NCBI RefSeq assembly: GCF_001029105.3
Contig: NZ_CP011807.3
Coordinates: 4,588,001 to 4,652,000 of the forward strand
Source: Pandoraea faecigallinarum
GTDB taxonomy: Bacteria; Pseudomonadota; Gammaproteobacteria; Burkholderiales; Burkholderiaceae
Length of the DNA: 64,000 bases
Direction: 5' to 3'
Below are positions 1 to 64,000 of the stretch, one piece after another (the stretch's first letter is position 1; each line of letters begins with the position of its first letter). The position numbers and the translations under genes were made by a program. The notes beneath the pieces are model-generated. The model was not told where the DNA came from and ran no database searches. It saw only the letters and a program-made list of their open reading frames with translations.

Positions 1-816
1 GCTGGTACGCTGACCATCGGTCGTCAGTACGACTCCGTGGTTGACTTCGTTGGTCCGTACGCTTCGGGTAGCCAGTGGTCGACGTTCGCGGGCGCTCACC
101 CGTTCGACAACGACAACCTGAACAACTCGTTCCGCGTTAACAACTCGGTCAAGTACACGACGGTCAACTACAACGGCTTCAGCGCCGGCGGTATGTATGG
201 CTTCTCGAACTCGGCCAACAACGGCACGACGGGTTCGGGCTTCGCTAACAACCGCGCTTACTCGTTCGGCCTGGGCTACGCTAACGGCCCGGTGTCGTTC
301 GGTGCAGGTTACTTGTACCTCGGCTCGCCGGCTAGCAACGCCAGCGGCGTGATCAACAACGGCGGCGATGCTACGACCCCGATGACGCTCGGCGGCGCAG
401 CTGCTAGCGACAAGGCATGGATCGCATCGGCAGGCGGTTCGTACGCCTTCGGTCCGGCAACGCTGGGTCTGGTCTACGCCCACAGCGTGTATCAGTACAT
501 CGGTGGCGGCAGCTGGAAGTTCGACAACGCCGAACTGAACGCCAAGTACATGCTGACCCCGGCTCTGCAACTGGGCGCATCGTACACGTACACCTGGTCG
601 ACGCTGAACGCACTGGGCAGCAATGTGTCGCCGAAGTACCACCAAGTCAACCTGGGCGTCGACTACTTCCTGTCGAAGCGCACGGACACGTACCTGGTTG
701 GTCTGTGGCAACACGCCAACAACGACGCTCCTGGCGGTGCATCGTTGAACGGCCTGGGCTTCTCGAACAGCACGAACCAGTTCGCTGTTACGGCCGGTAT
801 CCGTCACAAGTTCTAA
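1..816 (+). CDS. Outer-membrane porin, OmpC/general porin family (5' end outside the window)
   Basis: The reading frame is open from base 1, so the start and signal peptide lie upstream; an internal GTG at 37 is not a credible start. The visible 271 residues are the C-terminal part of a 16-stranded trimeric beta-barrel porin of the Gram-negative porin type common in Burkholderiales. Support comes from alternating aromatic and polar strands, Asn/Gly-rich loops (NNSVKYTTVNYNGFSAGG), the strand motif VNLGVDYFLSKRT and the terminal AGIRHKF, whose last Phe is the signal for BAM insertion. Codon use is strongly biased (aac, ggc, cgt), as expected for an abundant protein. A strong terminator follows directly, so this ends its transcript. 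It forms a diffusion channel for small solutes; specificity cannot be read from sequence. Confidence 0.93.
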   Translation, partial: AGTLTIGRQYDSVVDFVGPYASGSQWSTFAGAHPFDNDNLNNSFRVNNSVKYTTVNYNGFSAGGMYGFSNSANNGTTGSGFANNRAYSFGLGYANGPVSFGAGYLYLGSPASNASGVINNGGDATTPMTLGGAAASDKAWIASAGGSYAFGPATLGLVYAHSVYQYIGGGSWKFDNAELNAKYMLTPALQLGASYTYTWSTLNALGSNVSPKYHQVNLGVDYFLSKRTDTYLVGLWQHANNDAPGGASLNGLGFSNSTNQFAVTAGIRHKF

Positions 817-847
817 GCTGACAGTTTCTGTCACTTAGGCTTTGACG

Positions 848-875
848 AAAGGGCACCTTCGGGTGCCCTTTTTTA
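848..875 (+). terminator. Intrinsic terminator of the porin gene
   Basis: Stem gggcacc (851-857), loop ttcg, stem ggtgccc (862-868), flanked by AAA on the left and a run of six T on the right. It lies 32 bases after the porin stop. Confidence 0.93.
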
Positions 876-935
876 TTTCCTCACGCATCCGCGACACACA
901 TACACGTATTGACGACCGCACTCGTATCCCCTCAC

Positions 936-965
936 TTGACCGTTCGTTTATTTCAAACCTAAAAT
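936..965 (+). promoter_or_regulatory. Probable promoter of the MarR gene
   Basis: TTGACC (936-941), an 18-base spacer, then TAAAAT (960-965). The expected transcription start is near 972, giving a 5' leader of about 25 bases. No good Shine-Dalgarno is visible before the ATG at 997. Confidence 0.55.
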
Positions 966-983
966 TTCCACACTGTAAATTTT
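961..983. promoter_or_regulatory. Palindromic operator before the MarR gene
   Basis: Perfect inverted repeat AAAATTT (961-967), nine-base centre, AAATTTT (977-983). It overlaps the -10 box and the predicted transcription start. MarR dimers bind palindromes of this size, so negative autoregulation is the simplest reading. Confidence 0.5.
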
Positions 984-996
984 TTGACCATCGACC

Positions 997-1476
997 ATGA
1001 GCCTCGCCGACTCCGACTCTCTCGATCTCGAAACGCGAGCCCACGACCGGGAGCATGACGCGCTACGCCTGTGGCTGCGCCTGCTGACATGCGCCAATCT
1101 GATCGAGACCGACATTCGCTCGCGCTTGCGTCAGGAATTCGATTGCACGCTGCCGCGTTTCGATCTGCTCGCGCAGTTGGATCGTCATCCCGAGGGACTC
1201 AAAATGGGCGAGTTGAGCAAGCGGATGATGGTCACTGGCGGCAACGTCACCGGCATTACGGACCAGTTGGAAAAGGAAGGATGGGTAACGCGCGAGACGG
1301 TGGTCAATGACCGCCGCGCGTTTCTGATCAAACTCACGCCACGCGGGAAAAAAGCGTTCTCCAACATGGCGCACGCGCATGAGGCGTGGATCGAACAGCG
1401 TCTGGGCAGACTCCCGGAGGAACAGCGGCGGCAACTTTACCTGTTGCTGGGAGACTTGAAGTCAGTGATCGTTTGA
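997..1476 (+). CDS. MarR-family transcriptional regulator
   Basis: 159 residues, usual MarR length. The winged-helix core spans about residues 60-125: the helix-turn-helix LKMGELSKRMMVTGGNVTGITDQLEKEG and the wing VNDRRAFLIKLTPRG, with dimerisation helices at both ends. MarR proteins bind palindromic operators as dimers and release them on binding phenolic or other small ligands. The perfect palindrome over its own promoter suggests autoregulation. The gene stands alone: the porin behind it is terminated and the next gene converges on it, so its wider regulon cannot be inferred. ATG at 997 is the first start in frame after the predicted transcription start. Confidence 0.92.
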   Translation: MSLADSDSLDLETRAHDREHDALRLWLRLLTCANLIETDIRSRLRQEFDCTLPRFDLLAQLDRHPEGLKMGELSKRMMVTGGNVTGITDQLEKEGWVTRETVVNDRRAFLIKLTPRGKKAFSNMAHAHEAWIEQRLGRLPEEQRRQLYLLLGDLKSVIV

Positions 1477-1543
1477 TGCGTTCGCCGCTGAGGATTCGCG
1501 CGGCACGATCAAGTCCGGCGGCTGTCCCCTCCATCGCGCCCGC

Positions 1544-2677
1544 CTAGCGCCCCGCACGCAGGGGCATGTCCAACGCGGCTCTCGCCGCGGCCGCTTCGGG
1601 TGTCCGATCCAGCGTTGCAAGCGCGGCGTTGCGCTCCGGCTCGGGGCGCTTCGACATCGCCTTGACGGTTGCATAGAACTTCGGCAGTTCGTCCTGCTCT
1701 TGCGCCAGTAACGCCAAAAACGCCGGCACCCATTGATTGTAGGTAGCGAAGGACCCGATCTTGGCGTTGTTCAGATCCGTCGCGAACCACAGGTCGAATC
1801 CCTTATAACCGCCCCACGACGCTTTCAGCGCCTCGTAATCGGCGCGCATACGTGCGAACAGCGCCTCTTTGGCCGCAATTTTCTCGGTATCCGTTTCCGA
1901 ACTCCCATACAGTGCCTCGAGCCGTTTGCGGTACCCGTCCACCAGTTTCCGGAACTCACGGCGATGCGCATCGTATCGCTCGTACTCTATCGCCGCATCG
2001 GGATGCGCAGCCAGCCAGCGACGGACTCCCACGGTTTCCACCGTCACGGCGAAGGATTCATTGAACGCGGTGTCGCCGCGCACAAACAGAATCTGATGCG
2101 CGAGCTCGTGGAAAATCATGCGCGCCACTTCTGCCCTGGGCAGATAGATGAAGGTATTGAGAAGCGGATCGTCGAAATAGCCGAGCGTCGAGTACGCCGG
2201 AATACCCGCTACGAACGTCTCCCAGCCATCACGATGCAGTTCCGCCGCATAGGCCTCCGCCGATTCTCGCGAGTAATAGCCGCGATACTCGACACAGCCG
2301 ACGACCAGAAGACACGACTCGTGCAGTTTCAGCGACAGCGCCGGTGCAGCGAAGACGTTATAGACGACGAATGGCCGCTTCAGGTCGGCGTAGCTTCGAT
2401 AGCTTCCGTTATCGGGCTCTCCCAGCGCCGACACGGCGTAGCTGCGAATCTGCTCCGCTTCGATCAGGCGCGTGCGCAAGCGTGGATCGATGGTCGGGTC
2501 AGCCAGCAGATCCGACACCGGTTGCGCCGTATGCAACACCGTAAAGTGCCCATTGATCGACTGCGCGTAATAACCGACCTGCCCACAGCCCGAGAGCACG
2601 AGCATGACGCCGCAAGCGATGACGGTCCCGATCTTGTGCCACGGCGGCCGCAAGTGCATCGCAAACCAGATCGGCAT
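1544..2677 (-). CDS. Predicted zinc aminopeptidase, lipoprotein (PF10023 type)
   Basis: 377 residues with the start at 2677, chosen because AGGAGC sits eight bases upstream and longer starts would run into the upstream gene. The N-terminus has a hydrophobic stretch ending in the lipobox LSGC (Cys about residue 31), so the mature protein is probably lipid-anchored. The catalytic signature HELAH (about 190-194) is followed by a third-ligand candidate Glu (about 207, in FNESFAVTVE), matching gluzincin metallopeptidases and the 'predicted aminopeptidase' family. It lies 41 bases downstream of the molybdopterin oxidoreductase gene on the same strand and may be cotranscribed, although no functional link is obvious. 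Substrate unknown. Confidence 0.85.
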   Translation of the reverse strand: MPIWFAMHLRPPWHKIGTVIACGVMLVLSGCGQVGYYAQSINGHFTVLHTAQPVSDLLADPTIDPRLRTRLIEAEQIRSYAVSALGEPDNGSYRSYADLKRPFVVYNVFAAPALSLKLHESCLLVVGCVEYRGYYSRESAEAYAAELHRDGWETFVAGIPAYSTLGYFDDPLLNTFIYLPRAEVARMIFHELAHQILFVRGDTAFNESFAVTVETVGVRRWLAAHPDAAIEYERYDAHRREFRKLVDGYRKRLEALYGSSETDTEKIAAKEALFARMRADYEALKASWGGYKGFDLWFATDLNNAKIGSFATYNQWVPAFLALLAQEQDELPKFYATVKAMSKRPEPERNAALATLDRTPEAAAARAALDMPLRAGR

Positions 2678-2718
2678 TGCTGGGCTCCTGAGCATCGACC
2701 GGACATCGACACCGAACG

Positions 2719-4794
2719 TCAGACCGGTGCCACCTCGACCAGACAATCGTAGAACGTTGGGGCTCGTCCCAGATCCGTGAGCTGTTGACTCGTGACCTCG
2801 TTGGCATTCTTGCCGTCCGGCGCGAGCTTCTTCCACCAAATCGACAAGCCAACGACAACGCCTTCACGCGCCTTGTCCGTGACACGCGCCTTGGCGTTCA
2901 GCGTGCCGCGATCGTTGTAAATGCGCACGCCCGCGCCATCCACAATGCCGCGGGGTGACGCATCCGCCGGGTGAATATCCAATGTTGGCTCACCAACCGA
3001 TGCCCGCAAACTATCAACGTTCACGAAACTCGAATTCAGGAAATTGCGTGCAGGTGGCGAAATCATCGCCAGCGGATACCGGGCCGCCAATTCGGGGTTG
3101 CTGGCAGCGGACTCATAAGGCGGGATCCAATCGGGCAGAGGGTCGAGCCCTTCCTGCAACATGCGTTCGGAGTAAAACTCGCACTTGCCGGACGGCGTGT
3201 AGAACTGCCCGTTGGCAAACGGCGCTTCCGGGAGATCGTATCGGATCCAGCCGTCACGTTTGAGCGTTTCCCAATCGCTACCGGCCATGCGTGCATCGTC
3301 CCACCGGATCGATTGCGCGGCCAACTGGTCGTCGGTATCGGAGAAACAGGCGTCCTGCCATCCCATCCGCTTAGCCAGCAGACGGAATATTTCCGAGTTC
3401 GGCTTCGCCTCACCGAGCGGGGCGATCGCCGGGTTGTTCGCGAGCAAGTAGGTGTGGCCGTAGGCCTTGTGAATGTCCAGATGTTCAAGTTGTGTCGTCG
3501 CCGGCAGCACGAAGTCCGCGTAGTCCGCAGTGTCCGTCTGGAAATGTTCGAGCACGACGGTGAACAGATCTTCGCGACCGAACCCGGTGGCCACCTTGCC
3601 CGATTCCGGAGCGACGGCTACGGGATTGCTGTTATAGACCACCAGCGCCTCGATCTTCGGACCGAAGGTCTCGTCGCCCGGGTGACACAGCGCGTCGCCA
3701 ATTGCGCTCATATTCACGATACGCGGCGCTTTGTCCCGTTTCGGCCGAAGATCGGGGCGAGCTTGCGCCAGCGTGTCCACGGGGGCGAAGCCGGAGGTCG
3801 ACATCAGCATGCCGCCCGCGGGATCTCGCCAGGCGCCGATCAGCGCGGGAAGACATGCCACTGCGCGCGTTGCCTGGCCGCCGCCCCTGGCACGCTGCAT
3901 GCCGTAATTCAATCGAATTGCTGCGGGTTTCGCACTCGCATACTCCCGCGCGAGCGTAACGATCGTGTTTTCGGTGATACCACAAATTTCTGCCACGCGC
4001 GGCGGTGTGTACCTTCGCACGCGATCCTTGAGTTCCGCGTAGCCCACCGTATGCCGAGCGATGTATTCGTGATCGACGAGGTCCTCCGCAATGAGGACGT
4101 GCATCATACCCAGCGCCAGCGCGGCATCGGTGCCGGGCAGCAATGCAATGTGCTGGTGGCATTTTTCGGCCGTGAGCGAACGATAGGGGTCGATGGCGAT
4201 CAGTTTCGCACCACGCCGCTTCGCTTCCTGCGCAATCGCCCAGAAATGCACGCTAGAGGTAATGGGGTTGCTTCCCCAGATGAGGATCAGTTTGCTGTCG
4301 ACAAAATGCTCGACGTGCATCCCCACGCCCGCGCCATAGGTGTAACGCATGCCCGCCGCGCCGGCGCTCGCGCATATGGTACGGTCGAGCTCGGACGCAC
4401 CTAGCTTGTTGAAAAAGCGCGCGGCCATCGACTCGCCCTGCACGAAGCCCATGGTGCCGGCGTAGCTGTACGGCAGAATGGCTTCCGGCTCACGCGCAGC
4501 AATCGTACCCAGCCGGGCCGCGATCTCCTCTAGCGCCTCGTCCCAGCTCACACGAACAAACTGGCCGCTACCCTTGGCACCAACGCGCTTGAGCGGATGC
4601 AATAAGCGATCCGGATGATAGGTTCGTTCGGTATAGCGAGCGACTTTCGTACACAAGACACCCTTGGTCGTCGGATGGTCGGGATCGCCCTGCACCTTGA
4701 TTGCGACGCCATTCTCCACGGTCACATGCAGCGCACACGTGTCGGGACAGTCATGCGGGCATGCGGCTCGAACGACGTGGGTATTGGTCGTCAT
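2719..4794 (-). CDS. Molybdopterin-dependent oxidoreductase, DMSO reductase/formate dehydrogenase superfamily
   Basis: 691 residues. A TTG one codon earlier is possible, but the ATG at 4794 is preferred with GAGGAG at good spacing. The N-terminal [4Fe-4S] motif is visible as Cys 12, 16, 20 and 48 (CPHDCPDTC and VLCTK). The molybdopterin oxidoreductase domain follows (GSNPITSSVHFW, IDPYRSLTAEKCHQHIALLPGTDAALALGMM), with the dinucleotide-binding domain at the end (YPLAMISPPARNFLNSSF). There is no Tat signal, so it is probably cytoplasmic. The family includes formate dehydrogenases, nitrate reductases and related enzymes; no partner subunits lie beside it, so it may use a soluble electron carrier. 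Substrate cannot be assigned. It is divergent from the M20 hydrolase gene. Confidence 0.9.
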   Translation of the reverse strand: MTTNTHVVRAACPHDCPDTCALHVTVENGVAIKVQGDPDHPTTKGVLCTKVARYTERTYHPDRLLHPLKRVGAKGSGQFVRVSWDEALEEIAARLGTIAAREPEAILPYSYAGTMGFVQGESMAARFFNKLGASELDRTICASAGAAGMRYTYGAGVGMHVEHFVDSKLILIWGSNPITSSVHFWAIAQEAKRRGAKLIAIDPYRSLTAEKCHQHIALLPGTDAALALGMMHVLIAEDLVDHEYIARHTVGYAELKDRVRRYTPPRVAEICGITENTIVTLAREYASAKPAAIRLNYGMQRARGGGQATRAVACLPALIGAWRDPAGGMLMSTSGFAPVDTLAQARPDLRPKRDKAPRIVNMSAIGDALCHPGDETFGPKIEALVVYNSNPVAVAPESGKVATGFGREDLFTVVLEHFQTDTADYADFVLPATTQLEHLDIHKAYGHTYLLANNPAIAPLGEAKPNSEIFRLLAKRMGWQDACFSDTDDQLAAQSIRWDDARMAGSDWETLKRDGWIRYDLPEAPFANGQFYTPSGKCEFYSERMLQEGLDPLPDWIPPYESAASNPELAARYPLAMISPPARNFLNSSFVNVDSLRASVGEPTLDIHPADASPRGIVDGAGVRIYNDRGTLNAKARVTDKAREGVVVGLSIWWKKLAPDGKNANEVTSQQLTDLGRAPTFYDCLVEVAPV

Positions 4795-5006
4795 CAAACT
4801 ACTCCTCTCTCTACCGAATCGCCGCGTCCGCTAACATTGGGACGCTGGCGATATTGTATTACGTTCGTTTGCGCGCTGCCCCGCCAGACGGGGGCTTCGG
4901 CCACTTTTCGGCTTAATCCGGCGCGCCGCTCGGACATTTCCGACCAGGGTGCCAGTCCCCTCCATTCGGGGTAAGATGGGCCATTGCGCTCAGCAGGAAA
5001 CCCGTC

Positions 5007-6203
5007 ATGAAGCTCATTCCAGAAATCGACGCCGCTCGCGGCGAAATTCAGACCATCCGACGCGACATTCACGCGCATCCGGAACTCTGCTTCGAAGAGA
5101 AGCGCACCTCCGACGTGGTCGCGGATACTCTGACCAAATGGGGCATCCCGATCCACCGTGGTCTTGGCAGGACCGGTATCGTCGGCATCATCAAGAATGG
5201 CAGTAGCAACCGCGCAATCGGTCTGCGCGCCGATATGGACGCCCTGCCGATTCACGAAGCCAACACGTTCGAACATGCGTCGAAACATGAAGGCAAGATG
5301 CATGCGTGCGGTCATGATGGACACACCGCCATGCTGCTTGCTGCGGCGCAATATCTTCAGAAGCATCGAAATTTCGACGGCACGGTCTATCTGATTTTCC
5401 AGCCCGCCGAGGAGGGTGGCGGCGGAGCACGCGAGATGATCAAGGACGGTCTGTTCGATCGCTTCCCGATGGAGGCGGTGTTCGGCATGCATAACTGGCC
5501 CGGGGTGCCTACCGGTACGTTCGCCGTTACGCCCGGGCCGATGATGGCATCGAGCAACGAATTCAAGATCACGATTCGCGGCAAGGGCACGCATGCGGGT
5601 ATTCCGAACGCCGGCATTGATCCCGTCATTGCCGCCGTTCAGGTTGCACAGGCGTTGCAAAGCATCATTACGCGCAATAAGCGGCCCATCGATGCGGCCG
5701 TGCTTTCCATCACGCAAATTCATGCCGGCGATACCACGAACGTGGTGCCCGATGTGGCGTGGCTCGGCGGCACCATCCGTACGTTTTCCATAGAAGTCCT
5801 CGATTTGATCGAAAGTCGACTGCGCGAAATTTCCGAGTTCGTCGCCAAGGGGCTGGGTTGTTCGGCAGAAATCGAATTCCTGCGCAACTATCCGCCGACC
5901 ATCAATGAACCGGGTATGGCTGCACTCTGCGCCGATGTGATGCGTCAGGTCGTGGGCGACGAGAACGTGAACGACAAGGTCGAGCCGACGATGGGTGCCG
6001 AAGACTTCTCGTTCATGCTTCTCGAAAAGCCGGGCGCCTATGTCTTTATCGGCAATGGCGACGGCACGCACCGAGACACCGGCCACGGCCTCGGCCCCTG
6101 CAACCTCCACAACGCGAGCTACGATTTCAACGACGATCTGCTGCCGCTCGGAGGGACATACTGGGTCAAGCTGGTCGAAACGTATTTCGAGCGAAACAAG
6201 TAA
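5007..6203 (+). CDS. M20 family amidohydrolase (hippurate hydrolase-like)
   Basis: 398 residues, normal for the M20D/HipO group, which removes N-acyl groups from amino acids such as hippurate or acetylated amino acids. Metal-binding elements are visible: HACGHDGHTA (Cys 101, His 103), the PAEEGGGGA acid pair (about 135-136), GMHNWPG (His about 162) and the C-terminal MGAEDFSFM. The internal lid/dimerisation domain carries the typical KGTHAGIPNAGIDPV. AGGAAA lies seven bases before the ATG. It is transcribed away from the molybdopterin oxidoreductase and towards the DUF3047 gene. The natural substrate is not evident. Confidence 0.92.
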   Translation: MKLIPEIDAARGEIQTIRRDIHAHPELCFEEKRTSDVVADTLTKWGIPIHRGLGRTGIVGIIKNGSSNRAIGLRADMDALPIHEANTFEHASKHEGKMHACGHDGHTAMLLAAAQYLQKHRNFDGTVYLIFQPAEEGGGGAREMIKDGLFDRFPMEAVFGMHNWPGVPTGTFAVTPGPMMASSNEFKITIRGKGTHAGIPNAGIDPVIAAVQVAQALQSIITRNKRPIDAAVLSITQIHAGDTTNVVPDVAWLGGTIRTFSIEVLDLIESRLREISEFVAKGLGCSAEIEFLRNYPPTINEPGMAALCADVMRQVVGDENVNDKVEPTMGAEDFSFMLLEKPGAYVFIGNGDGTHRDTGHGLGPCNLHNASYDFNDDLLPLGGTYWVKLVETYFERNK

Positions 6204-6226
6204 GCGTTTTCCAAACTTGGCACCAT

Positions 6227-6263
6227 AAAAAACGCGGGCAGTTCGACATTGCCGGCGTTTTTC
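6227..6263. terminator. Bidirectional terminator between convergent genes
   Basis: Arms AAAAACGC-g-GGCA and TGCC-g-GCGTTTTT with a nine-base loop. A-tract on one side and T-tract on the other allow use from both directions, by the M20 gene and the DUF3047 gene. Confidence 0.75.
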
Positions 6264-6285
6264 TTTGGTGCGGACAGCGATTACA

Positions 6286-7125
6286 TCATTTGGCTGCTGT
6301 TGTCGTTGGGATGCTATCCGTATCCAGGTGGATGTCGCCGTACCACGCGGTGAACTTCGTTTGCGTATTGTCACCGTCGCTCATGATGGCGATGCCGACC
6401 AACCGTCCCGGCGGCTCTCCGAACGCGCGCTCGTAGTCTTTTGCGATATCACGGGAGTATGTCTGCCATGCGCCCAGATTGCGCCCGCCGCGTTCGACGA
6501 CGATCGATCGAATTCGGCCGGTGTACGGATTCGGTACCACTTCGTTGGCGGCCAATTTGTCGTCTCCCCACGTGTACATCAGTGTGGCGAACGGTAATTC
6601 GCGTCCACTTACCATTCGCGCCAACTCACGATGCATATGGTCCAGCATGGTGAGTTTGGCCAGATCCCCGTCGAACGCGAGCGCGATGCGCACCGGGGCA
6701 TCGTCGAAGCGTTTGGTCCGAATATCGGCGTTCAAGGGTAAGGTGTCGGCACGCCATCGCCACGTCAACTTGGCCCCCGGATATATCGGAATATCGAGTT
6801 TTTGAGCGAGTCCCGACGCAGATCCGTCCACGGTGGCACGCATTACGGCAATCCCGTCGGCATCCGTAGTTTGCTCGTAGTGCGTAAGCCGCTTGTTGCG
6901 CGTTACAAGGTAGGTCTCCCAATGCGGCGGAAGACCGTCTGAATTCACAGCTGCCGAGAGAGGTGCGATTTCCTCGCTGTGCATCAATGCGGCGGAGGTC
7001 ATACGTTGCGTCAATGACGAGCCGGGCGATGCGCATCCCCCGATTCCCCAAACGAGGGCAGCGCTAACGCATGCCACACCAACACGCCCAAATGTACGGC
7101 ACTTATTTCGACAATGATTCAACAC
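6286..7125 (-). CDS. DUF3047-family lipoprotein of unknown function
   Basis: 279 residues starting at GTG 7125, with GGGGAG eight bases upstream. A hydrophobic N-terminus ends at the lipobox IGGC (Cys 31). The rest matches the DUF3047 pattern as I recall it: the stretches LTWRWRAD, RTKRFDDAPVRIALAFDGD, FATLMYTWGDD, IVVERGG, WQTYSRDIAKDYERAFGEPPGRLVGIAIMSDGDNT and AWYGDIHL, suggesting a beta-sandwich, carbohydrate-module-like fold. No catalytic residues can be proposed. It is monocistronic, converging on the M20 hydrolase gene, with the rRNA operon end behind it. Confidence 0.78.
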   Translation of the reverse strand: MLNHCRNKCRTFGRVGVACVSAALVWGIGGCASPGSSLTQRMTSAALMHSEEIAPLSAAVNSDGLPPHWETYLVTRNKRLTHYEQTTDADGIAVMRATVDGSASGLAQKLDIPIYPGAKLTWRWRADTLPLNADIRTKRFDDAPVRIALAFDGDLAKLTMLDHMHRELARMVSGRELPFATLMYTWGDDKLAANEVVPNPYTGRIRSIVVERGGRNLGAWQTYSRDIAKDYERAFGEPPGRLVGIAIMSDGDNTQTKFTAWYGDIHLDTDSIPTTTAAK

Positions 7126-7271
7126 CTGTTTTGCTCCCCGAACTGCCGCTAACCCCGTGCCGGAATGCTAAGCGAGAAAGCAAGTGTCGATGTACCCGGG
7201 AATACGATTCGTGACGCCACCCCAACAACAGGCGCCTAGCGATGACGTAAGAGGAAGGGATGTTGCAAAGC

Positions 7272-7307
7272 AAAAACCCCTTGCTACGGGAGTAGCAAGG
7301 GGTTTTT
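7272..7307 (-). terminator. rRNA operon terminator
   Basis: Sixteen perfect base pairs (AAAAACCCCTTGCTAC against its complement) closed by a four-base loop, with a T-run on the minus strand. It lies seven bases beyond the 5S 3' end. It is the strongest hairpin in the window. Confidence 0.96.
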
Positions 7308-7313
7308 AAGGGG

Positions 7314-7429
7314 AGCCTGACGATTACCTACTTTCACACGGGAATCCGCACTATCATCGGCGTGGAGTCGTTTCACGGTCCTGTTCGGGATGGGAAGGGG
7401 TGGTTCCAACTCGCTATGGTCATCAGGCA
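7314..7429 (-). rRNA. rrf: 5S ribosomal RNA
   Basis: On the minus strand it starts TGCCTGATGACCATAGCGAG and ends near CGTCAGGCT, about 116 bases. The two ends pair as in all 5S rRNAs, and the conserved core CCATCCCGAACAGGACCGTG is present. Ends may be off by a base or two. Confidence 0.95.
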
Positions 7430-7557
7430 TAACTTGTATGTTCTGCTGGCCTGGGGCCAACAAAACCAATTCGGAAGAAGCGTAGTACAACACATGTGGG
7501 TTGTGAGTTGTATCGGCACATCGATACTCACACCAGGAAAAACACACTGGTTATAGG

Positions 7558-10432
<2,875 letters not shown>

Positions 10433-10732
10433 CTATAACGAGTGCGTCTCTCGACACATCCTTCATAGGTTGAGTATTCGCGTTGTGCCGTATTCCAAGT
10501 CATCTTTCGATCACTTTAAATACTGGTTGATACAATCACAACCCGTACAATTTCCACGCGCCATCTCTAACGCGCTTCCGTTGTACTACTTCTTCTTCCA
10601 AATTGTTAAAGAACAAATACTGCATGACATTGCTGTCATTCAAAAGCATTCACAGAACGCGTACTCACCACAGGGGGATTGACTACAGACGTAAAGCGCT
10701 TTTGACTGACATCGATGTGAGATCCAAGGTGT
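10433..10732 (-). other. 16S-23S spacer part between tRNA-Ala and 23S
   Basis: Non-coding transcribed spacer of 300 bases. The only recognisable element is the boxA at 10603-10616. The rest probably supplies one strand of the RNase III processing stem around 23S; no gene is seen. Confidence 0.8.
10603..10616 (-). promoter_or_regulatory. boxA antitermination site in the 16S-23S spacer
   Basis: The minus strand reads TTGTTCTTTAACAA, an almost exact match to the bacterial rRNA boxA core (TGCTCTTTAACAA), which binds NusB/S10 to prevent Rho termination. Confidence 0.85.
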
Positions 10733-10808
10733 TGGTGGAGGCAGACGGGATCGAACCGACGACCCCCTGCTTGCAAAGCAGGTGCTCTCCCAGCTGAGCT
10801 ATGCCCCC
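10733..10808 (-). tRNA. alaT: tRNA-Ala (TGC)
   Basis: 76 bases with encoded CCA. Acceptor GGGGGCA pairs with TGCCTCC; D-arm AGCTCAGCTGGGAGAGC; anticodon loop CTTTGCAAG with TGC at 10773-10775; T-arm GGTTCGATCC. It has the standard position in the rRNA spacer. Confidence 0.98.
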
Positions 10809-10919
10809 CAAATCAGTCTGATGCGGCGTTACAAAAAACCTTGCATACCGGTGTATGCCGCGGCTTTTTGTGCCTTGCCTCAGCCAGATTTCTTTCTACC
10901 AGACATCGGTGGAAAGAGT

Positions 10920-10996
10920 TGGTGGGTCTGGAAGGACTTGAACCTTCGACCCCCGCCTTATCAAGACGGTGCTCTAACCACCTGAGCTACAGACCC
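10920..10996 (-). tRNA. ileT: tRNA-Ile (GAT)
   Basis: 77 bases with encoded CCA. Acceptor GGGTCTG pairs with CAGACCC; anticodon loop CTTGATAAG with GAT at 10960-10962; T-arm GGTTCAAGTCC. It lies between 16S and tRNA-Ala. Confidence 0.98.
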
Positions 10997-11057
10997 GACT
11001 TAGATCTACGCAGTCAACAACCGATAAGCGTGAGCACTCAACTTCCAGTGCATGCTC

Positions 11058-12593
<1,536 letters not shown>

Positions 12594-12771
12594 AAACCTG
12601 TTACTGTTTTCGGTCTTTCGCGATACATCGCTAGAACCGGTCGCTCTCAAAGTATGCTGACAAGTTAATTTCTTAACTTACCTATTACTATGTGAGCCTC
12701 AATAAATTTAAAGCTTATCTGCCGAAGCAGACGCACCATTCATCGAGTGCCCACACTTATCGGTTGTTCAA

Positions 12772-12784
12772 TTTTTAAAGATCA
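12772..12784 (-). promoter_or_regulatory. boxA-like antitermination site in the rRNA leader
   Basis: The minus strand reads TGATCTTTAAAAA, close to the boxA core, about 180 bases upstream of mature 16S as expected for a leader antiterminator. Confidence 0.7.
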
Positions 12785-12868
12785 ATCGCATCGAACTTCG
12801 CTTCGTCGCCAACTTGCCGCGCCGTCGCTTCGTTTTCTGCGTCGCTGCATCAGCAGCAGAGAAGTGAG

Positions 12869-12897
12869 ATTATGTCGCAGCTTCTCGTCGTCGTCAA
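12869..12897 (-). promoter_or_regulatory. rRNA operon promoter P2
   Basis: On the minus strand: TTGACG (12897-12892), 17 bases, CATAAT (12874-12869). It is the promoter nearer to 16S, just upstream of the boxA-like site. Confidence 0.65.
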
Positions 12898-13031
12898 CAG
12901 TTTTTTTCGCCTTCATCGCTCGTCGCTCTCGCAACTCACCAGCCCCAAAACCGCTAACCACCGGGCTTTTCGGCCCGTCGCCCCAACCTCGCCGCCGCTT
13001 TCGCTGCGCCGCCGTCGTTGCGAGAGACGAG

Positions 13032-13060
13032 ATATTAGTGAAAACCCCGAACCTTGGCAA
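13032..13060 (-). promoter_or_regulatory. rRNA operon promoter P1
   Basis: On the minus strand: TTGCCA (13060-13055), 17 bases, TAATAT (13037-13032). A second, upstream promoter about 160 bases before P2, as is common for rRNA operons. Confidence 0.7.
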
Positions 13061-13089
13061 GCGCTTTGTGAAAATAATTTGAAACCCCA

Positions 13090-13119
13090 TGAAAAAGCCC
13101 CTTCGCGGGCTTTTTTCAT
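13090..13119 (-). terminator. Terminator of the amino-acid-binding lipoprotein gene
   Basis: Nine-base-pair stem AAAAAGCCC/GGGCTTTTT with a six-base loop (CTTCGC); T-runs on both strands. It insulates the rRNA promoters from the upstream gene. Confidence 0.85.
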
Positions 13120-13157
13120 TTCACGCGGCGCCAGCCGGCGCCGCGTCCCGTCGACCG

Positions 13158-13964
13158 TCAGGACTTCTTCTTGCCGAAGTAGCGCTCGTAGATCGCGTCG
13201 TACGTACCGTCCGCCTTGATCGCGTCGATGCCTTTGTTGATCTTGGCCAGCAACTCGGCGTCGCCCTTGCGGACAGCAATGCCGTAGTACTCCTTCGGGA
13301 AGCTTCCATCTGTCACCGTGCGAAGCTTGGCATTCGGATTATTCGCAATGAAATTCACCACAACACCGTTGTCTGCGACCACCGCGTCTACGCCCCCGGC
13401 CTCAAGTTCCTTCATCGCAAGCGGCGTGCCTTCGAACCGTTTGACCGACGGATTGTTCTTGCCCATCAGCTTCTGCACGACCTCATCACCGGTCGTCGCC
13501 GTCTGCACGCCGACCTTCATCGACTTCAGGTCGTCAAACTTTTGTACCGTCGAGTTCGCCGGCACCGCGATCAATTGCGACGCCTCGAAGTAAGGCGTGG
13601 AGAAGTCCATCTGCTTGCTGCGCTCGTCCGTGATCGTGATCGCCGAGATCAGGATGTCACGATCGCCTTGCACCAACGAGTTGAAGATGCCTTCGAACGG
13701 CGTATTGATGAACCGAATGGAGATACCCGCCTTGTCGGCAACCGCCTTCATCACATCGATATCGAAACCGGCGATCTGACGGTTGTCGGTTTCGAACTCG
13801 AACGGCGCATAAGCGGCGTCCGATCCGACGACGTACACGGGCTGCGAACCGTCGGGCCCGACCGAGCGCCCCGAAGCCGTTTCTTCCTTCTTCCCGCAGG
13901 CACTCAACAGCAGCCCCGAGGCCACGACCAAGGCCAGCGCAAATGCACGTCGTTTCATCGACAT
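13158..13964 (-). CDS. ABC transporter substrate-binding lipoprotein, polar amino-acid type
   Basis: 268 residues; start at 13964 with AAGGGA about eight bases upstream (longer frames reading from 14291 run across the paa hydratase and lack a signal). Signal peptide and lipobox LSAC (Cys 23). The bacterial SBP family 3 fold is clear: YVVGSDAAYAPFEFETDNRQIAGFDIDVMKAVADKAG, then the repeated ligand-site elements ILISAITITDERSKQMDFSTPYF and DAVVADNGVVVNF, ending YDAIYERYFGKKKS. Such proteins deliver basic or polar amino acids to a His/Gln-type ABC transporter. The permease and ATPase are not adjacent, so the partner is elsewhere. It lies downstream of the enoyl-CoA hydratase gene but behind a hairpin. 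Confidence 0.9.
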   Translation of the reverse strand: MSMKRRAFALALVVASGLLLSACGKKEETASGRSVGPDGSQPVYVVGSDAAYAPFEFETDNRQIAGFDIDVMKAVADKAGISIRFINTPFEGIFNSLVQGDRDILISAITITDERSKQMDFSTPYFEASQLIAVPANSTVQKFDDLKSMKVGVQTATTGDEVVQKLMGKNNPSVKRFEGTPLAMKELEAGGVDAVVADNGVVVNFIANNPNAKLRTVTDGSFPKEYYGIAVRKGDAELLAKINKGIDAIKADGTYDAIYERYFGKKKS

Positions 13965-13980
13965 CGTTTCGTCCCTTGCT

Positions 13981-14040
13981 GAAAAAACCGGCAGACTATC
14001 ACAGGACAGCCGCCCCGCAGGCAGCCGTCCCGGCTTTTTC
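13981..14040 (-). terminator. Probable terminator after the enoyl-CoA hydratase gene
   Basis: On the minus strand a hairpin with 11 paired positions (14030-14004; GGACGGCTGCC against GGCGGCTGTCC with two wobbles, five-base loop) is enclosed by CCGG arms and followed by a T6 run near 13982. Confidence 0.5.
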
Positions 14041-14049
14041 ACAACGGCT

Positions 14050-14826
14050 TCAGCGATGCTTGAAAACCGGCTTGCGCTTCTCGACGAACGCGGCCATGCC
14101 CTCCTTCTGATCTTCCAGCGCGAAGAGCGAATGGAACATGCGACGCTCGAACTGCACGCCTTCGTCGAGCGTAGATTCGAAGGCTCGGTTGACGGCCTCC
14201 TTCGCCGCCATGACGACCGGCAACGAGAATTCGCAGATGGTGTTGGCAGCACCGATCGCCTCGTCGAGCAACTTGTCGAACGGCACGACACGCGACACGA
14301 GACCGGCGCGTTCGGCTTCGGTGGCGTCCATGAAGCGCGCCGTCAGACACATGTCCATCGCCTTGGCCTTGGACACCGCACGCGTCAGACGCTGCGTGCC
14401 GCCCGCCCCCGGAATCACACCGAGCTTGATTTCCGGTTGACCGAACTTCGCGTTGTCGGCGGCAATAATGAAGTCGCACATCATCGCCAACTCGCACCCG
14501 CCGCCCAGAGCGAAACCCGACACGGCGGCAATCACCGGCTTACGGATGCGGCGCACCGTCTCCCAGTTGCGTGTGATGTAGTCGCCCTTGAACACATCGG
14601 CAAAGGTGTACTTGGACATCATGCCGATGTCCGCCCCCGCCGCGAACGCCTTCTCGCTCCCGGTGATCACCATGCAACCGATGGCTTCATCGGCATCGAA
14701 TGCGGTGAGTGCCGCGCCCAGTTCGTCCATCAGCGCATCGTTCAGCGCGTTGAGCGCCTTCGGACGATTCAGCGTGATCAGACCGACGCGGCCGCGCGTC
14801 TCCACCAGAATGTTCTCGTACGTCAT
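14050..14826 (-). CDS. paaF: Enoyl-CoA hydratase (crotonase family), PaaF type
   Basis: 258 residues; start at 14826 with GGAGGA well spaced. Crotonase signatures: [10 protein letters not shown], the oxyanion-hole segments [10 protein letters not shown] and [12 protein letters not shown], and [21 protein letters not shown] with the first catalytic Glu. At the position of the second catalytic Glu of mammalian short-chain hydratase (AMEM) this protein reads AMDM, a conservative Asp; I know this position varies in PaaF proteins. Predicted role: hydration of 2,3-dehydroadipyl-CoA (or general short-chain enoyl-CoA). The context, divergent from paaN across a shared operator, supports the phenylacetate role. 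A general crotonase role remains possible. Confidence 0.82.
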
Positions 14827-15225
14827 CCTCTTGTTCCTCCAGTCAAAGTCTCGTCTTGTGATTCGGGGGCTGGCACCGCCCGGGCGCGACGCGCCTGAGA
14901 GCATCGCGACCCGGCAGACGCCGGAAACAGATAAGGCGATCGACGCGCCATCGGTTCGCAATGGCGCTGCGGCGCTCCTGGCAGGACGGGGTACGTGGCC
15001 CACCGGGCGTCGACTGTAGTGGTTAGGCATGATGCCATCGATCCCCCACATACGCACCTTTCATTGCGCCAAACTCCCTATCCACCGCGGCACGCGTGGG
15101 CTTCCTGCCGAACATTCCTATATATAGAGGCACGCCAACCTGCCTTGTCCCACGCTAACCTCTTGAAACCAAACCCGTCGGGGAAAACCCGGCGTCAACG
15201 TGCGCCACGCGCGGAAGATTTGGTG

Positions 15226-15254
15226 CTATATTAACAAACCAACCGGTCGGTCAA
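15226..15254 (-). promoter_or_regulatory. Candidate promoter of the enoyl-CoA hydratase gene
   Basis: On the minus strand TTGACC (15254-15249) is followed after 16-17 bases by AATATA/ATATAG. The palindromic operator lies between these boxes. The rest of the 14827-15388 gap holds no other gene that I can support. Confidence 0.45.
15238..15251. promoter_or_regulatory. TetR/PaaR-like operator of the paa cluster
   Basis: Near-perfect palindrome ACCAACC|GGTCGGT centred at 15244/15245 (six of seven positions symmetric). It sits between divergent catabolic transcripts and inside a candidate promoter. In Burkholderiales, TetR-family PaaR repressors that respond to phenylacetyl-CoA use operators of this general ACCGACCGGTCGGT kind; the match is from memory. 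Confidence 0.55.
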
Positions 15255-15388
15255 TTAATGTTCGCGACGAACTTTCTTGAGACGATCCGGTGCCGTCCCC
15301 TGCGTCTTGCCGCGCGAGCCACGAACTTGCCCGCAGGCACAGACAGCGAATCCGCCAGCCGCATCCCGACACGGACAGATCCACAACC

Positions 15389-17083
15389 ATGACTCATCCC
15401 CTCTTCGCCAAACACCAAGAGACTCTCGAGCGCGCCCTTCAGGCCATCGCCACGCGTGGTTACTGGAGCCCGTTCACGGAAATGCCGAGCCCGCGTGCCT
15501 ATGGCGAGACGGCTGCCGCCGATGGCGAAGCGGCCTTCAAACAATATCTGAACGCTGCTTTCCCGCTGGAGCAGCGCGGCAGCACGGGCAGCGTGGGTCA
15601 GGAGACTTCGCCGTTCGGCTTCGCGCTCGGCACGACCTACCCCGGTTTCGAGATCGACACCCTGCTCGCCCGCGTAAGCGACGCCCACAAGGCCTGGCGC
15701 GCCGCCACGCCGGACGCCTGGGCCGGTGTCTCGCTCGAAATTCTCAAGCGCCTGAACGCCCGCAGCTTCGAGATGGCCAACGCCGTGATGCACACCACCG
15801 GTCAGGCCTTCATGATGGCCTTCCAGGCCGGCGGCCCGCACGCACAGGATCGCGGTCTCGAAGCCGTGGCCTATGCCTGGGACGAGCTGCGCCGCATCCC
15901 CGCCAACGCCTACTGGGAAAAGCCGCAAAGCAAGAACCCGCCGCTCGCGATGGAAAAGCGTTACACCGTCGTGCCGCGCGGCGTGGCACTCGTGCTCGGC
16001 TGCTGCACGTTCCCGACGTGGAACGGCTACCCGGGCCTGTTCGCAAGCCTCGCCACCGGCAACGCCGTGATCGTCAAGCCGCACCCCGGCGCGATTCTGC
16101 CGCTCGCCATCACCGTGAAGATCGCGCGTGAGGTGTTGAAGGAAGCTGGTTTCGATCCGGACGTCGTTACCCTGGCGGCCACCAACCCGAACGATGGCGC
16201 AATCGTCCAGCAACTGGCCACGCGCGGCGAAGTGCGCGTGATCGACTTCACCGGCAGCACCGCCAACGGCGACTGGCTGGAGACGAACGCCCGTCAGGCG
16301 CAGGTGTACACGGAGAAGGCCGGCGTGAACCAGATCGTCATCGACTCGACGGACGACCTGAAGGGCATGGCCCGCAACATCGGCTTCTCGCTGGCGCTCT
16401 ACTCCGGTCAGATGTGCACGGCACCGCAGAACATCTATATTCCGCGTGACGGCATTCAGACGCCCGACGGCAACGTATCGTTCGACGAGGTCGTCGCCGC
16501 CATCGCCGGCAGTGTCCAAAAGACATGCAGCGACCCGGCCAAGGCCGTGGAACTGCTCGGCGCGATCCAGAACGAAGGCGTGCTTGCCCGCATCGACGAG
16601 GCTCGCAAGGTCGGCCGCGTCGTGCTCGACAGCCAGACGCTCCAGCACCCGGCGTTTGCCGATGCCCGTGTGCGCACGCCGCTGATCGTCGCGCTCGACG
16701 TCGCCGACGAAGCCACCTACACCCGCGAATGGTTCGGTCCGATCACGTTCGTGATCGCCGTGGACAGCGCCGCGCAAGCGTTCGCGCTGGCCGGACGCAC
16801 CGCTGCCAAGCATGGCGCACTCACGTTGTCGGCGTACACCACGTCCGCAGAGGGCGAGGCGCGGGCGCTCGACGCCGCCATCGAAGGCCGCGTTGCCCTG
16901 TCGCTCAACCTGACCGGCGGCGTGTTCGTCAACCAGTCGGCGGCGTATTCGGATTATCACGGCACCGGTGGCAACCCGGCAGCCAACGCCAGCCTGGCAG
17001 ACGCCGCCTTCGTCGCCAACCGCTTCCGCGTCGTGCAAAGTCGTCACCATGTGCCGGCCAAGTCCGAAGCAGGCGCCGCGTAA
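15389..17083 (+). CDS. paaN: Phenylacetate degradation protein PaaN (aldehyde dehydrogenase-type)
   Basis: 564 residues starting at ATG 15389; the extra upstream frame is untranslated leader and the Shine-Dalgarno is weak. Aldehyde dehydrogenase fold throughout: VVPRGVALVLGCCTFPTWNGYPGLFASLATGNAVIVKPHP region, the nucleotide-site IDFTGSTANGDWLE, and the catalytic Cys in YSGQMCTAPQN, with the C-terminal substrate loop EWFGPITFVIAVD. It corresponds to the dehydrogenase half of PaaZ, which oxidises the semialdehyde from oxepin-CoA ring opening, without the fused hydratase domain. First gene of the plus-strand paa cluster, about 140 bases downstream of the PaaR-like operator. The thiolase gene follows after a 154-base gap. 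Confidence 0.93.
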   Translation: MTHPLFAKHQETLERALQAIATRGYWSPFTEMPSPRAYGETAAADGEAAFKQYLNAAFPLEQRGSTGSVGQETSPFGFALGTTYPGFEIDTLLARVSDAHKAWRAATPDAWAGVSLEILKRLNARSFEMANAVMHTTGQAFMMAFQAGGPHAQDRGLEAVAYAWDELRRIPANAYWEKPQSKNPPLAMEKRYTVVPRGVALVLGCCTFPTWNGYPGLFASLATGNAVIVKPHPGAILPLAITVKIAREVLKEAGFDPDVVTLAATNPNDGAIVQQLATRGEVRVIDFTGSTANGDWLETNARQAQVYTEKAGVNQIVIDSTDDLKGMARNIGFSLALYSGQMCTAPQNIYIPRDGIQTPDGNVSFDEVVAAIAGSVQKTCSDPAKAVELLGAIQNEGVLARIDEARKVGRVVLDSQTLQHPAFADARVRTPLIVALDVADEATYTREWFGPITFVIAVDSAAQAFALAGRTAAKHGALTLSAYTTSAEGEARALDAAIEGRVALSLNLTGGVFVNQSAAYSDYHGTGGNPAANASLADAAFVANRFRVVQSRHHVPAKSEAGAA

Positions 17084-17237
17084 GCCATTTCTTATATAGA
17101 GAGGACGGGAAACTCCTCACGCGGAGGCGACGGTAAGTCACTACCATAGTCACTCACCGCCGCACGGCGGCCGCCAGTTCACCGCGCGTCCGCCCGCTGC
17201 GTCTCCCGCCCCAAAGCAACGACAGGAACGAGACACC

Positions 17238-18440
17238 ATGACCGAAGCCTTCATCTGCGACGCGATCCGCACCCCCATCGGCCGTTACGGCGGTGCACTG
17301 AAGGACGTTCGCGCCGACAACCTCGGCGCGATTCCGCTCAAGGCGCTGATCGCGCGCAACCCCAGCGTGAACTGGACGCTGATCGATGACGTCATCTACG
17401 GTTGCGCCAATCAGGCAGGTGAAGACAACCGCAACGTCGCCCGTATGGCGTCGCTGCTCGCCGAATTGCCCATCGATGTCCCGGGCGCCACGCTCAACCG
17501 CCTGTGCGGCTCGGGCATGGACGCCATCGGCACCGCTGCGCGCGCCATCAAGGCCGGCGAAGCCGGACTGATGATCGCCGGCGGCGTCGAATCCATGACG
17601 CGCGCGCCGTTCGTGATGGGCAAGGCCGACAGCGCGTTCTCGCGTCAGGCTGCAATCTTCGATACGACCATCGGCTGGCGTTTCATCAACCCGCTGATGA
17701 AAGCCCAATACGGTGTGGACTCGATGCCCGAGACCGCCGAGAACGTCGCGGACGACTTCAAGATCAACCGCGAAGATCAGGACCGCTTCGCACTGCGCAG
17801 TCAGGAGAAGGCCGCCCGCGCGCAGGCCGACGGCACGCTCGCTCAGGAAATCACGCCGGTGTCGATCGCCCAGAAGAAAGGGGACCCGATCGTCGTCGAA
17901 AAAGACGAACACCCGCGTGCCACGAGTCTGGAAGCGCTGGGCAAGCTCAAGGGCGTGGTCCGCCCGGACGGTACGGTCACCGCAGGCAATGCCTCCGGCG
18001 TGAACGACGGCGCATGCGCACTGCTGCTCGCGAGCGAAAGTGCCGCCAAGCTCCACGGTCTGACACCGCGCGCCCGCGTGCTGGGCATGGCCACCGCCGG
18101 TGTCGCGCCGCGCATCATGGGCATCGGTCCGGCGCCGGCCACGCTCAAGCTCCTCAAGCAACTGAACATGACGCTCGATCAGTTCGACGTCATCGAACTC
18201 AACGAAGCCTTCGCCAGTCAGGGCCTGGCCGTGTTGCGTCAACTCGGTCTGGCCGACGACGACGCGCGCGTCAATCCGAACGGCGGCGCGATTGCGCTGG
18301 GCCATCCGCTGGGGGCCTCGGGAGCGCGTCTGGTGACCACGGCGATGTACCAGTTGCATCGCACCGGTGGACGCTTCGCACTGTGCACGATGTGCATCGG
18401 CGTGGGGCAAGGTATCGCCATCGCCATCGAACGCGTCTGA
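17238..18440 (+). CDS. paaJ: 3-oxoadipyl-CoA/3-oxo-5,6-dehydrosuberyl-CoA thiolase
   Basis: 400 residues, exact family length. Active-site Cys near residue 90 in [13 protein letters not shown]; second-half catalytic His in [16 protein letters not shown] and Cys in [12 protein letters not shown]. The N-terminus [25 protein letters not shown] and the segment [14 protein letters not shown] are typical of PcaF/PaaJ rather than of acetoacetyl-CoA thiolases. It catalyses CoA-dependent cleavage of beta-ketoadipyl-CoA to acetyl-CoA and succinyl-CoA, and in the Paa pathway the earlier C8 cleavage. paaG follows after 23 bases, so the two are cotranscribed. The beta-ketoadipate thiolase PcaF is nearly identical, so the name rests on the paa context. 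Confidence 0.92.
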
Positions 18441-18463
18441 GCCCATACCCGGAGGAAGCCCCG

Positions 18464-19246
18464 ATGACTGCCACGGTACAACTGACGCTCAAAGACAACG
18501 TTGCGACGATCACGCTCAATCGCCCCGAGAAGCTCAACAGCTTCACGCGGCAAATGCATGCGGAGTTGCGCGACGCCCTCGACACCGCACAGGCCCAGGG
18601 CGCGCGCGCCATTGTGCTGACGGGTGCCGGACGCGGCTTCTGCGCCGGTCAGGATCTGGCGGATCTGGACTTCACGCCGGGCGCGTCGACCGACCTCGGC
18701 GCGCTGATCGACGAGAACTTCAATCCCCTGGTGCGCAGGCTGCGTGCGATGCCGCTGCCGGTGATCGCCGCCGTGAACGGTATCGCCGCCGGTGCCGGTG
18801 CCAATCTGGCGCTGGCTTGCGACATCGTACTTGCGGGAGCCTCCGTCAATTTCATTCAGGCCTTCGTGAAGATCGGTCTCGTGCCCGACACCGGCGGTAC
18901 GTGGTTCCTGCCGCAACGCATCGGCATGGCGCGTGCGATGGGGCTGGCGATGCTCGGCGACAAGCTCTCGGCCGAGCAAGCCGAGCAGTGGGGCCTGATC
19001 TGGCGCTGCGTCGACGACGACGCCTTGCTGCCCGAAGCGCAGAAGCTGGCGACGCAACTGGCCACGCAACCGACGAAGGCGCTCGCTACCATCAAGGAAG
19101 CGCTCTACGCGTCGACGACCAACACGCTCGATCAGCAACTCGATCTCGAGCGCGACGGACAGCGCTCGCTGGGGGCCTCCTACGACTATGCGGAAGGCGT
19201 GAACGCGTTTCTCGAGAAGCGCGCCCCGAAGTTCGAGGGCCGCTGA
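18464..19246 (+). CDS. paaG: Ring 1,2-epoxyphenylacetyl-CoA isomerase
   Basis: 260 residues; GGAGGA sits seven bases before ATG 18464. Crotonase fold with TLNRPEKLNSFTRQMH, oxyanion segment GRGFCAGQDLADLDF and NGIAAGAGANLALACDIVLA. The AGQDL loop, the GLVPDTGGTWFLPQRIG segment with an Asp in place of the hydratase Glu, and the C-terminal SYDYAEGVNAFLEKRAPKFEGR are the PaaG pattern. It converts the ring epoxide made by PaaABCDE into the seven-membered oxepin-CoA and can also shift the later double bond. Cotranscribed with the thiolase gene. The epoxidase genes are not in this window. Confidence 0.93.
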   Translation: MTATVQLTLKDNVATITLNRPEKLNSFTRQMHAELRDALDTAQAQGARAIVLTGAGRGFCAGQDLADLDFTPGASTDLGALIDENFNPLVRRLRAMPLPVIAAVNGIAAGAGANLALACDIVLAGASVNFIQAFVKIGLVPDTGGTWFLPQRIGMARAMGLAMLGDKLSAEQAEQWGLIWRCVDDDALLPEAQKLATQLATQPTKALATIKEALYASTTNTLDQQLDLERDGQRSLGASYDYAEGVNAFLEKRAPKFEGR

Positions 19247-19317
19247 ACATCATGAACTCGGCTGAACGAGCCTGAACCAGGCGAAAAGCGAGCCGAAGAA
19301 AAACCGGACCGCGGAAC

Positions 19318-19354
19318 CGCCACAGAATCGCCACAGAACCGCCACGGAAACGCC
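19318..19354 (+). repeat. 11-bp tandem repeat upstream of paaI
   Basis: Three full units CGCCACAGAAT, CGCCACAGAAC, CGCCACGGAAA and a partial fourth (CGCC), spacing exactly 11. It lies in the 201-base gap between paaG and paaI, which otherwise holds nothing that I recognise. Confidence 0.7.
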
Positions 19355-19447
19355 GAACACAGCAGCGACGCAACACCGGACGCCAGGACCACGCGCCGCG
19401 CGAGAGACCAACGACATAACAAGATCAGAGACACTCAGGAGCCCCCG

Positions 19448-19906
19448 ATGAGCCAGACCTCCACGGCCACGAAGGCCGTCAGCGAAATGACGCCGGAAGA
19501 ACTCGCCCATGCCACGGGCGTGGCGATGTACAGCACGGACCGTGCGAGCCAGTGGCTCGGCATGGAGTTGCAGGAAGTGCGCCCGGGGTACGCGCGCATG
19601 TCGATGCGCATCCGCGACGAGTTCCTGAACGGCCACGCCATCTGCCACGGCGGCCTGATGTTTACGCTGGCCGACTCGACGTTCGCGTTCGCCTGCAACA
19701 GCTACAACGTCGTCACGGTCGCGGCCGGTTGCAGCATCGAGTTCCTGAAGCCGGTCTCGGGCGGCGACACGCTCACCGCGGAAGCGCAGGAGCAGGTGCT
19801 CTCGGGCCGTCACGGCATCTACGACATCCGGTTGACGAACAGCGCCGGGGAAATCGTGGCGATGTTCCGCGGCAAGTCCGCCCAGATCAAGGGCAACGTC
19901 GTCTGA
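19448..19906 (+). CDS. paaI: Hydroxyphenylacetyl-CoA thioesterase
   Basis: 152 residues, hotdog-fold thioesterase. The family motif NGHAICHGGLMFTLADSTFAFA contains the HGG turn and the catalytic Asp; the core strands SIEFLKPVSGGDTLTAEAQEQ and GEIVAMFRGKSAQIKG follow. PaaI hydrolyses stalled aryl-CoA intermediates and so frees CoA if the pathway blocks. AGGAG lies seven bases before the ATG. Neighbours paaG and paaK are on the same strand, with gaps of 201 and 88 bases. Confidence 0.93.
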   Translation: MSQTSTATKAVSEMTPEELAHATGVAMYSTDRASQWLGMELQEVRPGYARMSMRIRDEFLNGHAICHGGLMFTLADSTFAFACNSYNVVTVAAGCSIEFLKPVSGGDTLTAEAQEQVLSGRHGIYDIRLTNSAGEIVAMFRGKSAQIKGNVV

Positions 19907-19994
19907 CACGCCCGAGCAACACGCGAGGCCGCGCACGGCCTCGCAAGACAGAAGCGTAACAAGCGTAAGAAGCAAGTCCCCAAGGAGACAAGTC

Positions 19995-21290
19995 ATGACC
20001 ACCGCCTTGCCGCTCGAGCCGATCGAGAAAGCGAGCCTCAACGAACTGCGCGCCCTTCAGCTCGACCGTCTGAAGACGACGCTGCGGCATGCCTATGAGA
20101 ACTCGCCGGTGTACCGCCGGAAGTTCGAAGAGGCCGGCGTCCACCCGGACGAACTGACCTCGCTGGCCGACCTGGCCAGGTTCCCATTCACGACGAAGCA
20201 GGACCTGCGCGACAGCTATCCGTTCGGCATGTTCGCGGTTCCGATGGAACAGGTTTCGCGCGTGCATGCATCCTCGGGCACGACGGGCAAACCGACGGTC
20301 GTGGGCTACACCGCCAACGACATCAGCACGTGGGCCGATCTGGTCGCGCGCTCGATCCGCGCTTCGGGCGCACGTCGCGGCGACAAAGTGCACATCAGCT
20401 ATGGTTACGGCCTGTTCACCGGCGGCCTCGGTGCGCACTACGGTGCGGAGCGTGCGGGCCTGACGGTGATCCCGTTTGGCGGCGGCCAGACGGAGAAGCA
20501 GGTGCAACTTATCCAGGACTTCAAGCCGGACATCATCATGGTCACGCCGAGCTACATGCTCGCGATTGCCGACGAACTTGAGCGCCAGGGCATCGTGGCC
20601 GCCGAATCGTCGCTGCGCATTGGCATTTTCGGCGCGGAACCGTGGACGAACGACATGCGCACGGCTATCGAGAAGCGCATGGGCATCGACGCGGTCGACA
20701 TCTACGGGCTGTCGGAAGTGATGGGCCCGGGCGTGGCGTGCGAGTGTGCCGAGACGAAGGACGGCCCGACCATCTGGGAAGATCACTTCTATCCCGAAAT
20801 CATCGATCCGGAGACCGGCGAAGTGCTGCCGGACGGCGAGTTCGGCGAACTGGTGTTCACCTCGCTCACGAAGGAAGCGCTGCCCATCATCCGTTATCGC
20901 ACGCGCGACCTCACGCGCTTGCTGCCGGGCACGGCGCGCACGATGCGCCGCATGGAGAAGATCACGGGCCGCTCGGACGACATGATGATCATTCGCGGCG
21001 TGAACGTGTTCCCCTCGCAAATCGAAGAACTGTTGCTGCGTCAGCCGGTCCTCTCCCCGCACTACCAGATCATTCTGGACAAGGAAGGCCCGATGGATAC
21101 GATGGCGGTGGAGGTCGAAGCGGCCGTCGGCTGTGAGGACACCGCGGCGCTGCAAGCAGCGGGTGGCGAACTCAAGCGCGACATCAAGACGCTCATTGGG
21201 GTGTCGTGTGCGGTGCGTGTGAAGCCGGTCGGCGGCATCGAGCGCTCGGTAGGCAAGGCTCGCCGTGTCGTGGACAAGCGCCCGCGCTAA
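19995..21290 (+). CDS. paaK: Phenylacetate-CoA ligase
   Basis: 431 residues, normal length. AMP-forming adenylate enzyme: phosphate loop SSGTTGKPTVVGYT, core IPFGGGQTEKQVQLIQDF, YGLSEVMGPGVACEC, ligand-Asp region IRYRTRDLTRLLPG and hinge GRSDDMMIIRGVNVFPSQIE, with the C-terminal lid ending SVGKARRVVDKRPR. It activates phenylacetate with ATP and CoA, the first pathway step, in the cytoplasm. AAGGAG is well spaced before ATG 19995. Last gene of the paa run; its natural terminator is where the IS element has inserted. Confidence 0.96.
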   Translation: MTTALPLEPIEKASLNELRALQLDRLKTTLRHAYENSPVYRRKFEEAGVHPDELTSLADLARFPFTTKQDLRDSYPFGMFAVPMEQVSRVHASSGTTGKPTVVGYTANDISTWADLVARSIRASGARRGDKVHISYGYGLFTGGLGAHYGAERAGLTVIPFGGGQTEKQVQLIQDFKPDIIMVTPSYMLAIADELERQGIVAAESSLRIGIFGAEPWTNDMRTAIEKRMGIDAVDIYGLSEVMGPGVACECAETKDGPTIWEDHFYPEIIDPETGEVLPDGEFGELVFTSLTKEALPIIRYRTRDLTRLLPGTARTMRRMEKITGRSDDMMIIRGVNVFPSQIEELLLRQPVLSPHYQIILDKEGPMDTMAVEVEAAVGCEDTAALQAAGGELKRDIKTLIGVSCAVRVKPVGGIERSVGKARRVVDKRPR

Positions 21291-21314
21291 GCGACATCGA
21301 TCCCCGTCGACATG

Positions 21315-21338
21315 AAAAAGCCCGCGACGCCGCGGGCT
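21315..21338 (+). terminator. paaK terminator hairpin, left copy (interrupted)
   Basis: A-tract then AGCCCGCG-ACGC-CGCGGGCT (21319-21338), but the T-tract that should follow is displaced by the IS element to position 22928. The hairpin alone, with CAGATTG following, should terminate poorly. Confidence 0.75.
21319..21338 (+). repeat. Direct repeat flanking the IS (left copy)
   Basis: Identical to 22908-22927. Eight-base arms around ACGC, which is the whole terminator hairpin; read as the target-site duplication. Confidence 0.75.
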
Positions 21339-21350
21339 CAGATTGCTGAC

Positions 21351-21383
21351 AAACCCTCGCCAAGTGCGAGGGTTTTGTTTTTT
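21351..21383 (+). terminator. Inward-facing terminator inside the left IS end
   Basis: Ten-base-pair stem AAACCCTCGC/GCGAGGGTTT with a five-base loop, followed by TGTTTTTT. It would stop transcripts arriving from paaK before they reach the transposase start. Confidence 0.75.
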
Positions 21384-21392
21384 AATAGCAGG

Positions 21393-22859
21393 ATGCTAAA
21401 GATCCCGACGCCCACGCAGCACGAACTCGAGATGGTGACGCTCGAGGAACTCGTGCCGAAGGACCACCTGCTGCGCCAGATCGACGCGGCAGTGGATTTC
21501 GAATTCATCCGCGAAAAGGTCGCGCATCTGTACTGCGCAGACAACGGTCGTCCGGCGCTCGATCCGGTGGTGATGTTCAAGCTGCTGTTCATCGGCTACC
21601 TGTTTGGGGTGCGCAGTGAGCGGCAGTTGATGCGCGAGGTCCAGGTCAACGTCGCCTACCGGTGGTTCGCCCGGTTTCGGCTGACCGACAAGGTGCCGGA
21701 TGCATCGACGTTCTCGCAGAATCGCCGCCGACGCTTCACGGACACGACGGTGTATCAGGAGATCTTCGACGAGATCGTGCGCCAGGCGATGGGCCGTGGT
21801 CTGGTCGATGGCCGTGTGCTGTACACCGACAGCACGCACCTGAAGGCCAATGCGAACAAGAACAAGTTCGACGTGGTAAAGCTGGAACAGACGCCTGCGG
21901 CCTATCTGGAGAAGCTCAATGCGGCAGTGGATGCGGACCGGGCCGCGCATGGCAAGAAGCCGCTGAATCGGGGCGACGATGAGCCGCCGTCGAGCAAGGA
22001 CACCAAGATCAGCCGGACCGATCCGGACAGCGGCTACATGGTGCGGGACGACAAGCCGAAGGGCTTCTTCTATCTGGACCACCGCACGGTGGACGCCAAG
22101 CACGCGATCATTACCGATACGCATGTGACGCCGGCCTCGGTGCACGACAGCCAGCCGTATCTGGAGCGGCTGGATCGACAGCGCGAGCGCTTCGAGTTCA
22201 AGGTGGAAGCGGTGGGGCTGGATGCTGGCTACTTCACGCCGGCGGTGTGCCAGGGGCTCGAGGAGCGGGAGATTGCCGGGGTGATGGGCTATCGCACGCC
22301 GAACCACAAGCCGGGGCTGTTCTACAAACGGCAGTTCCAATACGACGCGTACCGCAACGAGTACGTGTGCCCGCAGGGACAGGCGCTGCCGTACAGCACG
22401 ACTAACCGGCTCGGCTATCGGGAATACAAATCCGATGCTCGGATGTGCCGGCGCTGCGCGGTGCGAGCGCAGTGCACGAACAGTGCCAACGCGGTGAAGG
22501 TGGTGACGCGCCACGTCTGGGAGCGCGCCAAGCAGCGGGTGGACGCGAGGCGGCTGAGCGAGTGGGGACGACGCATTTACGCGCGGCGCAAGGAGACGGT
22601 GGAACGCAGCTTTGCCGATGCCAAGCAACTGCATGGGCATCGCTATGCGCGCATGCGCGGGCTGCGCAAGGTGGCCGAGCAGTGCTTGTTGGCTGCGGCG
22701 GCGCAGAACATCAAGAAAATTGCGATGCTGGTGGCGCGCCTACGGGCGCGTGCAGGCGAGCGCTCGTACCTCTGGCGCCCGTTTCGGTGGCTCATGAGCG
22801 TCCTGAGGGCTTGTCTCTCAATGTGCGCGCCCTTACGCTGCCCATTCGCCCTTGCCTAA
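21393..22859 (+). CDS. IS1182-family transposase
   Basis: 488 residues from ATG 21393, the first start inside the element; an in-frame ATG at 21312 lies in flanking DNA and would cross the terminator. DDE residues can be placed: first Asp in GRVLYTDSTHLKANANKNK, second in VEAVGLDAGYF, Glu in RKETVERSFADAKQLHGHRYARMRG. The N-terminal DUF772-like domain is LVPKDHLLRQIDAAVDFEFIREKV and FKLLFIGYLFGVRSERQLMREV. A Cys cluster (CPQGQALPY, CRRCAVRAQC) between the second Asp and the Glu is typical of IS1182. The frame is intact. There is no clear Shine-Dalgarno, which fits low expression. Confidence 0.95.
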   Translation: MLKIPTPTQHELEMVTLEELVPKDHLLRQIDAAVDFEFIREKVAHLYCADNGRPALDPVVMFKLLFIGYLFGVRSERQLMREVQVNVAYRWFARFRLTDKVPDASTFSQNRRRRFTDTTVYQEIFDEIVRQAMGRGLVDGRVLYTDSTHLKANANKNKFDVVKLEQTPAAYLEKLNAAVDADRAAHGKKPLNRGDDEPPSSKDTKISRTDPDSGYMVRDDKPKGFFYLDHRTVDAKHAIITDTHVTPASVHDSQPYLERLDRQRERFEFKVEAVGLDAGYFTPAVCQGLEEREIAGVMGYRTPNHKPGLFYKRQFQYDAYRNEYVCPQGQALPYSTTNRLGYREYKSDARMCRRCAVRAQCTNSANAVKVVTRHVWERAKQRVDARRLSEWGRRIYARRKETVERSFADAKQLHGHRYARMRGLRKVAEQCLLAAAAQNIKKIAMLVARLRARAGERSYLWRPFRWLMSVLRACLSMCAPLRCPFALA

Positions 22860-22894
22860 AAGATAAAACCCCTCGCTCCGAAAAACGAGGGGTT
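22858..22894 (-). terminator. Inward-facing terminator inside the right IS end
   Basis: Nine-base-pair stem AACCCCTCG/CGAGGGGTT with a ten-base loop; on the minus strand it is followed by TTATCTTTTA. It would block transcripts entering from the right. Confidence 0.6.
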
Positions 22895-22907
22895 CGTCAG
22901 CAATCTG

Positions 22908-22935
22908 AGCCCGCGACGCCGCGGGCTTTTTCTTT
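22908..22935. terminator. Terminator hairpin, right copy, with the T-tract
   Basis: AGCCCGCG-ACGC-CGCGGGCT followed by TTTTTCTTT. Together with the A-tract at 21315-21318 this was probably one bidirectional terminator between paaK and mltA before the IS inserted. Confidence 0.75.
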
Positions 22936-22964
22936 GCGGGTCGGCGCCGGCCTAACGCCGGCGC

Positions 22965-24107
22965 TTACTGATTCGGCAGAAACACCCACATCTTGCCGCT
23001 CTGGCGCATGCGGCCGGCGAGGTCGCCCGCCTCGTCACCCAGCCCCCAGAAGAAGTCGGCGCGCACGCCCCCCTTGATGGCACTTCCGGTGTCCTGCGCG
23101 AACATCAGACGATTGATCGGCGAATTGGCCTGCGGACCGAATGGCGGGCGCGTGGTCGACAGGAACACGGGGCTGCCCAATGGAATCGACGCCGGGTCGA
23201 CGGCAATCGAACGCTCCGCCGTCAGCGGCACCCCCAGCGCGCCGATCGGTCCTTCGATCCCTCCCACGCCGTGATTCGGCATCTCGCGGAAGAACACGAA
23301 ACGCGGATTCACGTCGAGCAGCGCATCGACACGCGAGGGGTTGGCCCGCGCCCATGCACGAATGCCCTGCATCGTTGCCTGCGCCGCCGTGATCTCGCCC
23401 CGATCGATCAGCCAGCGGCCAATCGACTTGTACGGCTGATCGTTGTTGCCGCCGTAGCCCACGCGCATGACCGTGCCGTCATCGAGCAACACCTGTCCCG
23501 AGCCTTGCACTTGCAGGAAAAAGGCCTCGATGGGGTCATCCACATAGACCAGCTCGTTGCCGCGCAGGATGCCGCTGCGCATCAACTCGGCGCGCGCCGG
23601 CAGCGTGCCGGGCTTGCGCCCGGCGGGCCACTTGTAGAGCGGCGTCTGGTACACGCCGCCGCGCACGCGCGAACCGTGCAGCAGCGGTTCGTAGTAACCG
23701 GTGATCAGGCCGGTCTGCGTGCCGTCGGCGTTCGCGATGCGGAACGGCGTAAAGTACTGTTCGAAGAATTGACGAACGGCCGCGGCGTCGAGGTCGTCGA
23801 GTTGCTCGGACGCGCGGCAGGCCGGCTGCCACCGGATCTGGCGACCCAGCTTCACGCAGGTTTGCGCGAGCGCGAGACGCGCCCCGATCAGGGAGTCGTC
23901 CTGCCAGCCTTCGACGTCCCCCCACGAGACCGCCTGCATGCGTCCCGCACCGGAAGGGGGCGTTGCCACGTTCGACGGCGGCACGCCTGGACGGGACGGG
24001 GTCGACGGAGGCACACTCGAACAACCATAGAGCAATACGGCAAACACGGCGAGCGCCAGGCCCCGGCCAGCGCGCCACCGCCCGAACACGTTCAGGAAAA
24101 GCGTCAT
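22965..24107 (-). CDS. mltA: Membrane-bound lytic murein transglycosylase A
   Basis: 380 residues from the start at 24107, giving a signal peptide and lipobox LYGC (Cys near residue 29), so an outer-membrane lipoprotein. MltA domain: ITGYYEPLLHGSRVRGGVYQTPLYKWP, then the inserted subdomain QVQGSGQVLLDDGTVMRVGYGGNNDQPYKSIGRWLIDRGEI, and the 3D (Asp-box) domain IPLGSPVFLSTT, FAQDTGSAIKGGVRADFFWG with its conserved Asp residues. It cleaves peptidoglycan glycan strands to form 1,6-anhydromuramic ends. The start ATG shares CATG with the plus-strand start of the small ORF at 24106; no Shine-Dalgarno is clear for mltA. Downstream of apaG on the same strand. Confidence 0.93.
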   Translation of the reverse strand: MTLFLNVFGRWRAGRGLALAVFAVLLYGCSSVPPSTPSRPGVPPSNVATPPSGAGRMQAVSWGDVEGWQDDSLIGARLALAQTCVKLGRQIRWQPACRASEQLDDLDAAAVRQFFEQYFTPFRIANADGTQTGLITGYYEPLLHGSRVRGGVYQTPLYKWPAGRKPGTLPARAELMRSGILRGNELVYVDDPIEAFFLQVQGSGQVLLDDGTVMRVGYGGNNDQPYKSIGRWLIDRGEITAAQATMQGIRAWARANPSRVDALLDVNPRFVFFREMPNHGVGGIEGPIGALGVPLTAERSIAVDPASIPLGSPVFLSTTRPPFGPQANSPINRLMFAQDTGSAIKGGVRADFFWGLGDEAGDLAGRMRQSGKMWVFLPNQ

Positions 24108-24354
24108 GAGTAATCTGTTCGATGAATATCCGGCCTTGCTGGTATTGCCGGAGGTCCTGCTGGCAATCGTGATCGTTGCCGCTATCGTGGTCTTGCGACG
24201 TAAACCGTCGCCCAGGCGCAGGGCTCGCCAGACGCGCACGGCCCGGCCCATGCCGAGCGATACCGTCGGTCCGATCGATTCGACCGATCCGCGCAGCCCG
24301 CACGCACCGGACGATCCGCTCAAGCGGGAAGACTGGTCCGACGACCGCCGCTGA
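24106..24354 (+). CDS. Small predicted membrane protein (doubtful)
   Basis: 82 codons. AGGAAA lies about eight bases before the ATG. The N-terminus (residues 1-32) has an acidic start and one strongly hydrophobic helix ending in RRKP, followed by a charged, Pro- and Arg-rich tail. It occupies most of the gap between mltA and apaG on the opposite strand and its start shares CATG with the mltA start. For: good ribosome site, a plausible membrane helix, no other gene in the gap. Against: high-GC DNA easily yields such frames and I do not recognise a family. Confidence 0.4.
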   Translation: MSNLFDEYPALLVLPEVLLAIVIVAAIVVLRRKPSPRRRARQTRTARPMPSDTVGPIDSTDPRSPHAPDDPLKREDWSDDRR

Positions 24355-24381
24355 CGCCCCGTCGTTGCGCGCATACCCGGC

Positions 24382-24756
24382 TCAGTGCAGCGTGCGCGGC
24401 ATGGTCAGCGCGAATTCGGCGATGGGCGCCTCGAAACGCGTGCCGTCCTCCGCCACGCAGAAGTACTCGCCGCGCATGGTGCCCACCGGCGTCGCGACCA
24501 TCGCCCAGCTCGTGTACTCGAACTGCTCGCCGGGCTGGAGGAACGGTTGATGGCCGACAACGCCCAGCCCATTCACTTCCTGTACCTTGTTGTCGCCGTC
24601 GGTGATGACCCAGTGACGCGAGATCAACTGCGCCGGCACCTCGCCGCTGTTGCGGATGGTGATCGTGTAGGCGAACGCAAACTGCCGCCGGTCCGGCTCC
24701 GATTGTTCCGGAAGGTATTGCGGGCGCACGGTGACGGTAAATTCGTACTGGCTCAT
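24382..24756 (-). CDS. apaG: ApaG domain protein
   Basis: 124 residues; start at 24756 with AGGAAC seven bases upstream. Single ApaG/DUF525 domain, an immunoglobulin-like beta-sandwich: FTVTVRPQYLPEQSEPDRRQFAFAYTITIRNSGEVPAQLISRHWVI is followed by GVVGHQPFLQPGEQFEYTSW and GTMRGEYFCV, matching the family closely. The biochemical role of ApaG is unsettled; it was named for its linkage to apaH and is associated with Co2+/Mg2+ resistance. Here it lies upstream of mltA, a common neighbour in Burkholderiales, with a 275-base gap, and is divergent from rpe. Confidence 0.95.
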   Translation of the reverse strand: MSQYEFTVTVRPQYLPEQSEPDRRQFAFAYTITIRNSGEVPAQLISRHWVITDGDNKVQEVNGLGVVGHQPFLQPGEQFEYTSWAMVATPVGTMRGEYFCVAEDGTRFEAPIAEFALTMPRTLH

Positions 24757-25085
24757 CGGGTGTTCCTGTAGCGCATGCGGGCTCTCTGATGTCGTTCTGG
24801 TCGGTACCGTGCAAGACGGCAGTGGCTTGCGCCATCGTGACAGGCGCAAAACGCAAGCGCTGTCCCGTTTTGCAAGGCATTCTGCGGCAAGTCGTCGCGG
24901 GTCGCAACCGGCAAACACCCCGCACTTCGCCGCGCGGGTCTCCCATGGCTCGCTGCCGCGCCGTCCCGGCGCCGTCTCGCGCAGCGTTGCATCGGGGCTT
25001 CCCGTCCGGTCAATCCGACACACTGCGGGCAGGCGTCATGCGAAAGCTTTAAAATATCGCTTTTGACGCCTTCCCCTGCCCCGCC
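24757..25085. other. apaG-rpe divergent intergenic region
   Basis: 329 bases without a supported gene. It should hold both promoters. A small perfect inverted repeat TTGCGCC/GGCGCAA lies at 24827-24849, and an AT-rich patch TTTAAAATAT is at 25048-25057, about 30 bases before rpe. No strong promoter pair is evident. Confidence 0.6.
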
Positions 25086-25766
25086 ATGACGCAATTCTGT
25101 ATCGCCCCCAGCATCCTGTCCGCCGACTTTGCCCGGCTGGGCGAAGAAGTCCGTAACGTCGTGGCGGCGGGCGCCGACTGGATCCACTTCGACGTGATGG
25201 ACAACCATTACGTTCCCAACCTGACCATCGGCCCGATGGTCTGCGAAGCGATCCGCCCGCACGTCGACGTGCCCATCGACGTGCACCTGATGGTGCGCCC
25301 GGTCGATCGCATCGTGCCCGACTTCGCGAAGGCCGGCGCCAACCTCATCACGTTCCATCCGGAAGCCTCCGAGCACGTGGACCGCACGCTGGGCCTCATT
25401 CGCGACAACGGCTGCAAGGCCGGCCTCGTGTTCAACCCGGGCACCCCGCTGCACTATCTGGATCACGTGATGGACCGCCTGGACATGGTGCTCATCATGT
25501 CGGTCAACCCCGGCTTCGGCGGTCAGTCGTTCATTCCGGAAGCGCTCAACAAACTGCGCGCCGTGCGCGCACGAATCGACGCCTACACGGCCGGGACCGG
25601 TCGTGAAATCCGTCTGGAGATCGACGGCGGCGTGAAGGTCGAGAACATCGCGGAAATCGCGGCTGCCGGCGCCGACACCTTCGTGGCCGGTTCGGCGATC
25701 TTCGGCAAACCCGACTACAAGGCGGTAATCGACCAGATGCGCGCCCAACTCGCGAGCGTCGCATGA
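25086..25766 (+). CDS. rpe: Ribulose-phosphate 3-epimerase
   Basis: 226 residues, usual length. TIM-barrel enzyme of the pentose phosphate and Calvin pathways interconverting ribulose 5-phosphate and xylulose 5-phosphate. Metal ligands and catalytic acids are visible: [11 protein letters not shown] (Asp), [17 protein letters not shown] (His, Asp), [10 protein letters not shown] (His), and [11 protein letters not shown] (Asp), with the phosphate loop FVAGSAIFG. The Shine-Dalgarno is poor, but the N-terminus [15 protein letters not shown] is canonical. Its last four bases overlap the gph start (ATGA), so they are one operon. Confidence 0.97.
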
Positions 25767-26479
25767 TCCAGAATCCGCATCTCCAGCTCGATGGCATCCG
25801 CGCCGTGCTGATCGACCTCGACGGCACGCTCGTCGACACCGCCGGCGACTTCGGTGTCGCATTGAACGCCATGCTGGCCGATCTCGACGCCGCGCCGGTG
25901 CCCGTCGAGCGACTGATGACGTTCGTGGGCAAAGGCACCGCCAATCTGGTGCGCAAGACGCTCGCCGAACGTTTCCCGGAAAGCGATATCGACGCGCTGT
26001 TCGAGCGCGCGCAGGACAAGTACGAAGCCGTCTACACGTCGATCAACGGCGAGAACACGGCGCTCTACCCGGAAGTGCGCGAAGGCCTCGCGGCCTTGCG
26101 GGAAGCGGGCCTGCCTGTCGCGTGCATCACCAACAAGCAGCACCGCTTTGCCGTTGCGCTGCTCGAACATTACGGCCTCGCCGGACAATTCGACCTCGTG
26201 TACGGCGGCGACTCGTGGCCCCGGCGCAAACCGGACCCCATGCCACTCGTCAAGGCGTGCGAGGCGTTCGGCGTTTCGCCGAGTCAAACCGTGCTCATCG
26301 GCGACTCGGCCAACGACGCGCAGGCCGCCCGCGCGGCAGGCTGCCGCTCGCTCACCGTGCCCTACGGCTACAACCATGGCGAATCTATACAAACGATCGA
26401 CACGGATGGTATAGTCGCCTCAATTCTGGGCGCTGCCCGGGCGATTCTGCCCAAAGCGGCGTCCACACTGGCGAGTTGA
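25763..26479 (+). CDS. gph: Phosphoglycolate phosphatase
   Basis: 238 residues. HAD superfamily: motif [14 protein letters not shown], cap-domain helices, motif II ITNKQ, Lys of motif III in RRKPDPMPL and motif [16 protein letters not shown]. It dephosphorylates 2-phosphoglycolate. Translationally coupled to rpe by an ATGA overlap, the usual arrangement in this order, with trpE next on the same strand. The 3' end of the coding region contains a TATAGT box and an inverted repeat that may belong to the trpE promoter. Confidence 0.95.
26379..26418. repeat. Inverted repeat with a -10-like box at the gph 3' end
   Basis: Left arm GCGA-at-CTATAC (26379-26390), right arm GTATAGTCGC (26409-26418). 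The right arm contains TATAGT, a good -10 box; no good -35 is visible. It could be the trpE promoter/operator or chance. Confidence 0.3.
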
Positions 26480-26541
26480 ATTCGCCGTCTTCCACACTGC
26501 ATTCAAGCGCAATGTTCCTGAACAAGAAACGGAGTCTTAGC

Positions 26542-26586
26542 GTGATCGACCGGGGGGCCTGGCCCTGGCGACGCTGGTCCTGCTGA
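26542..26586 (+). CDS. trpL: Trp leader peptide of trpE (attenuator peptide)
   Basis: A 14-codon ORF starting GTG 26542, MIDRGAWPWRRWSC, with Trp codons at positions 7, 9 and 12 (26560, 26566, 26575). GGAG (26531-26534) is seven bases before the GTG. An in-frame ATG at 26512 would give a 24-residue version without a good ribosome site. Three Trp in 14 residues, directly upstream of trpE, is the hallmark of transcription attenuation: the ribosome stalls on Trp codons when charged tRNA-Trp is scarce. Alternative pairings downstream are listed separately. Confidence 0.8.
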   Translation: MIDRGAWPWRRWSC

Positions 26587-26640
26587 ACCCTTCCCAAGGG
26601 GTGGCCGGGACCGCCGGAGTTCGTCTTCGGCAACCCGTTT
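26574..26640 (+). promoter_or_regulatory. Attenuator-like hairpins upstream of trpE
   Basis: Possible exclusive pairings: GGTCC (26576-26580) with GGACC (26608-26612), enclosing the small hairpin CCCTT/AAGGG (26588-26600); CCGG (26605-26608) with CCGG (26614-26617); and GCCGGAG (26613-26619) with CTTCGGC (26625-26631), seven pairs followed by AACCCGTTTCTT. The last is the terminator candidate, though its T-run is weak. The remaining 250 bases to trpE show nothing that I can name. Confidence 0.5.
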
Positions 26641-26887
26641 CTTGCATCGTTGTTGTTCCCAAGAAGTCATTGATCGGCGCACCGTTTCCCGTTTCCCGCG
26701 GCGTACCGATTCGTCGAGACACATCGCAGCTTGCTGTTGCTCGCATCGCCCATGCGCGCGCGTTCGCTGCGGCTCGACGTGGGTCAGCACACCCGCCTCC
26801 CCGACACGACTCAGGTATTCTCAACGCCAATCCACGCCGATTCTGCGGGACCGCCCGCCGGCAACAAACCTGCAGGCAGAGTGCATC

Positions 26888-28393
26888 ATGACCGAACTCG
26901 AATTCAAATCGCTGGCCAATCAAGGCTTTAATCGCATCCCGTTGATCGCCGAGGCCTTTGCCGATCTCGACACGCCGCTCTCGCTCTATCTGAAGCTGGC
27001 GCAGGGCGACAGGCGCGGCGCCAACACCTTCCTGCTTGAATCCGTCGTCGGGGGCGAGCGCTTCGGCCGTTACTCTTTCATCGGTCTGTCGGCGCGCACA
27101 CTGCTGCGCAGCTTCGGTCCGAAAACCGAAGTCGTGCGCGACGGCACGGTCGTCGAGACCCACGAGGGCGATCCGCTCGAATTCATCACCCAGTTCCAGG
27201 CGCGCTTCAAAGTGGCGCTGCGCCCGGGCATGCCGCGTTTTTGCGGCGGCCTCGCCGGCTACTTCGGCTACGACGCCGTGCGCTATATCGAAAAGAAACT
27301 CGCGCACACCACGCCGCGCGACGATCTGAATCTGCCCGACATTCAATTGCTGCTCACGGAAGAACTCGCCGTGATCGACAATCTGACGGGCAAGCTCTAT
27401 CTCATCGTCTACGCCGATCCCACGCAGCCTGAAGCCTATTCGAAGGCGCGTCTGCGTCTGCGTGAACTGCGCGCCCGGTTGAAAGCGCCGGTCGACGCCC
27501 CCGTCACCTCGGGCAGCGTACGCACCGAGACTTTCCGCGAATTCGCCAAGCCGGACTATCTGGCCGCCGTCGCCAAAGCCAAGGAGGCCATTGCCGCCGG
27601 CGAACTGATGCAGGTGCAGGTCGGCCAGCGCCTCATCAAGCCGTATCGCGACGCCCCGCTCTCGCTCTACCGCGCGCTGCGCTCGCTCAACCCGTCGCCG
27701 TACATGTACTTCTACAACTTCGGTGATTTCCAGGTCGTCGGCGCTTCGCCCGAGATCCTCGTGCGTCAGGAACGTCGCCAGACGCCGGACGGCGAGCAGG
27801 AGATCGTGACGATTCGGCCGCTGGCCGGCACACGCCCGCGCGGTGCGACGCCCGAGCGCGACGCCGAACTGGCGAAGGAGTTGCTTGGCGACCCGAAGGA
27901 AATTGCCGAACACGTCATGCTCATCGATCTGGCGCGCAACGATGTGGGCCGTATTGCGCAGACGGGCACCGTCGAAGTGACCGACAAGATGATCATCGAG
28001 AAATACTCGCACGTGCAGCACATCGTAAGCTCGGTGGAAGGTCGCCTGCAACCGGGGCTGTCGAACATCGACGTGCTGCGCGCCACCTTCCCGGCCGGCA
28101 CGCTCACCGGCGCGCCGAAGGTTCGCGCCATGGAACTCATCGATGAACTGGAGCCGGTCAAGCGCGGCCTGTACGGCGGCGCCGTCGGGTATCTGTCGTT
28201 CGGCGGCGAAATGGATGTGGCCATCGCGATTCGCACGGGCGTCGTCAAGGACGGCAATCTGTATGTGCAGGCAGCGGCTGGCATTGTGGCCGACTCGGTG
28301 CCCGAATCCGAATGGCAGGAGACGGAAAACAAGGCCCGCGCCGTGCTACGCGCCGCCGAGCAGGTGCAGGACGGACTCGACGCCGAGTACTGA
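26888..28393 (+). CDS. trpE: Anthranilate synthase component I
   Basis: 501 residues. Chorismate-binding enzyme making anthranilate, with ammonia from TrpG. The N-terminal feedback site is visible (TFLLESVVGGERFGRYSFIG), then PDYLAAVAKAKEAIAAGELMQVQVGQRL, PSPYMYFYNFGDFQVVGASPEILVR, IRPLAGTRPRGATPERD, HVMLIDLARNDVGRIAQTG, FPAGTLTGAPKVRAMELIDELEPVKRGLYGG. ATG 26888 is the standard start; a frame open further upstream is untranslated leader. The gene has its own Trp leader peptide and its own terminator, and its usual partners trpG-trpD-trpC are about 16 kb away at 44.4 kb. Confidence 0.97.
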   Translation: MTELEFKSLANQGFNRIPLIAEAFADLDTPLSLYLKLAQGDRRGANTFLLESVVGGERFGRYSFIGLSARTLLRSFGPKTEVVRDGTVVETHEGDPLEFITQFQARFKVALRPGMPRFCGGLAGYFGYDAVRYIEKKLAHTTPRDDLNLPDIQLLLTEELAVIDNLTGKLYLIVYADPTQPEAYSKARLRLRELRARLKAPVDAPVTSGSVRTETFREFAKPDYLAAVAKAKEAIAAGELMQVQVGQRLIKPYRDAPLSLYRALRSLNPSPYMYFYNFGDFQVVGASPEILVRQERRQTPDGEQEIVTIRPLAGTRPRGATPERDAELAKELLGDPKEIAEHVMLIDLARNDVGRIAQTGTVEVTDKMIIEKYSHVQHIVSSVEGRLQPGLSNIDVLRATFPAGTLTGAPKVRAMELIDELEPVKRGLYGGAVGYLSFGGEMDVAIAIRTGVVKDGNLYVQAAAGIVADSVPESEWQETENKARAVLRAAEQVQDGLDAEY

Positions 28394-28501
28394 TGCATCC
28401 CGGTGTGCTCGTCCCGGTGCACCGTTGCACCAATGTGAAGCACGTTGCCGTTTGAAACGCGACAGCACCACGCATATTGCATGCATGTGAAGCCATCGCC
28501 G

Positions 28502-28541
28502 AAAGGCCTCGAATCGATGCTCCAGTCGATTCGGGGCCTTT
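28502..28541 (+). terminator. trpE terminator
   Basis: Sixteen paired positions: AAAGGCC-t-CGAATCGA and TCGATTCG-g-GGCCTTT around an eight-base loop, followed by GTTGATTT. It lies 108 bases after the trpE stop, so trpE is transcribed alone. Confidence 0.85.
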
Positions 28542-28643
28542 GTTGATTTAGCACAACCGTTCGCTTTTTTCGACCACTCCGGTATACGCCAATTGACGTC
28601 ACCCGCGATATAGTTAGGTGTCCGTCGGGAGGTCGAAGCTTCT

Positions 28644-30278
28644 ATGGCGAAACCATGCAATCCACGTATGCGTTCCGGCGCCGCGAATACCCATGCGACG
28701 CGCCGGGCACCCATTGCCCCCACAAAGTCTGTCACCGCCGTCAGCGGTATCGCGGCCGCGGGGATAGCTATCCTGCTCGGCGGCTGTATGTCGATGGCGC
28801 CCACGTACGAGCGCCCAGCCGCGCCTGTCGCCAATATCTGGACGTCCGACGCCGGCCCTTCATCGGTCACGCCGGCCACGCCGTCCACGGTCGCCCCCCA
28901 GCCGGCATCCGCCCTCGACTGGCGCGAGTACTTCGCCGACCCGCAGTTGCGCAGTCTCATCGAGACCGCGCTGGCCAACAACCGCGACTTGCGCGTCGCA
29001 CTCGCGCGTGTGGAGCAGGCGCGCGCGGTGTATGGCATTCAACGCGCCGATCTCTTCCCGTCGGCGGGCATCGGCGCAAGCGGCACACGTCAGCGCCTGC
29101 CCGGCGACCTGAGTCTCACCGGCAACCCCTACATCAGCAGCCAGTATCAGGTCGGTCTGGGGCTATCGACGTGGGAGCTGGACTTCTGGGGGCGCATCCG
29201 CAATCTGAAAGACGCCGCGCTCGACGATTACCTGGCGTCCGACGCGTCGCGCCGGGCGCTTGAACTGAGCCTGATCTCGCAAGTCGCGCAGACGTGGCTG
29301 AGTCTTCGCGAATACGACGAGCGCATTGCTCTCGCGCAGCAGACCGTCGACAGCCGCGCCGAATCGTTGCGGATCTTTACGCGGCGAGAACAGGTCGGGT
29401 CGACGTCGAAACTCGATCTCACCGAAGTCACTACGCTCTGGCAGCAGGCGCGCGCGCTCGTCACACAGCTCCAGCAGCAACGCGCCGCGCAGGCGCATGC
29501 GTTGCAGGTGCTCGTCGGCATACCCATCGACACCTCGCCGCAGGCGCTTGACCGCATGGCCGACGACGCCAGTCTCATGCGTGATCTCGACCCCGGCCTG
29601 CCCTCGTCGCTGCTCGAAGACCGCCCCGACATCATTGCAGCCGAATATCAACTGCGCGCCGCGCACGCGAATATCGGCGCGGCGCGTGCGGCGTTCTTTC
29701 CGCAGATCACACTGACCGGCTCCGTCGGCACGGCGAGCAGCGCGCTCGATGGCCTGTTCAAGGCGGGCAGCGCCGCATGGTCGTTCACGCCGAGCATCAA
29801 CCTGCCGATCTTTCAGGGCGGGCGTCTCGTGAACAATCTCGATCTGGCCGAAGCGCGCCGCGTGGAGTCGGTCGCGAATTACGAGAAGACGATTCAGGGC
29901 GCATTCCGCGACGTGGCTGACGCCCTGAGCGCACGCCGATGGCTGGCCGATCAGGTGACGATCCTGCAAGCGACGCAGGACGCACAGGCCGAGCGCGCGC
30001 GTCTGGCAAAACTGCGTTACGACCACGGTGCGGCGGCATTCCTCGAAGTGCTCGACGCCCAACGCGATCTCCTCGCCATCGAACAACAGACGGTTCAGAC
30101 CCGCCGCGCGCTGCTCTCGGCACGGGTATCGCTCTACGCGGCGCTCGGCGGTGGCAGCCGCCTCATGCCCGCGGCCGGCGTCCCTGCCGGTCCGTTCGCG
30201 CGCACGCCGCGCGTTGTCGAACCGACACCTGCCGCACCGGCGGCCAACACCCCGAACACAGCGCAGACCGTCCAATAA
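28644..30278 (+). CDS. Outer-membrane efflux lipoprotein (NodT/OprM family channel)
   Basis: 544 residues. The N-terminal signal ends in lipobox LGGC followed by [18 protein letters not shown], standard for NodT-type outer-membrane factors. Two OEP repeats follow with long coiled-coil helices; conserved pieces are [98 protein letters not shown] and [21 protein letters not shown]. It forms the trimeric outer-membrane duct of a tripartite exporter. GGAGGT lies ten bases before the ATG. The adaptor gene follows after 19 bases, so the channel is dedicated to this ABC pump. The C-terminal tail is Pro/Ala-rich. Confidence 0.94.
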
Positions 30279-30297
30279 ATTCAAGAGGTCACAAGAC

Positions 30298-31371
30298 ATG
30301 ACGCTTCCCAACGCCAAGAAACTCGTTCCAGCCCTCGTCATACTCGTTGTGATCGCACTGGGCTGGTATGGCTGGAAGACCTACAGCAACGCCGGTCCGG
30401 GCGACGGCTTCGCCAGCGGCAACGGGCGTATCGAAGCGACGGAAGTCGATGTCGCGACAAAGATGGCCGGACGTGTCGAAGCCATCTACGTGCGCGAGGG
30501 CGACTTCGTCAAGGCAGGTCAGGTCCTCGCCAGGATGCAGATCGACACGCTCAATGCGCAGCGCGACGAAGCGCGTGCGCAATACCAGCAGGCCGTGACG
30601 AATGTCGCGGCGATTCAGGCCCAGGCAGCCGCGCGTCTGTCGGACAAGGCGACGGCACAGGCGAATGTCGCCGCACGCGAAGCCGAACTCGACGCTGCCC
30701 GGCGCCGGCTCGCGCGCTCCGAAACGCTCTCGAAGGAGGGCGCATCGTCGGTGCAGGAACTCGACGACGACCGCGCGCGCGTGCGCAGTACCCAGGCCGC
30801 CGTGACCGCCGCCAAGGCGCAAGTCGCGGCGGCGCAGTCCGCCGTCGAGGCAGCCAACGCACAGGTCACCGGCTCGAAGTCCACGGTCGAAGCCGCGCAG
30901 GCCACCATCAACCGGATCGAAGCCGACATCACGGATAGCGAACTCAAGGCCCCGCGCGACGCTCGCGTGCAGTACCGCGTGGCACAACCGGGCGAGGTGC
31001 TTGCCGCCGGCGGCAAGGTGCTCAACCTCGTCGACCTGTCCGATGTGTACATGACGTTCTTCCTGCCCGAAGCCGTCGCCGGACGCCTCGCCATGGGCGC
31101 CGAAGCGCGCATCGTGCTCGACGCCGCGCCGCAGTTCGTCATTCCCGCGAGCATCTCGTTCGTCTCGAGCACCGCGCAGTTCACGCCGAAGACCGTGGAA
31201 ACGGAAAGCGAGCGCCAGAAGCTGATGTTCCGCGTGCGTGCTCAAATCGCGCCCGAACTGCTGCAACAGCATCTGAAACTCGTGAAGACCGGCCTGCCCG
31301 GGGTCGCGTGGGTGAAGACCGACAGCAAGGCCGAATGGCCGGCCCAATTGCGCACGAAGCTGCCGCAGTGA
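30298..31371 (+). CDS. Periplasmic adaptor, HlyD/YhiI family
   Basis: 357 residues with one N-terminal membrane anchor ([20 protein letters not shown]). Biotinyl-lipoyl halves [29 protein letters not shown] and [31 protein letters not shown] flank a long Ala-rich coiled-coil hairpin (about residues 75-195) that should dock on the outer-membrane channel. The beta-barrel part contains [25 protein letters not shown]. It resembles E. coli YhiI, partner of the RbbA and YhhJ proteins. AGAGGT precedes ATG 30298. It links the inner-membrane ABC complex with the channel gene upstream. Confidence 0.93.
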
Positions 31372-31381
31372 GCCGTGCATC

Positions 31382-34195
31382 ATGACGCTCCCGCCCCCCG
31401 CTCCCCGCTCGCCTGATGGCGCCCCGCGCGCGCCTGCGCAGCACGCGCCACCCGTCGTCCACGTAGCGGGCGTCACGCTGAAGTACGGCAGCAAGACCGT
31501 CGCGCTGGACAACGTCTCGATCGACATTCCGGCCAATTGCATGGTTGGGATGATCGGCCCGGACGGTGTGGGCAAATCGACGCTGCTCTCGCTGATCGCC
31601 GGGGCGCGCGCCGTGCAGACGGGTACTGTCGAGGCGCTGGGCGGCGACATGGCGAGCAAGGCGCACCGGGAACGGGTGTGCCCGCGCATTGCCTACATGC
31701 CGCAAGGGCTGGGCAGGAACCTCTATCCGACACTCTCCGTCGAGGAAAACCTGCAATTCTTCGCGCGTCTGTTCGGCCACGACGCCGTCGAGCGCCGTCG
31801 GCGCATCGACGACCTGACCCGCAGCACCGGTCTGCATCCGTTCCTGGACCGGCCGGCCGGCAAGCTCTCGGGCGGCATGAAGCAGAAGCTCGGTTTGTGC
31901 TGCGCACTGATCCACGACCCCGATCTGCTGATTCTTGACGAGCCGACCACCGGCGTGGACCCGCTCGCCCGTGCGCAGTTCTGGGACCTCATTGCCCGCA
32001 TCCGCCGCGAGCGTCCGACCATGAGCGTGATCGTGGCCACGGCATACATGGACGAGGCGCAGCGCTTCGACTGGCTCGTCGCCATGGACGCAGGCAAGGT
32101 ACTCGCGACCGGCACGCCTGCCGAACTGCTCGCCCGCACACGCCGGGACAGCCTCGAAGCGGCTTTCATCGACTTGCTGCCGGACGAGAAGAAGCGCGGC
32201 TACGAGCCGGTCGTGATCCCTGCCCTGCACATCGACGAACACACGGAGATCGCCATCGAGGCGAAAGGGCTGACGATGCGCTTCGGCGATTTCGTGGCCG
32301 TCGATCATGTGGACTTCCGCATTCGTCGCGGCGAGATCTTCGGCTTTCTCGGCTCGAACGGATGCGGCAAGTCGACCACGATGAAGATGCTCACCGGTCT
32401 GCTTCAGGCGAGCGAAGGACAGGCGTGGCTGTTCGGCCACGAAGTCGATCCCAAGGACATCGATACGCGACGCCGTGTGGGCTATATGTCGCAGGCCTTC
32501 TCGCTCTATACCGAGCTGACGGTGCAGCAGAATCTCGTGCTCCATGCACGGCTGTTCCACGTGCCGGAAGCCGACGTCGAGGCCCGCGTCGCCGAAATGG
32601 TGCGGCGTTTCGATCTGGCGGAAGTTCTCGACGCCTTGCCCGACAGCATTCCGCTGGGCATGCGTCAGCGTCTTTCGCTCGCCGTGGCGATGGTGCACAA
32701 GCCCGAATTGCTGATCCTCGACGAGCCGACCTCGGGTGTCGATCCTGTGGCACGCGACAACTTCTGGCGTCTGCTCGTCGAGCTCTCGCGCCGGGACCGG
32801 GTGACGATTTTCATCTCGACGCACTTCATGAACGAAGCCGAGCGCTGCGACCGCATCTCGCTGATGCACGCAGGCAAGGTGCTCGTCTCGGATCCCCCCG
32901 CGAAGATCACGAAGGACAAGGGCGCGCATACGCTCGAACAGGCGTTCATCGAATATCTCGTCGAGGCTGGCGGCGGGACACCGCAAGCGCCCGAAACGGC
33001 CAACGCGGCGAAGACCGCCCCCGCGGCGCACGCGGATCAGGCGAATCAAGGGGACCGGGCGCACCGCAAGGGTTTTTCGCCGGGGCGCATGATCAGCTAC
33101 CTCTGGCGCGAGGCGCTGGAACTGCAACGCGACCCGGTGCGCGCCACGCTCGCGCTCGTCGGCTCGCTCGTGCTGATGCTCGTGATGGGGTACGGCATCA
33201 GCATGGACGTGGAAGACCTGCGCTACGCCGTGCTCGATCGCGATCAGACGACGCTCAGTCAGAACTACGCGCTCAATATCGCCGGTTCGCGCTACTTCAT
33301 CGAACAGCCGCCCATTACCGATTACAACGACATGGATCGCCGTTTGCGCGACGGTGAACTGTCGCTCGCCATCGAGATACCGCCGGGCTTTGCGCGCGAC
33401 GTCTCCCGCGGCAAGGCCGTGCAGATCGGCGCATGGATCGACGGCGCGATGCCGACGCGCGCGGAGACCGTACAAGGCTACGTCCAGGGCATGCATCAGA
33501 ACTGGCTCGCCGATCAGTCGCTGCGACGGCTCGGCGTGAGTCCCACGTCGTCGCTCGACATCGAGACACGCTTTCGCTACAACCCCGACGTCAAGAGCCT
33601 GCCGGCGATGGTGCCCGCCGTGATCCCGCTGCTTCTGCTGATGCTGCCCGCCATGCTCACCGCCCTGTCGGTCGTGCGCGAGAAGGAGATGGGATCGATC
33701 CTGAATCTGTACGTCACGCCTGTCACACGCACCGAATTTCTGATCGGCAAGCAGATTCCGTACGTGGCGCTCGCGATGCTCAACTTCCTGCTCATGGCGC
33801 TGCTCGCCGTAACGTTGTTCGGCGTTCCCATCAAGGGAAGCTTCCTGACGCTCATCACCGCCGTCTTCATATTCAACGTGGTCGCAACGGGCATCGGCCT
33901 GCTGGCGTCCACTTTCACCCGCAGTCAGATCGCGGCCCTGTTCTTCACGATGATCGGTACGATGATTCCGGCCGTGCAGTTTGCCGGGATGATTACGCCG
34001 GTGCCGTCGATGGAGGGCTCGGGCCGGTTCATCGGCGAGATCTATCCGGCGACTTACATGCTCATCATCAGCCGTGGCGTCTTCAACAAGGCCCTCGGCT
34101 TCGGGGATCTGGGCAGCGCCTTCTGGCCGATGCTCATGGCCGTGCCCGTCATACTGGGCACCACGATCCTGCTGCTCAAGAAACAGGACAAATGA
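31382..34195 (+). CDS. rbbA: ABC exporter, two ATPase domains fused to a permease (RbbA/YhiH type)
   Basis: 937 residues: ATPase domain 1 (about 25-270; Walker [10 protein letters not shown], signature LSGGMKQK, Walker [14 protein letters not shown]), ATPase domain 2 (about 295-540; Walker [10 protein letters not shown], Walker [14 protein letters not shown]) and a C-terminal ABC-2 permease (about 575-937) with a large periplasmic loop and five or six membrane helices. The second domain has IPLGMRQRL where LSGGQ is expected, a departure also known in E. coli RbbA. E. coli RbbA is described as a ribosome-associated ATPase, but the yhiI-rbbA-yhhJ gene order and permease domain point to export. 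Substrate unknown. The adaptor gene ends ten bases before it. Confidence 0.93.
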
Positions 34196-35466
34196 TGGCC
34201 AGCCCGAGCACGCCACACGGCTCCGCGCCCAATCCTTCACCGACGCCACCGACGCCACCCACGCCGCCGTCATTGCCGGCTTCGCCGTCGGCAACGGCCG
34301 CGCCATCGCGCGCGGCGCCGCCACGACGCCGTCACCCGTGGCTACGGCATCTCGCGAACATCTACCGCCTCGGGGTCAAGGAGCTGTGGAGCCTCGTGCG
34401 CGATCCGATGATGCTGATCCTGATCGTCTACACGTTCACGGCCTCGGTCTACTCCTCCGCCACCGCGCAGCCCGACACGTTGCATCTGGCACCCATCGCC
34501 ATCGTTGACGAAGACGCCTCGCCGCTGTCGCAGCGCATTGTCTCCGCGTTCTACCCGCCGCAGTTCACCGTGCCGCAGATGATCACGGCCGATGCTGTCG
34601 ACCGGGGCATGGACGAAGGCGCATACACCTTCGCGCTGAATATCCCGCCGAATTTCCAGCGCGACGTGCTCGCGGGCCGCGCCGCCGAAGTCCAGCTCAA
34701 CGTCGACGCAACCCGCATGAGCCAGGCGTTCTCGGGCAGCGGGTACGTGCAGCAGATCGTCTCCACGGAAGTCCGCGAATTTCTCCAGCGATACCGCTCG
34801 ACGCCCGAACTGCCGGTGGATCTGGCGTTGCGCGTGCGCTTCAATCCGACGTTGGAGCGCGCGTGGTTCGGCTCGCTCATGCAGATCATCAACAACATCA
34901 CCATGCTGTCGATCATCCTCACCGGCGCCGCGCTCATTCGCGAGCGCGAGCACGGCACCATCGAGCATTTGCTCGTCATGCCGGTGACACCGACCGAGAT
35001 CATGCTGGCGAAAGTGTGGTCGATGGGGCTGGTGGTGCTGATCGCGGCTGCCATGTCGTTGTGGCTGATCGTGAGCGGTGCGCTGCATGTGCCCATCGGC
35101 GGCTCGGTCGCGTTGTTCCTGCTGGGCGCCACGCTGCACCTGTTCGCGACAGCCTCGATGGGGATATTTCTCGCAACGCTCGCCCGCTCGATGCCGCAGT
35201 TCGGCATGTTGCTGATTCTGGTGCTGCTGCCGCTGCAAATGCTCTCGGGCGGGAACACCCCGCGCGAGAGCATGCCGAAGCTGGTGCAGGACGTCATGCT
35301 CGTCGCGCCTACAACGCACTTCGTCGAGTTGGGACAGGCGATTCTGTTCCGTGGCGCCGGGATCGGCGTCGTGTGGGTGCAGTTCATGGCGCTCGCCGTC
35401 ATCGGCGCCGTGTTCTTCACCGTCTCGCTGCGGCGCTTTCGCCGCACGCTCAGTTCGATGGCGTAA
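34192..35466 (+). CDS. ABC-2 type permease, YhhJ family
   Basis: 424 residues. ATG 34192 overlaps the rbbA stop (ATGA); a second ATG follows at once. The first 50 residues are a Pro/Ser/Ala-rich low-complexity tail ([10 protein letters not shown]) ending in RRRHPW, an unusual cytoplasmic extension. Then comes one membrane helix ([25 protein letters not shown]), a periplasmic domain ([25 protein letters not shown] to ERAW) and five helices with [45 protein letters not shown], the ABC-2 core. It should pair with the RbbA permease half to form the translocation pathway. Confidence 0.93.
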
Positions 35467-35549
35467 CGCTCGCGGCCCGGCGGCATCTCCGTCGCCCCCC
35501 ATCGCGGTGTTCGCCGACCCTGTCATGCCGGATTTGTGAGGTCATTGCC

Positions 35550-38072
35550 ATGCCTGCCAAGTCGTCTGCCGCACACGAGCGCCGCCCCTCGCGTCGCGCC
35601 TTGCCTGGCGCCTCCCATCGCAGCAGCGATGCGGCGCATGCCTCCCACACCGACGACACAAATGCCGCGCACGGCGCTCCATGGCTGGCGAATCTGCCGT
35701 GGATGGCCGCCGCCGCCGAATACGCCGTGGACGCCTGGCAGCGCAGCGTACTGTTTGCCGACGTCATGCGCCAGCGCGGCAATCAATATCAGGAACATCT
35801 CGCCGAATCCGCACCGAATGTGCTGGATTTCGCGGCCGAAGTCATTCTCGATGCGCACACACTGCCGCGCCCGTGCAACTACTGCCTGATGCGTATCCTC
35901 GCGCCGGAGGACACCCCGACGCTGCCCAACGCGCGTCCGTTCGTGGTAGTCGACCCGCGTGCGGGGCACGGCCCGGGCATCGGCGGCTTCAAGCCCGACA
36001 GCGAGATCGGCGCGGCGTTGCGCGCCGGGCATCCGTGCTATTTCGTGGGTTTTCTCCCCGATCCGGTCCCGGGGCAGACGGTGGAAGACGTGATGCGCGC
36101 CGAGGCCGCGTTTCTGGAGAAAGTGATTTCCCTGCACCCGGAGAGCGCCGGCAAACCCGCCGTCATCGGCAATTGTCAGGCGGGCTGGCAGGTATTGATG
36201 ACCGCGGCCATGCGCCCGGAACTGTTCGGTCCGATCATCGTGGCGGGTGCGCCGGTGTCGTACTGGGCCGGCTGGCGCGGGCGCAATCCCATGCGCTATT
36301 CGGGCGGCCTGCTCGGCGGCAGTTGGCTCACCGCGCTCACGAGCGATCTCGGCGACGGTCGTTTCGACGGCGCATGGCTCGTCGAGAACTTCGAGAATCT
36401 CGACCCGGCGAACACGCTCTGGCGCAAGAAGTACCATCTGTACGCGAACGTCGACACGGAGGCGCCGCGCTATCTCGGTTTCGAGAAATACTGGGGCGGG
36501 CACGTCTTCCTGAACGCGCAGGAAATGCAGTACATCGTCGACAACCTGTTCATCGGCAATCGGCTCACGAGCGCCGAACTGATTACCAGCGACGGTATCC
36601 GTCTCGACTTGCGCAATATCCGCTCGCCCATCGTAGTGTTCTGCTCGTATGGCGACAACATCACGCCCCCGCCGCAGGCGCTCGGGTTCGTCACCGACAT
36701 GTATCGCGACGACGAGGAAGTCCTCAGTCACGATCAGACCATCGTGTACGCCACGCACGACAGCATCGGCCACCTCGGCATCTTCGTGTCGAGCAGCACC
36801 GGGCGCAAGGAACATCGCAAGTTCGTCAACAACATCGATCTGATCGACGTGCTGCCCGCGGGTATCTATCAGGCGCAAATCGCCGACAAGACGCGCGACA
36901 CCGTGCACAGCGAACTGGCCGAAGGCGACTACGTGATGTCGATCCAGCGGCGCAGTGTCGAAGACGTACGCGCCATCGTGCAACCCGACCCGGAGAGCGA
37001 CCGGCGATTCGCGGCAGTGGCCCATCTGTCGGACATCCACCTCGGTTTGTATCGCAGCCTCATGCAACCATGGGTGCGCGCGATGGTGACGCCAACCTCG
37101 GCGTACTGGATGCGCCTGCTGCACCCGCTGCGCGTGAACTACGAACTGTGGTCGGATCGCAATCCGTTTGCCGTGCCCTTCGCCGGGAAAGCCGGGCGTG
37201 TGCGCGAGACGCGGCGTCCGGTGTCGCCCGACAATCCGTTTCTTGCGCTGGAGCATGCAGTGTCGAGCGCCATCGAGCAATCGCTGAACTTCTATCGCGA
37301 CGTGCGTGACGACGGCTACGAGAAGGCGTTCGAATTCATCTACGGTCAACCGTGGGTACAGGCACTCGCCGGACTGCATGGCAGCGATGGCGCGGCGGTG
37401 CGCGTGCATCCGGGCACCTCACCCGAACACGTGGCATTCGTGAAGGAAGCGCTCGAACTGCGCCGCCACGAGGTGCGCCAGGGCGGCGTGCTCGAAGCGG
37501 GCATTCGCGCGCTGCTCTGGGTGCATCGTTTGCATGGCGAGGCTGACGAGCGCCAGTTCAATCTCGCGCGGTCGTTGCCGCGAGGCGACGCGCAGATTTC
37601 CATCGAACGCTTTCGCGAGATCATCCGTCGCCAGGCCGGGCTGCTGCGCATGGCGCCGAATGCGGCCATGGACGCGATTCCGGGCATGCTGGCGCAGGCC
37701 TCGCCCGAGCATATTCGCCTCGTGGCGAACGCTGTCAGGGATCTGAGTTTCGCCGTACCGCTGGAGGATGGCGAGCAAAACGATCTGGACCGGGTGCTCG
37801 CGGTCTTCGAGCGGGCCGCGGAAAAACGCGAGGGCCAGATGTCCGGGCCGTTGGAGCGTCAGGCGAAAGCGTCATCGCAACGCCCGGCGCGCGCATCGCG
37901 AAAAACGAGCGCAGGCACAAAGTCGTCCGCGAAGGCCGCGACAGGTGCGACAGGTGCGACAGCCAAATCGACGCGTGCCAAATCGATGCGCGCCAAACCG
38001 GCGAGCGTCAAAGCTGCGACTGCCGGGGCGGCCGGGACCGCGCGTCGCCCGGCAACGAAGAAACCGGCATGA
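35550..38072 (+). CDS. DUF3141 protein with PhaC-like alpha/beta-hydrolase triad
   Basis: 840 residues. After a disordered N-terminus, residues 55-450 resemble polyhydroxyalkanoate synthases: nucleophile elbow VIGNCQAGW with Cys 209, acid in CSYGDNITPP (Asp 369), base in HDSIGHLGIF (His 408), all in correct order. The second half (about 450-790) is helical and unlike PhaC. The last 60 residues are a Lys/Ala/Thr-rich basic tail (AKAATGATGATAKS) like histone H1 or the granule protein PhaF. Substrate not established. GTGAGGT precedes ATG 35550. It follows the exporter genes by 83 bases and may be cotranscribed; it ends ten bases from the converging kinase gene. Confidence 0.8.
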   Translation: MPAKSSAAHERRPSRRALPGASHRSSDAAHASHTDDTNAAHGAPWLANLPWMAAAAEYAVDAWQRSVLFADVMRQRGNQYQEHLAESAPNVLDFAAEVILDAHTLPRPCNYCLMRILAPEDTPTLPNARPFVVVDPRAGHGPGIGGFKPDSEIGAALRAGHPCYFVGFLPDPVPGQTVEDVMRAEAAFLEKVISLHPESAGKPAVIGNCQAGWQVLMTAAMRPELFGPIIVAGAPVSYWAGWRGRNPMRYSGGLLGGSWLTALTSDLGDGRFDGAWLVENFENLDPANTLWRKKYHLYANVDTEAPRYLGFEKYWGGHVFLNAQEMQYIVDNLFIGNRLTSAELITSDGIRLDLRNIRSPIVVFCSYGDNITPPPQALGFVTDMYRDDEEVLSHDQTIVYATHDSIGHLGIFVSSSTGRKEHRKFVNNIDLIDVLPAGIYQAQIADKTRDTVHSELAEGDYVMSIQRRSVEDVRAIVQPDPESDRRFAAVAHLSDIHLGLYRSLMQPWVRAMVTPTSAYWMRLLHPLRVNYELWSDRNPFAVPFAGKAGRVRETRRPVSPDNPFLALEHAVSSAIEQSLNFYRDVRDDGYEKAFEFIYGQPWVQALAGLHGSDGAAVRVHPGTSPEHVAFVKEALELRRHEVRQGGVLEAGIRALLWVHRLHGEADERQFNLARSLPRGDAQISIERFREIIRRQAGLLRMAPNAAMDAIPGMLAQASPEHIRLVANAVRDLSFAVPLEDGEQNDLDRVLAVFERAAEKREGQMSGPLERQAKASSQRPARASRKTSAGTKSSAKAATGATGATAKSTRAKSMRAKPASVKAATAGAAGTARRPATKKPA

Positions 38073-38082
38073 CCACCGCCGA

Positions 38083-39444
38083 CTATCGCGCGCAAATGTC
38101 CTTCGACGGTGCCGGCCGGGGCGAGGCCGGCACGTCCAGCCGCGCGAGCAACCCGCCGCCCTCTCGCGGTGCAAACGTCAACGTTCCATCGAAACGCGCG
38201 ACGATCGCCCGCACGATGGAAATCCCGAGGCCGGCGCCCTCGCCTCGCCGGCGTCCCTGATCGCCGCGCCAGAAGCGCTGCCCCACCCTTGCGGTCTGCG
38301 CCGGCGCGAGTCCCGGCCCGCGGTCGGCCACTTCAATGCAGTAGCGCCGGTTCGCCTCGTGCGCATGCACCGTCACGCCGATCTCACTGCCCGGCGGCGA
38401 ATACCGAACCGCGTTGTCCACGAGGTTTCTCACCGCCGTGCCGAGCATCGAGCTGGGCAGGACGGATCCACTGTCTGCGCCCGACATCCGGAACGCGAAC
38501 CGATCGGTCTCTCCCCATTCGCTCAGCACGCCGGCGATTACGCTGCCCACGCACTCGCATTTGTCCTGCTCGTGCACCGGCGCCTCTGCGTGCGCCAGCG
38601 CCATCAACTGGTCGAGCGTGTGGCGCAGACGCTTCACGCCGGCACCGACCTGCTGCAAGGCGATTCTCGACGGCTCGCCTTGCGTCATCTGCGCGACCTG
38701 CAAGTGCGTGTCGATGGCCGTGAGCGGCGTACGAAGCTCATGGGCGGCACCATCGGTAAACGCACGCTGCCCCGCCAACGTCTTCGCCAGCCGGTCCTGC
38801 CATTCGTTCAGTGCCGCCACAACAGGTTTCAACTCGGTGGGCGCGCGTCCGATGTCGACCGGCGTCGTGTCGTCGGTTTGCTTGCGACGCAGGGTCATTC
38901 GCAGGGTATCGAGCGGTCGCAGCCCTCGCCCGATACCGATCCAAAGCGCCAGCAGGCCACCGACGACCGCGATCAGGAACGGCACGCCCGCCGCGCGCAG
39001 CATGTCGCGTGTGAGTGCCGCGCGCCGGTCCACGAGATCGGCCGTCATCACCTGATAGCCCGCGGCGTCCTGCAACACGTAGATGCGCCAGCGACGGCCG
39101 TCGATCTCCCGCGTGCTGAAGCCGACCGGCAATGCGAGCGACGCCGATTGCGGTCCTTCCCCGGTATGCGCGAGCACGGCCCCCTGCAACGAGCGGATTT
39201 CGCACGCGATACCCTCGCCCGCCCCCGCACGGAACACGCCGGCCCAGTCGCGCTCCCCGGTCGACGGGGAAAACGCGGCGCGTGCCATCAGGCCGGACAC
39301 CATCGTCGCAGACATGGCAAGGCGCTCGTCGAGTGCCTCGTCAAGGCGCTCGCGCACGCCTTGCATCATCCAGCCCGCCGCCGCCATCCACAGCACGGTC
39401 AGCGCGACCCCGGCAATGAGGACCGCACGCAGCCGAAGACTCAT
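38083..39444 (-). CDS. Sensor histidine kinase, QseC/OmpR-partner type
   Basis: 453 residues; start at 39444, which overlaps the regulator stop (ATGA) and has GGAG eight bases upstream. Two membrane helices (about 7-27 and 155-175) bound a periplasmic sensor region of about 125 residues without a named domain. A HAMP-like linker (LRPLDTLRMTLRRKQTDD) leads to the phospho-acceptor box FTDGAAHELRTPLTAIDTH and the ATPase domain: N-box GTAVRNLVDNAVRYSPPG, G1 VADRGPGLAP, G2 GEGAGLGISIV. It presumably senses an envelope signal; the divergent dsb operon suggests thiol or metal stress. Confidence 0.92.
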   Translation of the reverse strand: MSLRLRAVLIAGVALTVLWMAAAGWMMQGVRERLDEALDERLAMSATMVSGLMARAAFSPSTGERDWAGVFRAGAGEGIACEIRSLQGAVLAHTGEGPQSASLALPVGFSTREIDGRRWRIYVLQDAAGYQVMTADLVDRRAALTRDMLRAAGVPFLIAVVGGLLALWIGIGRGLRPLDTLRMTLRRKQTDDTTPVDIGRAPTELKPVVAALNEWQDRLAKTLAGQRAFTDGAAHELRTPLTAIDTHLQVAQMTQGEPSRIALQQVGAGVKRLRHTLDQLMALAHAEAPVHEQDKCECVGSVIAGVLSEWGETDRFAFRMSGADSGSVLPSSMLGTAVRNLVDNAVRYSPPGSEIGVTVHAHEANRRYCIEVADRGPGLAPAQTARVGQRFWRGDQGRRRGEGAGLGISIVRAIVARFDGTLTFAPREGGGLLARLDVPASPRPAPSKDICAR

Positions 39445-40106
39445 GACAGGCTCCATCCCAGGCGGTAACCGAGGCCCCGCGCTGTCTGGATAGCGTCGCA
39501 CCCCAGCTTGCGTCGCACATTGTGAATATGGACATTCAGCACGTTGCTGTTGACGCGCTCGGTCATGCCGTACAGGCGCACGTGCAGCATGTCGGGGGAT
39601 AGCCATCGGCCGCGGCTGCTCGCGAGATAGGCGAGCAGGTCGACTTCGCGGCGGGAGAGTTCGACGGGCACGCCGTTGAGCCACGCGAGCCCGCTCGCCG
39701 GATCGAGCCGCAGTGGACCGGCCTCGATGATCTGTACGGCCCGCCCATGCGTGCGGCGCACCAGCGCATGCAAACGCGCCGCAAGTTCGCGCAGATCGAA
39801 CGGCTTGACCATGTAGTCGTCCGCACCGGCATTGAGTCCCGCGATGCGGTGCTCGATGCCGTCGCGCGCCGTCAGGATGAGCACCGGTACATCGGGCTCG
39901 ACGGCACGTACGCCGGCGATGATGCCCAGACCGTCGCCGTCGGGCAAACCGAGATCGAGCACCAGCGCATCGAAGGTATTTTCGGCATGGGCGGCCATCG
40001 CGGCCTCGCCGCAGGCGCTCGCTTCGACGTGAATTCCCAAAGTCGAGAGCCCCGCAACGATGCCGTTCGCAATCGGAGGATCGTCTTCTACCAGCAGTAC
40101 TCGCAT
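39441..40106 (-). CDS. Response regulator, OmpR family
   Basis: 221 residues; start at 40106 with AAGAGGCG upstream. Receiver domain (1-115): acid pocket EDD, phospho-acceptor in ALVLDLGLPDGDG (Asp about 51), Thr in LILTARD, Lys in YMVKPFDLREL. Winged-helix DNA-binding domain (about 125-221): VELSRREVDLLAYLASSRGRWLSPDMLHVRLYG, VNSNVLNVHIHNVRRKLG, IQTARGLGYRLGW. It overlaps the kinase gene by four bases. A direct repeat GTTAA with an 11-base period lies in the 159-base gap to dsbD, as expected for head-to-tail OmpR-family binding. Confidence 0.94.
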   Translation of the reverse strand: MRVLLVEDDPPIANGIVAGLSTLGIHVEASACGEAAMAAHAENTFDALVLDLGLPDGDGLGIIAGVRAVEPDVPVLILTARDGIEHRIAGLNAGADDYMVKPFDLRELAARLHALVRRTHGRAVQIIEAGPLRLDPASGLAWLNGVPVELSRREVDLLAYLASSRGRWLSPDMLHVRLYGMTERVNSNVLNVHIHNVRRKLGCDAIQTARGLGYRLGWSLS

Positions 40107-40199
40107 TGATTCACGCCTCTTTCTGGCCTGGTTCGGGCACGCCGACATGTTACGGATAACGTGCATGCCGGTCAGGCGACGTTTCGCGCGACGGCGCGC

Positions 40200-40215
40200 G
40201 TTAACTTTCAGTTAA
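40200..40215. promoter_or_regulatory. Candidate response-regulator box before dsbD
   Basis: GTTAA-ctttca-GTTAA, two direct half-sites spaced 11 bases start to start. A further symmetric element GTTA-cgga-TAAC lies at 40149-40160. Both are in the divergent gap between the regulator gene and dsbD. Confidence 0.45.
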
Positions 40216-40265
40216 TCGTTCTCGACCACGCTCTGTCTTGTTTCGATTGATTCAGGGAGGACAGA

Positions 40266-42218
40266 TTGCGACGCCGAATCGTTTTCATCTTTGTGATTTT
40301 GCTCGGCGCACTCGGTGCGCTTCGCGTGCCCGGGGCGCTGGCCGCATTGCCATGGCAGTCCGGCGCGCAGGTGCTCGACGCCGCGCAGGTGCTCCGCCTG
40401 GATGCACCGCGCCATGAGAACGGCGACATTGTCGTCGGCAGCCGAATTGCCAAGGATCACTACGTTTATCGCCATTCACTGCGTGTAGAGGACGCAGCGG
40501 GAAAGCCGGTCGACTTCACGCTGTCGGACGGCAAGCCCCACGTCGACGAGTTCTTCGGCGAATCCGAGATCTACTACGACGACCGTCTGCGGCTGAAGTT
40601 TCATGCACCGCTAACGGACTACGTCGTGCTGCATTGGCAGGGATGTGCGCAGGCAGGCATCTGTTATCCGCCGCAGACCATCCGGATCGCGCTATCGGGC
40701 GCTGCCGCGCCCGCGCAATACGGCGATGCCTCGTCGGCACTCGCGGCGCTGTCGGCACTGGCGGCATCCGGCGAGGCTGCCGAACCCGCGATGCCAGGCA
40801 GCGACGCGATAGCCCCTGCCACGCCGGCCGTCCCCACGCCAAACGGCGCGGCGGCTGCCACGGCCACCGTACCGCTGGCCGCCGATCAGGAAGCGGCCAA
40901 TCAACTCGCCACGCTCGATCCCATTGCGGCCAAGCTGTTGTTCTTCGGCCTCGGGCTGATGCTGGCCTTCACACCGTGCGTGCTGCCGATGGTGCCCATC
41001 GTGTCCACGATGATCGTGGGCAACCGGCCTACGCCGATGCGCGCGCTGGCCCTGTCGTCGGCATATGTGCTGGCCATGGCGCTCACTTATGCCAGCGTGG
41101 GCGTCGCGGCAGCGCTTGCGGGAGCGAACCTGCAGGCGACGCTGCAATCGCCGTGGCTCCTGAGCGCCTTCGCCGCGCTCTTTCTGGTGCTGGCCGCATC
41201 GCTGTTCGGCATGTTCGAGATTCGTCTGCCGTCGTTCATCGCGAATCGTCTCGACGCCGCCGGACGCCATCGCACCGGCGGCACACTGACCGGCGCGGCG
41301 GTGCTGGGCTTCCTCTCCGCGTTGCTCGTCGGCCCCTGCATGACCGCGCCGCTGGCAGGCGCCCTGCTTTACATCGGCCAGACCGGCAATGCGTGGATGG
41401 GGGGCGGCGCACTCTTCGCGATGGGCCTCGGCATGGGCATGCCGCTGCTGGCCATCGCACTTTTCGGGGCGCGTATTCTGCCGCGTCCGGGGGCATGGAT
41501 GGTGCGCGTGCGCATCGCGTTCGCTTACGTGATGGTCGGCATGGCGATCACGATGCTCGGCCGTTTCCTTCCCGGGCATGTCAGTCTCGCCCTGTGGGGC
41601 GCACTGGGCCTCGGGGTGGCCGTCGGCGTGGCCGGTTGGGCGTGGGCGATTCGTGGAACGCCGGCAGGCTGGGCGGTGGGCTTCATGTCGGCGCTGATCG
41701 GACTGTGGTCCGTGATGTGGCTCGTTGGCGCGGCATCGGGCAGCGACTCGTTGATGCGCCCGCTGGCGCAGGCCGGCGCCGTCACCGGCGGGCCGGGCGA
41801 TGCGCGCTCGCGCAGCGCACGCCCGGTCGACTACGTGCGCGTCAAATCGGCGCACGACGTGGAGGCCCGCATCGCGCAAGCCGCCGGCAAAGGACAATGG
41901 ACGCTCATCGACTTCTATGCCGATTGGTGCGTGAGTTGCCACGTCATCGAACGCGACGTGTTCGGCGATCCGGAGGTCGCCGCGCGTCTGGCGCAGATGC
42001 AGGTGCTGCGCCCCGACGTCACGAAGCATGACGCCGTCGACCAGGCGCTGATGAGACGCTGGAGCGTGCTCGGTCCTCCAACGCTCATCCTCGTCGATGC
42101 CTCCGGCAAGGAGGTGCGCGAGCATCGCATGGTCGGCGAGCTGAATGCCCAGACGTTCCTGAGCCGTCTCGATGCAGCGCAGGCGGCGCAGACCGCAAAC
42201 GCGGCGCAGGCATCATGA
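40266..42218 (+). CDS. dsbD: Thiol:disulfide interchange protein DsbD
   Basis: 650 residues; starts with TTG 40266, with GGGAGGA five bases upstream and no better ATG. Signal peptide, then the periplasmic DsbD-alpha domain with its Cys pair region (QGCAQAGICYPPQTIRIAL). A long Ala/Pro linker (about 145-205) leads to the eight-helix membrane domain, with Cys in GLGLMLAFTPCVLPMVPIV and LVGPCMTAPLAGALLY. The C-terminal thioredoxin domain has FYADWCVSCHVIERDVFG (Cys about 556 and 559). It moves electrons from cytoplasmic thioredoxin to periplasmic thiol proteins, here presumably the TlpA- and DsbG-type proteins encoded next. Overlaps the next gene by four bases. Confidence 0.94.
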   Translation: MRRRIVFIFVILLGALGALRVPGALAALPWQSGAQVLDAAQVLRLDAPRHENGDIVVGSRIAKDHYVYRHSLRVEDAAGKPVDFTLSDGKPHVDEFFGESEIYYDDRLRLKFHAPLTDYVVLHWQGCAQAGICYPPQTIRIALSGAAAPAQYGDASSALAALSALAASGEAAEPAMPGSDAIAPATPAVPTPNGAAAATATVPLAADQEAANQLATLDPIAAKLLFFGLGLMLAFTPCVLPMVPIVSTMIVGNRPTPMRALALSSAYVLAMALTYASVGVAAALAGANLQATLQSPWLLSAFAALFLVLAASLFGMFEIRLPSFIANRLDAAGRHRTGGTLTGAAVLGFLSALLVGPCMTAPLAGALLYIGQTGNAWMGGGALFAMGLGMGMPLLAIALFGARILPRPGAWMVRVRIAFAYVMVGMAITMLGRFLPGHVSLALWGALGLGVAVGVAGWAWAIRGTPAGWAVGFMSALIGLWSVMWLVGAASGSDSLMRPLAQAGAVTGGPGDARSRSARPVDYVRVKSAHDVEARIAQAAGKGQWTLIDFYADWCVSCHVIERDVFGDPEVAARLAQMQVLRPDVTKHDAVDQALMRRWSVLGPPTLILVDASGKEVREHRMVGELNAQTFLSRLDAAQAAQTANAAQAS

Positions 42219-43060
42219 TCGCCCTCGGCCCGTTCCCCATGAACGCGGCGGCGGTCGCGGCAGCGGCGATCTTTGCCTGGCTCGCCGCCCGATACCTCCT
42301 GCGCAAGACAGATGCCCCATCGCGCCGCGCCGGCGCCGCCATCTTGCTCGACGCCGTATTCGTCGGCCTGTTCGCCGCCCGCGCGGTTTACGTGCTGCGC
42401 TGGTGGCCCGATTACGCGGCGTCGCCGCTGTCCATCGTCGCCATCGGCGATGGGGGCTTCGACAGGCTCGGCGGCCCCGTCGCGGCGCTCGCATGGGCGC
42501 TGTGGCGCACCCGGCGCCACCCGATACGCAGGCGTCCGATAGTCGCCGGGATGCTGGCGGGCGTCGCGGTGTGGGGCGCCTTGCAGGCAGCGCTGACGTT
42601 GGCGCTGCGCGAAGCTCCGCCGTTACCTGCGCTCACGTTGTCCGACATTCGTGGTCGTCCCATGCCCCTGGAGAGGCATCTCGGCAAGCCCATCGTGATG
42701 AATCTCTGGGCGAGTTGGTGCCCGCCGTGCCGTCGTGAAATGCCGGTGCTCGCCCAGGCGCAGACGGACTATCCGGACGTGCAGTTCCTGATGATCAATC
42801 AGGGCGAGGCGGCACATACGGTGGCAGCGTTCGTGCAATCGCAGGGACTGACGTTCGACCATCTGCTGCTCGATCCCGATTCCCAAACCATGCGCGCCGC
42901 GCAGACGCGCGCCCTGCCCACCACGCTGTACTTCGATCCGACGGGTCGTCTGGTCGATGCGCATCTGGGCGAGCTGAGCGCCGCGGGTCTGCGCGACGTG
43001 ATTCACCGCAAGCTCCGGCAACCTTCGCCATTCCCGGCGTCTTCCCCACGAAAGGAGTAA
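42215..43060 (+). CDS. TlpA-family thiol reductase with an Lgt-like membrane N-terminus
   Basis: 281 residues. Residues 1-135 contain about four hydrophobic helices; the opening MIALGPFPMNAAAVAAAAIFAW and RRPIVAGMLAGVAVWG resemble the start of prolipoprotein diacylglyceryl transferase, a known but unexplained fusion. Residues 140-281 are a periplasmic TlpA/ResA thioredoxin domain with NLWASWCPPCRREMPVL (Cys about 169 and 172) and cis-Pro segment ALPTTLYFDPTG. It is tethered to the inner membrane and probably reduced by DsbD. ATGA overlap with dsbD; dsbG starts three bases after its stop, so this is one tight operon. Comparable in layout to ScsD of the Scs copper-tolerance system. Confidence 0.88.
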   Translation: MIALGPFPMNAAAVAAAAIFAWLAARYLLRKTDAPSRRAGAAILLDAVFVGLFAARAVYVLRWWPDYAASPLSIVAIGDGGFDRLGGPVAALAWALWRTRRHPIRRRPIVAGMLAGVAVWGALQAALTLALREAPPLPALTLSDIRGRPMPLERHLGKPIVMNLWASWCPPCRREMPVLAQAQTDYPDVQFLMINQGEAAHTVAAFVQSQGLTFDHLLLDPDSQTMRAAQTRALPTTLYFDPTGRLVDAHLGELSAAGLRDVIHRKLRQPSPFPASSPRKE

Positions 43061-43063
43061 CTC

Positions 43064-43945
43064 ATGTCGGTTCGCAAGACCCTCGCTTTTACCGTCGGCT
43101 CACTGGCTGCACTCTTCCTCTCGTCATCCGGCATGGCAGCGGACGCGGTCTCGCCCGCCCATGTTGCTGCGCCCGCCACCACCGCCCTCACCGCTGCACC
43201 CGCCGCTGCACCCACCGCGCCCGTTGCATCCGGCACACTCGCCGCGTCGGCCACTGGCCCGGCCGTCGTGCAGGCACTGGCGCGCGAGGGCGTGACGGCG
43301 TTGCAGCCGTTCGACACGGGCGTCAAGGACCTGGCCGGATACGCCGGGCTGGCAGGACAGCAGCCGGTGGCGGTCTACGTGCTGCCCGACGGTAACGGCA
43401 TCGTCGGCACGCGCATCGGGGCGGACGGCAAGCCGCTCGACGTGGAGCGGGTGACGAAACTCATCGAGACGCCGCTGGGGGAAGCGATCTGGTCGAAGCT
43501 CGGCGCATCGCAGTGGGTGCAGGACGGAAAGAAGGACGCCCCGCGCATCGTCTACACGTTCGGCGACCCGAACTGCCCGTACTGCAACCGGTTCTGGGAA
43601 GCGGCGCGCCCGTGGGTCGATTCGGGAAAAGTGCAGTTGCGCCATGTGCTCGTGGCCGTCATCAAGGCGGACAGCGTGACCAAGGCTGCCGCCATTCTCA
43701 GCGCTTCGAATCCGTCTGCCGCCCTCACGCAGAACGAACAGAAGTTCAGGCAGGGAGGCATCAAGCCCGCGCGCAATGTCTCCAAGACCGTCGCGCAGAC
43801 GCTCCAGTCCCACCAGATGCTGATGGCCGAACTCGGTTTCCGGGGCACGCCGGGGATCGTCTACCGCAACGGCAAGGGGGTCGTGGAGCGCACCAACGGT
43901 ATGCCGCCGCCCGAGGCGCTAACCGCCATTCTGGGAGCGCGCTGA
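43064..43945 (+). CDS. dsbG: Periplasmic disulfide isomerase/chaperone, DsbG type
   Basis: 293 residues. Signal peptide ends near SSGMAADA, followed by an Ala/Pro/Thr-rich linker (about 27-65) that is longer than in E. coli DsbG. A small dimerisation domain (QALAREGVTALQPFDTGVKDLAGYAG) precedes the thioredoxin domain with FGDPNCPYCNRFW (Cys about 171 and 174) and cis-Pro loop FRGTPGIVYRNGKG. AAGGAG precedes the ATG. It reduces or isomerises wrong disulfides, or protects single Cys residues from oxidation, with DsbD as electron donor. Last gene of the operon. Confidence 0.92.
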   Translation: MSVRKTLAFTVGSLAALFLSSSGMAADAVSPAHVAAPATTALTAAPAAAPTAPVASGTLAASATGPAVVQALAREGVTALQPFDTGVKDLAGYAGLAGQQPVAVYVLPDGNGIVGTRIGADGKPLDVERVTKLIETPLGEAIWSKLGASQWVQDGKKDAPRIVYTFGDPNCPYCNRFWEAARPWVDSGKVQLRHVLVAVIKADSVTKAAAILSASNPSAALTQNEQKFRQGGIKPARNVSKTVAQTLQSHQMLMAELGFRGTPGIVYRNGKGVVERTNGMPPPEALTAILGAR

Positions 43946-44156
43946 GCGGCAGCAGCGTTGGGTGACGAGCGGTCCGGCACGCCGTCCGGGCGCGATCCGG
44001 TTGCCGGCCCCGGGTAGCAGAATCGTCGAATGGCCCCCGCTATCCGGCGCACATTCTTGCGAGAAACGGGCGGATGACGCGCGAAACCGGCCGAATCGCC
44101 GCTTTTTGCGACACCCGCCCACGGCGTGCCGAAGATACTGCTACAATCGCCTCACT
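43946..44156. other. dsbG-trpL2 gap
   Basis: 211 bases without a gene. The only element that I can support is the TACAAT box just before the second Trp leader, listed separately. No clear terminator for dsbG is visible. Confidence 0.6.
44142..44147 (+). promoter_or_regulatory. -10 box of the trpGDC operon
   Basis: TACAAT at 44142-44147; no convincing -35. Transcription should start about 44154-44157, at or within three bases of the leader-peptide ATG at 44157. Confidence 0.5.
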
Positions 44157-44225
44157 ATGAAGTCGCATCAGTCTTCCTCCCTCCTCTGGTCGCCCCTGAC
44201 CGCTGCCCTGCGCTGGTGGCGGTAA
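44157..44225 (+). CDS. trpL: Trp leader peptide of trpGDC (second attenuator peptide)
   Basis: A 22-codon ORF with Trp at codons 11, 20 and 21, ending LRWWR-stop. It starts only nine bases after a TACAAT box, so the mRNA is probably leaderless; no ribosome site is present. Leaderless trpL is known for Sinorhizobium. The last two Trp codons and the stop lie inside a perfect hairpin GTGGCGG (44216-44222)/CCGCCAC (44227-44233), which a stalled ribosome would open. This ORF is unrelated in sequence to the trpE leader at 26542. Confidence 0.78.
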   Translation: MKSHQSSSLLWSPLTAALRWWR

Positions 44226-44302
44226 CCCGCCACGTCTATCTCATCCCCATAGCGCCCTCCCCCGCGGACCGCGAATTCCATGTGGGGGCATGCTCAGGGG
44301 GC
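44216..44302 (+). promoter_or_regulatory. Attenuator-like structures upstream of trpG
   Basis: Hairpin GTGGCGG-taac-CCGCCAC over the WW codons, then one C-tract (CCCCC, 44259-44263) that can pair with either of two G-tracts (44284-44288 or 44297-44301). Mutually exclusive pairings are expected of an attenuator, but no terminator with a proper T-run is seen before trpG, so control may act by Rho or on translation. Confidence 0.45.
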
Positions 44303-44357
44303 CATCGCAAATTCCACGCGTTCGACAATCTTTGTCACCAGACGAACAGGGACCATC

Positions 44358-44945
44358 ATGCTGCTGATGATCGACAACTACGACTCGTTTACCTACAACA
44401 TCGTCCAGTACTTCGGTGAGCTGGGCGAGGACGTGCGCGTCTTCCGCAACGACGAAATCACACTCGACACGATTGCCGGACTCGCCCCCGAGCGTATCTG
44501 TCTGTCGCCCGGGCCGAGCTGCCCGGCCAATGCCGGCATCACGCTCGACGTGCTCAAGCGCTTCTCCGGCGAAATCCCCATTCTTGGCGTATGCCTCGGC
44601 CATCAGGCCATCGGGGAGGCCTTCGGCGGCAACGTCGTACGTGCGCAGCAGATCATGCACGGCAAGGTAAGCGAGATCGAAACCACGCAACAGGGCGTGT
44701 TCGCGAACCTGCCCAAGCGCTTTACCGTTACCCGTTATCATTCGCTCGCCATCGAGCGCGCCTCGCTGCCCGACTGCCTCGAAGTCACCGCCTGGACCGA
44801 CGACGGCGAAATCATGGGCGTGCGCCACAGGACGCTCGACGTCGAAGGCGTGCAATTTCACCCCGAGTCGATTCTGTCGGAGCATGGCCATGCCGTGCTG
44901 CGCAACTTCCTGCAAGCGGCGCCGCGCGCCGCCATCGCCGCCTGA
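44358..44945 (+). CDS. trpG: Anthranilate synthase component II (glutamine amidotransferase)
   Basis: 195 residues. Class I amidotransferase: [23 protein letters not shown], oxyanion strand [12 protein letters not shown], nucleophile Cys in [17 protein letters not shown], and the His-Glu pair in [13 protein letters not shown]. It releases ammonia from glutamine for TrpE; it may also serve PabB. AGGGA precedes ATG 44358. It opens the trpG-trpD-trpC run (gaps of 39 and 23 bases), far from trpE. Confidence 0.96.
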
Positions 44946-44984
44946 CGGCGGACACGGCCCCACCGACAGAGGAGAAGTCGAAAA

Positions 44985-46013
44985 ATGATCACCCCGCAAG
45001 AAGCGCTTCAGCGCACCATCGAACACCGCGAAATTTTCCACGACGAGATGCTGCACCTGATGCGTCTCATCATGAAAGGCGAGATTTCGCCTGTCATGTC
45101 GGCGGCCATCATTACCGGCCTGCGCGTAAAGAAGGAAACCATCGGCGAGATCGCCGCGGCCGCGCAGGTCATGCGCGAATTCGCGAATCACGTCGACGCG
45201 CCGTCCGACGAGCATTTCGTCGACATCGTCGGCACCGGCGGCGACGTGTCGCATACCTTCAACATCTCCACGGCATCGATGTTCGTTGCAGCCGGCGCGG
45301 GCGCCAAAGTGGCCAAGCACGGCAATCGCGGCGTGAGTTCGAAGTCTGGCAGCGCCGACGTGCTCGAAGCCCTGGGCGTCAACATCATGCTCTCGCCGGC
45401 GCAGGTCGCCGAGTGCCTTGGCGAAGTCGGTATCGGGTTCATGTTTGCCCCGAACCATCATCCCGCGATGAAGAACGTTGCCGCCGTGCGCAAGGAAATG
45501 GGCGTGCGCACGATCTTCAACATCCTGGGGCCGCTCACCAATCCGGCCGGCGCACCGAATCAGTTGATGGGCGTGTTCCACCCGGATCTGGTCGGGATTC
45601 AGGTCCGGGTGATGGAACGTCTGGGGGCCGAGCACGTGCTCGTCGTCTACGGCAAGGACGGCATGGACGAAGTGTCCCTCGGCGCCGCCACGCTCGTCGG
45701 CGAACTGAAGGACGGCAAGGTCACCGAGTACGAAATTCATCCCGAGGACTTCGGTTTGCAGATGGTGAGCAACCGCAGTCTGAAAGTCGGCAGCGCCGAG
45801 GAATCGAAGATGATGCTCATCGAAGCGCTCGAGAACACCGCGGGAACCGCGCGCGAGATCGTCACGCTCAATGCCGGTACGGCGCTGTACGCGGCCAACC
45901 GTGCGACATCGATTGCCGACGGGATCGCCATGGCGCGCGAGTCCATCGCGAGCGGCGCCGCGCGCAGGAAGCTCGATGAATTCGTCACATTCACGCAGCG
46001 CTTCAAGGCGTAA
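44985..46013 (+). CDS. trpD: Anthranilate phosphoribosyltransferase
   Basis: 342 residues, standard length. Diagnostic motifs: [25 protein letters not shown] (PRPP loop), [21 protein letters not shown] and the metal-site pair in [14 protein letters not shown]. It joins anthranilate to PRPP, the second step from chorismate to tryptophan. GAGGAG is well placed before ATG 44985. Cotranscribed with trpG and trpC. Confidence 0.97.
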
Positions 46014-46036
46014 GTTTTCCCGGACTCCTTATTGAT

Positions 46037-46849
46037 ATGTCTACCGTTCTCGACAAGATCCTGGCCGTGAAGGCCGAAGAAGTCGCCGCCGCCCGGCGGG
46101 TGCGCGACTTCGCGAGCCTGCGCCGCGACGCGGAAGCGACCGTTGGCGACAGCGCACTGCGTACGCGCGATTTCGTGGGCGCCCTCCGTACGAAGATCGA
46201 CGCCGGCCTGCCCGGCGTGATCGCCGAGATCAAGAAGGCCAGCCCGTCGAAGGGCGTGATCCGCGAGGATTTCGTGCCGCCGCGCATTGCCGGGTCGTAC
46301 CGGAAAGGTGGCGCGGCCTGCCTGTCGGTGCTCACCGATGTGCAGTTCTTTCAGGGCGCGCCCGAGTATCTGAAGGCCGCGCGCGCGGCGTGCGATCTGC
46401 CGGTACTGCGCAAGGATTTCATGATCGACGCCTATCAGGTGTACGAGGCGCGCGACATGGGCGCCGACTGCATTCTGCTCATCGCCGCGGCGCTGGAGCT
46501 CTCGCAGATGCGCGAGCTCGAGGCGCTGGCGCACGAGCTAGGCATGGCGGTGATCGTCGAAGTGCATGACGGCCGGGAACTCGACGCCGGCCTCGAACTG
46601 CGCACGCCGCTGCTGGGCATCAACAACCGCAACCTGCACACCTTCGAAGTCACGCTCGACACGACGCTGGGGCTGTTGAAACACATTCCGCAGGATCGCC
46701 TCGTCGTGACGGAGTCGGGTATCCTGTCGCGTGACGACGTGACGCGCATGCGCGCGGCCAACGTCAATGCCTTTCTCGTCGGCGAAGCGTTCATGCGCGC
46801 GCCCGAGCCGGGCGACGCGCTTGCTGCTTTGTTCGACATGCCTCGCTGA
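46037..46849 (+). CDS. trpC: Indole-3-glycerol phosphate synthase
   Basis: 270 residues, monofunctional. TIM-barrel signatures in order: [19 protein letters not shown] (catalytic Lys), [64 protein letters not shown] and [13 protein letters not shown]. It closes the indole ring from CdRP. Not fused to TrpF. Last gene of the trpGDC run, followed by 175 bases to the CYTH gene. Confidence 0.97.
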
Positions 46850-47024
46850 TTCACTGACTCGCTGACTCGCCGCCCCGCTGCATCGGGGATCGTCAGGCGA
46901 ATCGCGCAAGCGAACCATGGTGCGGTGCCCCGCATGGGCGCCGCGCGACTTCCGGCGAGGCGCGCCGTTCCGGCCTCGGATCGCGATGCCCGCCTCGACC
47001 GGCGTTCCCTGACAGGAGCGGCCC

Positions 47025-47720
47025 ATGGCCCTCGAACGCGAACTCAAACTTGCCCTGCCCGGCGATCTGCCCGCCTCGCGCGCCGACGCGCTGATTTCCC
47101 ATCTCGATCGCCTTCCCGGCGCACAGGCCCGGGGCGAACGCCATCTCGTCAATCGCTATTTCGACACGCCGGATCTCGCCCTTGCGCGCGCGAAAGCCGC
47201 ATTGCGCCTGCGCTATGTGGCGCGTGACGGGCATGCCGGACAGTGGCTGCAAACGCTCAAGTCCGTCGGCGTGGCACGCGACGGAGTGCACGTGCGGCAC
47301 GAATGGGAGTTGGCCGTGCATGGCGAAGCGCTCGAACTCGCACCGCTCATCGCCGCATGCGACATGCCTGCGACGGCAGCGTTGTTACGCGACGAAGGCG
47401 AGCGCGTCGTCGCACAGTTCGAGACGAATTTCGTGCGACGCCTGTGGCGCTATGTCGCAGGCGACGGCACGGCCGTGGAGATTGCGTTCGACCGTGGCGA
47501 GGTGGCTGTCGAGGCCGACGGGTTACGTCACACGGAACCGCTGATCGAAGTGGAACTGGAACTGCTCGACGCCCCGGATGACGACCGCGACGGCCAGGGC
47601 GAGCGCATTTTGCAGGCGCTGGCGCGGGACCTGTGTGCCGTGCTCGCGGAGTTGCACAGCGATAACGTGAGCAAGGCGCAGCGCGGTTACCGGCTGCGGC
47701 AGAAGGTGCTGGGCGGCTGA
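47025..47720 (+). CDS. CYTH-domain phosphatase (inorganic triphosphatase-like)
   Basis: 231 residues. The CYTH signature ExExK is visible at the N-terminus (LERELKLAL), followed by the Arg/Lys/Glu strands of the eight-stranded tunnel: NRYFDTPDLALARAKAALRLRY, GQWLQTLKSVG, RHEWELAV, VEIAFDRGEV and IEVELELLD. E. coli YgiF, with this domain plus a CHAD domain, is an inorganic triphosphatase; here the CHAD domain is lacking. AGGAG lies six or seven bases before ATG 47025. Its position between trpC and ung is conserved in related genomes as far as I recall. Confidence 0.88.
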   Translation: MALERELKLALPGDLPASRADALISHLDRLPGAQARGERHLVNRYFDTPDLALARAKAALRLRYVARDGHAGQWLQTLKSVGVARDGVHVRHEWELAVHGEALELAPLIAACDMPATAALLRDEGERVVAQFETNFVRRLWRYVAGDGTAVEIAFDRGEVAVEADGLRHTEPLIEVELELLDAPDDDRDGQGERILQALARDLCAVLAELHSDNVSKAQRGYRLRQKVLGG

Positions 47721-47831
47721 AGCGGGCAACGACGGGCCGACGCGACAGGGACTGCGCGGGCACCGAAGCATCGAAGCGCACCATCAAGACGATTCATACC
47801 TCCATATTCGCACATCCGACAGACTGACCGC

Positions 47832-48734
47832 ATGGCACCACGTACCCCCCCCTCCTCGCGCGCCCGCGGGACCGCCAAATCCGCGACCGGCACCGGCGAA
47901 AACCGGCAAGGCTCCCTGTTCGACGGCGCAAGCGATCCGGTGAACGGCGACGGCAGGACCGCGGACATTGCAAGCCTTCCCCGCGATCACACAGGCGGCC
48001 ACACCGTCGCCGGTCCGCTCAAGGGGCACATCGAAGACCAGTTCGACGCCTTGCCGGGCGCATGGAAAGCGCTGGTCGCGCCGTTTGTGCAGAGCGAGGC
48101 GTATGCCCCCCTGTGCCGATACGTCGACGCCGAAGTCGCCGCCGGCAAGACCGTCTACCCGGCGGACATCTTCCATGCGCTGCGCATGACGTCGCCGAAA
48201 GACGTCAAGGTCGTCATTCTCGGGCAGGACCCCTATCACGGCGAGGACCACGGCATTGCACAGGCGCACGGCATGGCATTCTCGGTGCAGCGGGGCGTGC
48301 GTGTGCCGCCGTCGCTGCGCAACATCTACAAGGAGATCGAGCGGGATCTGGGCATCGCCCCGCCCCCGCACGGCAATCTCGATGCATGGGCAAAGCAAGG
48401 CGTGCTGCTGCTGAACACGACGTTGACGGTGGAAGCGGGGAACGCGGCAAGTCACGCGAAGCCGTTCAAAAAGGGCGGTTGGCAGGCATGTACGGACACC
48501 TTGCTATCGGGCCTCGCCGCTCAGCAAGGCCCACTGGTGTTTCTGCTGTGGGGCAGCCATGCGCAGGCCAAGGCACCGCTGTTGTCGGGCCACGGGCACC
48601 TGCTGCTCGAAGCTCCGCACCCGTCCCCGCTGTCGGCCCATCGCGGCTTCCTCGGTTGCGGACATTTCAGCGCCGCCAATGCGTTTCTGGAACAACACGG
48701 CAAGACCCCGATCGACTGGCGGATCCCGGCGTAA
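47832..48734 (+). CDS. ung: Uracil-DNA glycosylase, family 1
   Basis: 300 residues, about 70 longer than E. coli Ung because of an N-terminal Ala/Gly/Arg-rich extension (about residues 1-65). Catalytic core: water-activating loop VVILGQDPYHGEDHGIAQAHGMAFSV, uracil-binding GVLLLNTTLTVEAGNAASH, and the DNA-intercalation loop EAPHPSPLSAHRGFLG. It removes uracil from DNA to begin base-excision repair. An alternative shorter start cannot be excluded. Next to trpC and the CYTH gene on the same strand. Confidence 0.95.
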   Translation: MAPRTPPSSRARGTAKSATGTGENRQGSLFDGASDPVNGDGRTADIASLPRDHTGGHTVAGPLKGHIEDQFDALPGAWKALVAPFVQSEAYAPLCRYVDAEVAAGKTVYPADIFHALRMTSPKDVKVVILGQDPYHGEDHGIAQAHGMAFSVQRGVRVPPSLRNIYKEIERDLGIAPPPHGNLDAWAKQGVLLLNTTLTVEAGNAASHAKPFKKGGWQACTDTLLSGLAAQQGPLVFLLWGSHAQAKAPLLSGHGHLLLEAPHPSPLSAHRGFLGCGHFSAANAFLEQHGKTPIDWRIPA

Positions 48735-48767
48735 TTTCAATATATCGATTCGCATACGCAATTCGCG

Positions 48768-48796
48768 TTTACATGAAATGGCGAAGACATTAAACT
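48768..48796 (+). promoter_or_regulatory. Promoter of the TonB receptor gene
   Basis: TTTACA (48768-48773), 17 bases, TAAACT (48791-48796). The predicted start is about 48803, directly before the inverted-repeat operator. Confidence 0.6.
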
Positions 48797-48805
48797 TTCG
48801 GCCCG

Positions 48806-48832
48806 TAATGAGAACTTTTATCAATCTCATTA
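48806..48832. promoter_or_regulatory. Candidate iron-responsive operator
   Basis: Perfect inverted repeat TAATGAGA (48806-48813)/TCTCATTA (48825-48832) with an 11-base centre. The half-site AATGAGA is like Fur half-sites in beta-proteobacteria, but the centre is longer than in a classical 19-base Fur box. Confidence 0.5.
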
Positions 48833-48900
48833 ACAATAACTAAATCGCGCGTTGCCCGGCCTGTGAAGCGTCGACGGCGGCGCCTTCGCCGGAAACACGT

Positions 48901-51192
48901 ATGTCCAACGCCTTTCAGGCGCGTCAGCGCCTGCTCGCTTCCGCCTGCGCCTTTGTCGTCGCCGGCAGTTTCGCCTCCCTTCCCGCCCACGCCCAGAGCG
49001 CTCAGTCGACGTCCGATGTCACGCCCGGCGCCTCGCCGCAGGCGTCCGGCCCGGCACAGGCCAATGGCAATGCCGCAGCCGCCGTCACCCTGCCGACCAC
49101 ACAGGTGAACGACAGCGCCGTCGCTTCGCCCATGCAGACGAAGACACTGCCGTCGTACAAGTTCGTCGCGCCGCTGCGCGATACGCCGCGCTCGATCACC
49201 GTCATTCCCGAAGAACTGATCAAGCAGACGAACGCCACGACGTTCGCCGAGGCGCTCAAGACCGTGCCCGGCATCACGTTCCTCGGCGGTGACGCCGCCG
49301 CGAACCCGTCCGCCGACCGTCCCGTCATTCGCGGCTTCGAATCGCGCAACTCGATCTTCGTCGACGGCATGCGCGACTCGGGCGTGCAGAACCGCGAAAC
49401 GTTCGCCATCGAGAACATCAGCATCATCAAAGGCCCCGACTCGGTCTACGCAGGCCGAGGCGCCGTGGGCGGCAGCATCGACATTACGACCAAGACCCCG
49501 CGTCTCGAAGACTTCACCAACGCGAGCCTCGGTCTGGGCACCGACAGCTACAAGCGCCTGACGATGGACGTCAATCGCCAGATCAACGATCAGACCGCCG
49601 TGCGTCTTAACGTGATGGGCCACGACGCCGACCAGGCCGGCCGCAACAACGTGTATAGCAAGCGCTGGGGTGTCGCGCCGTCCGTGGCATTCGGCCTGAA
49701 CAGCCCGACCACGGTCACGGTGAGCTATTACCACCTGAATTCGTACGACATGCCGGACTTCAGCGCACCGTTCCGCGCCGCCGGCGGCACGCCCGACGGC
49801 GGTTTTCAGCGCAACCAGTTTTATGGCCTGAACAATCGCGATTACCGTCGCGGCCAGACGGATACGGGCGAGATCAAGGTCGAACACCGCATCGACGACA
49901 CGTGGAAGATCAAGAACACGACGATGGTCGGTCGCGCCACGCTCGACTACATCGCGACGAACCCGCAATTCCTGAGCACGAACCCGAACATCATCGCGCT
50001 GCAAGCCAAGAGCGGGAAATACGCCACGAACAGCATTGCCAACCAGACGGAACTGACCGGCAAGGCGACCCTGTTCGGCTTCGAACACACGTTGACGGCA
50101 GGCCTCGAATTCAGCAACGAACAAAGCCGCTACGAGGGCTACCTCGTGACGGACAGCGCGGGCAACAACATTCGTTCGACAAACTCCACCGCGCTGTGCG
50201 CCGTTCCGTACAACTGCACGACCATCGGCAACTGGAACCCGGATAATCCATGGACCGGCAGCATCGCGCTCAACGGCGATAAAGGTTTCCCCGGCGCCGC
50301 GACCAACACGCGCACCAACGTCGCGTCGGCCTATCTGTTCGACAGCGTGAAACTCTCCGAGCGTTGGCTCCTGAATGCGGGCGCGCGCTTCGACCGCTTC
50401 GACGTGAACGCCGTGCAAGCCGGGGTACCCGACCAGAAGAATATTTCGAACCTGTTCAGTTTCCAGTTGGGGCTCGTCTATAAGGTGTTGCCGTCGTTGA
50501 GTCTATACGCGTCGTACGGCACCTCGGCCAATCCGCCGGGCTCGAACAGCGGCCTGGGCGGCGGCAACGACCAGATCACGTCGGCCAACAACAACCTCTC
50601 GCCCGAGCGCAGCCGCAACATCGAAGTCGGCGCGAAGTGGGACGTGATCGATCAGCGCCTGTCGCTGAGCGCCGCCCTGTTCCAGACGGATAAGACCAAC
50701 GCGCGCGTGTCCGACGGACTCGGCGGGCAGATCAACGCCGGTAGCCAGCGGGTGCGCGGCGCCGAACTCGGCTGGGCCGGCAGTTTGACGAACCACTGGC
50801 GTGTGTTCGGCGGTTATTCGTATCTGAACGCGCTCACCACCGACGCCGGCCCCGCCGCCGCCCCGGGTTCGAACGGTTTGCCGATGGTGATGGTCCCCAA
50901 GCACAACCTCACGCTGTGGACCGACTATGAAGTCATGCCGAAGCTCACGCTCGGCGCAGGCATGACGCTATCGAGCCTCACGTACGCTTCGGTGACGGCA
51001 ACGACCCGCAAGTGGACACCCGGCTACGCCCGCTTCGACGCGATGGCCACGTACCGCGTGTCGCGCTCGGTCGATCTGCAACTGAACGTGCAGAATATCT
51101 TCGACAAGAAGTATTACTCCAGCGCTTACCCGATCTACGCGACGTGGGCGCCAGGGCGCACCGCCATGCTGACGCTGAACTTCCATCAATGA
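48901..51192 (+). CDS. TonB-dependent siderophore receptor
   Basis: 763 residues. Signal peptide to about residue 30, an Ala/Gln-rich linker, then the plug domain (about 95-235: DTPRSITVIPEELIKQTNATTFAEALKTVPGITFLGGDAAANPSADRPVIRGFESRNSIFVDG type pattern) and a 22-strand barrel ending LQLNVQNIFDKKYYSSAY...MLTLNFHQ. The closest named types that I know are Fiu/FcuA catecholate or hydroxamate receptors. It takes up a ferric siderophore using TonB energy. No biosynthesis genes are nearby, so it probably uses foreign siderophores. Promoter and palindrome suggest iron control. The Shine-Dalgarno is weak. Confidence 0.93.
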   Translation: MSNAFQARQRLLASACAFVVAGSFASLPAHAQSAQSTSDVTPGASPQASGPAQANGNAAAAVTLPTTQVNDSAVASPMQTKTLPSYKFVAPLRDTPRSITVIPEELIKQTNATTFAEALKTVPGITFLGGDAAANPSADRPVIRGFESRNSIFVDGMRDSGVQNRETFAIENISIIKGPDSVYAGRGAVGGSIDITTKTPRLEDFTNASLGLGTDSYKRLTMDVNRQINDQTAVRLNVMGHDADQAGRNNVYSKRWGVAPSVAFGLNSPTTVTVSYYHLNSYDMPDFSAPFRAAGGTPDGGFQRNQFYGLNNRDYRRGQTDTGEIKVEHRIDDTWKIKNTTMVGRATLDYIATNPQFLSTNPNIIALQAKSGKYATNSIANQTELTGKATLFGFEHTLTAGLEFSNEQSRYEGYLVTDSAGNNIRSTNSTALCAVPYNCTTIGNWNPDNPWTGSIALNGDKGFPGAATNTRTNVASAYLFDSVKLSERWLLNAGARFDRFDVNAVQAGVPDQKNISNLFSFQLGLVYKVLPSLSLYASYGTSANPPGSNSGLGGGNDQITSANNNLSPERSRNIEVGAKWDVIDQRLSLSAALFQTDKTNARVSDGLGGQINAGSQRVRGAELGWAGSLTNHWRVFGGYSYLNALTTDAGPAAAPGSNGLPMVMVPKHNLTLWTDYEVMPKLTLGAGMTLSSLTYASVTATTRKWTPGYARFDAMATYRVSRSVDLQLNVQNIFDKKYYSSAYPIYATWAPGRTAMLTLNFHQ

Positions 51193-51223
51193 TCGTGCAT
51201 CGGTAAGTGTTGCCGTCGGACAC

Positions 51224-51258
51224 GGGAAAGGGGATCCGGTCATCGCGACCGGGTTCCC
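51224..51258 (+). terminator. Possible terminator after the TonB receptor
   Basis: GGGGATCCGGTC pairs imperfectly with GACCGGGTTCCC around a short loop (ATCGC); the T-run that follows is weak (CTTCGCATTT). The remaining sequence to 51477 holds nothing that I recognise. Confidence 0.4.
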
Positions 51259-51477
51259 TTCGCATTTCGGGAACGATGGCCGACGCGTCCTCAACCAGTA
51301 CAGCGAAGCCTGATTTCAAACGGCCGATTCACCCCCTTCGCCAAGTTGTGTGGCCGCGATCTGCGTGCCATGATGGCGCCGCGCCGCACGACGCATGCCA
51401 TTCCGGCATCTCTGCCGCATCACCATAATCAGAAGACGTTCGTCACAACGTAGTTTGCCTGTTCGTTCGGGGGTTCG

Positions 51478-52620
51478 ATGGCAAATCGGGGAATCACTGC
51501 TGCCGCGCGTGCGATCACCGCGCGCTCGTTCGTTATCGTCATGGCCGCCGTGGCCGTCACCGCACTCGCGGGATGCTCGGCCACGCAATTCCGCAAAAAA
51601 GATACGCTGCAAGACGCCGCCAATGGATTCGACGGCGCGGTAAAAGCATCCGCCAACGCGCTGGACGTCGAGATGAAGTCACGGGCGCGCGTAAGGCGGG
51701 CGGAGGCCATCGAAAATTACGTCCGCACCTTCAGAGGCAACCCGCGACCCGACGAGGACATCGCGGCCGGCGATGTCCTCGGCTCCTTCGCCCGTTTCGT
51801 GTGCGCCGGGTCGGACAGCTTTGTCAGGGAACGCGCGGCGATGGCCTATTCCAACGCCTATTCGAGCGGGCTGAAGGATGTGCTTGCCGAGGGCGACGAT
51901 TCGATAGGCGGCCAATGGACGCGGCTTCAGGCGTTGCGAAAACCGATCAAGGTGCCTGGCGTCGCGGACGACACACCGCCGCAGGAAGCCGTGCTGGCCT
52001 GTGCGATTGCGCTTGAGGAGCAACTCTCCAAGTGGCATGGACGCGCCACCACCGACGCCAGCCGGGAGACGCTTGTTGCGGCCGTGCCGGCCGCCATTGC
52101 GGCATACAAGGCCATCGTTGCGTTGGTTCAGACCGGACTCACGGCGTACAACGATATGGAGGCGAAACAACGCTTCGCCGACTACGTGAACCGCTTCCAT
52201 GCCGATTTCACGAAGGTGATGGATCGCGACTTTGCCGCGTCGGATATCGAAAGGGCATGGACGACACGGCAGATCGTCTCGTTGCAGCGACCGCTGGCCA
52301 CGTTTCGCAAGCTTCTGATCACGCCGGCCGGCATCTCGAACGACAACGACGATATCCGGATTCGGGAACTCGGCATGCAGGCCAACGAGCAACTGGCCGA
52401 GTACGATGCGCTGCACGCGAGCCAGTCTCCCGTGCAGTTGCGCGAAAAACTGGTGGCAGCGGAAGATCAGCTCTTCAAGCTGGTGAACGACAAACACGTG
52501 TCGATCTCCGAGTTGATCGCGTTCTTCAACGAGTTGAAAGACGATTTCAACAAGGCCAAGGGCCAATATGAAGCCGCCGACGCCGCTGTGCGCGCGGTTC
52601 CCGGGGCGTGGCAGCAATGA
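51478..52620 (+). CDS. Unrecognised lipoprotein, translationally coupled to a protease
   Basis: 380 residues. N-terminal signal with lipobox LAGC (Cys near residue 33), then a mostly helical, charged protein with no motif that I can name. Features: a helix with RARVRRAEAIENYVRTF, a pair of Cys (FVCAGSD and VLACAIALEEQL) that might form a disulfide, an Ala-rich apolar helix VAAVPAAIAAYKAIVALVQTGLTAYNDM and a C-terminal coiled coil (LREKLVAAEDQLFKLVNDKH through FNKAKGQYEAADAAV). The stop overlaps the start of the protease gene (ATGA), so the two are made together. It may anchor, activate or be cleaved by the protease; this is inference. Shine-Dalgarno poor. Confidence 0.85.
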   Translation: MANRGITAAARAITARSFVIVMAAVAVTALAGCSATQFRKKDTLQDAANGFDGAVKASANALDVEMKSRARVRRAEAIENYVRTFRGNPRPDEDIAAGDVLGSFARFVCAGSDSFVRERAAMAYSNAYSSGLKDVLAEGDDSIGGQWTRLQALRKPIKVPGVADDTPPQEAVLACAIALEEQLSKWHGRATTDASRETLVAAVPAAIAAYKAIVALVQTGLTAYNDMEAKQRFADYVNRFHADFTKVMDRDFAASDIERAWTTRQIVSLQRPLATFRKLLITPAGISNDNDDIRIRELGMQANEQLAEYDALHASQSPVQLREKLVAAEDQLFKLVNDKHVSISELIAFFNELKDDFNKAKGQYEAADAAVRAVPGAWQQ

Positions 52621-53912
52621 AGCGGCTCGCACTGAGGATCGCGGCCGCCGTGCTGACTTCCGGCTCCGCCGCCAACGCTTTCGCCCAATGGCAGGCACCG
52701 CCTGCGCCCGAGCGGCCCGCGCCCACGGTCATCCCCACGATTTCGGTGAAACCGGTGGTGACCGAAGTCCCCACCGTGCCGCCTGCCGTCGCCACCCAGG
52801 TCGTGCAGGAAGCAAGATCGTCGGACGTGAGAGAGGCCTTGAAGCAGCAGGACCTGTCGTTGAAGAAGGAGCAGGCAGCGCTGCTGCGCGCGCCTCAGAC
52901 ACCGTTGATCGCCGCCAAAGTCGACGGTATCGCCAAGGCACGCATGAACATCGCCTCGGCGAACAATCTGCTGATCGGCGGCGCGCCAGATGCCGAGGAA
53001 GTGCTGACGGACCAGCTGGAAACCATTCTGGCGATCATGCGGCCGGTCTACGGATTCTGCTCGGGCGCCCCGTGGGTCGACGAACAGACCGTCGGCTGGG
53101 CGACGTGGCGGGATGCCGTGCGTCCGATTTCCAGCCGTATCGCGGCCGTCGCCCGAAGTGTCGGCGTGATATTCATGTATGACGATGCGCAGTCCACCAT
53201 CGCCAGGGTCGGCGCGACCGTCTTCGTTGTCGGCAAGTCGCACGTCGTCACCAATCGCCACGTACTCAAGGACTACGCCTATCGCGATAGCTCCGGCAAG
53301 TGGGTCATGAACGACGACAAGCAGATTCTCTCCGTGTCGTTCCCCTACGAATACCGGAAATGCGATGCCCGCACCACGCCGCGCGACGTTCGGATCATCG
53401 GCATCGAAAGTGTGGGCGACGCCGACGACGACACTGCCGATTTCGCGATTTTGCGGACCGAGGACAACGCATTGCCGCCACCGCCGCCGCTGGCCGATGT
53501 CTACGATCTCGACGACGGTGCCAGAGTGGCTGTCATCGGCTATCCGGCCCGGCCGGTCAACTGCGAAGCCAAGCTCAGGCCCGGCGAAGAATGCGCGAAC
53601 CTGACCGACCCCCAGATCGATGCGCTGTTCGCGTTGCCGAACCATTCCACCACGTTTCCGGCAGAGCGCTTCGCCCCGGGGTTCACGATACCGAGTCCCA
53701 AACTGGACGACATGCTGTTCACCTACGACTCGTCAACCTGGAAGGGCAATTCTGGCTCGCCCGTCATTCGCCTGTCGGACGGCAAGATCGTCGGCCTGCA
53801 TTCCGGCGGGAAAAGCCGAAACAAGGGCAAGCAAATGGAGGGGATTTACAACAACGGCATCAAGATCGAACGGGTGCGAAAGGCGCTTGCGGACGCGGGC
53901 ATCACACAGTGA
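52617..53912 (+). CDS. Secreted trypsin-like serine protease with an unassigned N-terminal domain
   Basis: 431 residues from ATG 52617, inside the stop of the preceding gene. Signal peptide cleaved near ANAFAQ (about 24), a Pro-rich linker (27-60), a helical region (about 60-185) without an identified domain, then the chymotrypsin fold: His 215 in VVTNRHVLKD, Asp 275 in DTADFAILR, Ser 379 in WKGNSGSPVI. Cys 249, 316 and 326 could form disulfides. No PDZ domain, unlike DegP. Role unknown; coexpression with the lipoprotein suggests a periplasmic or surface complex. An 11-bp tandem array begins at its last codons. Confidence 0.87.
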   Translation: MKRLALRIAAAVLTSGSAANAFAQWQAPPAPERPAPTVIPTISVKPVVTEVPTVPPAVATQVVQEARSSDVREALKQQDLSLKKEQAALLRAPQTPLIAAKVDGIAKARMNIASANNLLIGGAPDAEEVLTDQLETILAIMRPVYGFCSGAPWVDEQTVGWATWRDAVRPISSRIAAVARSVGVIFMYDDAQSTIARVGATVFVVGKSHVVTNRHVLKDYAYRDSSGKWVMNDDKQILSVSFPYEYRKCDARTTPRDVRIIGIESVGDADDDTADFAILRTEDNALPPPPPLADVYDLDDGARVAVIGYPARPVNCEAKLRPGEECANLTDPQIDALFALPNHSTTFPAERFAPGFTIPSPKLDDMLFTYDSSTWKGNSGSPVIRLSDGKIVGLHSGGKSRNKGKQMEGIYNNGIKIERVRKALADAGITQ

Positions 53913-53972
53913 CCCCGCAGTGGCCGCTCAGTGGCCGCTCAGTGATCGCGCAGTGATCGTGCAATGAGCGCG
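53907..53972. repeat. Six-unit 11-bp tandem array between convergent genes
   Basis: Units: CAGTGACCCCG, CAGTGGCCGCT (twice), CAGTGATCGCG, CAGTGATCGTG, CAATGAGCGCG. It starts within the protease stop codon region and ends two bases before the pirin stop, so it fills the entire gap. Confidence 0.85.
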
Positions 53973-53973
53973 A

Positions 53974-54906
53974 TTACCCTGCCTCGTTGCAGTCCGGCAC
54001 CAGCGCGCCCATCGATCCTTGCTGATAGCGACGTGTGAGGGCGACGAGATCGCCTTCGTCGCGTGCGGCGAAGTTGCCTCGATAGACCACGGCGCCGCCG
54101 AGCGGCTCACCGCCCGTCAGCATCAGGCGGGCGCCCTGGCGTCCGGCCAGTTGCCAAACGCCCGGCGGCAGCAACAACGCTTGCGCCCCGGCGCCTTCCG
54201 CACGTAGTACGTGACCGGGGGCGTGACCGCCGGCGTGAGCGGCGAGCGCGGCTTCGCCTTGCGCAATCAGCGCGACCCAGCGACGTCCGTCGCACGGAAT
54301 TTCCAGCGTAGGCAGCGCATCCGCCAGCCAGTCGAGTTGCAGCAACGTGGTGCGGCCGCCGTCTGCGCGCGCCACCCGGCGCCCGGCCCACTCACCGCAG
54401 ACCAGCGTCAGGTCGACATCACCTTCGCGCCAGCGCGGCATCGCCTCGGCACGCACGACCGTTTGCGACGGCGCGCCGTGCGGATGGTGCCCGGCACGAT
54501 TGACGACCATGCGCACGCCGCGCACCGCTGCGCGAGCGTTCTCGGGCGTGTCCTCATGCACTGTGCCGCAATGGGTTTCGAGCCACAGCAGATCGCCGGG
54601 ATTCACCCGATCTTGGCCACCGTGCGCATGCCGGCAACGCAACGATGTCGTCGATTCGGGAAACAGATACGTCGCCACCACACATCCGGCATGCGGATGC
54701 GGCGGGATACAGGCGCCCTGACGACGGAAGACGTCGATCGACAGAAACGGATCCGTCTGTTCGACCTGATCGAAAACGCCCGCCCCCGCCGCGGCCGCAC
54801 ATCGACCGGGACGGGAGACGGGAAGCACGCGCGGGATGGCCGGCGCCTCGGCATGGGCGGCCTGGCGTCTTGCCGGGCGCGGATGCAGCGGTGTCGAGTT
54901 GGCCAT
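53974..54906 (-). CDS. Pirin-family protein
   Basis: 310 residues. Bicupin with the pirin metal site: HPHAGCVVATYLFPES (two His) and, later, WLETHCGTVHEDTPE (His and Glu). Cupin strands continue with LMLTGGEPLGGAVVYRGNFAARDEGDLVALTRRYQQGSMG, similar to the usual pirin ending. Bacterial pirins include quercetin 2,3-dioxygenases and regulators of metabolism; function here is not settled. It lies 46 bases downstream of azoR on the same strand, so the two form an operon, probably under the divergent LysR regulator. Confidence 0.85.
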   Translation of the reverse strand: MANSTPLHPRPARRQAAHAEAPAIPRVLPVSRPGRCAAAAGAGVFDQVEQTDPFLSIDVFRRQGACIPPHPHAGCVVATYLFPESTTSLRCRHAHGGQDRVNPGDLLWLETHCGTVHEDTPENARAAVRGVRMVVNRAGHHPHGAPSQTVVRAEAMPRWREGDVDLTLVCGEWAGRRVARADGGRTTLLQLDWLADALPTLEIPCDGRRWVALIAQGEAALAAHAGGHAPGHVLRAEGAGAQALLLPPGVWQLAGRQGARLMLTGGEPLGGAVVYRGNFAARDEGDLVALTRRYQQGSMGALVPDCNEAG

Positions 54907-54952
54907 GGGGGACCCGGCGCGTGCGGGAGACTGCTCAGTGCCGCGCGACGGC

Positions 54953-55552
54953 TTAGAGCGCGGCGATGGCTTCGCGGGCGCCGGCGAAGGCGGCCGCCGC
55001 CGATTCCGGACCGCGCGCCAGACCTTCGGCGAAGATGAACGTCACGTCCGTCATGCCGAGGAAGCCGAGAATCGACTTGAGGTACGGGGTCTGGCTGTCG
55101 GCCGGCGTGTCCTTGTAGTTGCCGCCGCGGGCGAACGCCACGATCACCTTCTTGCCCTGGATCAGGCCTTCCACGCTGCCATCTTCACGGTAACGGAAGG
55201 TGACGCGGGCACGGGCGATCCAGTCGAAGTACGACTTGAGCTGCGTCGGCACCTGGAAGTTATACAGCGGCACGCCGAATACGACGTAGTCGGCCGCCTG
55301 AATTTCGGCGATCAGCGCGTCGCTGCGGGCGATGATGGCCTTCTGCGCGTCGGTGCGCTGCTCTTCCGGCGTGAAAAAGGCGCCGATCACGGCTTCGTCG
55401 AGATGCGGCACACCGTCGGTCAGCAGATCGCGCACGACGACCTTGGCGCCGGCGTTCCTGGCAACGAGTTGAGCGACCGCTTCATTGGCGAGCGTGGTCG
55501 AGTTCGCACCTTGCGAACGGGCGGCGGAATTGATTTGCAGAATGGTGGTCAT
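54953..55552 (-). CDS. azoR: FMN-dependent NADH:quinone/azo reductase
   Basis: 199 residues, family length. Flavodoxin-like fold: [29 protein letters not shown] (phosphate loop region), [32 protein letters not shown] and [13 protein letters not shown] with [17 protein letters not shown]. AzoR enzymes reduce quinones and azo dyes with two-electron chemistry and protect against thiol-reactive quinones. First gene of the azoR-pirin operon, divergent from a LysR gene with a perfect palindrome between them. Confidence 0.95.
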
Positions 55553-55703
55553 TTCACTGGCTCCAGAGCCGGGGTAGTTCCCGAAGGGTTCGAAAATCCG
55601 TTCGCGCCTGGCCCCCGTCTCGGGTCTGCCGTGAATTGCGCGTCGGCTTGGGATGAATTCTAGTTACCCCCAAAAATGAAACAAGCCGGTAAAATCGAAT
55701 TGT

Positions 55704-55723
55704 TTGTTCCCATTTTGGAACAA
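55704..55723. promoter_or_regulatory. LysR operator between azoR and the LysR gene
   Basis: Perfect inverted repeat TTGTTCC (55704-55710), six-base centre, GGAACAA (55717-55723). Location and symmetry suit a LysR-type dimer binding site controlling both directions. Confidence 0.65.
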
Positions 55724-55773
55724 TGCCCATTGACGGCAATTTTGCTGAATGACGCGTCACCGAGGAGCGCGCG

Positions 55774-56712
55774 ATGATTGACGACCTGAACGACATGCTG
55801 ATCTTCGCGGAAGTCGTGCGCTCCGGCAGCATCACGCGGGCGGGCGAACGTCTCGATTTGCCCAAGGCCACGGTCAGCCGGCGTCTGTCGCGACTGGAGT
55901 CGCGCCTCGGGACCAGACTGCTGCACAAGACGACACGGCGCCTGGAACTGACGGAAGTCGGCGAGGCGTATTACGAGCGTTGCCTGCCGATTCTCGAAGA
56001 GGTGGAAGAGACGCGGGATTTCGCGTCGCAGATGTCGAGCAAGCCCCGTGGCCGCCTGCGCATCACCGCGCCTGCCGACTTCGCCGCGCAATGGCTCGCC
56101 GTGCCGCTCGCGACCTTCTGTGCGGCTTATCCCGAAATCACCGTCGATGTCGATCTGAGTTCGCGTCAGGTCGATCTGATCGCCGAGCGCGTGGACGTCG
56201 CCATTCGCGCCGGCCAACTCTCCGATTCCACCCTGGTGGCGCGTCCGCTGCTCGTACTCACGCGCAGTCTCTACGCGAGTCCGCTTTATCTGAGTGCCAC
56301 GGGCCTGCCCGCCGCGCCGGACGAGCTGGCAGATCATCGCTTCGTGATCCTGCAAGGCGCGCGGCGTCTGTTCAATTCCGACACGTTGCACAAGGGCCGT
56401 CAGCGCATGGACATCACCATGCACGGCGCGATTCAGGTCAACAGCATGGGAATGGTCAAGGAAATGGCGTTGGCGGGCAGCGGTATCGCTGCGCTCACCG
56501 ACATTCTGGCGGAGGATGCCCTGCGTTCGGGCCGTCTGGTGAAGGTGCTGCCGGACTGGTCGCTACCCGCGAGTCCGGTGCATCTGGTCACGCCATCGCG
56601 ACGTTTCCTGCCGCGCAAGACGCAGGCCTTCATCGAGCATATGCTCGCGGTCGCACGCACTTGCCCCGAGGAAAATCGCGACCCGTCGGTGCCCGGTCCC
56701 GCACAGGGCTAG
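55774..56712 (+). CDS. LysR-family transcriptional regulator
   Basis: 312 residues. N-terminal winged helix-turn-helix (MIDDLNDMLIFAEVVRSGSITRAGERLDLPKATVSRRLSRLESRLGTRLLHKTTRRLELTEVGEAYYER pattern, residues 1-70), linker helix, and a two-lobed effector domain (about 90-300) with PLATFCAAYPEITVDVDLSSRQVDLI. GAGGAG is well spaced before ATG 55774. Its position suggests that it controls azoR-pirin through the palindrome, probably in response to quinones or electrophiles as in QhnR/YhcZ-type pairs; the effector is inference. Confidence 0.94.
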   Translation: MIDDLNDMLIFAEVVRSGSITRAGERLDLPKATVSRRLSRLESRLGTRLLHKTTRRLELTEVGEAYYERCLPILEEVEETRDFASQMSSKPRGRLRITAPADFAAQWLAVPLATFCAAYPEITVDVDLSSRQVDLIAERVDVAIRAGQLSDSTLVARPLLVLTRSLYASPLYLSATGLPAAPDELADHRFVILQGARRLFNSDTLHKGRQRMDITMHGAIQVNSMGMVKEMALAGSGIAALTDILAEDALRSGRLVKVLPDWSLPASPVHLVTPSRRFLPRKTQAFIEHMLAVARTCPEENRDPSVPGPAQG

Positions 56713-56759
56713 CTGCCTCGCGCAAGGCCCTTACCTTACCTCACCGCACCGTCGGACGA

Positions 56760-58577
56760 TCAGTCCGCTGCCAGCCACTTCTCGCGACGCTGTGCCGCGC
56801 CGCGATCGCGTGTCTCGGCGATACGGTATTGCGAGATTTCGGGGGCATCGAGCGTGAGCGTGGTCTCGCGCAACTCGTCGCGGCGGAAAGCATGCACCGT
56901 CACCTTGTCGCCCGTGCGGTAGCGCTCCAGCAGCTTGTCGAGATTGCCCGAAGTCACACGCAGGCCGTCGATGGCGACGAGCGAGTCGCCCGCCGAGAGA
57001 CCGGCGGCCTGTGCCGCACCGCCATCGAACACCTGGGCGAGCGTCACGTCGTCACCGCGCTTGCCGGTCTTCGCACCGATGGACGGACGACCGTTCTCCG
57101 GCGTCACCGGCGCAAGCGTAAGCCCCATGCGCTCAAGCAGCGATGCCAGCGGCAGGTCGCGCGTGCCGTTGATGGCGGTCGCGAAGAAATCGGACAGATC
57201 GAGGCCCGAGACTGCTTCGAAGAACGGCTGCACGGCGTCTTCCTCGATCCCCACGGGCGAGCCGCGATAGAAGTCGCGGCCGTAACGCTGCCACAGCGCG
57301 CGCATGATATCGTCCAGCGACTTCTGTCCGCGCGTCTGCGCGCGAATCGTCAGATCCAGGGCGAGCGCGACGAGCGAGCCCTTCGTGTAATAGCTCACGA
57401 TGGCGTTCGGTGCGTTTTCGTCCTGACGGTAATACTTCGTCCAGGCGTCGAACGAACTTTCGGCAACGGTCTGCTTGAGACGCCCGCTGCCGCGCAGCAC
57501 GTTCGCGACCGTCTTCGCCACGAGTTCGTAATACGCCGGCGGTGCGATCACGCCGCTGCGCACGAGCATCAGATCGTCGTAGTAGGACGTGAAGCCTTCG
57601 AACAACCACAGCAGCCGCGTATAGTTCTCCCGATCGAGCGCGTATGGCGCAAACGCAGCCGGTTTGATGCGCTTGACGTTCCACGTGTGGAAGTACTCGT
57701 GACTGACCAGACCGAGGAAGCCGCGATAAGCGTCGCTCATGCGGGCCTGTCCTTGCACCGGCAGGTCGTGACGGCTGGCGAGCAGCGCGGTCGAGGCACG
57801 ATGTTCCAGCCCTCCGTAGCCATCGCCGACCGTCATGAGCAGGAAAACGTAACGCGACATCGGCACACGCGAGCGCGAGCTTGCGCCCGGCTCGAACAGA
57901 CGAATCTGCGCCTCGCAGATCTTCTTCATGTCGCGCAGCAAGCGGTCCAGATCGAGGTTGGGCACGGGCCCCGTGATCGCCACTTCGTGTGTCACACCGC
58001 AGGCCTTGAACGTGCCGTGCACGAACGTTCCCATTTCGACCGGCGAGTCGATCAATTCGTCGTAGTCCACCGCGAGGTAGCGGCCGAAGTCCAGCGCCGC
58101 CGTGCCTTCGGCCAGTTCGAGTGCCGTTGCCACACGCCACGACCTGAACGCCGCACCGCGCGGGCGCAGCACGTCCACTTCGCACGGTGCGTGCTCCTGC
58201 CCCTGCACGCGCAGAAACACGCTCGTGCCGTTGAAGAAGCCGTGCGTGTCGTCCAGATGCGCCGCGCGCACCGACAGATCCCACGCGTACACTTCGTACG
58301 TCACGATCAACGTGCCCTTGCACGGCGCGGCCTGCCACGTGTGCTTGTCGAGCTTGTCGAGCGCGATCCTGCGGCCTCGGCACGTCGCACCGATCGTCAC
58401 GATGTTGCGCGCGAACTCGCGCACCATATAGCTGCCCGGAATCCATGCGGGCAGCGTGAAGCGCTGGCCCTCGGGCGCAGGATTCGAGACCGTGACGCTC
58501 ACTTCGAACAGATGGGCGGCGGGCGACTTCGGAACGATGGCATACCGGATGGCAGCTTGAGCGGACATGGCTTTCAT
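56760..58577 (-). CDS. M61 family metallopeptidase (glycyl aminopeptidase type) with PDZ domain
   Basis: 605 residues; first ATG 58577 or, three codons later, 58568. N-terminal beta-rich domain (about 10-180), the gluzincin catalytic domain with LVSHEYFHTWNVKRIKP (HExxH) and third ligand Glu in LLWLFEGFTSYYDD, and a C-terminal PDZ domain (about 490-580: LAQVFDGGAAQAAGLSAGDSLVAIDGLRV). Family members cleave N-terminal Gly or Ala from peptides. No signal peptide. Last gene in the ubiH-like, dsbC, M61 run on the minus strand (49-base gap to dsbC). Confidence 0.93.
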   Translation of the reverse strand: MKAMSAQAAIRYAIVPKSPAAHLFEVSVTVSNPAPEGQRFTLPAWIPGSYMVREFARNIVTIGATCRGRRIALDKLDKHTWQAAPCKGTLIVTYEVYAWDLSVRAAHLDDTHGFFNGTSVFLRVQGQEHAPCEVDVLRPRGAAFRSWRVATALELAEGTAALDFGRYLAVDYDELIDSPVEMGTFVHGTFKACGVTHEVAITGPVPNLDLDRLLRDMKKICEAQIRLFEPGASSRSRVPMSRYVFLLMTVGDGYGGLEHRASTALLASRHDLPVQGQARMSDAYRGFLGLVSHEYFHTWNVKRIKPAAFAPYALDRENYTRLLWLFEGFTSYYDDLMLVRSGVIAPPAYYELVAKTVANVLRGSGRLKQTVAESSFDAWTKYYRQDENAPNAIVSYYTKGSLVALALDLTIRAQTRGQKSLDDIMRALWQRYGRDFYRGSPVGIEEDAVQPFFEAVSGLDLSDFFATAINGTRDLPLASLLERMGLTLAPVTPENGRPSIGAKTGKRGDDVTLAQVFDGGAAQAAGLSAGDSLVAIDGLRVTSGNLDKLLERYRTGDKVTVHAFRRDELRETTLTLDAPEISQYRIAETRDRGAAQRREKWLAAD

Positions 58578-58626
58578 GAGAGGGCGGCTTCTTGTTCTCG
58601 GGAAGGGGCAGGCGGCGGCCGGAAGA

Positions 58627-59391
58627 TTACTTGAGCGTGGCCAGGGCCTTTTCCAGCTCTTCGGCAGGCACCGCGCCCGGCAGACGGCGACCGTCGGACA
58701 GAACGATGGTCGGCGTGCCCGTGATGTTGAGCTGATGGCCCAGCGCGAAGTTGTCCTTGACCGGTTTGTCGTCGCACGAGGCGGCCGGCGTCGGCGGGGT
58801 CTTCTCGCCGATCATCCAGTCGTGCCAGACCTTGAGCCGGTCCGGCGCACACCAGATCGCCTTCGACTTGGCGTCCGAATCCGGGCCGAGCACCGGATAG
58901 AGGAAGGTATAGACGGTAACGTTGTCGATCTTCGAGGACTTCAGCGTCGCTTCGAAGCGCTTGCAGTACGGGCAGTTCGGATCCGAGAAGACGGCGATCT
59001 TGCGGCTGCCGTTACCCTTCACGTACTTGAACGACCGGTCGAGCGGCAGCTTGGCGAAGTCGATTCTGTTCAGTTCGGATTGGCGCGCTTCGGTCAGGTT
59101 CCGGCGCGTTTTCGTGTCGATCAGATTGCCGCCGAGAATCACGTATTGCGCCTTCTCGTCGGCATACATGATCTCGCCACCGACGGACACTTCGAAGAGG
59201 CCCGGAATCGGTGTGCGCGCGACCGACTTGACCGGGGCGTCATCGCCGAGCTTCGTCTGCACGGCGGACTTCACGCGATCGAGCGTTGCGTCGGACTTGT
59301 TCTGCGCGACGGCGGACGCCGTGAAGGTCGCGGCGCAAACGGCGGCGAGTGCAAATCCAGCGAACGCCGCGGCGCGATAACGTTGCAACAT
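58627..59391 (-). CDS. dsbC: Thiol:disulfide isomerase DsbC
   Basis: 254 residues; start at 59391 with TGGAGA eight bases upstream. Signal peptide ends SAVAQNK. Dimerisation domain (VKSVARTPIPGLFEVSVGGEIMYADEKAQYVILGGNLID) and thioredoxin domain with FSDPNCPYCKRFEATL (Cys near 139 and 142), a second Cys pair (WCAPD and SCDD) and the cis-Pro loop ITGTPTIVLSDGRRLPG. It corrects disulfides in the periplasm and is kept reduced by DsbD. It sits between the FAD hydroxylase and M61 peptidase genes, separate from the dsbD operon at 40 kb. Confidence 0.95.
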   Translation of the reverse strand: MLQRYRAAAFAGFALAAVCAATFTASAVAQNKSDATLDRVKSAVQTKLGDDAPVKSVARTPIPGLFEVSVGGEIMYADEKAQYVILGGNLIDTKTRRNLTEARQSELNRIDFAKLPLDRSFKYVKGNGSRKIAVFSDPNCPYCKRFEATLKSSKIDNVTVYTFLYPVLGPDSDAKSKAIWCAPDRLKVWHDWMIGEKTPPTPAASCDDKPVKDNFALGHQLNITGTPTIVLSDGRRLPGAVPAEELEKALATLK

Positions 59392-59497
59392 CGAGTATCT
59401 CCAGAAGTGTGTCGATCGAGGGGCGCGGCCGGCACGGCCGGTCCTCACCGACGCTGCCGACGCCCGGAAGCGATCGGCGGGTCAACGATTCAGGGGG

Positions 59498-60685
59498 TCA
59501 GCCCAGGGCGCGGCCGATCAGGAATTTCTTGACGAAAGGCAGCATGTTCACGCTGTCGAGTCCCGCGTTGCGAACGAACTTCGCGAGCGGGCTGCTCGTC
59601 GAGAACAGCTTGTGCAAGCCGTCCGTCGTGAACGCCATGCTGCCGATATCTTCCTTGCGGGCGCGTTCGTAGCGACGCAGTACCGCGGCGTCGCCGCAAT
59701 CGCGGAACGATTCGCGTCCGGCAATAGCGTCGCCAAGCGCCGCCACATCCCGCAGACCGAGGTTCATACCCTGTCCGGCGAGCGGATGCACGACGTGCGC
59801 CGCGTCGCCGACGAGCGCCACGCGCTGCGCGATCAGCCGCCTGGCCTGCGCGAGAACGAGCGGGAAACCCTGAGCGCGCGCTGAGACCGGTGTGAGGCGT
59901 CCGAGTTCACCGTGGGCGAAGGTTTCGATGCGTTGCGCGAGTTCTTTGGGATCGATCGCGAGCAGATGCCGGGCGTGATCGTTGGCTGCGGACCAGACCA
60001 GCGAGACGTGCTGACCGGGCAGTGGCAGCAACGCAATGATTTCGCCGTCGTGAAACCACTGGAACGCAGTATCGCGGTGCGGGCGTTCCGCGCAGAAGTT
60101 GCACACGACGCCCAACTGCTCGTAGGGGCGCACCGAGCCGTCCAGCCCGGCGGTGCTGCGCACCCACGAGTGCGCGCCGTCTGCACCCACAACGAGCGCG
60201 GCACGCAGCGTCTTGCCGTCCGACAGACGCACCGACGCGGCGGCGGCATCGACTTCGAGCGCTTCGGCCCGGGCGTCGAGCCATTGGACTTGCGGGGAGA
60301 ATCGCAGCGCCGCATCGAGCGCACGCTCCAGATTCGACGACTCCGCGATCCAGGCGAGTTGCGGCACCGCCGCCTGATAAGCGGAGAAATGGAGGCTGCC
60401 GCGCTCGTCGCCGAACACTTCCATGTCGTAGACGGGATTGATGCGCGCCGGATCGACGGCCTGCCAGACCCGCATGCGTTCGAAAAGCACCTGAGAACTC
60501 GACGACAGTGAGTAGATGCGGGCGTCCCACGTGTCGCTCCCGACTGGGGCGGCGGCGGCTGGCTGAGCGAGCAGGGCAACGGACAGGCGAGCCTGTGACA
60601 GGAGCAGAGCGGCGGCCTTTCCGACCAGACCGCCACCGACGACGACGACATCGTGCGTTTGGCTGGAGGTTTGCGTTTGAGACAT
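59498..60685 (-). CDS. UbiH/UbiF/COQ6-family FAD-dependent hydroxylase
   Basis: 395 residues. FAD fold: dinucleotide motif DVVVVGGGLVGKAAALLLSQ, the second motif VVGADGAHSWVRSTAGL and the ribityl-binding VALVGDAAHVVHPLAGQGMNLGLRDVAAL, all diagnostic. These enzymes add hydroxyl groups to the ubiquinone ring; which position (C5, C6 or C1) cannot be decided here. First gene of a minus-strand run with dsbC and the M61 peptidase; a 106-base gap separates it from dsbC. Confidence 0.9.
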   Translation of the reverse strand: MSQTQTSSQTHDVVVVGGGLVGKAAALLLSQARLSVALLAQPAAAAPVGSDTWDARIYSLSSSSQVLFERMRVWQAVDPARINPVYDMEVFGDERGSLHFSAYQAAVPQLAWIAESSNLERALDAALRFSPQVQWLDARAEALEVDAAAASVRLSDGKTLRAALVVGADGAHSWVRSTAGLDGSVRPYEQLGVVCNFCAERPHRDTAFQWFHDGEIIALLPLPGQHVSLVWSAANDHARHLLAIDPKELAQRIETFAHGELGRLTPVSARAQGFPLVLAQARRLIAQRVALVGDAAHVVHPLAGQGMNLGLRDVAALGDAIAGRESFRDCGDAAVLRRYERARKEDIGSMAFTTDGLHKLFSTSSPLAKFVRNAGLDSVNMLPFVKKFLIGRALG

Positions 60686-60867
60686 GCGGCGAATGCAGCG
60701 CCTGCGCCTGAATCGCGCGAGCCGGCTGGTTCAGAGAAAACGAGATGGCGTATTGTCGCACGCCCGCCGGGCCAGCGACTCCCTGCCCCGGCGCGATGTC
60801 CGGGACGCAGCGTCGCAGTCCGTTCCCCGGCGCTATACTTCGGCGCATACAGACACGGAGTCCCCCT

Positions 60868-61737
60868 ATGCGCCTCGATAACGAATCCGAAAGCCAGAAC
60901 GTCGAAGACCGCCGGGGGGGCGGTTTCGGAGGGCGCACGACCATCGGCATCGGCACGATAGTCGTGGCGCTGGCTGCCTCCTACTTCTTCGGGATCGACC
61001 CGCGCGTCATCATTCAGGGCTCGCAGATGATCCAGGGGCAGACGCAGTCACAACCCCAGACCAACCCGAATGCCGCGCCCGCCAACGATCCCAAGTCGGT
61101 GTTCACCCGCAAGGTGCTCGGCAATATCGAGCGCACCTGGGCAACGGTGTTCCCGCAGCAACTCAATCGTCAGTACGTTCCGCCGAAGCTGGTGCTGTTC
61201 TCGGGCGCGACGCCGACCGCGTGCGGCACCGGACAAACCGCCATGGGGCCGTTCTACTGTCCGGGCGACAGCAAGGTCTACATCGACTTGCAGTTCTACG
61301 ACGAGTTGCGCCAACGCTTCGGCGCAGGCGGCGACTTCGCGCAGGCGTACGTCATCGCCCACGAAGTGGGCCATCACATCCAGAATCTGCTGGGCATTTC
61401 CGAGAAGTTCGACGAGACGCGACGTCGCGTGAGCGAGGCGCAGGCGAATGCGTTGTCTGTACGGCTGGAGTTGCAGGCGGATTGCTTCGCCGGTGTCTGG
61501 GCGAACAACGCGGCCAAGGCGAATCAGCAGTTGCTGGAGCCGGGCGACATCGAGCAGGGTCTGAAGACGGCGGCGGCCATTGGCGACGACCGTTTGCAGC
61601 AACAATCGCAGGGTCGCGTGGTGCCGGAGTCTTTCACTCACGGCACGAGCGCCCAGCGGGTGTATTGGTTGCGCCAGGGCCTGCAAACGGGCGACATGCG
61701 CAAGTGCGACACGTTCTCGGCAAAGCAGTTGAGCTGA
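60868..61737 (+). CDS. Neutral zinc metallopeptidase, YpfJ family
   Basis: 289 residues. ATG 60868 is preferred, giving MRLDNESESQNVEDRRGGGFGG, the usual family start; a longer frame upstream is not needed. One membrane helix (TTIGIGTIVVALAASYFFG), a Gln-rich linker, then the metallopeptidase domain with QAYVIAHEVGHHIQNLLG (HExxH) and SVRLELQADCFAGVWANNA. Cys residues in ACGTG and FYCPGD fit a disulfide outside the cytoplasm. Anchored periplasmic protease of unknown substrate. A TATACT box at 60834-60839 is probably its -10 element. Confidence 0.92.
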   Translation: MRLDNESESQNVEDRRGGGFGGRTTIGIGTIVVALAASYFFGIDPRVIIQGSQMIQGQTQSQPQTNPNAAPANDPKSVFTRKVLGNIERTWATVFPQQLNRQYVPPKLVLFSGATPTACGTGQTAMGPFYCPGDSKVYIDLQFYDELRQRFGAGGDFAQAYVIAHEVGHHIQNLLGISEKFDETRRRVSEAQANALSVRLELQADCFAGVWANNAAKANQQLLEPGDIEQGLKTAAAIGDDRLQQQSQGRVVPESFTHGTSAQRVYWLRQGLQTGDMRKCDTFSAKQLS

Positions 61738-61904
61738 TGCGCCCGGCCCGGGTCGCCCCGGCGGGCACCCGGCGACCGGTAAAGGTGCCGTTGAGGGCGG
61801 AACGGGTACAATAGCGGACTTTCCGCGACGCAATCCCGGGCCCGTTCCACGGTGTTCACCGGGCATTTGTCGGCGCGCACTTATCGGATCAGACAGGATT
61901 TAGC

Positions 61905-62999
61905 ATGAGCCTCAAATGCGGCATCGTCGGTTTGCCCAACGTCGGCAAGTCGACCCTTTTCAACGCGCTGACCAAAGCGGGCATCGCTGCCGAGAACTAC
62001 CCGTTCTGCACCATCGAGCCGAACGTCGGCGTGGTGGAAGTGCCGGACCCGCGTCTGAGCAAGCTCGCCGAGATCGTCAAGCCCGAGCGCATCATGCCGG
62101 CGACGGTCGAATTCGTGGACATCGCCGGTCTGGTGGCGGGTGCGTCGAAGGGCGAAGGTCTGGGTAACCAGTTTCTCGCCAACATCCGTGAAACGGACGC
62201 CATCACGCACGTCGTGCGTTGTTTCGAAGACGAGAACGTCATTCACGTTGCCGGCAAGGTGAACCCGATCTCGGACATCGAAGTCATCAACACCGAACTG
62301 GCGCTGGCCGACCTGGGCACGGTCGAGAAGGCGCTGCAACGCTACACGAAGGCCGCCAGGTCGGGCAACGACAAGGAAGCGGCCAAGCTGGTGGCCGTGC
62401 TGGAGAAGGTGGTGCCGGTGCTCAACGAAGCGCGTCCGGTGCGCTCGCTCAAGCTTTCGGAAGACGAACTGGCGCTCATCAAGCCGTTCTGTCTGATCAC
62501 GGCCAAGCCGACGATGTACGTCGCGAACGTGAAGGACGACGGTTTCGAGAACAACCCGCATCTGGACGCCGTGCGCAAGTACGCCGAAGCCGAGAACGCG
62601 CCGGTCGTGGCCGTGTGCGCGGCCATCGAGGCCGAGATTGCGGACATGGAAGACGCCGACAAGGCCGAATTCCTCGCCGACATGGGCATGGACGAGCCGG
62701 GTCTGGACCGCGTGATCCGTGCGGGCTTCAGGCTGCTGGGCTTGCAGACGTATTTCACCGCGGGCGTGAAGGAAGTGCGCGCATGGACGATCCACGTGGG
62801 CGACACCGCCCCGCAAGCGGCCGGCGTGATTCACACCGACTTCGAGCGCGGCTTCATCCGCGCCCAGACCATCGCGTTCGACGACTACATCCAGTACAAG
62901 GGCGAACAGGGCGCGAAAGAAGCCGGCAAGATGCGCGCAGAAGGTAAGGAGTACGTCGTGCAGGATGGCGACGTGATGAACTTCCTGTTCAACGTCTGA
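61905..62999 (+). CDS. ychF: Redox-regulated ATPase YchF (Obg-like)
   Basis: 364 residues. OBG-like P-loop protein: G1 [22 protein letters not shown]3 [21 protein letters not shown], coiled-coil insertion (about 130-200) and the C-terminal TGS domain with [38 protein letters not shown]. The G4 position lacks the NKxD specificity, as in other YchF proteins, which prefer ATP. It associates with ribosomes and acts in stress responses. It ends with a clear hairpin. Confidence 0.97.
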
Positions 63000-63019
63000 C
63001 GCGAGCCCGCGTTACGCCA

Positions 63020-63052
63020 CGAAACACCCCGGCCCTGTGCCGGGGTGTTTCG
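63020..63052 (+). terminator. ychF terminator
   Basis: Fourteen perfect base pairs (CGAAACACCCCGGC and its complement) with a five-base loop. The T-run is short (GTTTCGTT). It lies between convergent ychF and the GntR gene. Confidence 0.75.
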
Positions 63053-63152
63053 TTCTGGAGTACCGGTTTGTCGCGTCACGGGTGCAAAACGGACGGCGTA
63101 CCGGCCCCCGCCCGGCACCATGTCCCGGCGCCGCCCATGCGGTTAGACCCGA

Positions 63153-63809
63153 TCACGCCGCCCATTCCTCGCGAATGATCTTTGCGATCTGCTCGCCCGT
63201 TGCGCGATTGTGGGCCTGTACCAGCGCTACGGCGCCCGCGTCGTCTCCGGCTTCGCACAGACGCAGCAGTTCGCGGTGCTCCTCGTGCGAGCGCGTTGCA
63301 TTGCGCGGCTTTTGCCACGTCAGAAACAGATAGCGTCCGAGATTCAGCCGCGCCGTCGCAACCGCGCGCTGGAAGTACGGGCGCTCCGCCTTCGCGTACA
63401 GCATGCCGTGGAACGCCGCGTTGCGCGTCACGATGTCCGTAAGCTCGGTCGCCGCCTCCAACGCGTCCAGCACCGCCCGCGCGCGGGCCAGATCGGCGCG
63501 CGACAGGTTCGGCATCGCCAGCGCCATCAAACGGCCTTCCAGCAACGCACGGAAATCGGCCAGTTCCCGCGCATCGTCTTCGGTGAGCGATGTCACCACC
63601 GTGCTCCGATTCGTACGGCTCACGGCAAGCCCGTCCGACGCGAGCATCGTCAACGCCTCGCGCACCGGCACGTGACTCACACCCAGCGCCGCCGCCAGAT
63701 GGTCCTGGCGAAGCGGCTCGCCCGGCTTCAGCTCGCCGCGTCCGATCTGCTCGCGCAGCGCCTCGTACGCTCGCTCGACCGCAGTCCCCGCAATGGATTC
63801 GTCGCGCAT
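63153..63809 (-). CDS. GntR-family regulator, FadR/VanR (FCD) type
   Basis: 218 residues. N-terminal winged helix (AYEALREQIGRGELKPGEPLRQDHLAAALGVSHVPVREALTMLASDGLAVSRTNRSTVV pattern, 12-70) and C-terminal all-helical FCD effector domain (about 80-215) with the metal-site His and Asp residues (AAFHGMLYA, HEEHRELLRLC). FCD regulators usually respond to organic acids. The divergent gene starting at 63879 is its likely target, with an AT-rich palindrome in the 69-base gap between them. Confidence 0.92.
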   Translation of the reverse strand: MRDESIAGTAVERAYEALREQIGRGELKPGEPLRQDHLAAALGVSHVPVREALTMLASDGLAVSRTNRSTVVTSLTEDDARELADFRALLEGRLMALAMPNLSRADLARARAVLDALEAATELTDIVTRNAAFHGMLYAKAERPYFQRAVATARLNLGRYLFLTWQKPRNATRSHEEHRELLRLCEAGDDAGAVALVQAHNRATGEQIAKIIREEWAA

Positions 63810-63831
63810 TGTCAGCCCCTTCCGGTTAACT

Positions 63832-63856
63832 ATATATAATCACGTAAATTATATAT
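63832..63856. promoter_or_regulatory. GntR operator
   Basis: Perfect inverted repeat ATATATAAT (63832-63840), seven-base centre, ATTATATAT (63848-63856), in the divergent promoter region. It is strikingly AT-rich compared with its surroundings. Confidence 0.7.
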
Positions 63857-63878
63857 TATTTAGAGAACGGTGAATCCA

Positions 63879-64000
63879 ATGCCTATCGTCGGCCCTTCAG
63901 CACCTTCAGCACCGCCGGCCCCATCGCGGTCCACGCCTTCCATGTCTTCCGCCTCGGCCAGTTCATCCCCTGTTCCCACCGCATTTCCGCCTGAGGGTCT
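63879..64000 (+). CDS. Start of a divergent gene, 3' end outside the window
   Basis: Open frame from ATG 63879 to the end of the window (40 full codons): MPIVGPSAPSAPPAPSRS and further Ser/Pro/Ala-rich sequence. Too short and low in complexity to recognise a family. A weak ribosome site (AGAGAACGG) precedes it. Its position divergent from an FCD-type GntR gene suggests a transporter or catabolic enzyme for an organic acid; this is inference only. Confidence 0.5.
   Translation, partial: MPIVGPSAPSAPPAPSRSTPSMSSASASSSPVPTAFPPEG

Follow-up and report, generated by a model that had tools for sequence, protein, structure and literature searches.

Ahead of trpE, the Escherichia coli trpL system and the corresponding Rfam family, RF00513, have a short open reading frame (ORF) with Trp codons and competing base pairings. 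In Pseudomonas, the split between trpE and trpGDC is general in the genus, and for Pseudomonas putida, Olekhnovich and Gussin (2001, J Bacteriol 183:3256) reportedly described both trpE and trpGDC as subject to attenuation, going by the title of their paper. At E. coli tnaC, read-through depends on whether a ribosome stays at the far end of the leader ORF, beside a Rho-loading region. In Sinorhizobium meliloti, trpL is a trpE attenuator whose leader RNA starts at the ATG; attenuation governs one of the three trp operons, and rnTrpL, the sRNA that it releases, acts on trpDC in trans (PMC7298713).

Here, we describe the trp loci in a 64,000-nucleotide stretch of Pandoraea faecigallinarum DNA (the window), in which the anthranilate synthase subunit genes trpE and trpG lie far apart and each has its own Trp-rich leader ORF upstream. 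The gene for component I, trpE (26888..28393; TIGR00564, 541 bits), is followed by a block of other genes (28394..43950, no strand assigned) that includes an outer membrane efflux protein, a two-component system, DsbD, and TlpA-like and DsbG proteins. Behind it come trpG, for component II (44358..44945; TIGR00566, 260 bits; ATG read in the sequence), trpD (44985..46013; TIGR01245, 414 bits) and trpC (46037..46849; NF001373, 409 bits). These trp genes and all leader features given below are on the plus strand.

We consider it probable that both transcripts are under ribosome-mediated attenuation that senses Trp codons, by an antiterminator and terminator at trpE and, at the leader of trpG (here called L2), by termination that probably involves Rho. 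As in E. coli trpL and RF00513, a short Trp-codon ORF and competing pairings precede trpE, but the trpE leader here falls below the cut-off, has 24 codons with a conserved N-terminus, and begins at an ATG without a Shine-Dalgarno sequence. Separate trpE and trpGDC operons, both attenuated, are also what the title of the Pseudomonas putida paper names, so dual attenuation is a known kind of arrangement; unlike in Pseudomonas as a whole, the split varies within this one genus. Like tnaC, L2 has a putative Rho-loading region beside a proposed stall site at the end of the leader ORF; unlike at tnaC, the stall would need scarce charged tRNA-Trp at Trp codons, the sign would be opposite and the role of Rho is putative. 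A probable attenuator before trpE is a feature shared with S. meliloti, but both operon halves here have their own leader in cis.

The trpE leader

The trpE leader ORF (26512..26586) has 24 codons, reads MFLNKKRSLSVIDRGAWPWRRWSC* with Trp at codons 17, 19 and 22, and was defined by the open frame from its ATG and by conservation. The preliminary description had given a 14-codon ORF with Trp at 7, 9 and 12. Translation of 26542-26586 does yield VIDRGAWPWRRWSC* with Trp at those positions, but relatives share the longer frame, in which the GTG taken as the start (26542..26544) aligns as codon 11. A leader frame of the 24-codon type was present at 86 of the 98 trpE loci that were fetched and examined in the course of family searches over 120 genomes, using a pattern that required the ATG, F2 and W19.

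Among 85 family leaders, 28 have GTG at codon 11 (28/31 within the genus and 0/54 elsewhere), a comparison made without G037, which has a one-codon insertion. Outside the genus codon 11 is never a start codon in the 54 leaders, which rules out the GTG as the sole start family-wide. In all 28 genus leaders that have it, the GTG is preceded by a Shine-Dalgarno pairing of -6.1 kcal/mol, and pairing of -4.5 kcal/mol or lower was found before the ATG in none of 86; this suggests that in this genus the GTG at 26542 may serve as a second or additional start. Changes in the N-terminus of the peptide are mostly silent, with a pN/pS of 0.20 over codons 4-7 and 0.52 over codons 8-12 in 17 representatives; the value of 0.15 over codons 2-7 includes F2 and, in part, residue 3, which were fixed by the search pattern. 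Of the two, the trpE leader would be the family's older attenuator.

Folding and alignment gave a 1:2 hairpin, GACCGG...CTGGTC, around the Trp codons (26548..26579) and an antiterminator (26576..26612) that pairs GGTCC with GGACC and, inside it, ACCCTT with AGGGGT. A putative intrinsic terminator (26606..26645), CGGG-ACC-GCCGGAG-TTCGT-CTTCGGC-AA-CCCG followed by TTTCTTGC, is indicated by fold, covariation and a U-rich tail. Its inner stem covaries, with 95.8% of cells paired and double changes in 5 of 7 pairs, in an alignment of the 58 distinct sequences among the 72 leaders that are 24 codons long (leaving aside 13 with 28 codons and one with 21) and with a shuffle control that takes no account of relatedness. 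A tail with 5 T in 8 was found in 80/86 trpE leaders. The simple terminator scan returned zero sites in the trpE and trpG leader regions, and RF00513 (Trp_leader) gave nothing above the gathering cut-off in the window or the genome.

In predicted folds of 21 congeners (21 of 24 rows, with G015, G023 and G025 excluded), the antiterminator gives way to the outer terminator stem, or the reverse, according to where the ribosome stands. The antiterminator has a probability of about 1.0 when the RNA is ribosome-free or the ribosome is at Trp17, and 0 when it is at Trp19 or beyond, and a stall at Trp19 or Trp22 already yields the terminator. The inner terminator stem is also present in the stalled state (0.996 at Trp17); with the ribosome at the stop codon it drops to a mean of 0.53 (0.001-0.999), with the outer stem at 0.45. 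Among 22 sequences of the Burkholderia type, ribosome position affects the antiterminator but not the terminator stem (0.77-0.86). On the proposed model, the antiterminator would persist as long as a ribosome waits at Trp17, the first Trp codon, and a ribosome moving past it would melt the antiterminator and allow the outer terminator stem to form beside the U-rich tail, a scheme that comes near classical attenuation.

The trpG leader and the region behind it

The trpG leader ORF L2 (44157..44225), defined by conservation, has 22 codons and reads MKSHQSSSLLWSPLTAALRWWR* with Trp at codons 11, 20 and 21, exactly as first described. It is a single-copy feature of 26/32 genus genomes and occurs in 0/366 other family genomes; across these 398 genomes no extra copy was found at up to three mismatches to its 25-nt core. 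That core, tandem Trp codons included, is matched without a mismatch in 26/26 genomes, and Trp11 is retained in all 26 peptides. Invariant columns number 35/39 over codons 11-22 and the stop, 40/46 in the next 46 nt and 24/90 upstream. The codon positions of L2 vary equally, with no excess of silent changes of the kind that would point to selection on the peptide. An extended -10-like element, TGCTACAAT (44139..44147), lies 9 nt upstream of the ATG, and at 9 or 10 nt in all 26 genomes with L2; the consensus promoter scan did not list it. Shine-Dalgarno pairing of -4.5 kcal/mol or lower was found before L2 in 0/26.

The two leaders share no sequence, as the preliminary description had stated: the observed local score was reached by 191/200 shuffles for DNA and 459/500 for peptide, and we dismissed the idea that one is a duplicate of the other. 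Relatives conserve both (86/98 loci and 26/32 congeners), the check that the preliminary description had itself named, and this supports its claim that each half of the split operon has a Trp-codon leader of its own, unrelated to the other.

A hairpin, GTGGCGG-TAAC-CCGCCAC (44216..44233), holds the L2 stop codon in its loop. Adjoining the stop is a C-rich, G-poor stretch (44226..44270), by composition a candidate Rho-loading site, in which C minus G is 18 in 45 nt; of 20,000 stretches of 110 nt drawn at random from the window, 0.25% attain this value. The excess is 16-19 behind L2 in every genome that has it, and such a stretch is present in 26/26 L2 leaders versus 6/86 trpE leaders; this composition suggests Rho-dependent termination. 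A long imperfect hairpin between L2 and trpG (44244..44301), seen in folds and alignment, has no U-tract behind it (at most 5 T in 8, reached in just 4/26), and the predicted folds of the L2 region in the 26 genomes do not switch when the ribosome goes from stalled to finished.

The earlier proposal that alternative pairings follow each leader finds support in good part at trpE, from covariation and from the predicted switch in 21 genomes; before trpG, hairpins form but do not switch. Compensatory changes, likewise, are seen in the trpE terminator stem (5/7 pairs) and not in the stop-codon hairpin of L2, which is invariant in 26/26 and so provides no covariation evidence.

We infer the Trp response of both leaders, the promoters and the involvement of Rho. 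Separated from trpE, trpGDC would carry its own, younger leader behind its own putative promoter. In this leader a ribosome would come to a halt at Trp codons 20-21, a tandem pair that adjoins the stop codon. With charged tRNA-Trp plentiful, it would finish L2 and leave, exposing the C-rich stretch and allowing termination, probably by Rho, before trpG; with charged tRNA-Trp scarce, the stalled ribosome would keep the transcript going.

Other readings of the leaders

L2 might, as we tentatively allow, be an intrinsic attenuator too, using the hairpin at 44244-44301 without a U-tract and an alternative pairing missed by the folds. The stem columns of this hairpin are conserved and its variable columns lie in the loop, three stem positions change yet stay paired (88:147, 96:139 and 98:137), and its probability is 0.79-0.87 with the ribosome near the stop. 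That probability is equal, however, for a Trp20/21 stall and for the stop (0.79 vs 0.79, 0.87 vs 0.87), one pair is broken in 4/26, and the U-tract is absent. It is improbable that L2 acts as an upstream ORF on translation of trpG or on mRNA stability rather than on transcription: L2 and trpG do share one short 5' region, and a GACAA/TTGTC hairpin near the trpG start has one pair that twice shows a double change, to T-A from A-T, and is broken in four of the 26 genomes, its remaining four pairs being invariant, but a good Shine-Dalgarno sequence precedes trpG in 25/26 L2 genomes and no conserved pairing hiding it was found among the few candidates tried.

Leader peptides acting in trans would have a precedent in peTrpL of Sinorhizobium (PMC7298713), and would fit the few replacement changes in the trpE leader N-terminus (0.20 against 0.52); RNA constraints could equally suppress these changes, L2 has no excess of silent ones, and we regard this reading as unlikely. 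That L2 arose by chance or is artefactual has almost nothing to recommend it: about 3% of shuffled upstream regions give a clustered-Trp short ORF, but the unchanging core and the universal Trp11 already contradict chance. Ribosome-mediated attenuation of both transcripts is the reading that we prefer.

Distribution of L2 and the split of the operon

The genus contains three states: genomes that lack L2 and have trpE and trpG adjacent, genomes with L2 and no insertion (two species), and genomes with both. Most genomes with L2 have other genes, 6-16 kb in all, between trpE and trpGDC; the gene block is absent in G003, G013, G015, G016, G023 and G025. Split genomes form one group in about 40-44% of bootstrap trees (44% and 40% in two runs), a figure that concerns the placing of G013 and G016 inside the L2 clade.

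More widely, a clustered-Trp ORF precedes 35/61 non-adjacent trpG loci, of which 26 are L2 and the others are 9/34 outside the genus; the 61 exclude G042, G062, G078, G091, G100, G109 and G118, in which just 573-596 nt separate trpE from trpD and trpG is thus adjacent. Of 187 planned regions, 180 were fetched, and the loci given by name are the best 80 of those on a longer list. Trp-rich ORFs precede a separated trpG in several other Burkholderiales. G004 keeps just a one-Trp ORF before trpG, and G055, G060 and G066 have no clustered-Trp ORF there though genes sit between trpE and trpG; because of these three we rejected the rule that each split brings a second leader. Another leader is common to Cupriavidus gilardii, G105 and G075/G106/G115. 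Searches for its source found a 31-nt pattern in G075 alone among 149 genomes, a sample to which G105, G106 and G115 do not belong, and BLAST of 150 nt matched 0/120 genomes in a run without a positive control. Nine other trpG leaders were measured, four with a C excess of at least 15 and four with at least 5 T in 8. In the present genome, a third leader before trpB was dismissed, as the candidate ORF overlaps the ORF preceding it, and a search for short ORFs carrying two Trp codons in the 500 nt upstream of an aroFGH match found none.

The preliminary description had called attenuators on both halves of a split operon unusual. This holds just partly, because of the title of the Pseudomonas putida paper and the ORFs before separated trpG in other Burkholderiales; what is new is the lineage-specific second leader and, likely, its different mode of termination. 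A bolder version, which we find possible but doubtful, is that L2 arose within one genus at about the time when trpGDC became separated from trpE, and that it relies on Rho in place of an intrinsic terminator. A single tRNA signal would then reach the two subunits of one enzyme by way of two different termination machineries.

Attenuators are usually met as finished products. The three states within one genus open the birth of an attenuator to study in close before-and-after relatives. They also offer a testable case of dose balance in a two-subunit enzyme after its operon has broken, in which one signal would match the two subunits from separate loci and the organism may benefit from the match.

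Frame and start of the trpE leader

In the 5.73-Mb host genome (3 contigs), rpe (25086-25766) and gph (25763-26479) precede trpE (26888-28393) in the window. The block at 28394-43950, holding genes for an efflux protein, a two-component system and Dsb proteins, separates trpE from trpG (44358-44945), which is followed by trpD and trpC. The preliminary description placed a 14-codon leader, starting at a GTG, ahead of trpE. This ORF is present as claimed, but the open frame reaches further 5', to an ATG at 26512, and ends at 26586 (forward strand, 24 codons, Trp codons 17, 19 and 22). Codon 11 of that frame is GTG in 28 of 31 genus leaders and in 0 of 54 leaders elsewhere, which argues against it as the general start, although a strong Shine-Dalgarno sequence (-6.1 kcal/mol) stands ahead of it in those 28. 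None of 86 leaders has a Shine-Dalgarno sequence ahead of the ATG (median +0.3 versus -2.4 at random places). Either start gives a product with identical Trp codons; GTG may be a used start too in the source genus, and the family keeps the longer frame.

At 86 of 98 family trpE loci, and at 2 of 49 in the order's other families, the search recovered this frame, which reads MF from the ATG, then a basic stretch and A(W)(P)WR. Our search pattern fixed ATG, F2 and W19 and allowed four residues at position 3, so the invariance of these positions is partly by construction; all 85 aligned leaders have Trp17, and 78 of them have Trp22. The 12 family loci without the frame are those of G003, G032 and G053, together with those of seven genomes in one genus and two in a second. 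Apart from a degraded frame in G003, a looser search, requiring two Trp codons only, found no other leader version in the family. In G003, a congener with a reduced 1.2-Mb genome, trpE and trpG are adjacent and the degraded frame ends SFSWRQWLF.

Putative terminator and predicted fold switch of the trpE leader

A putative terminator at 26606-26645 consists of the hairpin CGGG-ACC-GCCGGAG-TTCGT-CTTCGGC-AA-CCCG, then TTTCTTGC. It was not listed by a simple terminator scan, which needs an unbroken five-pair stem. In 58 aligned leaders, 95.8% of the cells of its inner stem are paired and both sides have changed in five of seven pairs. Out of 500 shuffles, which ignore relatedness, none matched the pairing percentage or the covariation score and two matched the count of doubly changed pairs; when the partner is slid along, pairing drops to about 50% or less. 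At least five T in eight positions occur within 110 nt 3' of the ORF in 80 of 86 trpE leaders.

In 21 genus genomes, the antiterminator is predicted at a probability of about 1.0 when no ribosome is present or one stands at Trp17, and at 0 once the ribosome has reached Trp19 or gone further. The outer terminator stem, which adjoins the U-rich tail, rises from 0 to 0.98 with the ribosome at Trp19 and then stands at 0.77 for Trp22 and 0.45 for the stop. The inner stem is present in all ribosome states but weakens, to 0.80 for Trp22 and 0.53 for the stop, and some genomes approach 0. Only the antiterminator switches in 22 Burkholderia-type sequences, where the terminator stem is constant (0.77-0.86 at every position). 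The alternative pairings claimed for this leader are supported in part, by the covarying terminator and by the exchange of antiterminator and outer stem in the 21 genomes, but not by the static terminator of the Burkholderia-type sequences. Given this constancy and the weakening of the inner stem, a fold switch is predicted, though not a clean one.

The trpG leader and its possible mode of termination

The 22-codon ORF described ahead of trpG (44157-44225, forward strand, Trp codons 11, 20 and 21; hereafter L2) was confirmed in the window sequence, and it too is conserved in relatives, within the genus. Its 25-nt core is present as a single copy with no mismatch in 26 of 32 genus genomes, and in none of 366 other family genomes when up to three mismatches are allowed. 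An extended -10-like element, TGCTACAAT, lies 9 or 10 nt 5' of the ATG in all 26 genomes; it was not listed by a consensus promoter scan, which also needs a -35. At this distance, the transcript would begin within a few bases of the ATG. No Shine-Dalgarno sequence was found for L2 in the 26 genomes. The motif GCAGAATCGTCGA at 44017-44029, about 130 nt 5' of the ATG, has close variants in the other L2 genomes, including G013 and G016, and may be a binding site for a regulator or belong to a terminator. Constraint is strongest over codons 11-22 plus the stop (35 of 39 columns invariant) and over the 46 nt 3' of L2 (40 of 46); upstream, 24 of 90 columns are invariant. Since all three codon positions vary equally, the constraint lies on RNA or codons, with no sign of selection on the peptide.

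Alternative pairings had been claimed for this leader as well, but the hairpin at 44244-44301 is equally probable with the ribosome stalled at Trp20/21 or at the stop, and a classical switch is therefore unsupported. There is no U-tract 3' of L2. In the 45 nt directly 3' of its stop, C exceeds G by 18. When random 110-nt stretches are drawn from the window, 0.25% attain this value. Across all 26 genomes the excess is 16-19; it is 4 for the window trpE leader and reaches at least 15 in 6 of 86 trpE leaders. Two codons separate the tandem Trp codons from the C-rich stretch. Rho is known to prefer C-rich, G-poor RNA. Taken together, the C-rich, G-poor stretch, the position of the tandem codons and the lack of a U-tract and a fold switch favor Rho-dependent termination. 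A ribosome released at the end of L2 would allow Rho to terminate transcription before trpG, and one stalled at Trp20/21 would protect the transcript. Such gating of Rho by a leader ribosome would be like that of tnaC, but of opposite sign.

Origin and standing of the leader pair

The stretch between trpE and trpG differs across the genus, being empty or holding ORF sets of 6 to 16 kb. In 23 of the 26 L2 genomes the two genes are 6.2-16.1 kb apart, in G017 they are on separate contigs, and in G013 and G016 only 365-370 nt separate them, with L2 and the region upstream of it present but no insertion. L2 is absent from G003, G015, G023 and G025, where trpG begins 2-85 nt after the trpE stop, and from G029, where it begins 8 nt past the last aligned trpE residue. 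It is also absent from G004, where trpE and trpD are 29 kb apart and a one-Trp ORF alone lies ahead of trpG; as the tree places this genome inside the L2 clade, L2 was changed or replaced there. The clade is fully supported, with the placement of G013 and G016 inside it not fixed by the trees. Most simply, L2 had a single origin. If it arose before the insertion, G013 and G016 keep the intermediate state; if with it, both have since lost those genes. Six genomes of one genus in the family (loci L054, L068, L080, L087, L095 and L104) have a trpE-trpD spacing of about 1.04-1.07 kb, even though trpG apparently lies directly 3' of trpE.

Outside the genus, a short ORF with clustered Trp codons occurs within 450 nt of trpG at 9 of 34 non-adjacent loci (after removal of seven misplaced rows; one genus accounts for three of the nine), versus about 3% in shuffles, most clearly in G053, G075/G106/G115, G105 and G132. 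Among named loci, the best 80 of a larger list, 6 of 36 non-adjacent ones have such an ORF: Cupriavidus gilardii, Thiomonas sp. FB-6, a Rubrivivax MAG, a Burkholderiales MAG, L197 and L211, the last two doubtful. The C. gilardii peptide is that of G105, and similar trpG leader RNA is seen in C. gilardii (L190), G105 and G075/G106/G115 (L097:9239-9450, L190:2678-2860, L071:2382-2560). Yet trpE and trpG are neighbours in five further genomes sampled from the genus of G105 (G033, G056, G074, G096 and G114). A clustered-Trp ORF is absent ahead of the split trpG of G055, G060 and G066, so a second leader is frequent, not obligatory. Of nine such leaders measured, four have a C excess of at least 15 and four have at least five T in eight; the L2 pattern is therefore not general.

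Among the literature matches listed (titles and abstracts on trp attenuation and Rho-dependent leaders, with subscription papers thin), none was on this leader pair, and the passages covered of PMC2965389 and PMC5343134 do not mention these leaders. The title of a published paper, as cited in a reference list, names attenuation of both trpE and trpGDC in Pseudomonas putida. The portions consulted of two further papers report premature ends in the trpGDC leader of P. aeruginosa, from a 3'-end study (PMC8297930), and a Sinorhizobium leader RNA that starts at its ATG and whose products act in trans (PMC7298713).

Judged by sequence alone, the trpE and trpG leaders are a dual attenuator of known kind. 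Within the family, the trpE half is an old element of near-classical form, and the trpG half is a lineage-specific addition that probably terminates in a different mode. The N-terminus of the trpE leader, MFLN(K/R)KR (26512-26535), is conserved at the amino-acid level across family genera, and changes in codons 4-7 are mostly silent (pN/pS 0.20, versus 0.52 for codons 8-12; 17 representatives), so that it seems, unexpectedly for a plain attenuator, to be selected as a peptide. This suggests that the peptide has a function of its own.
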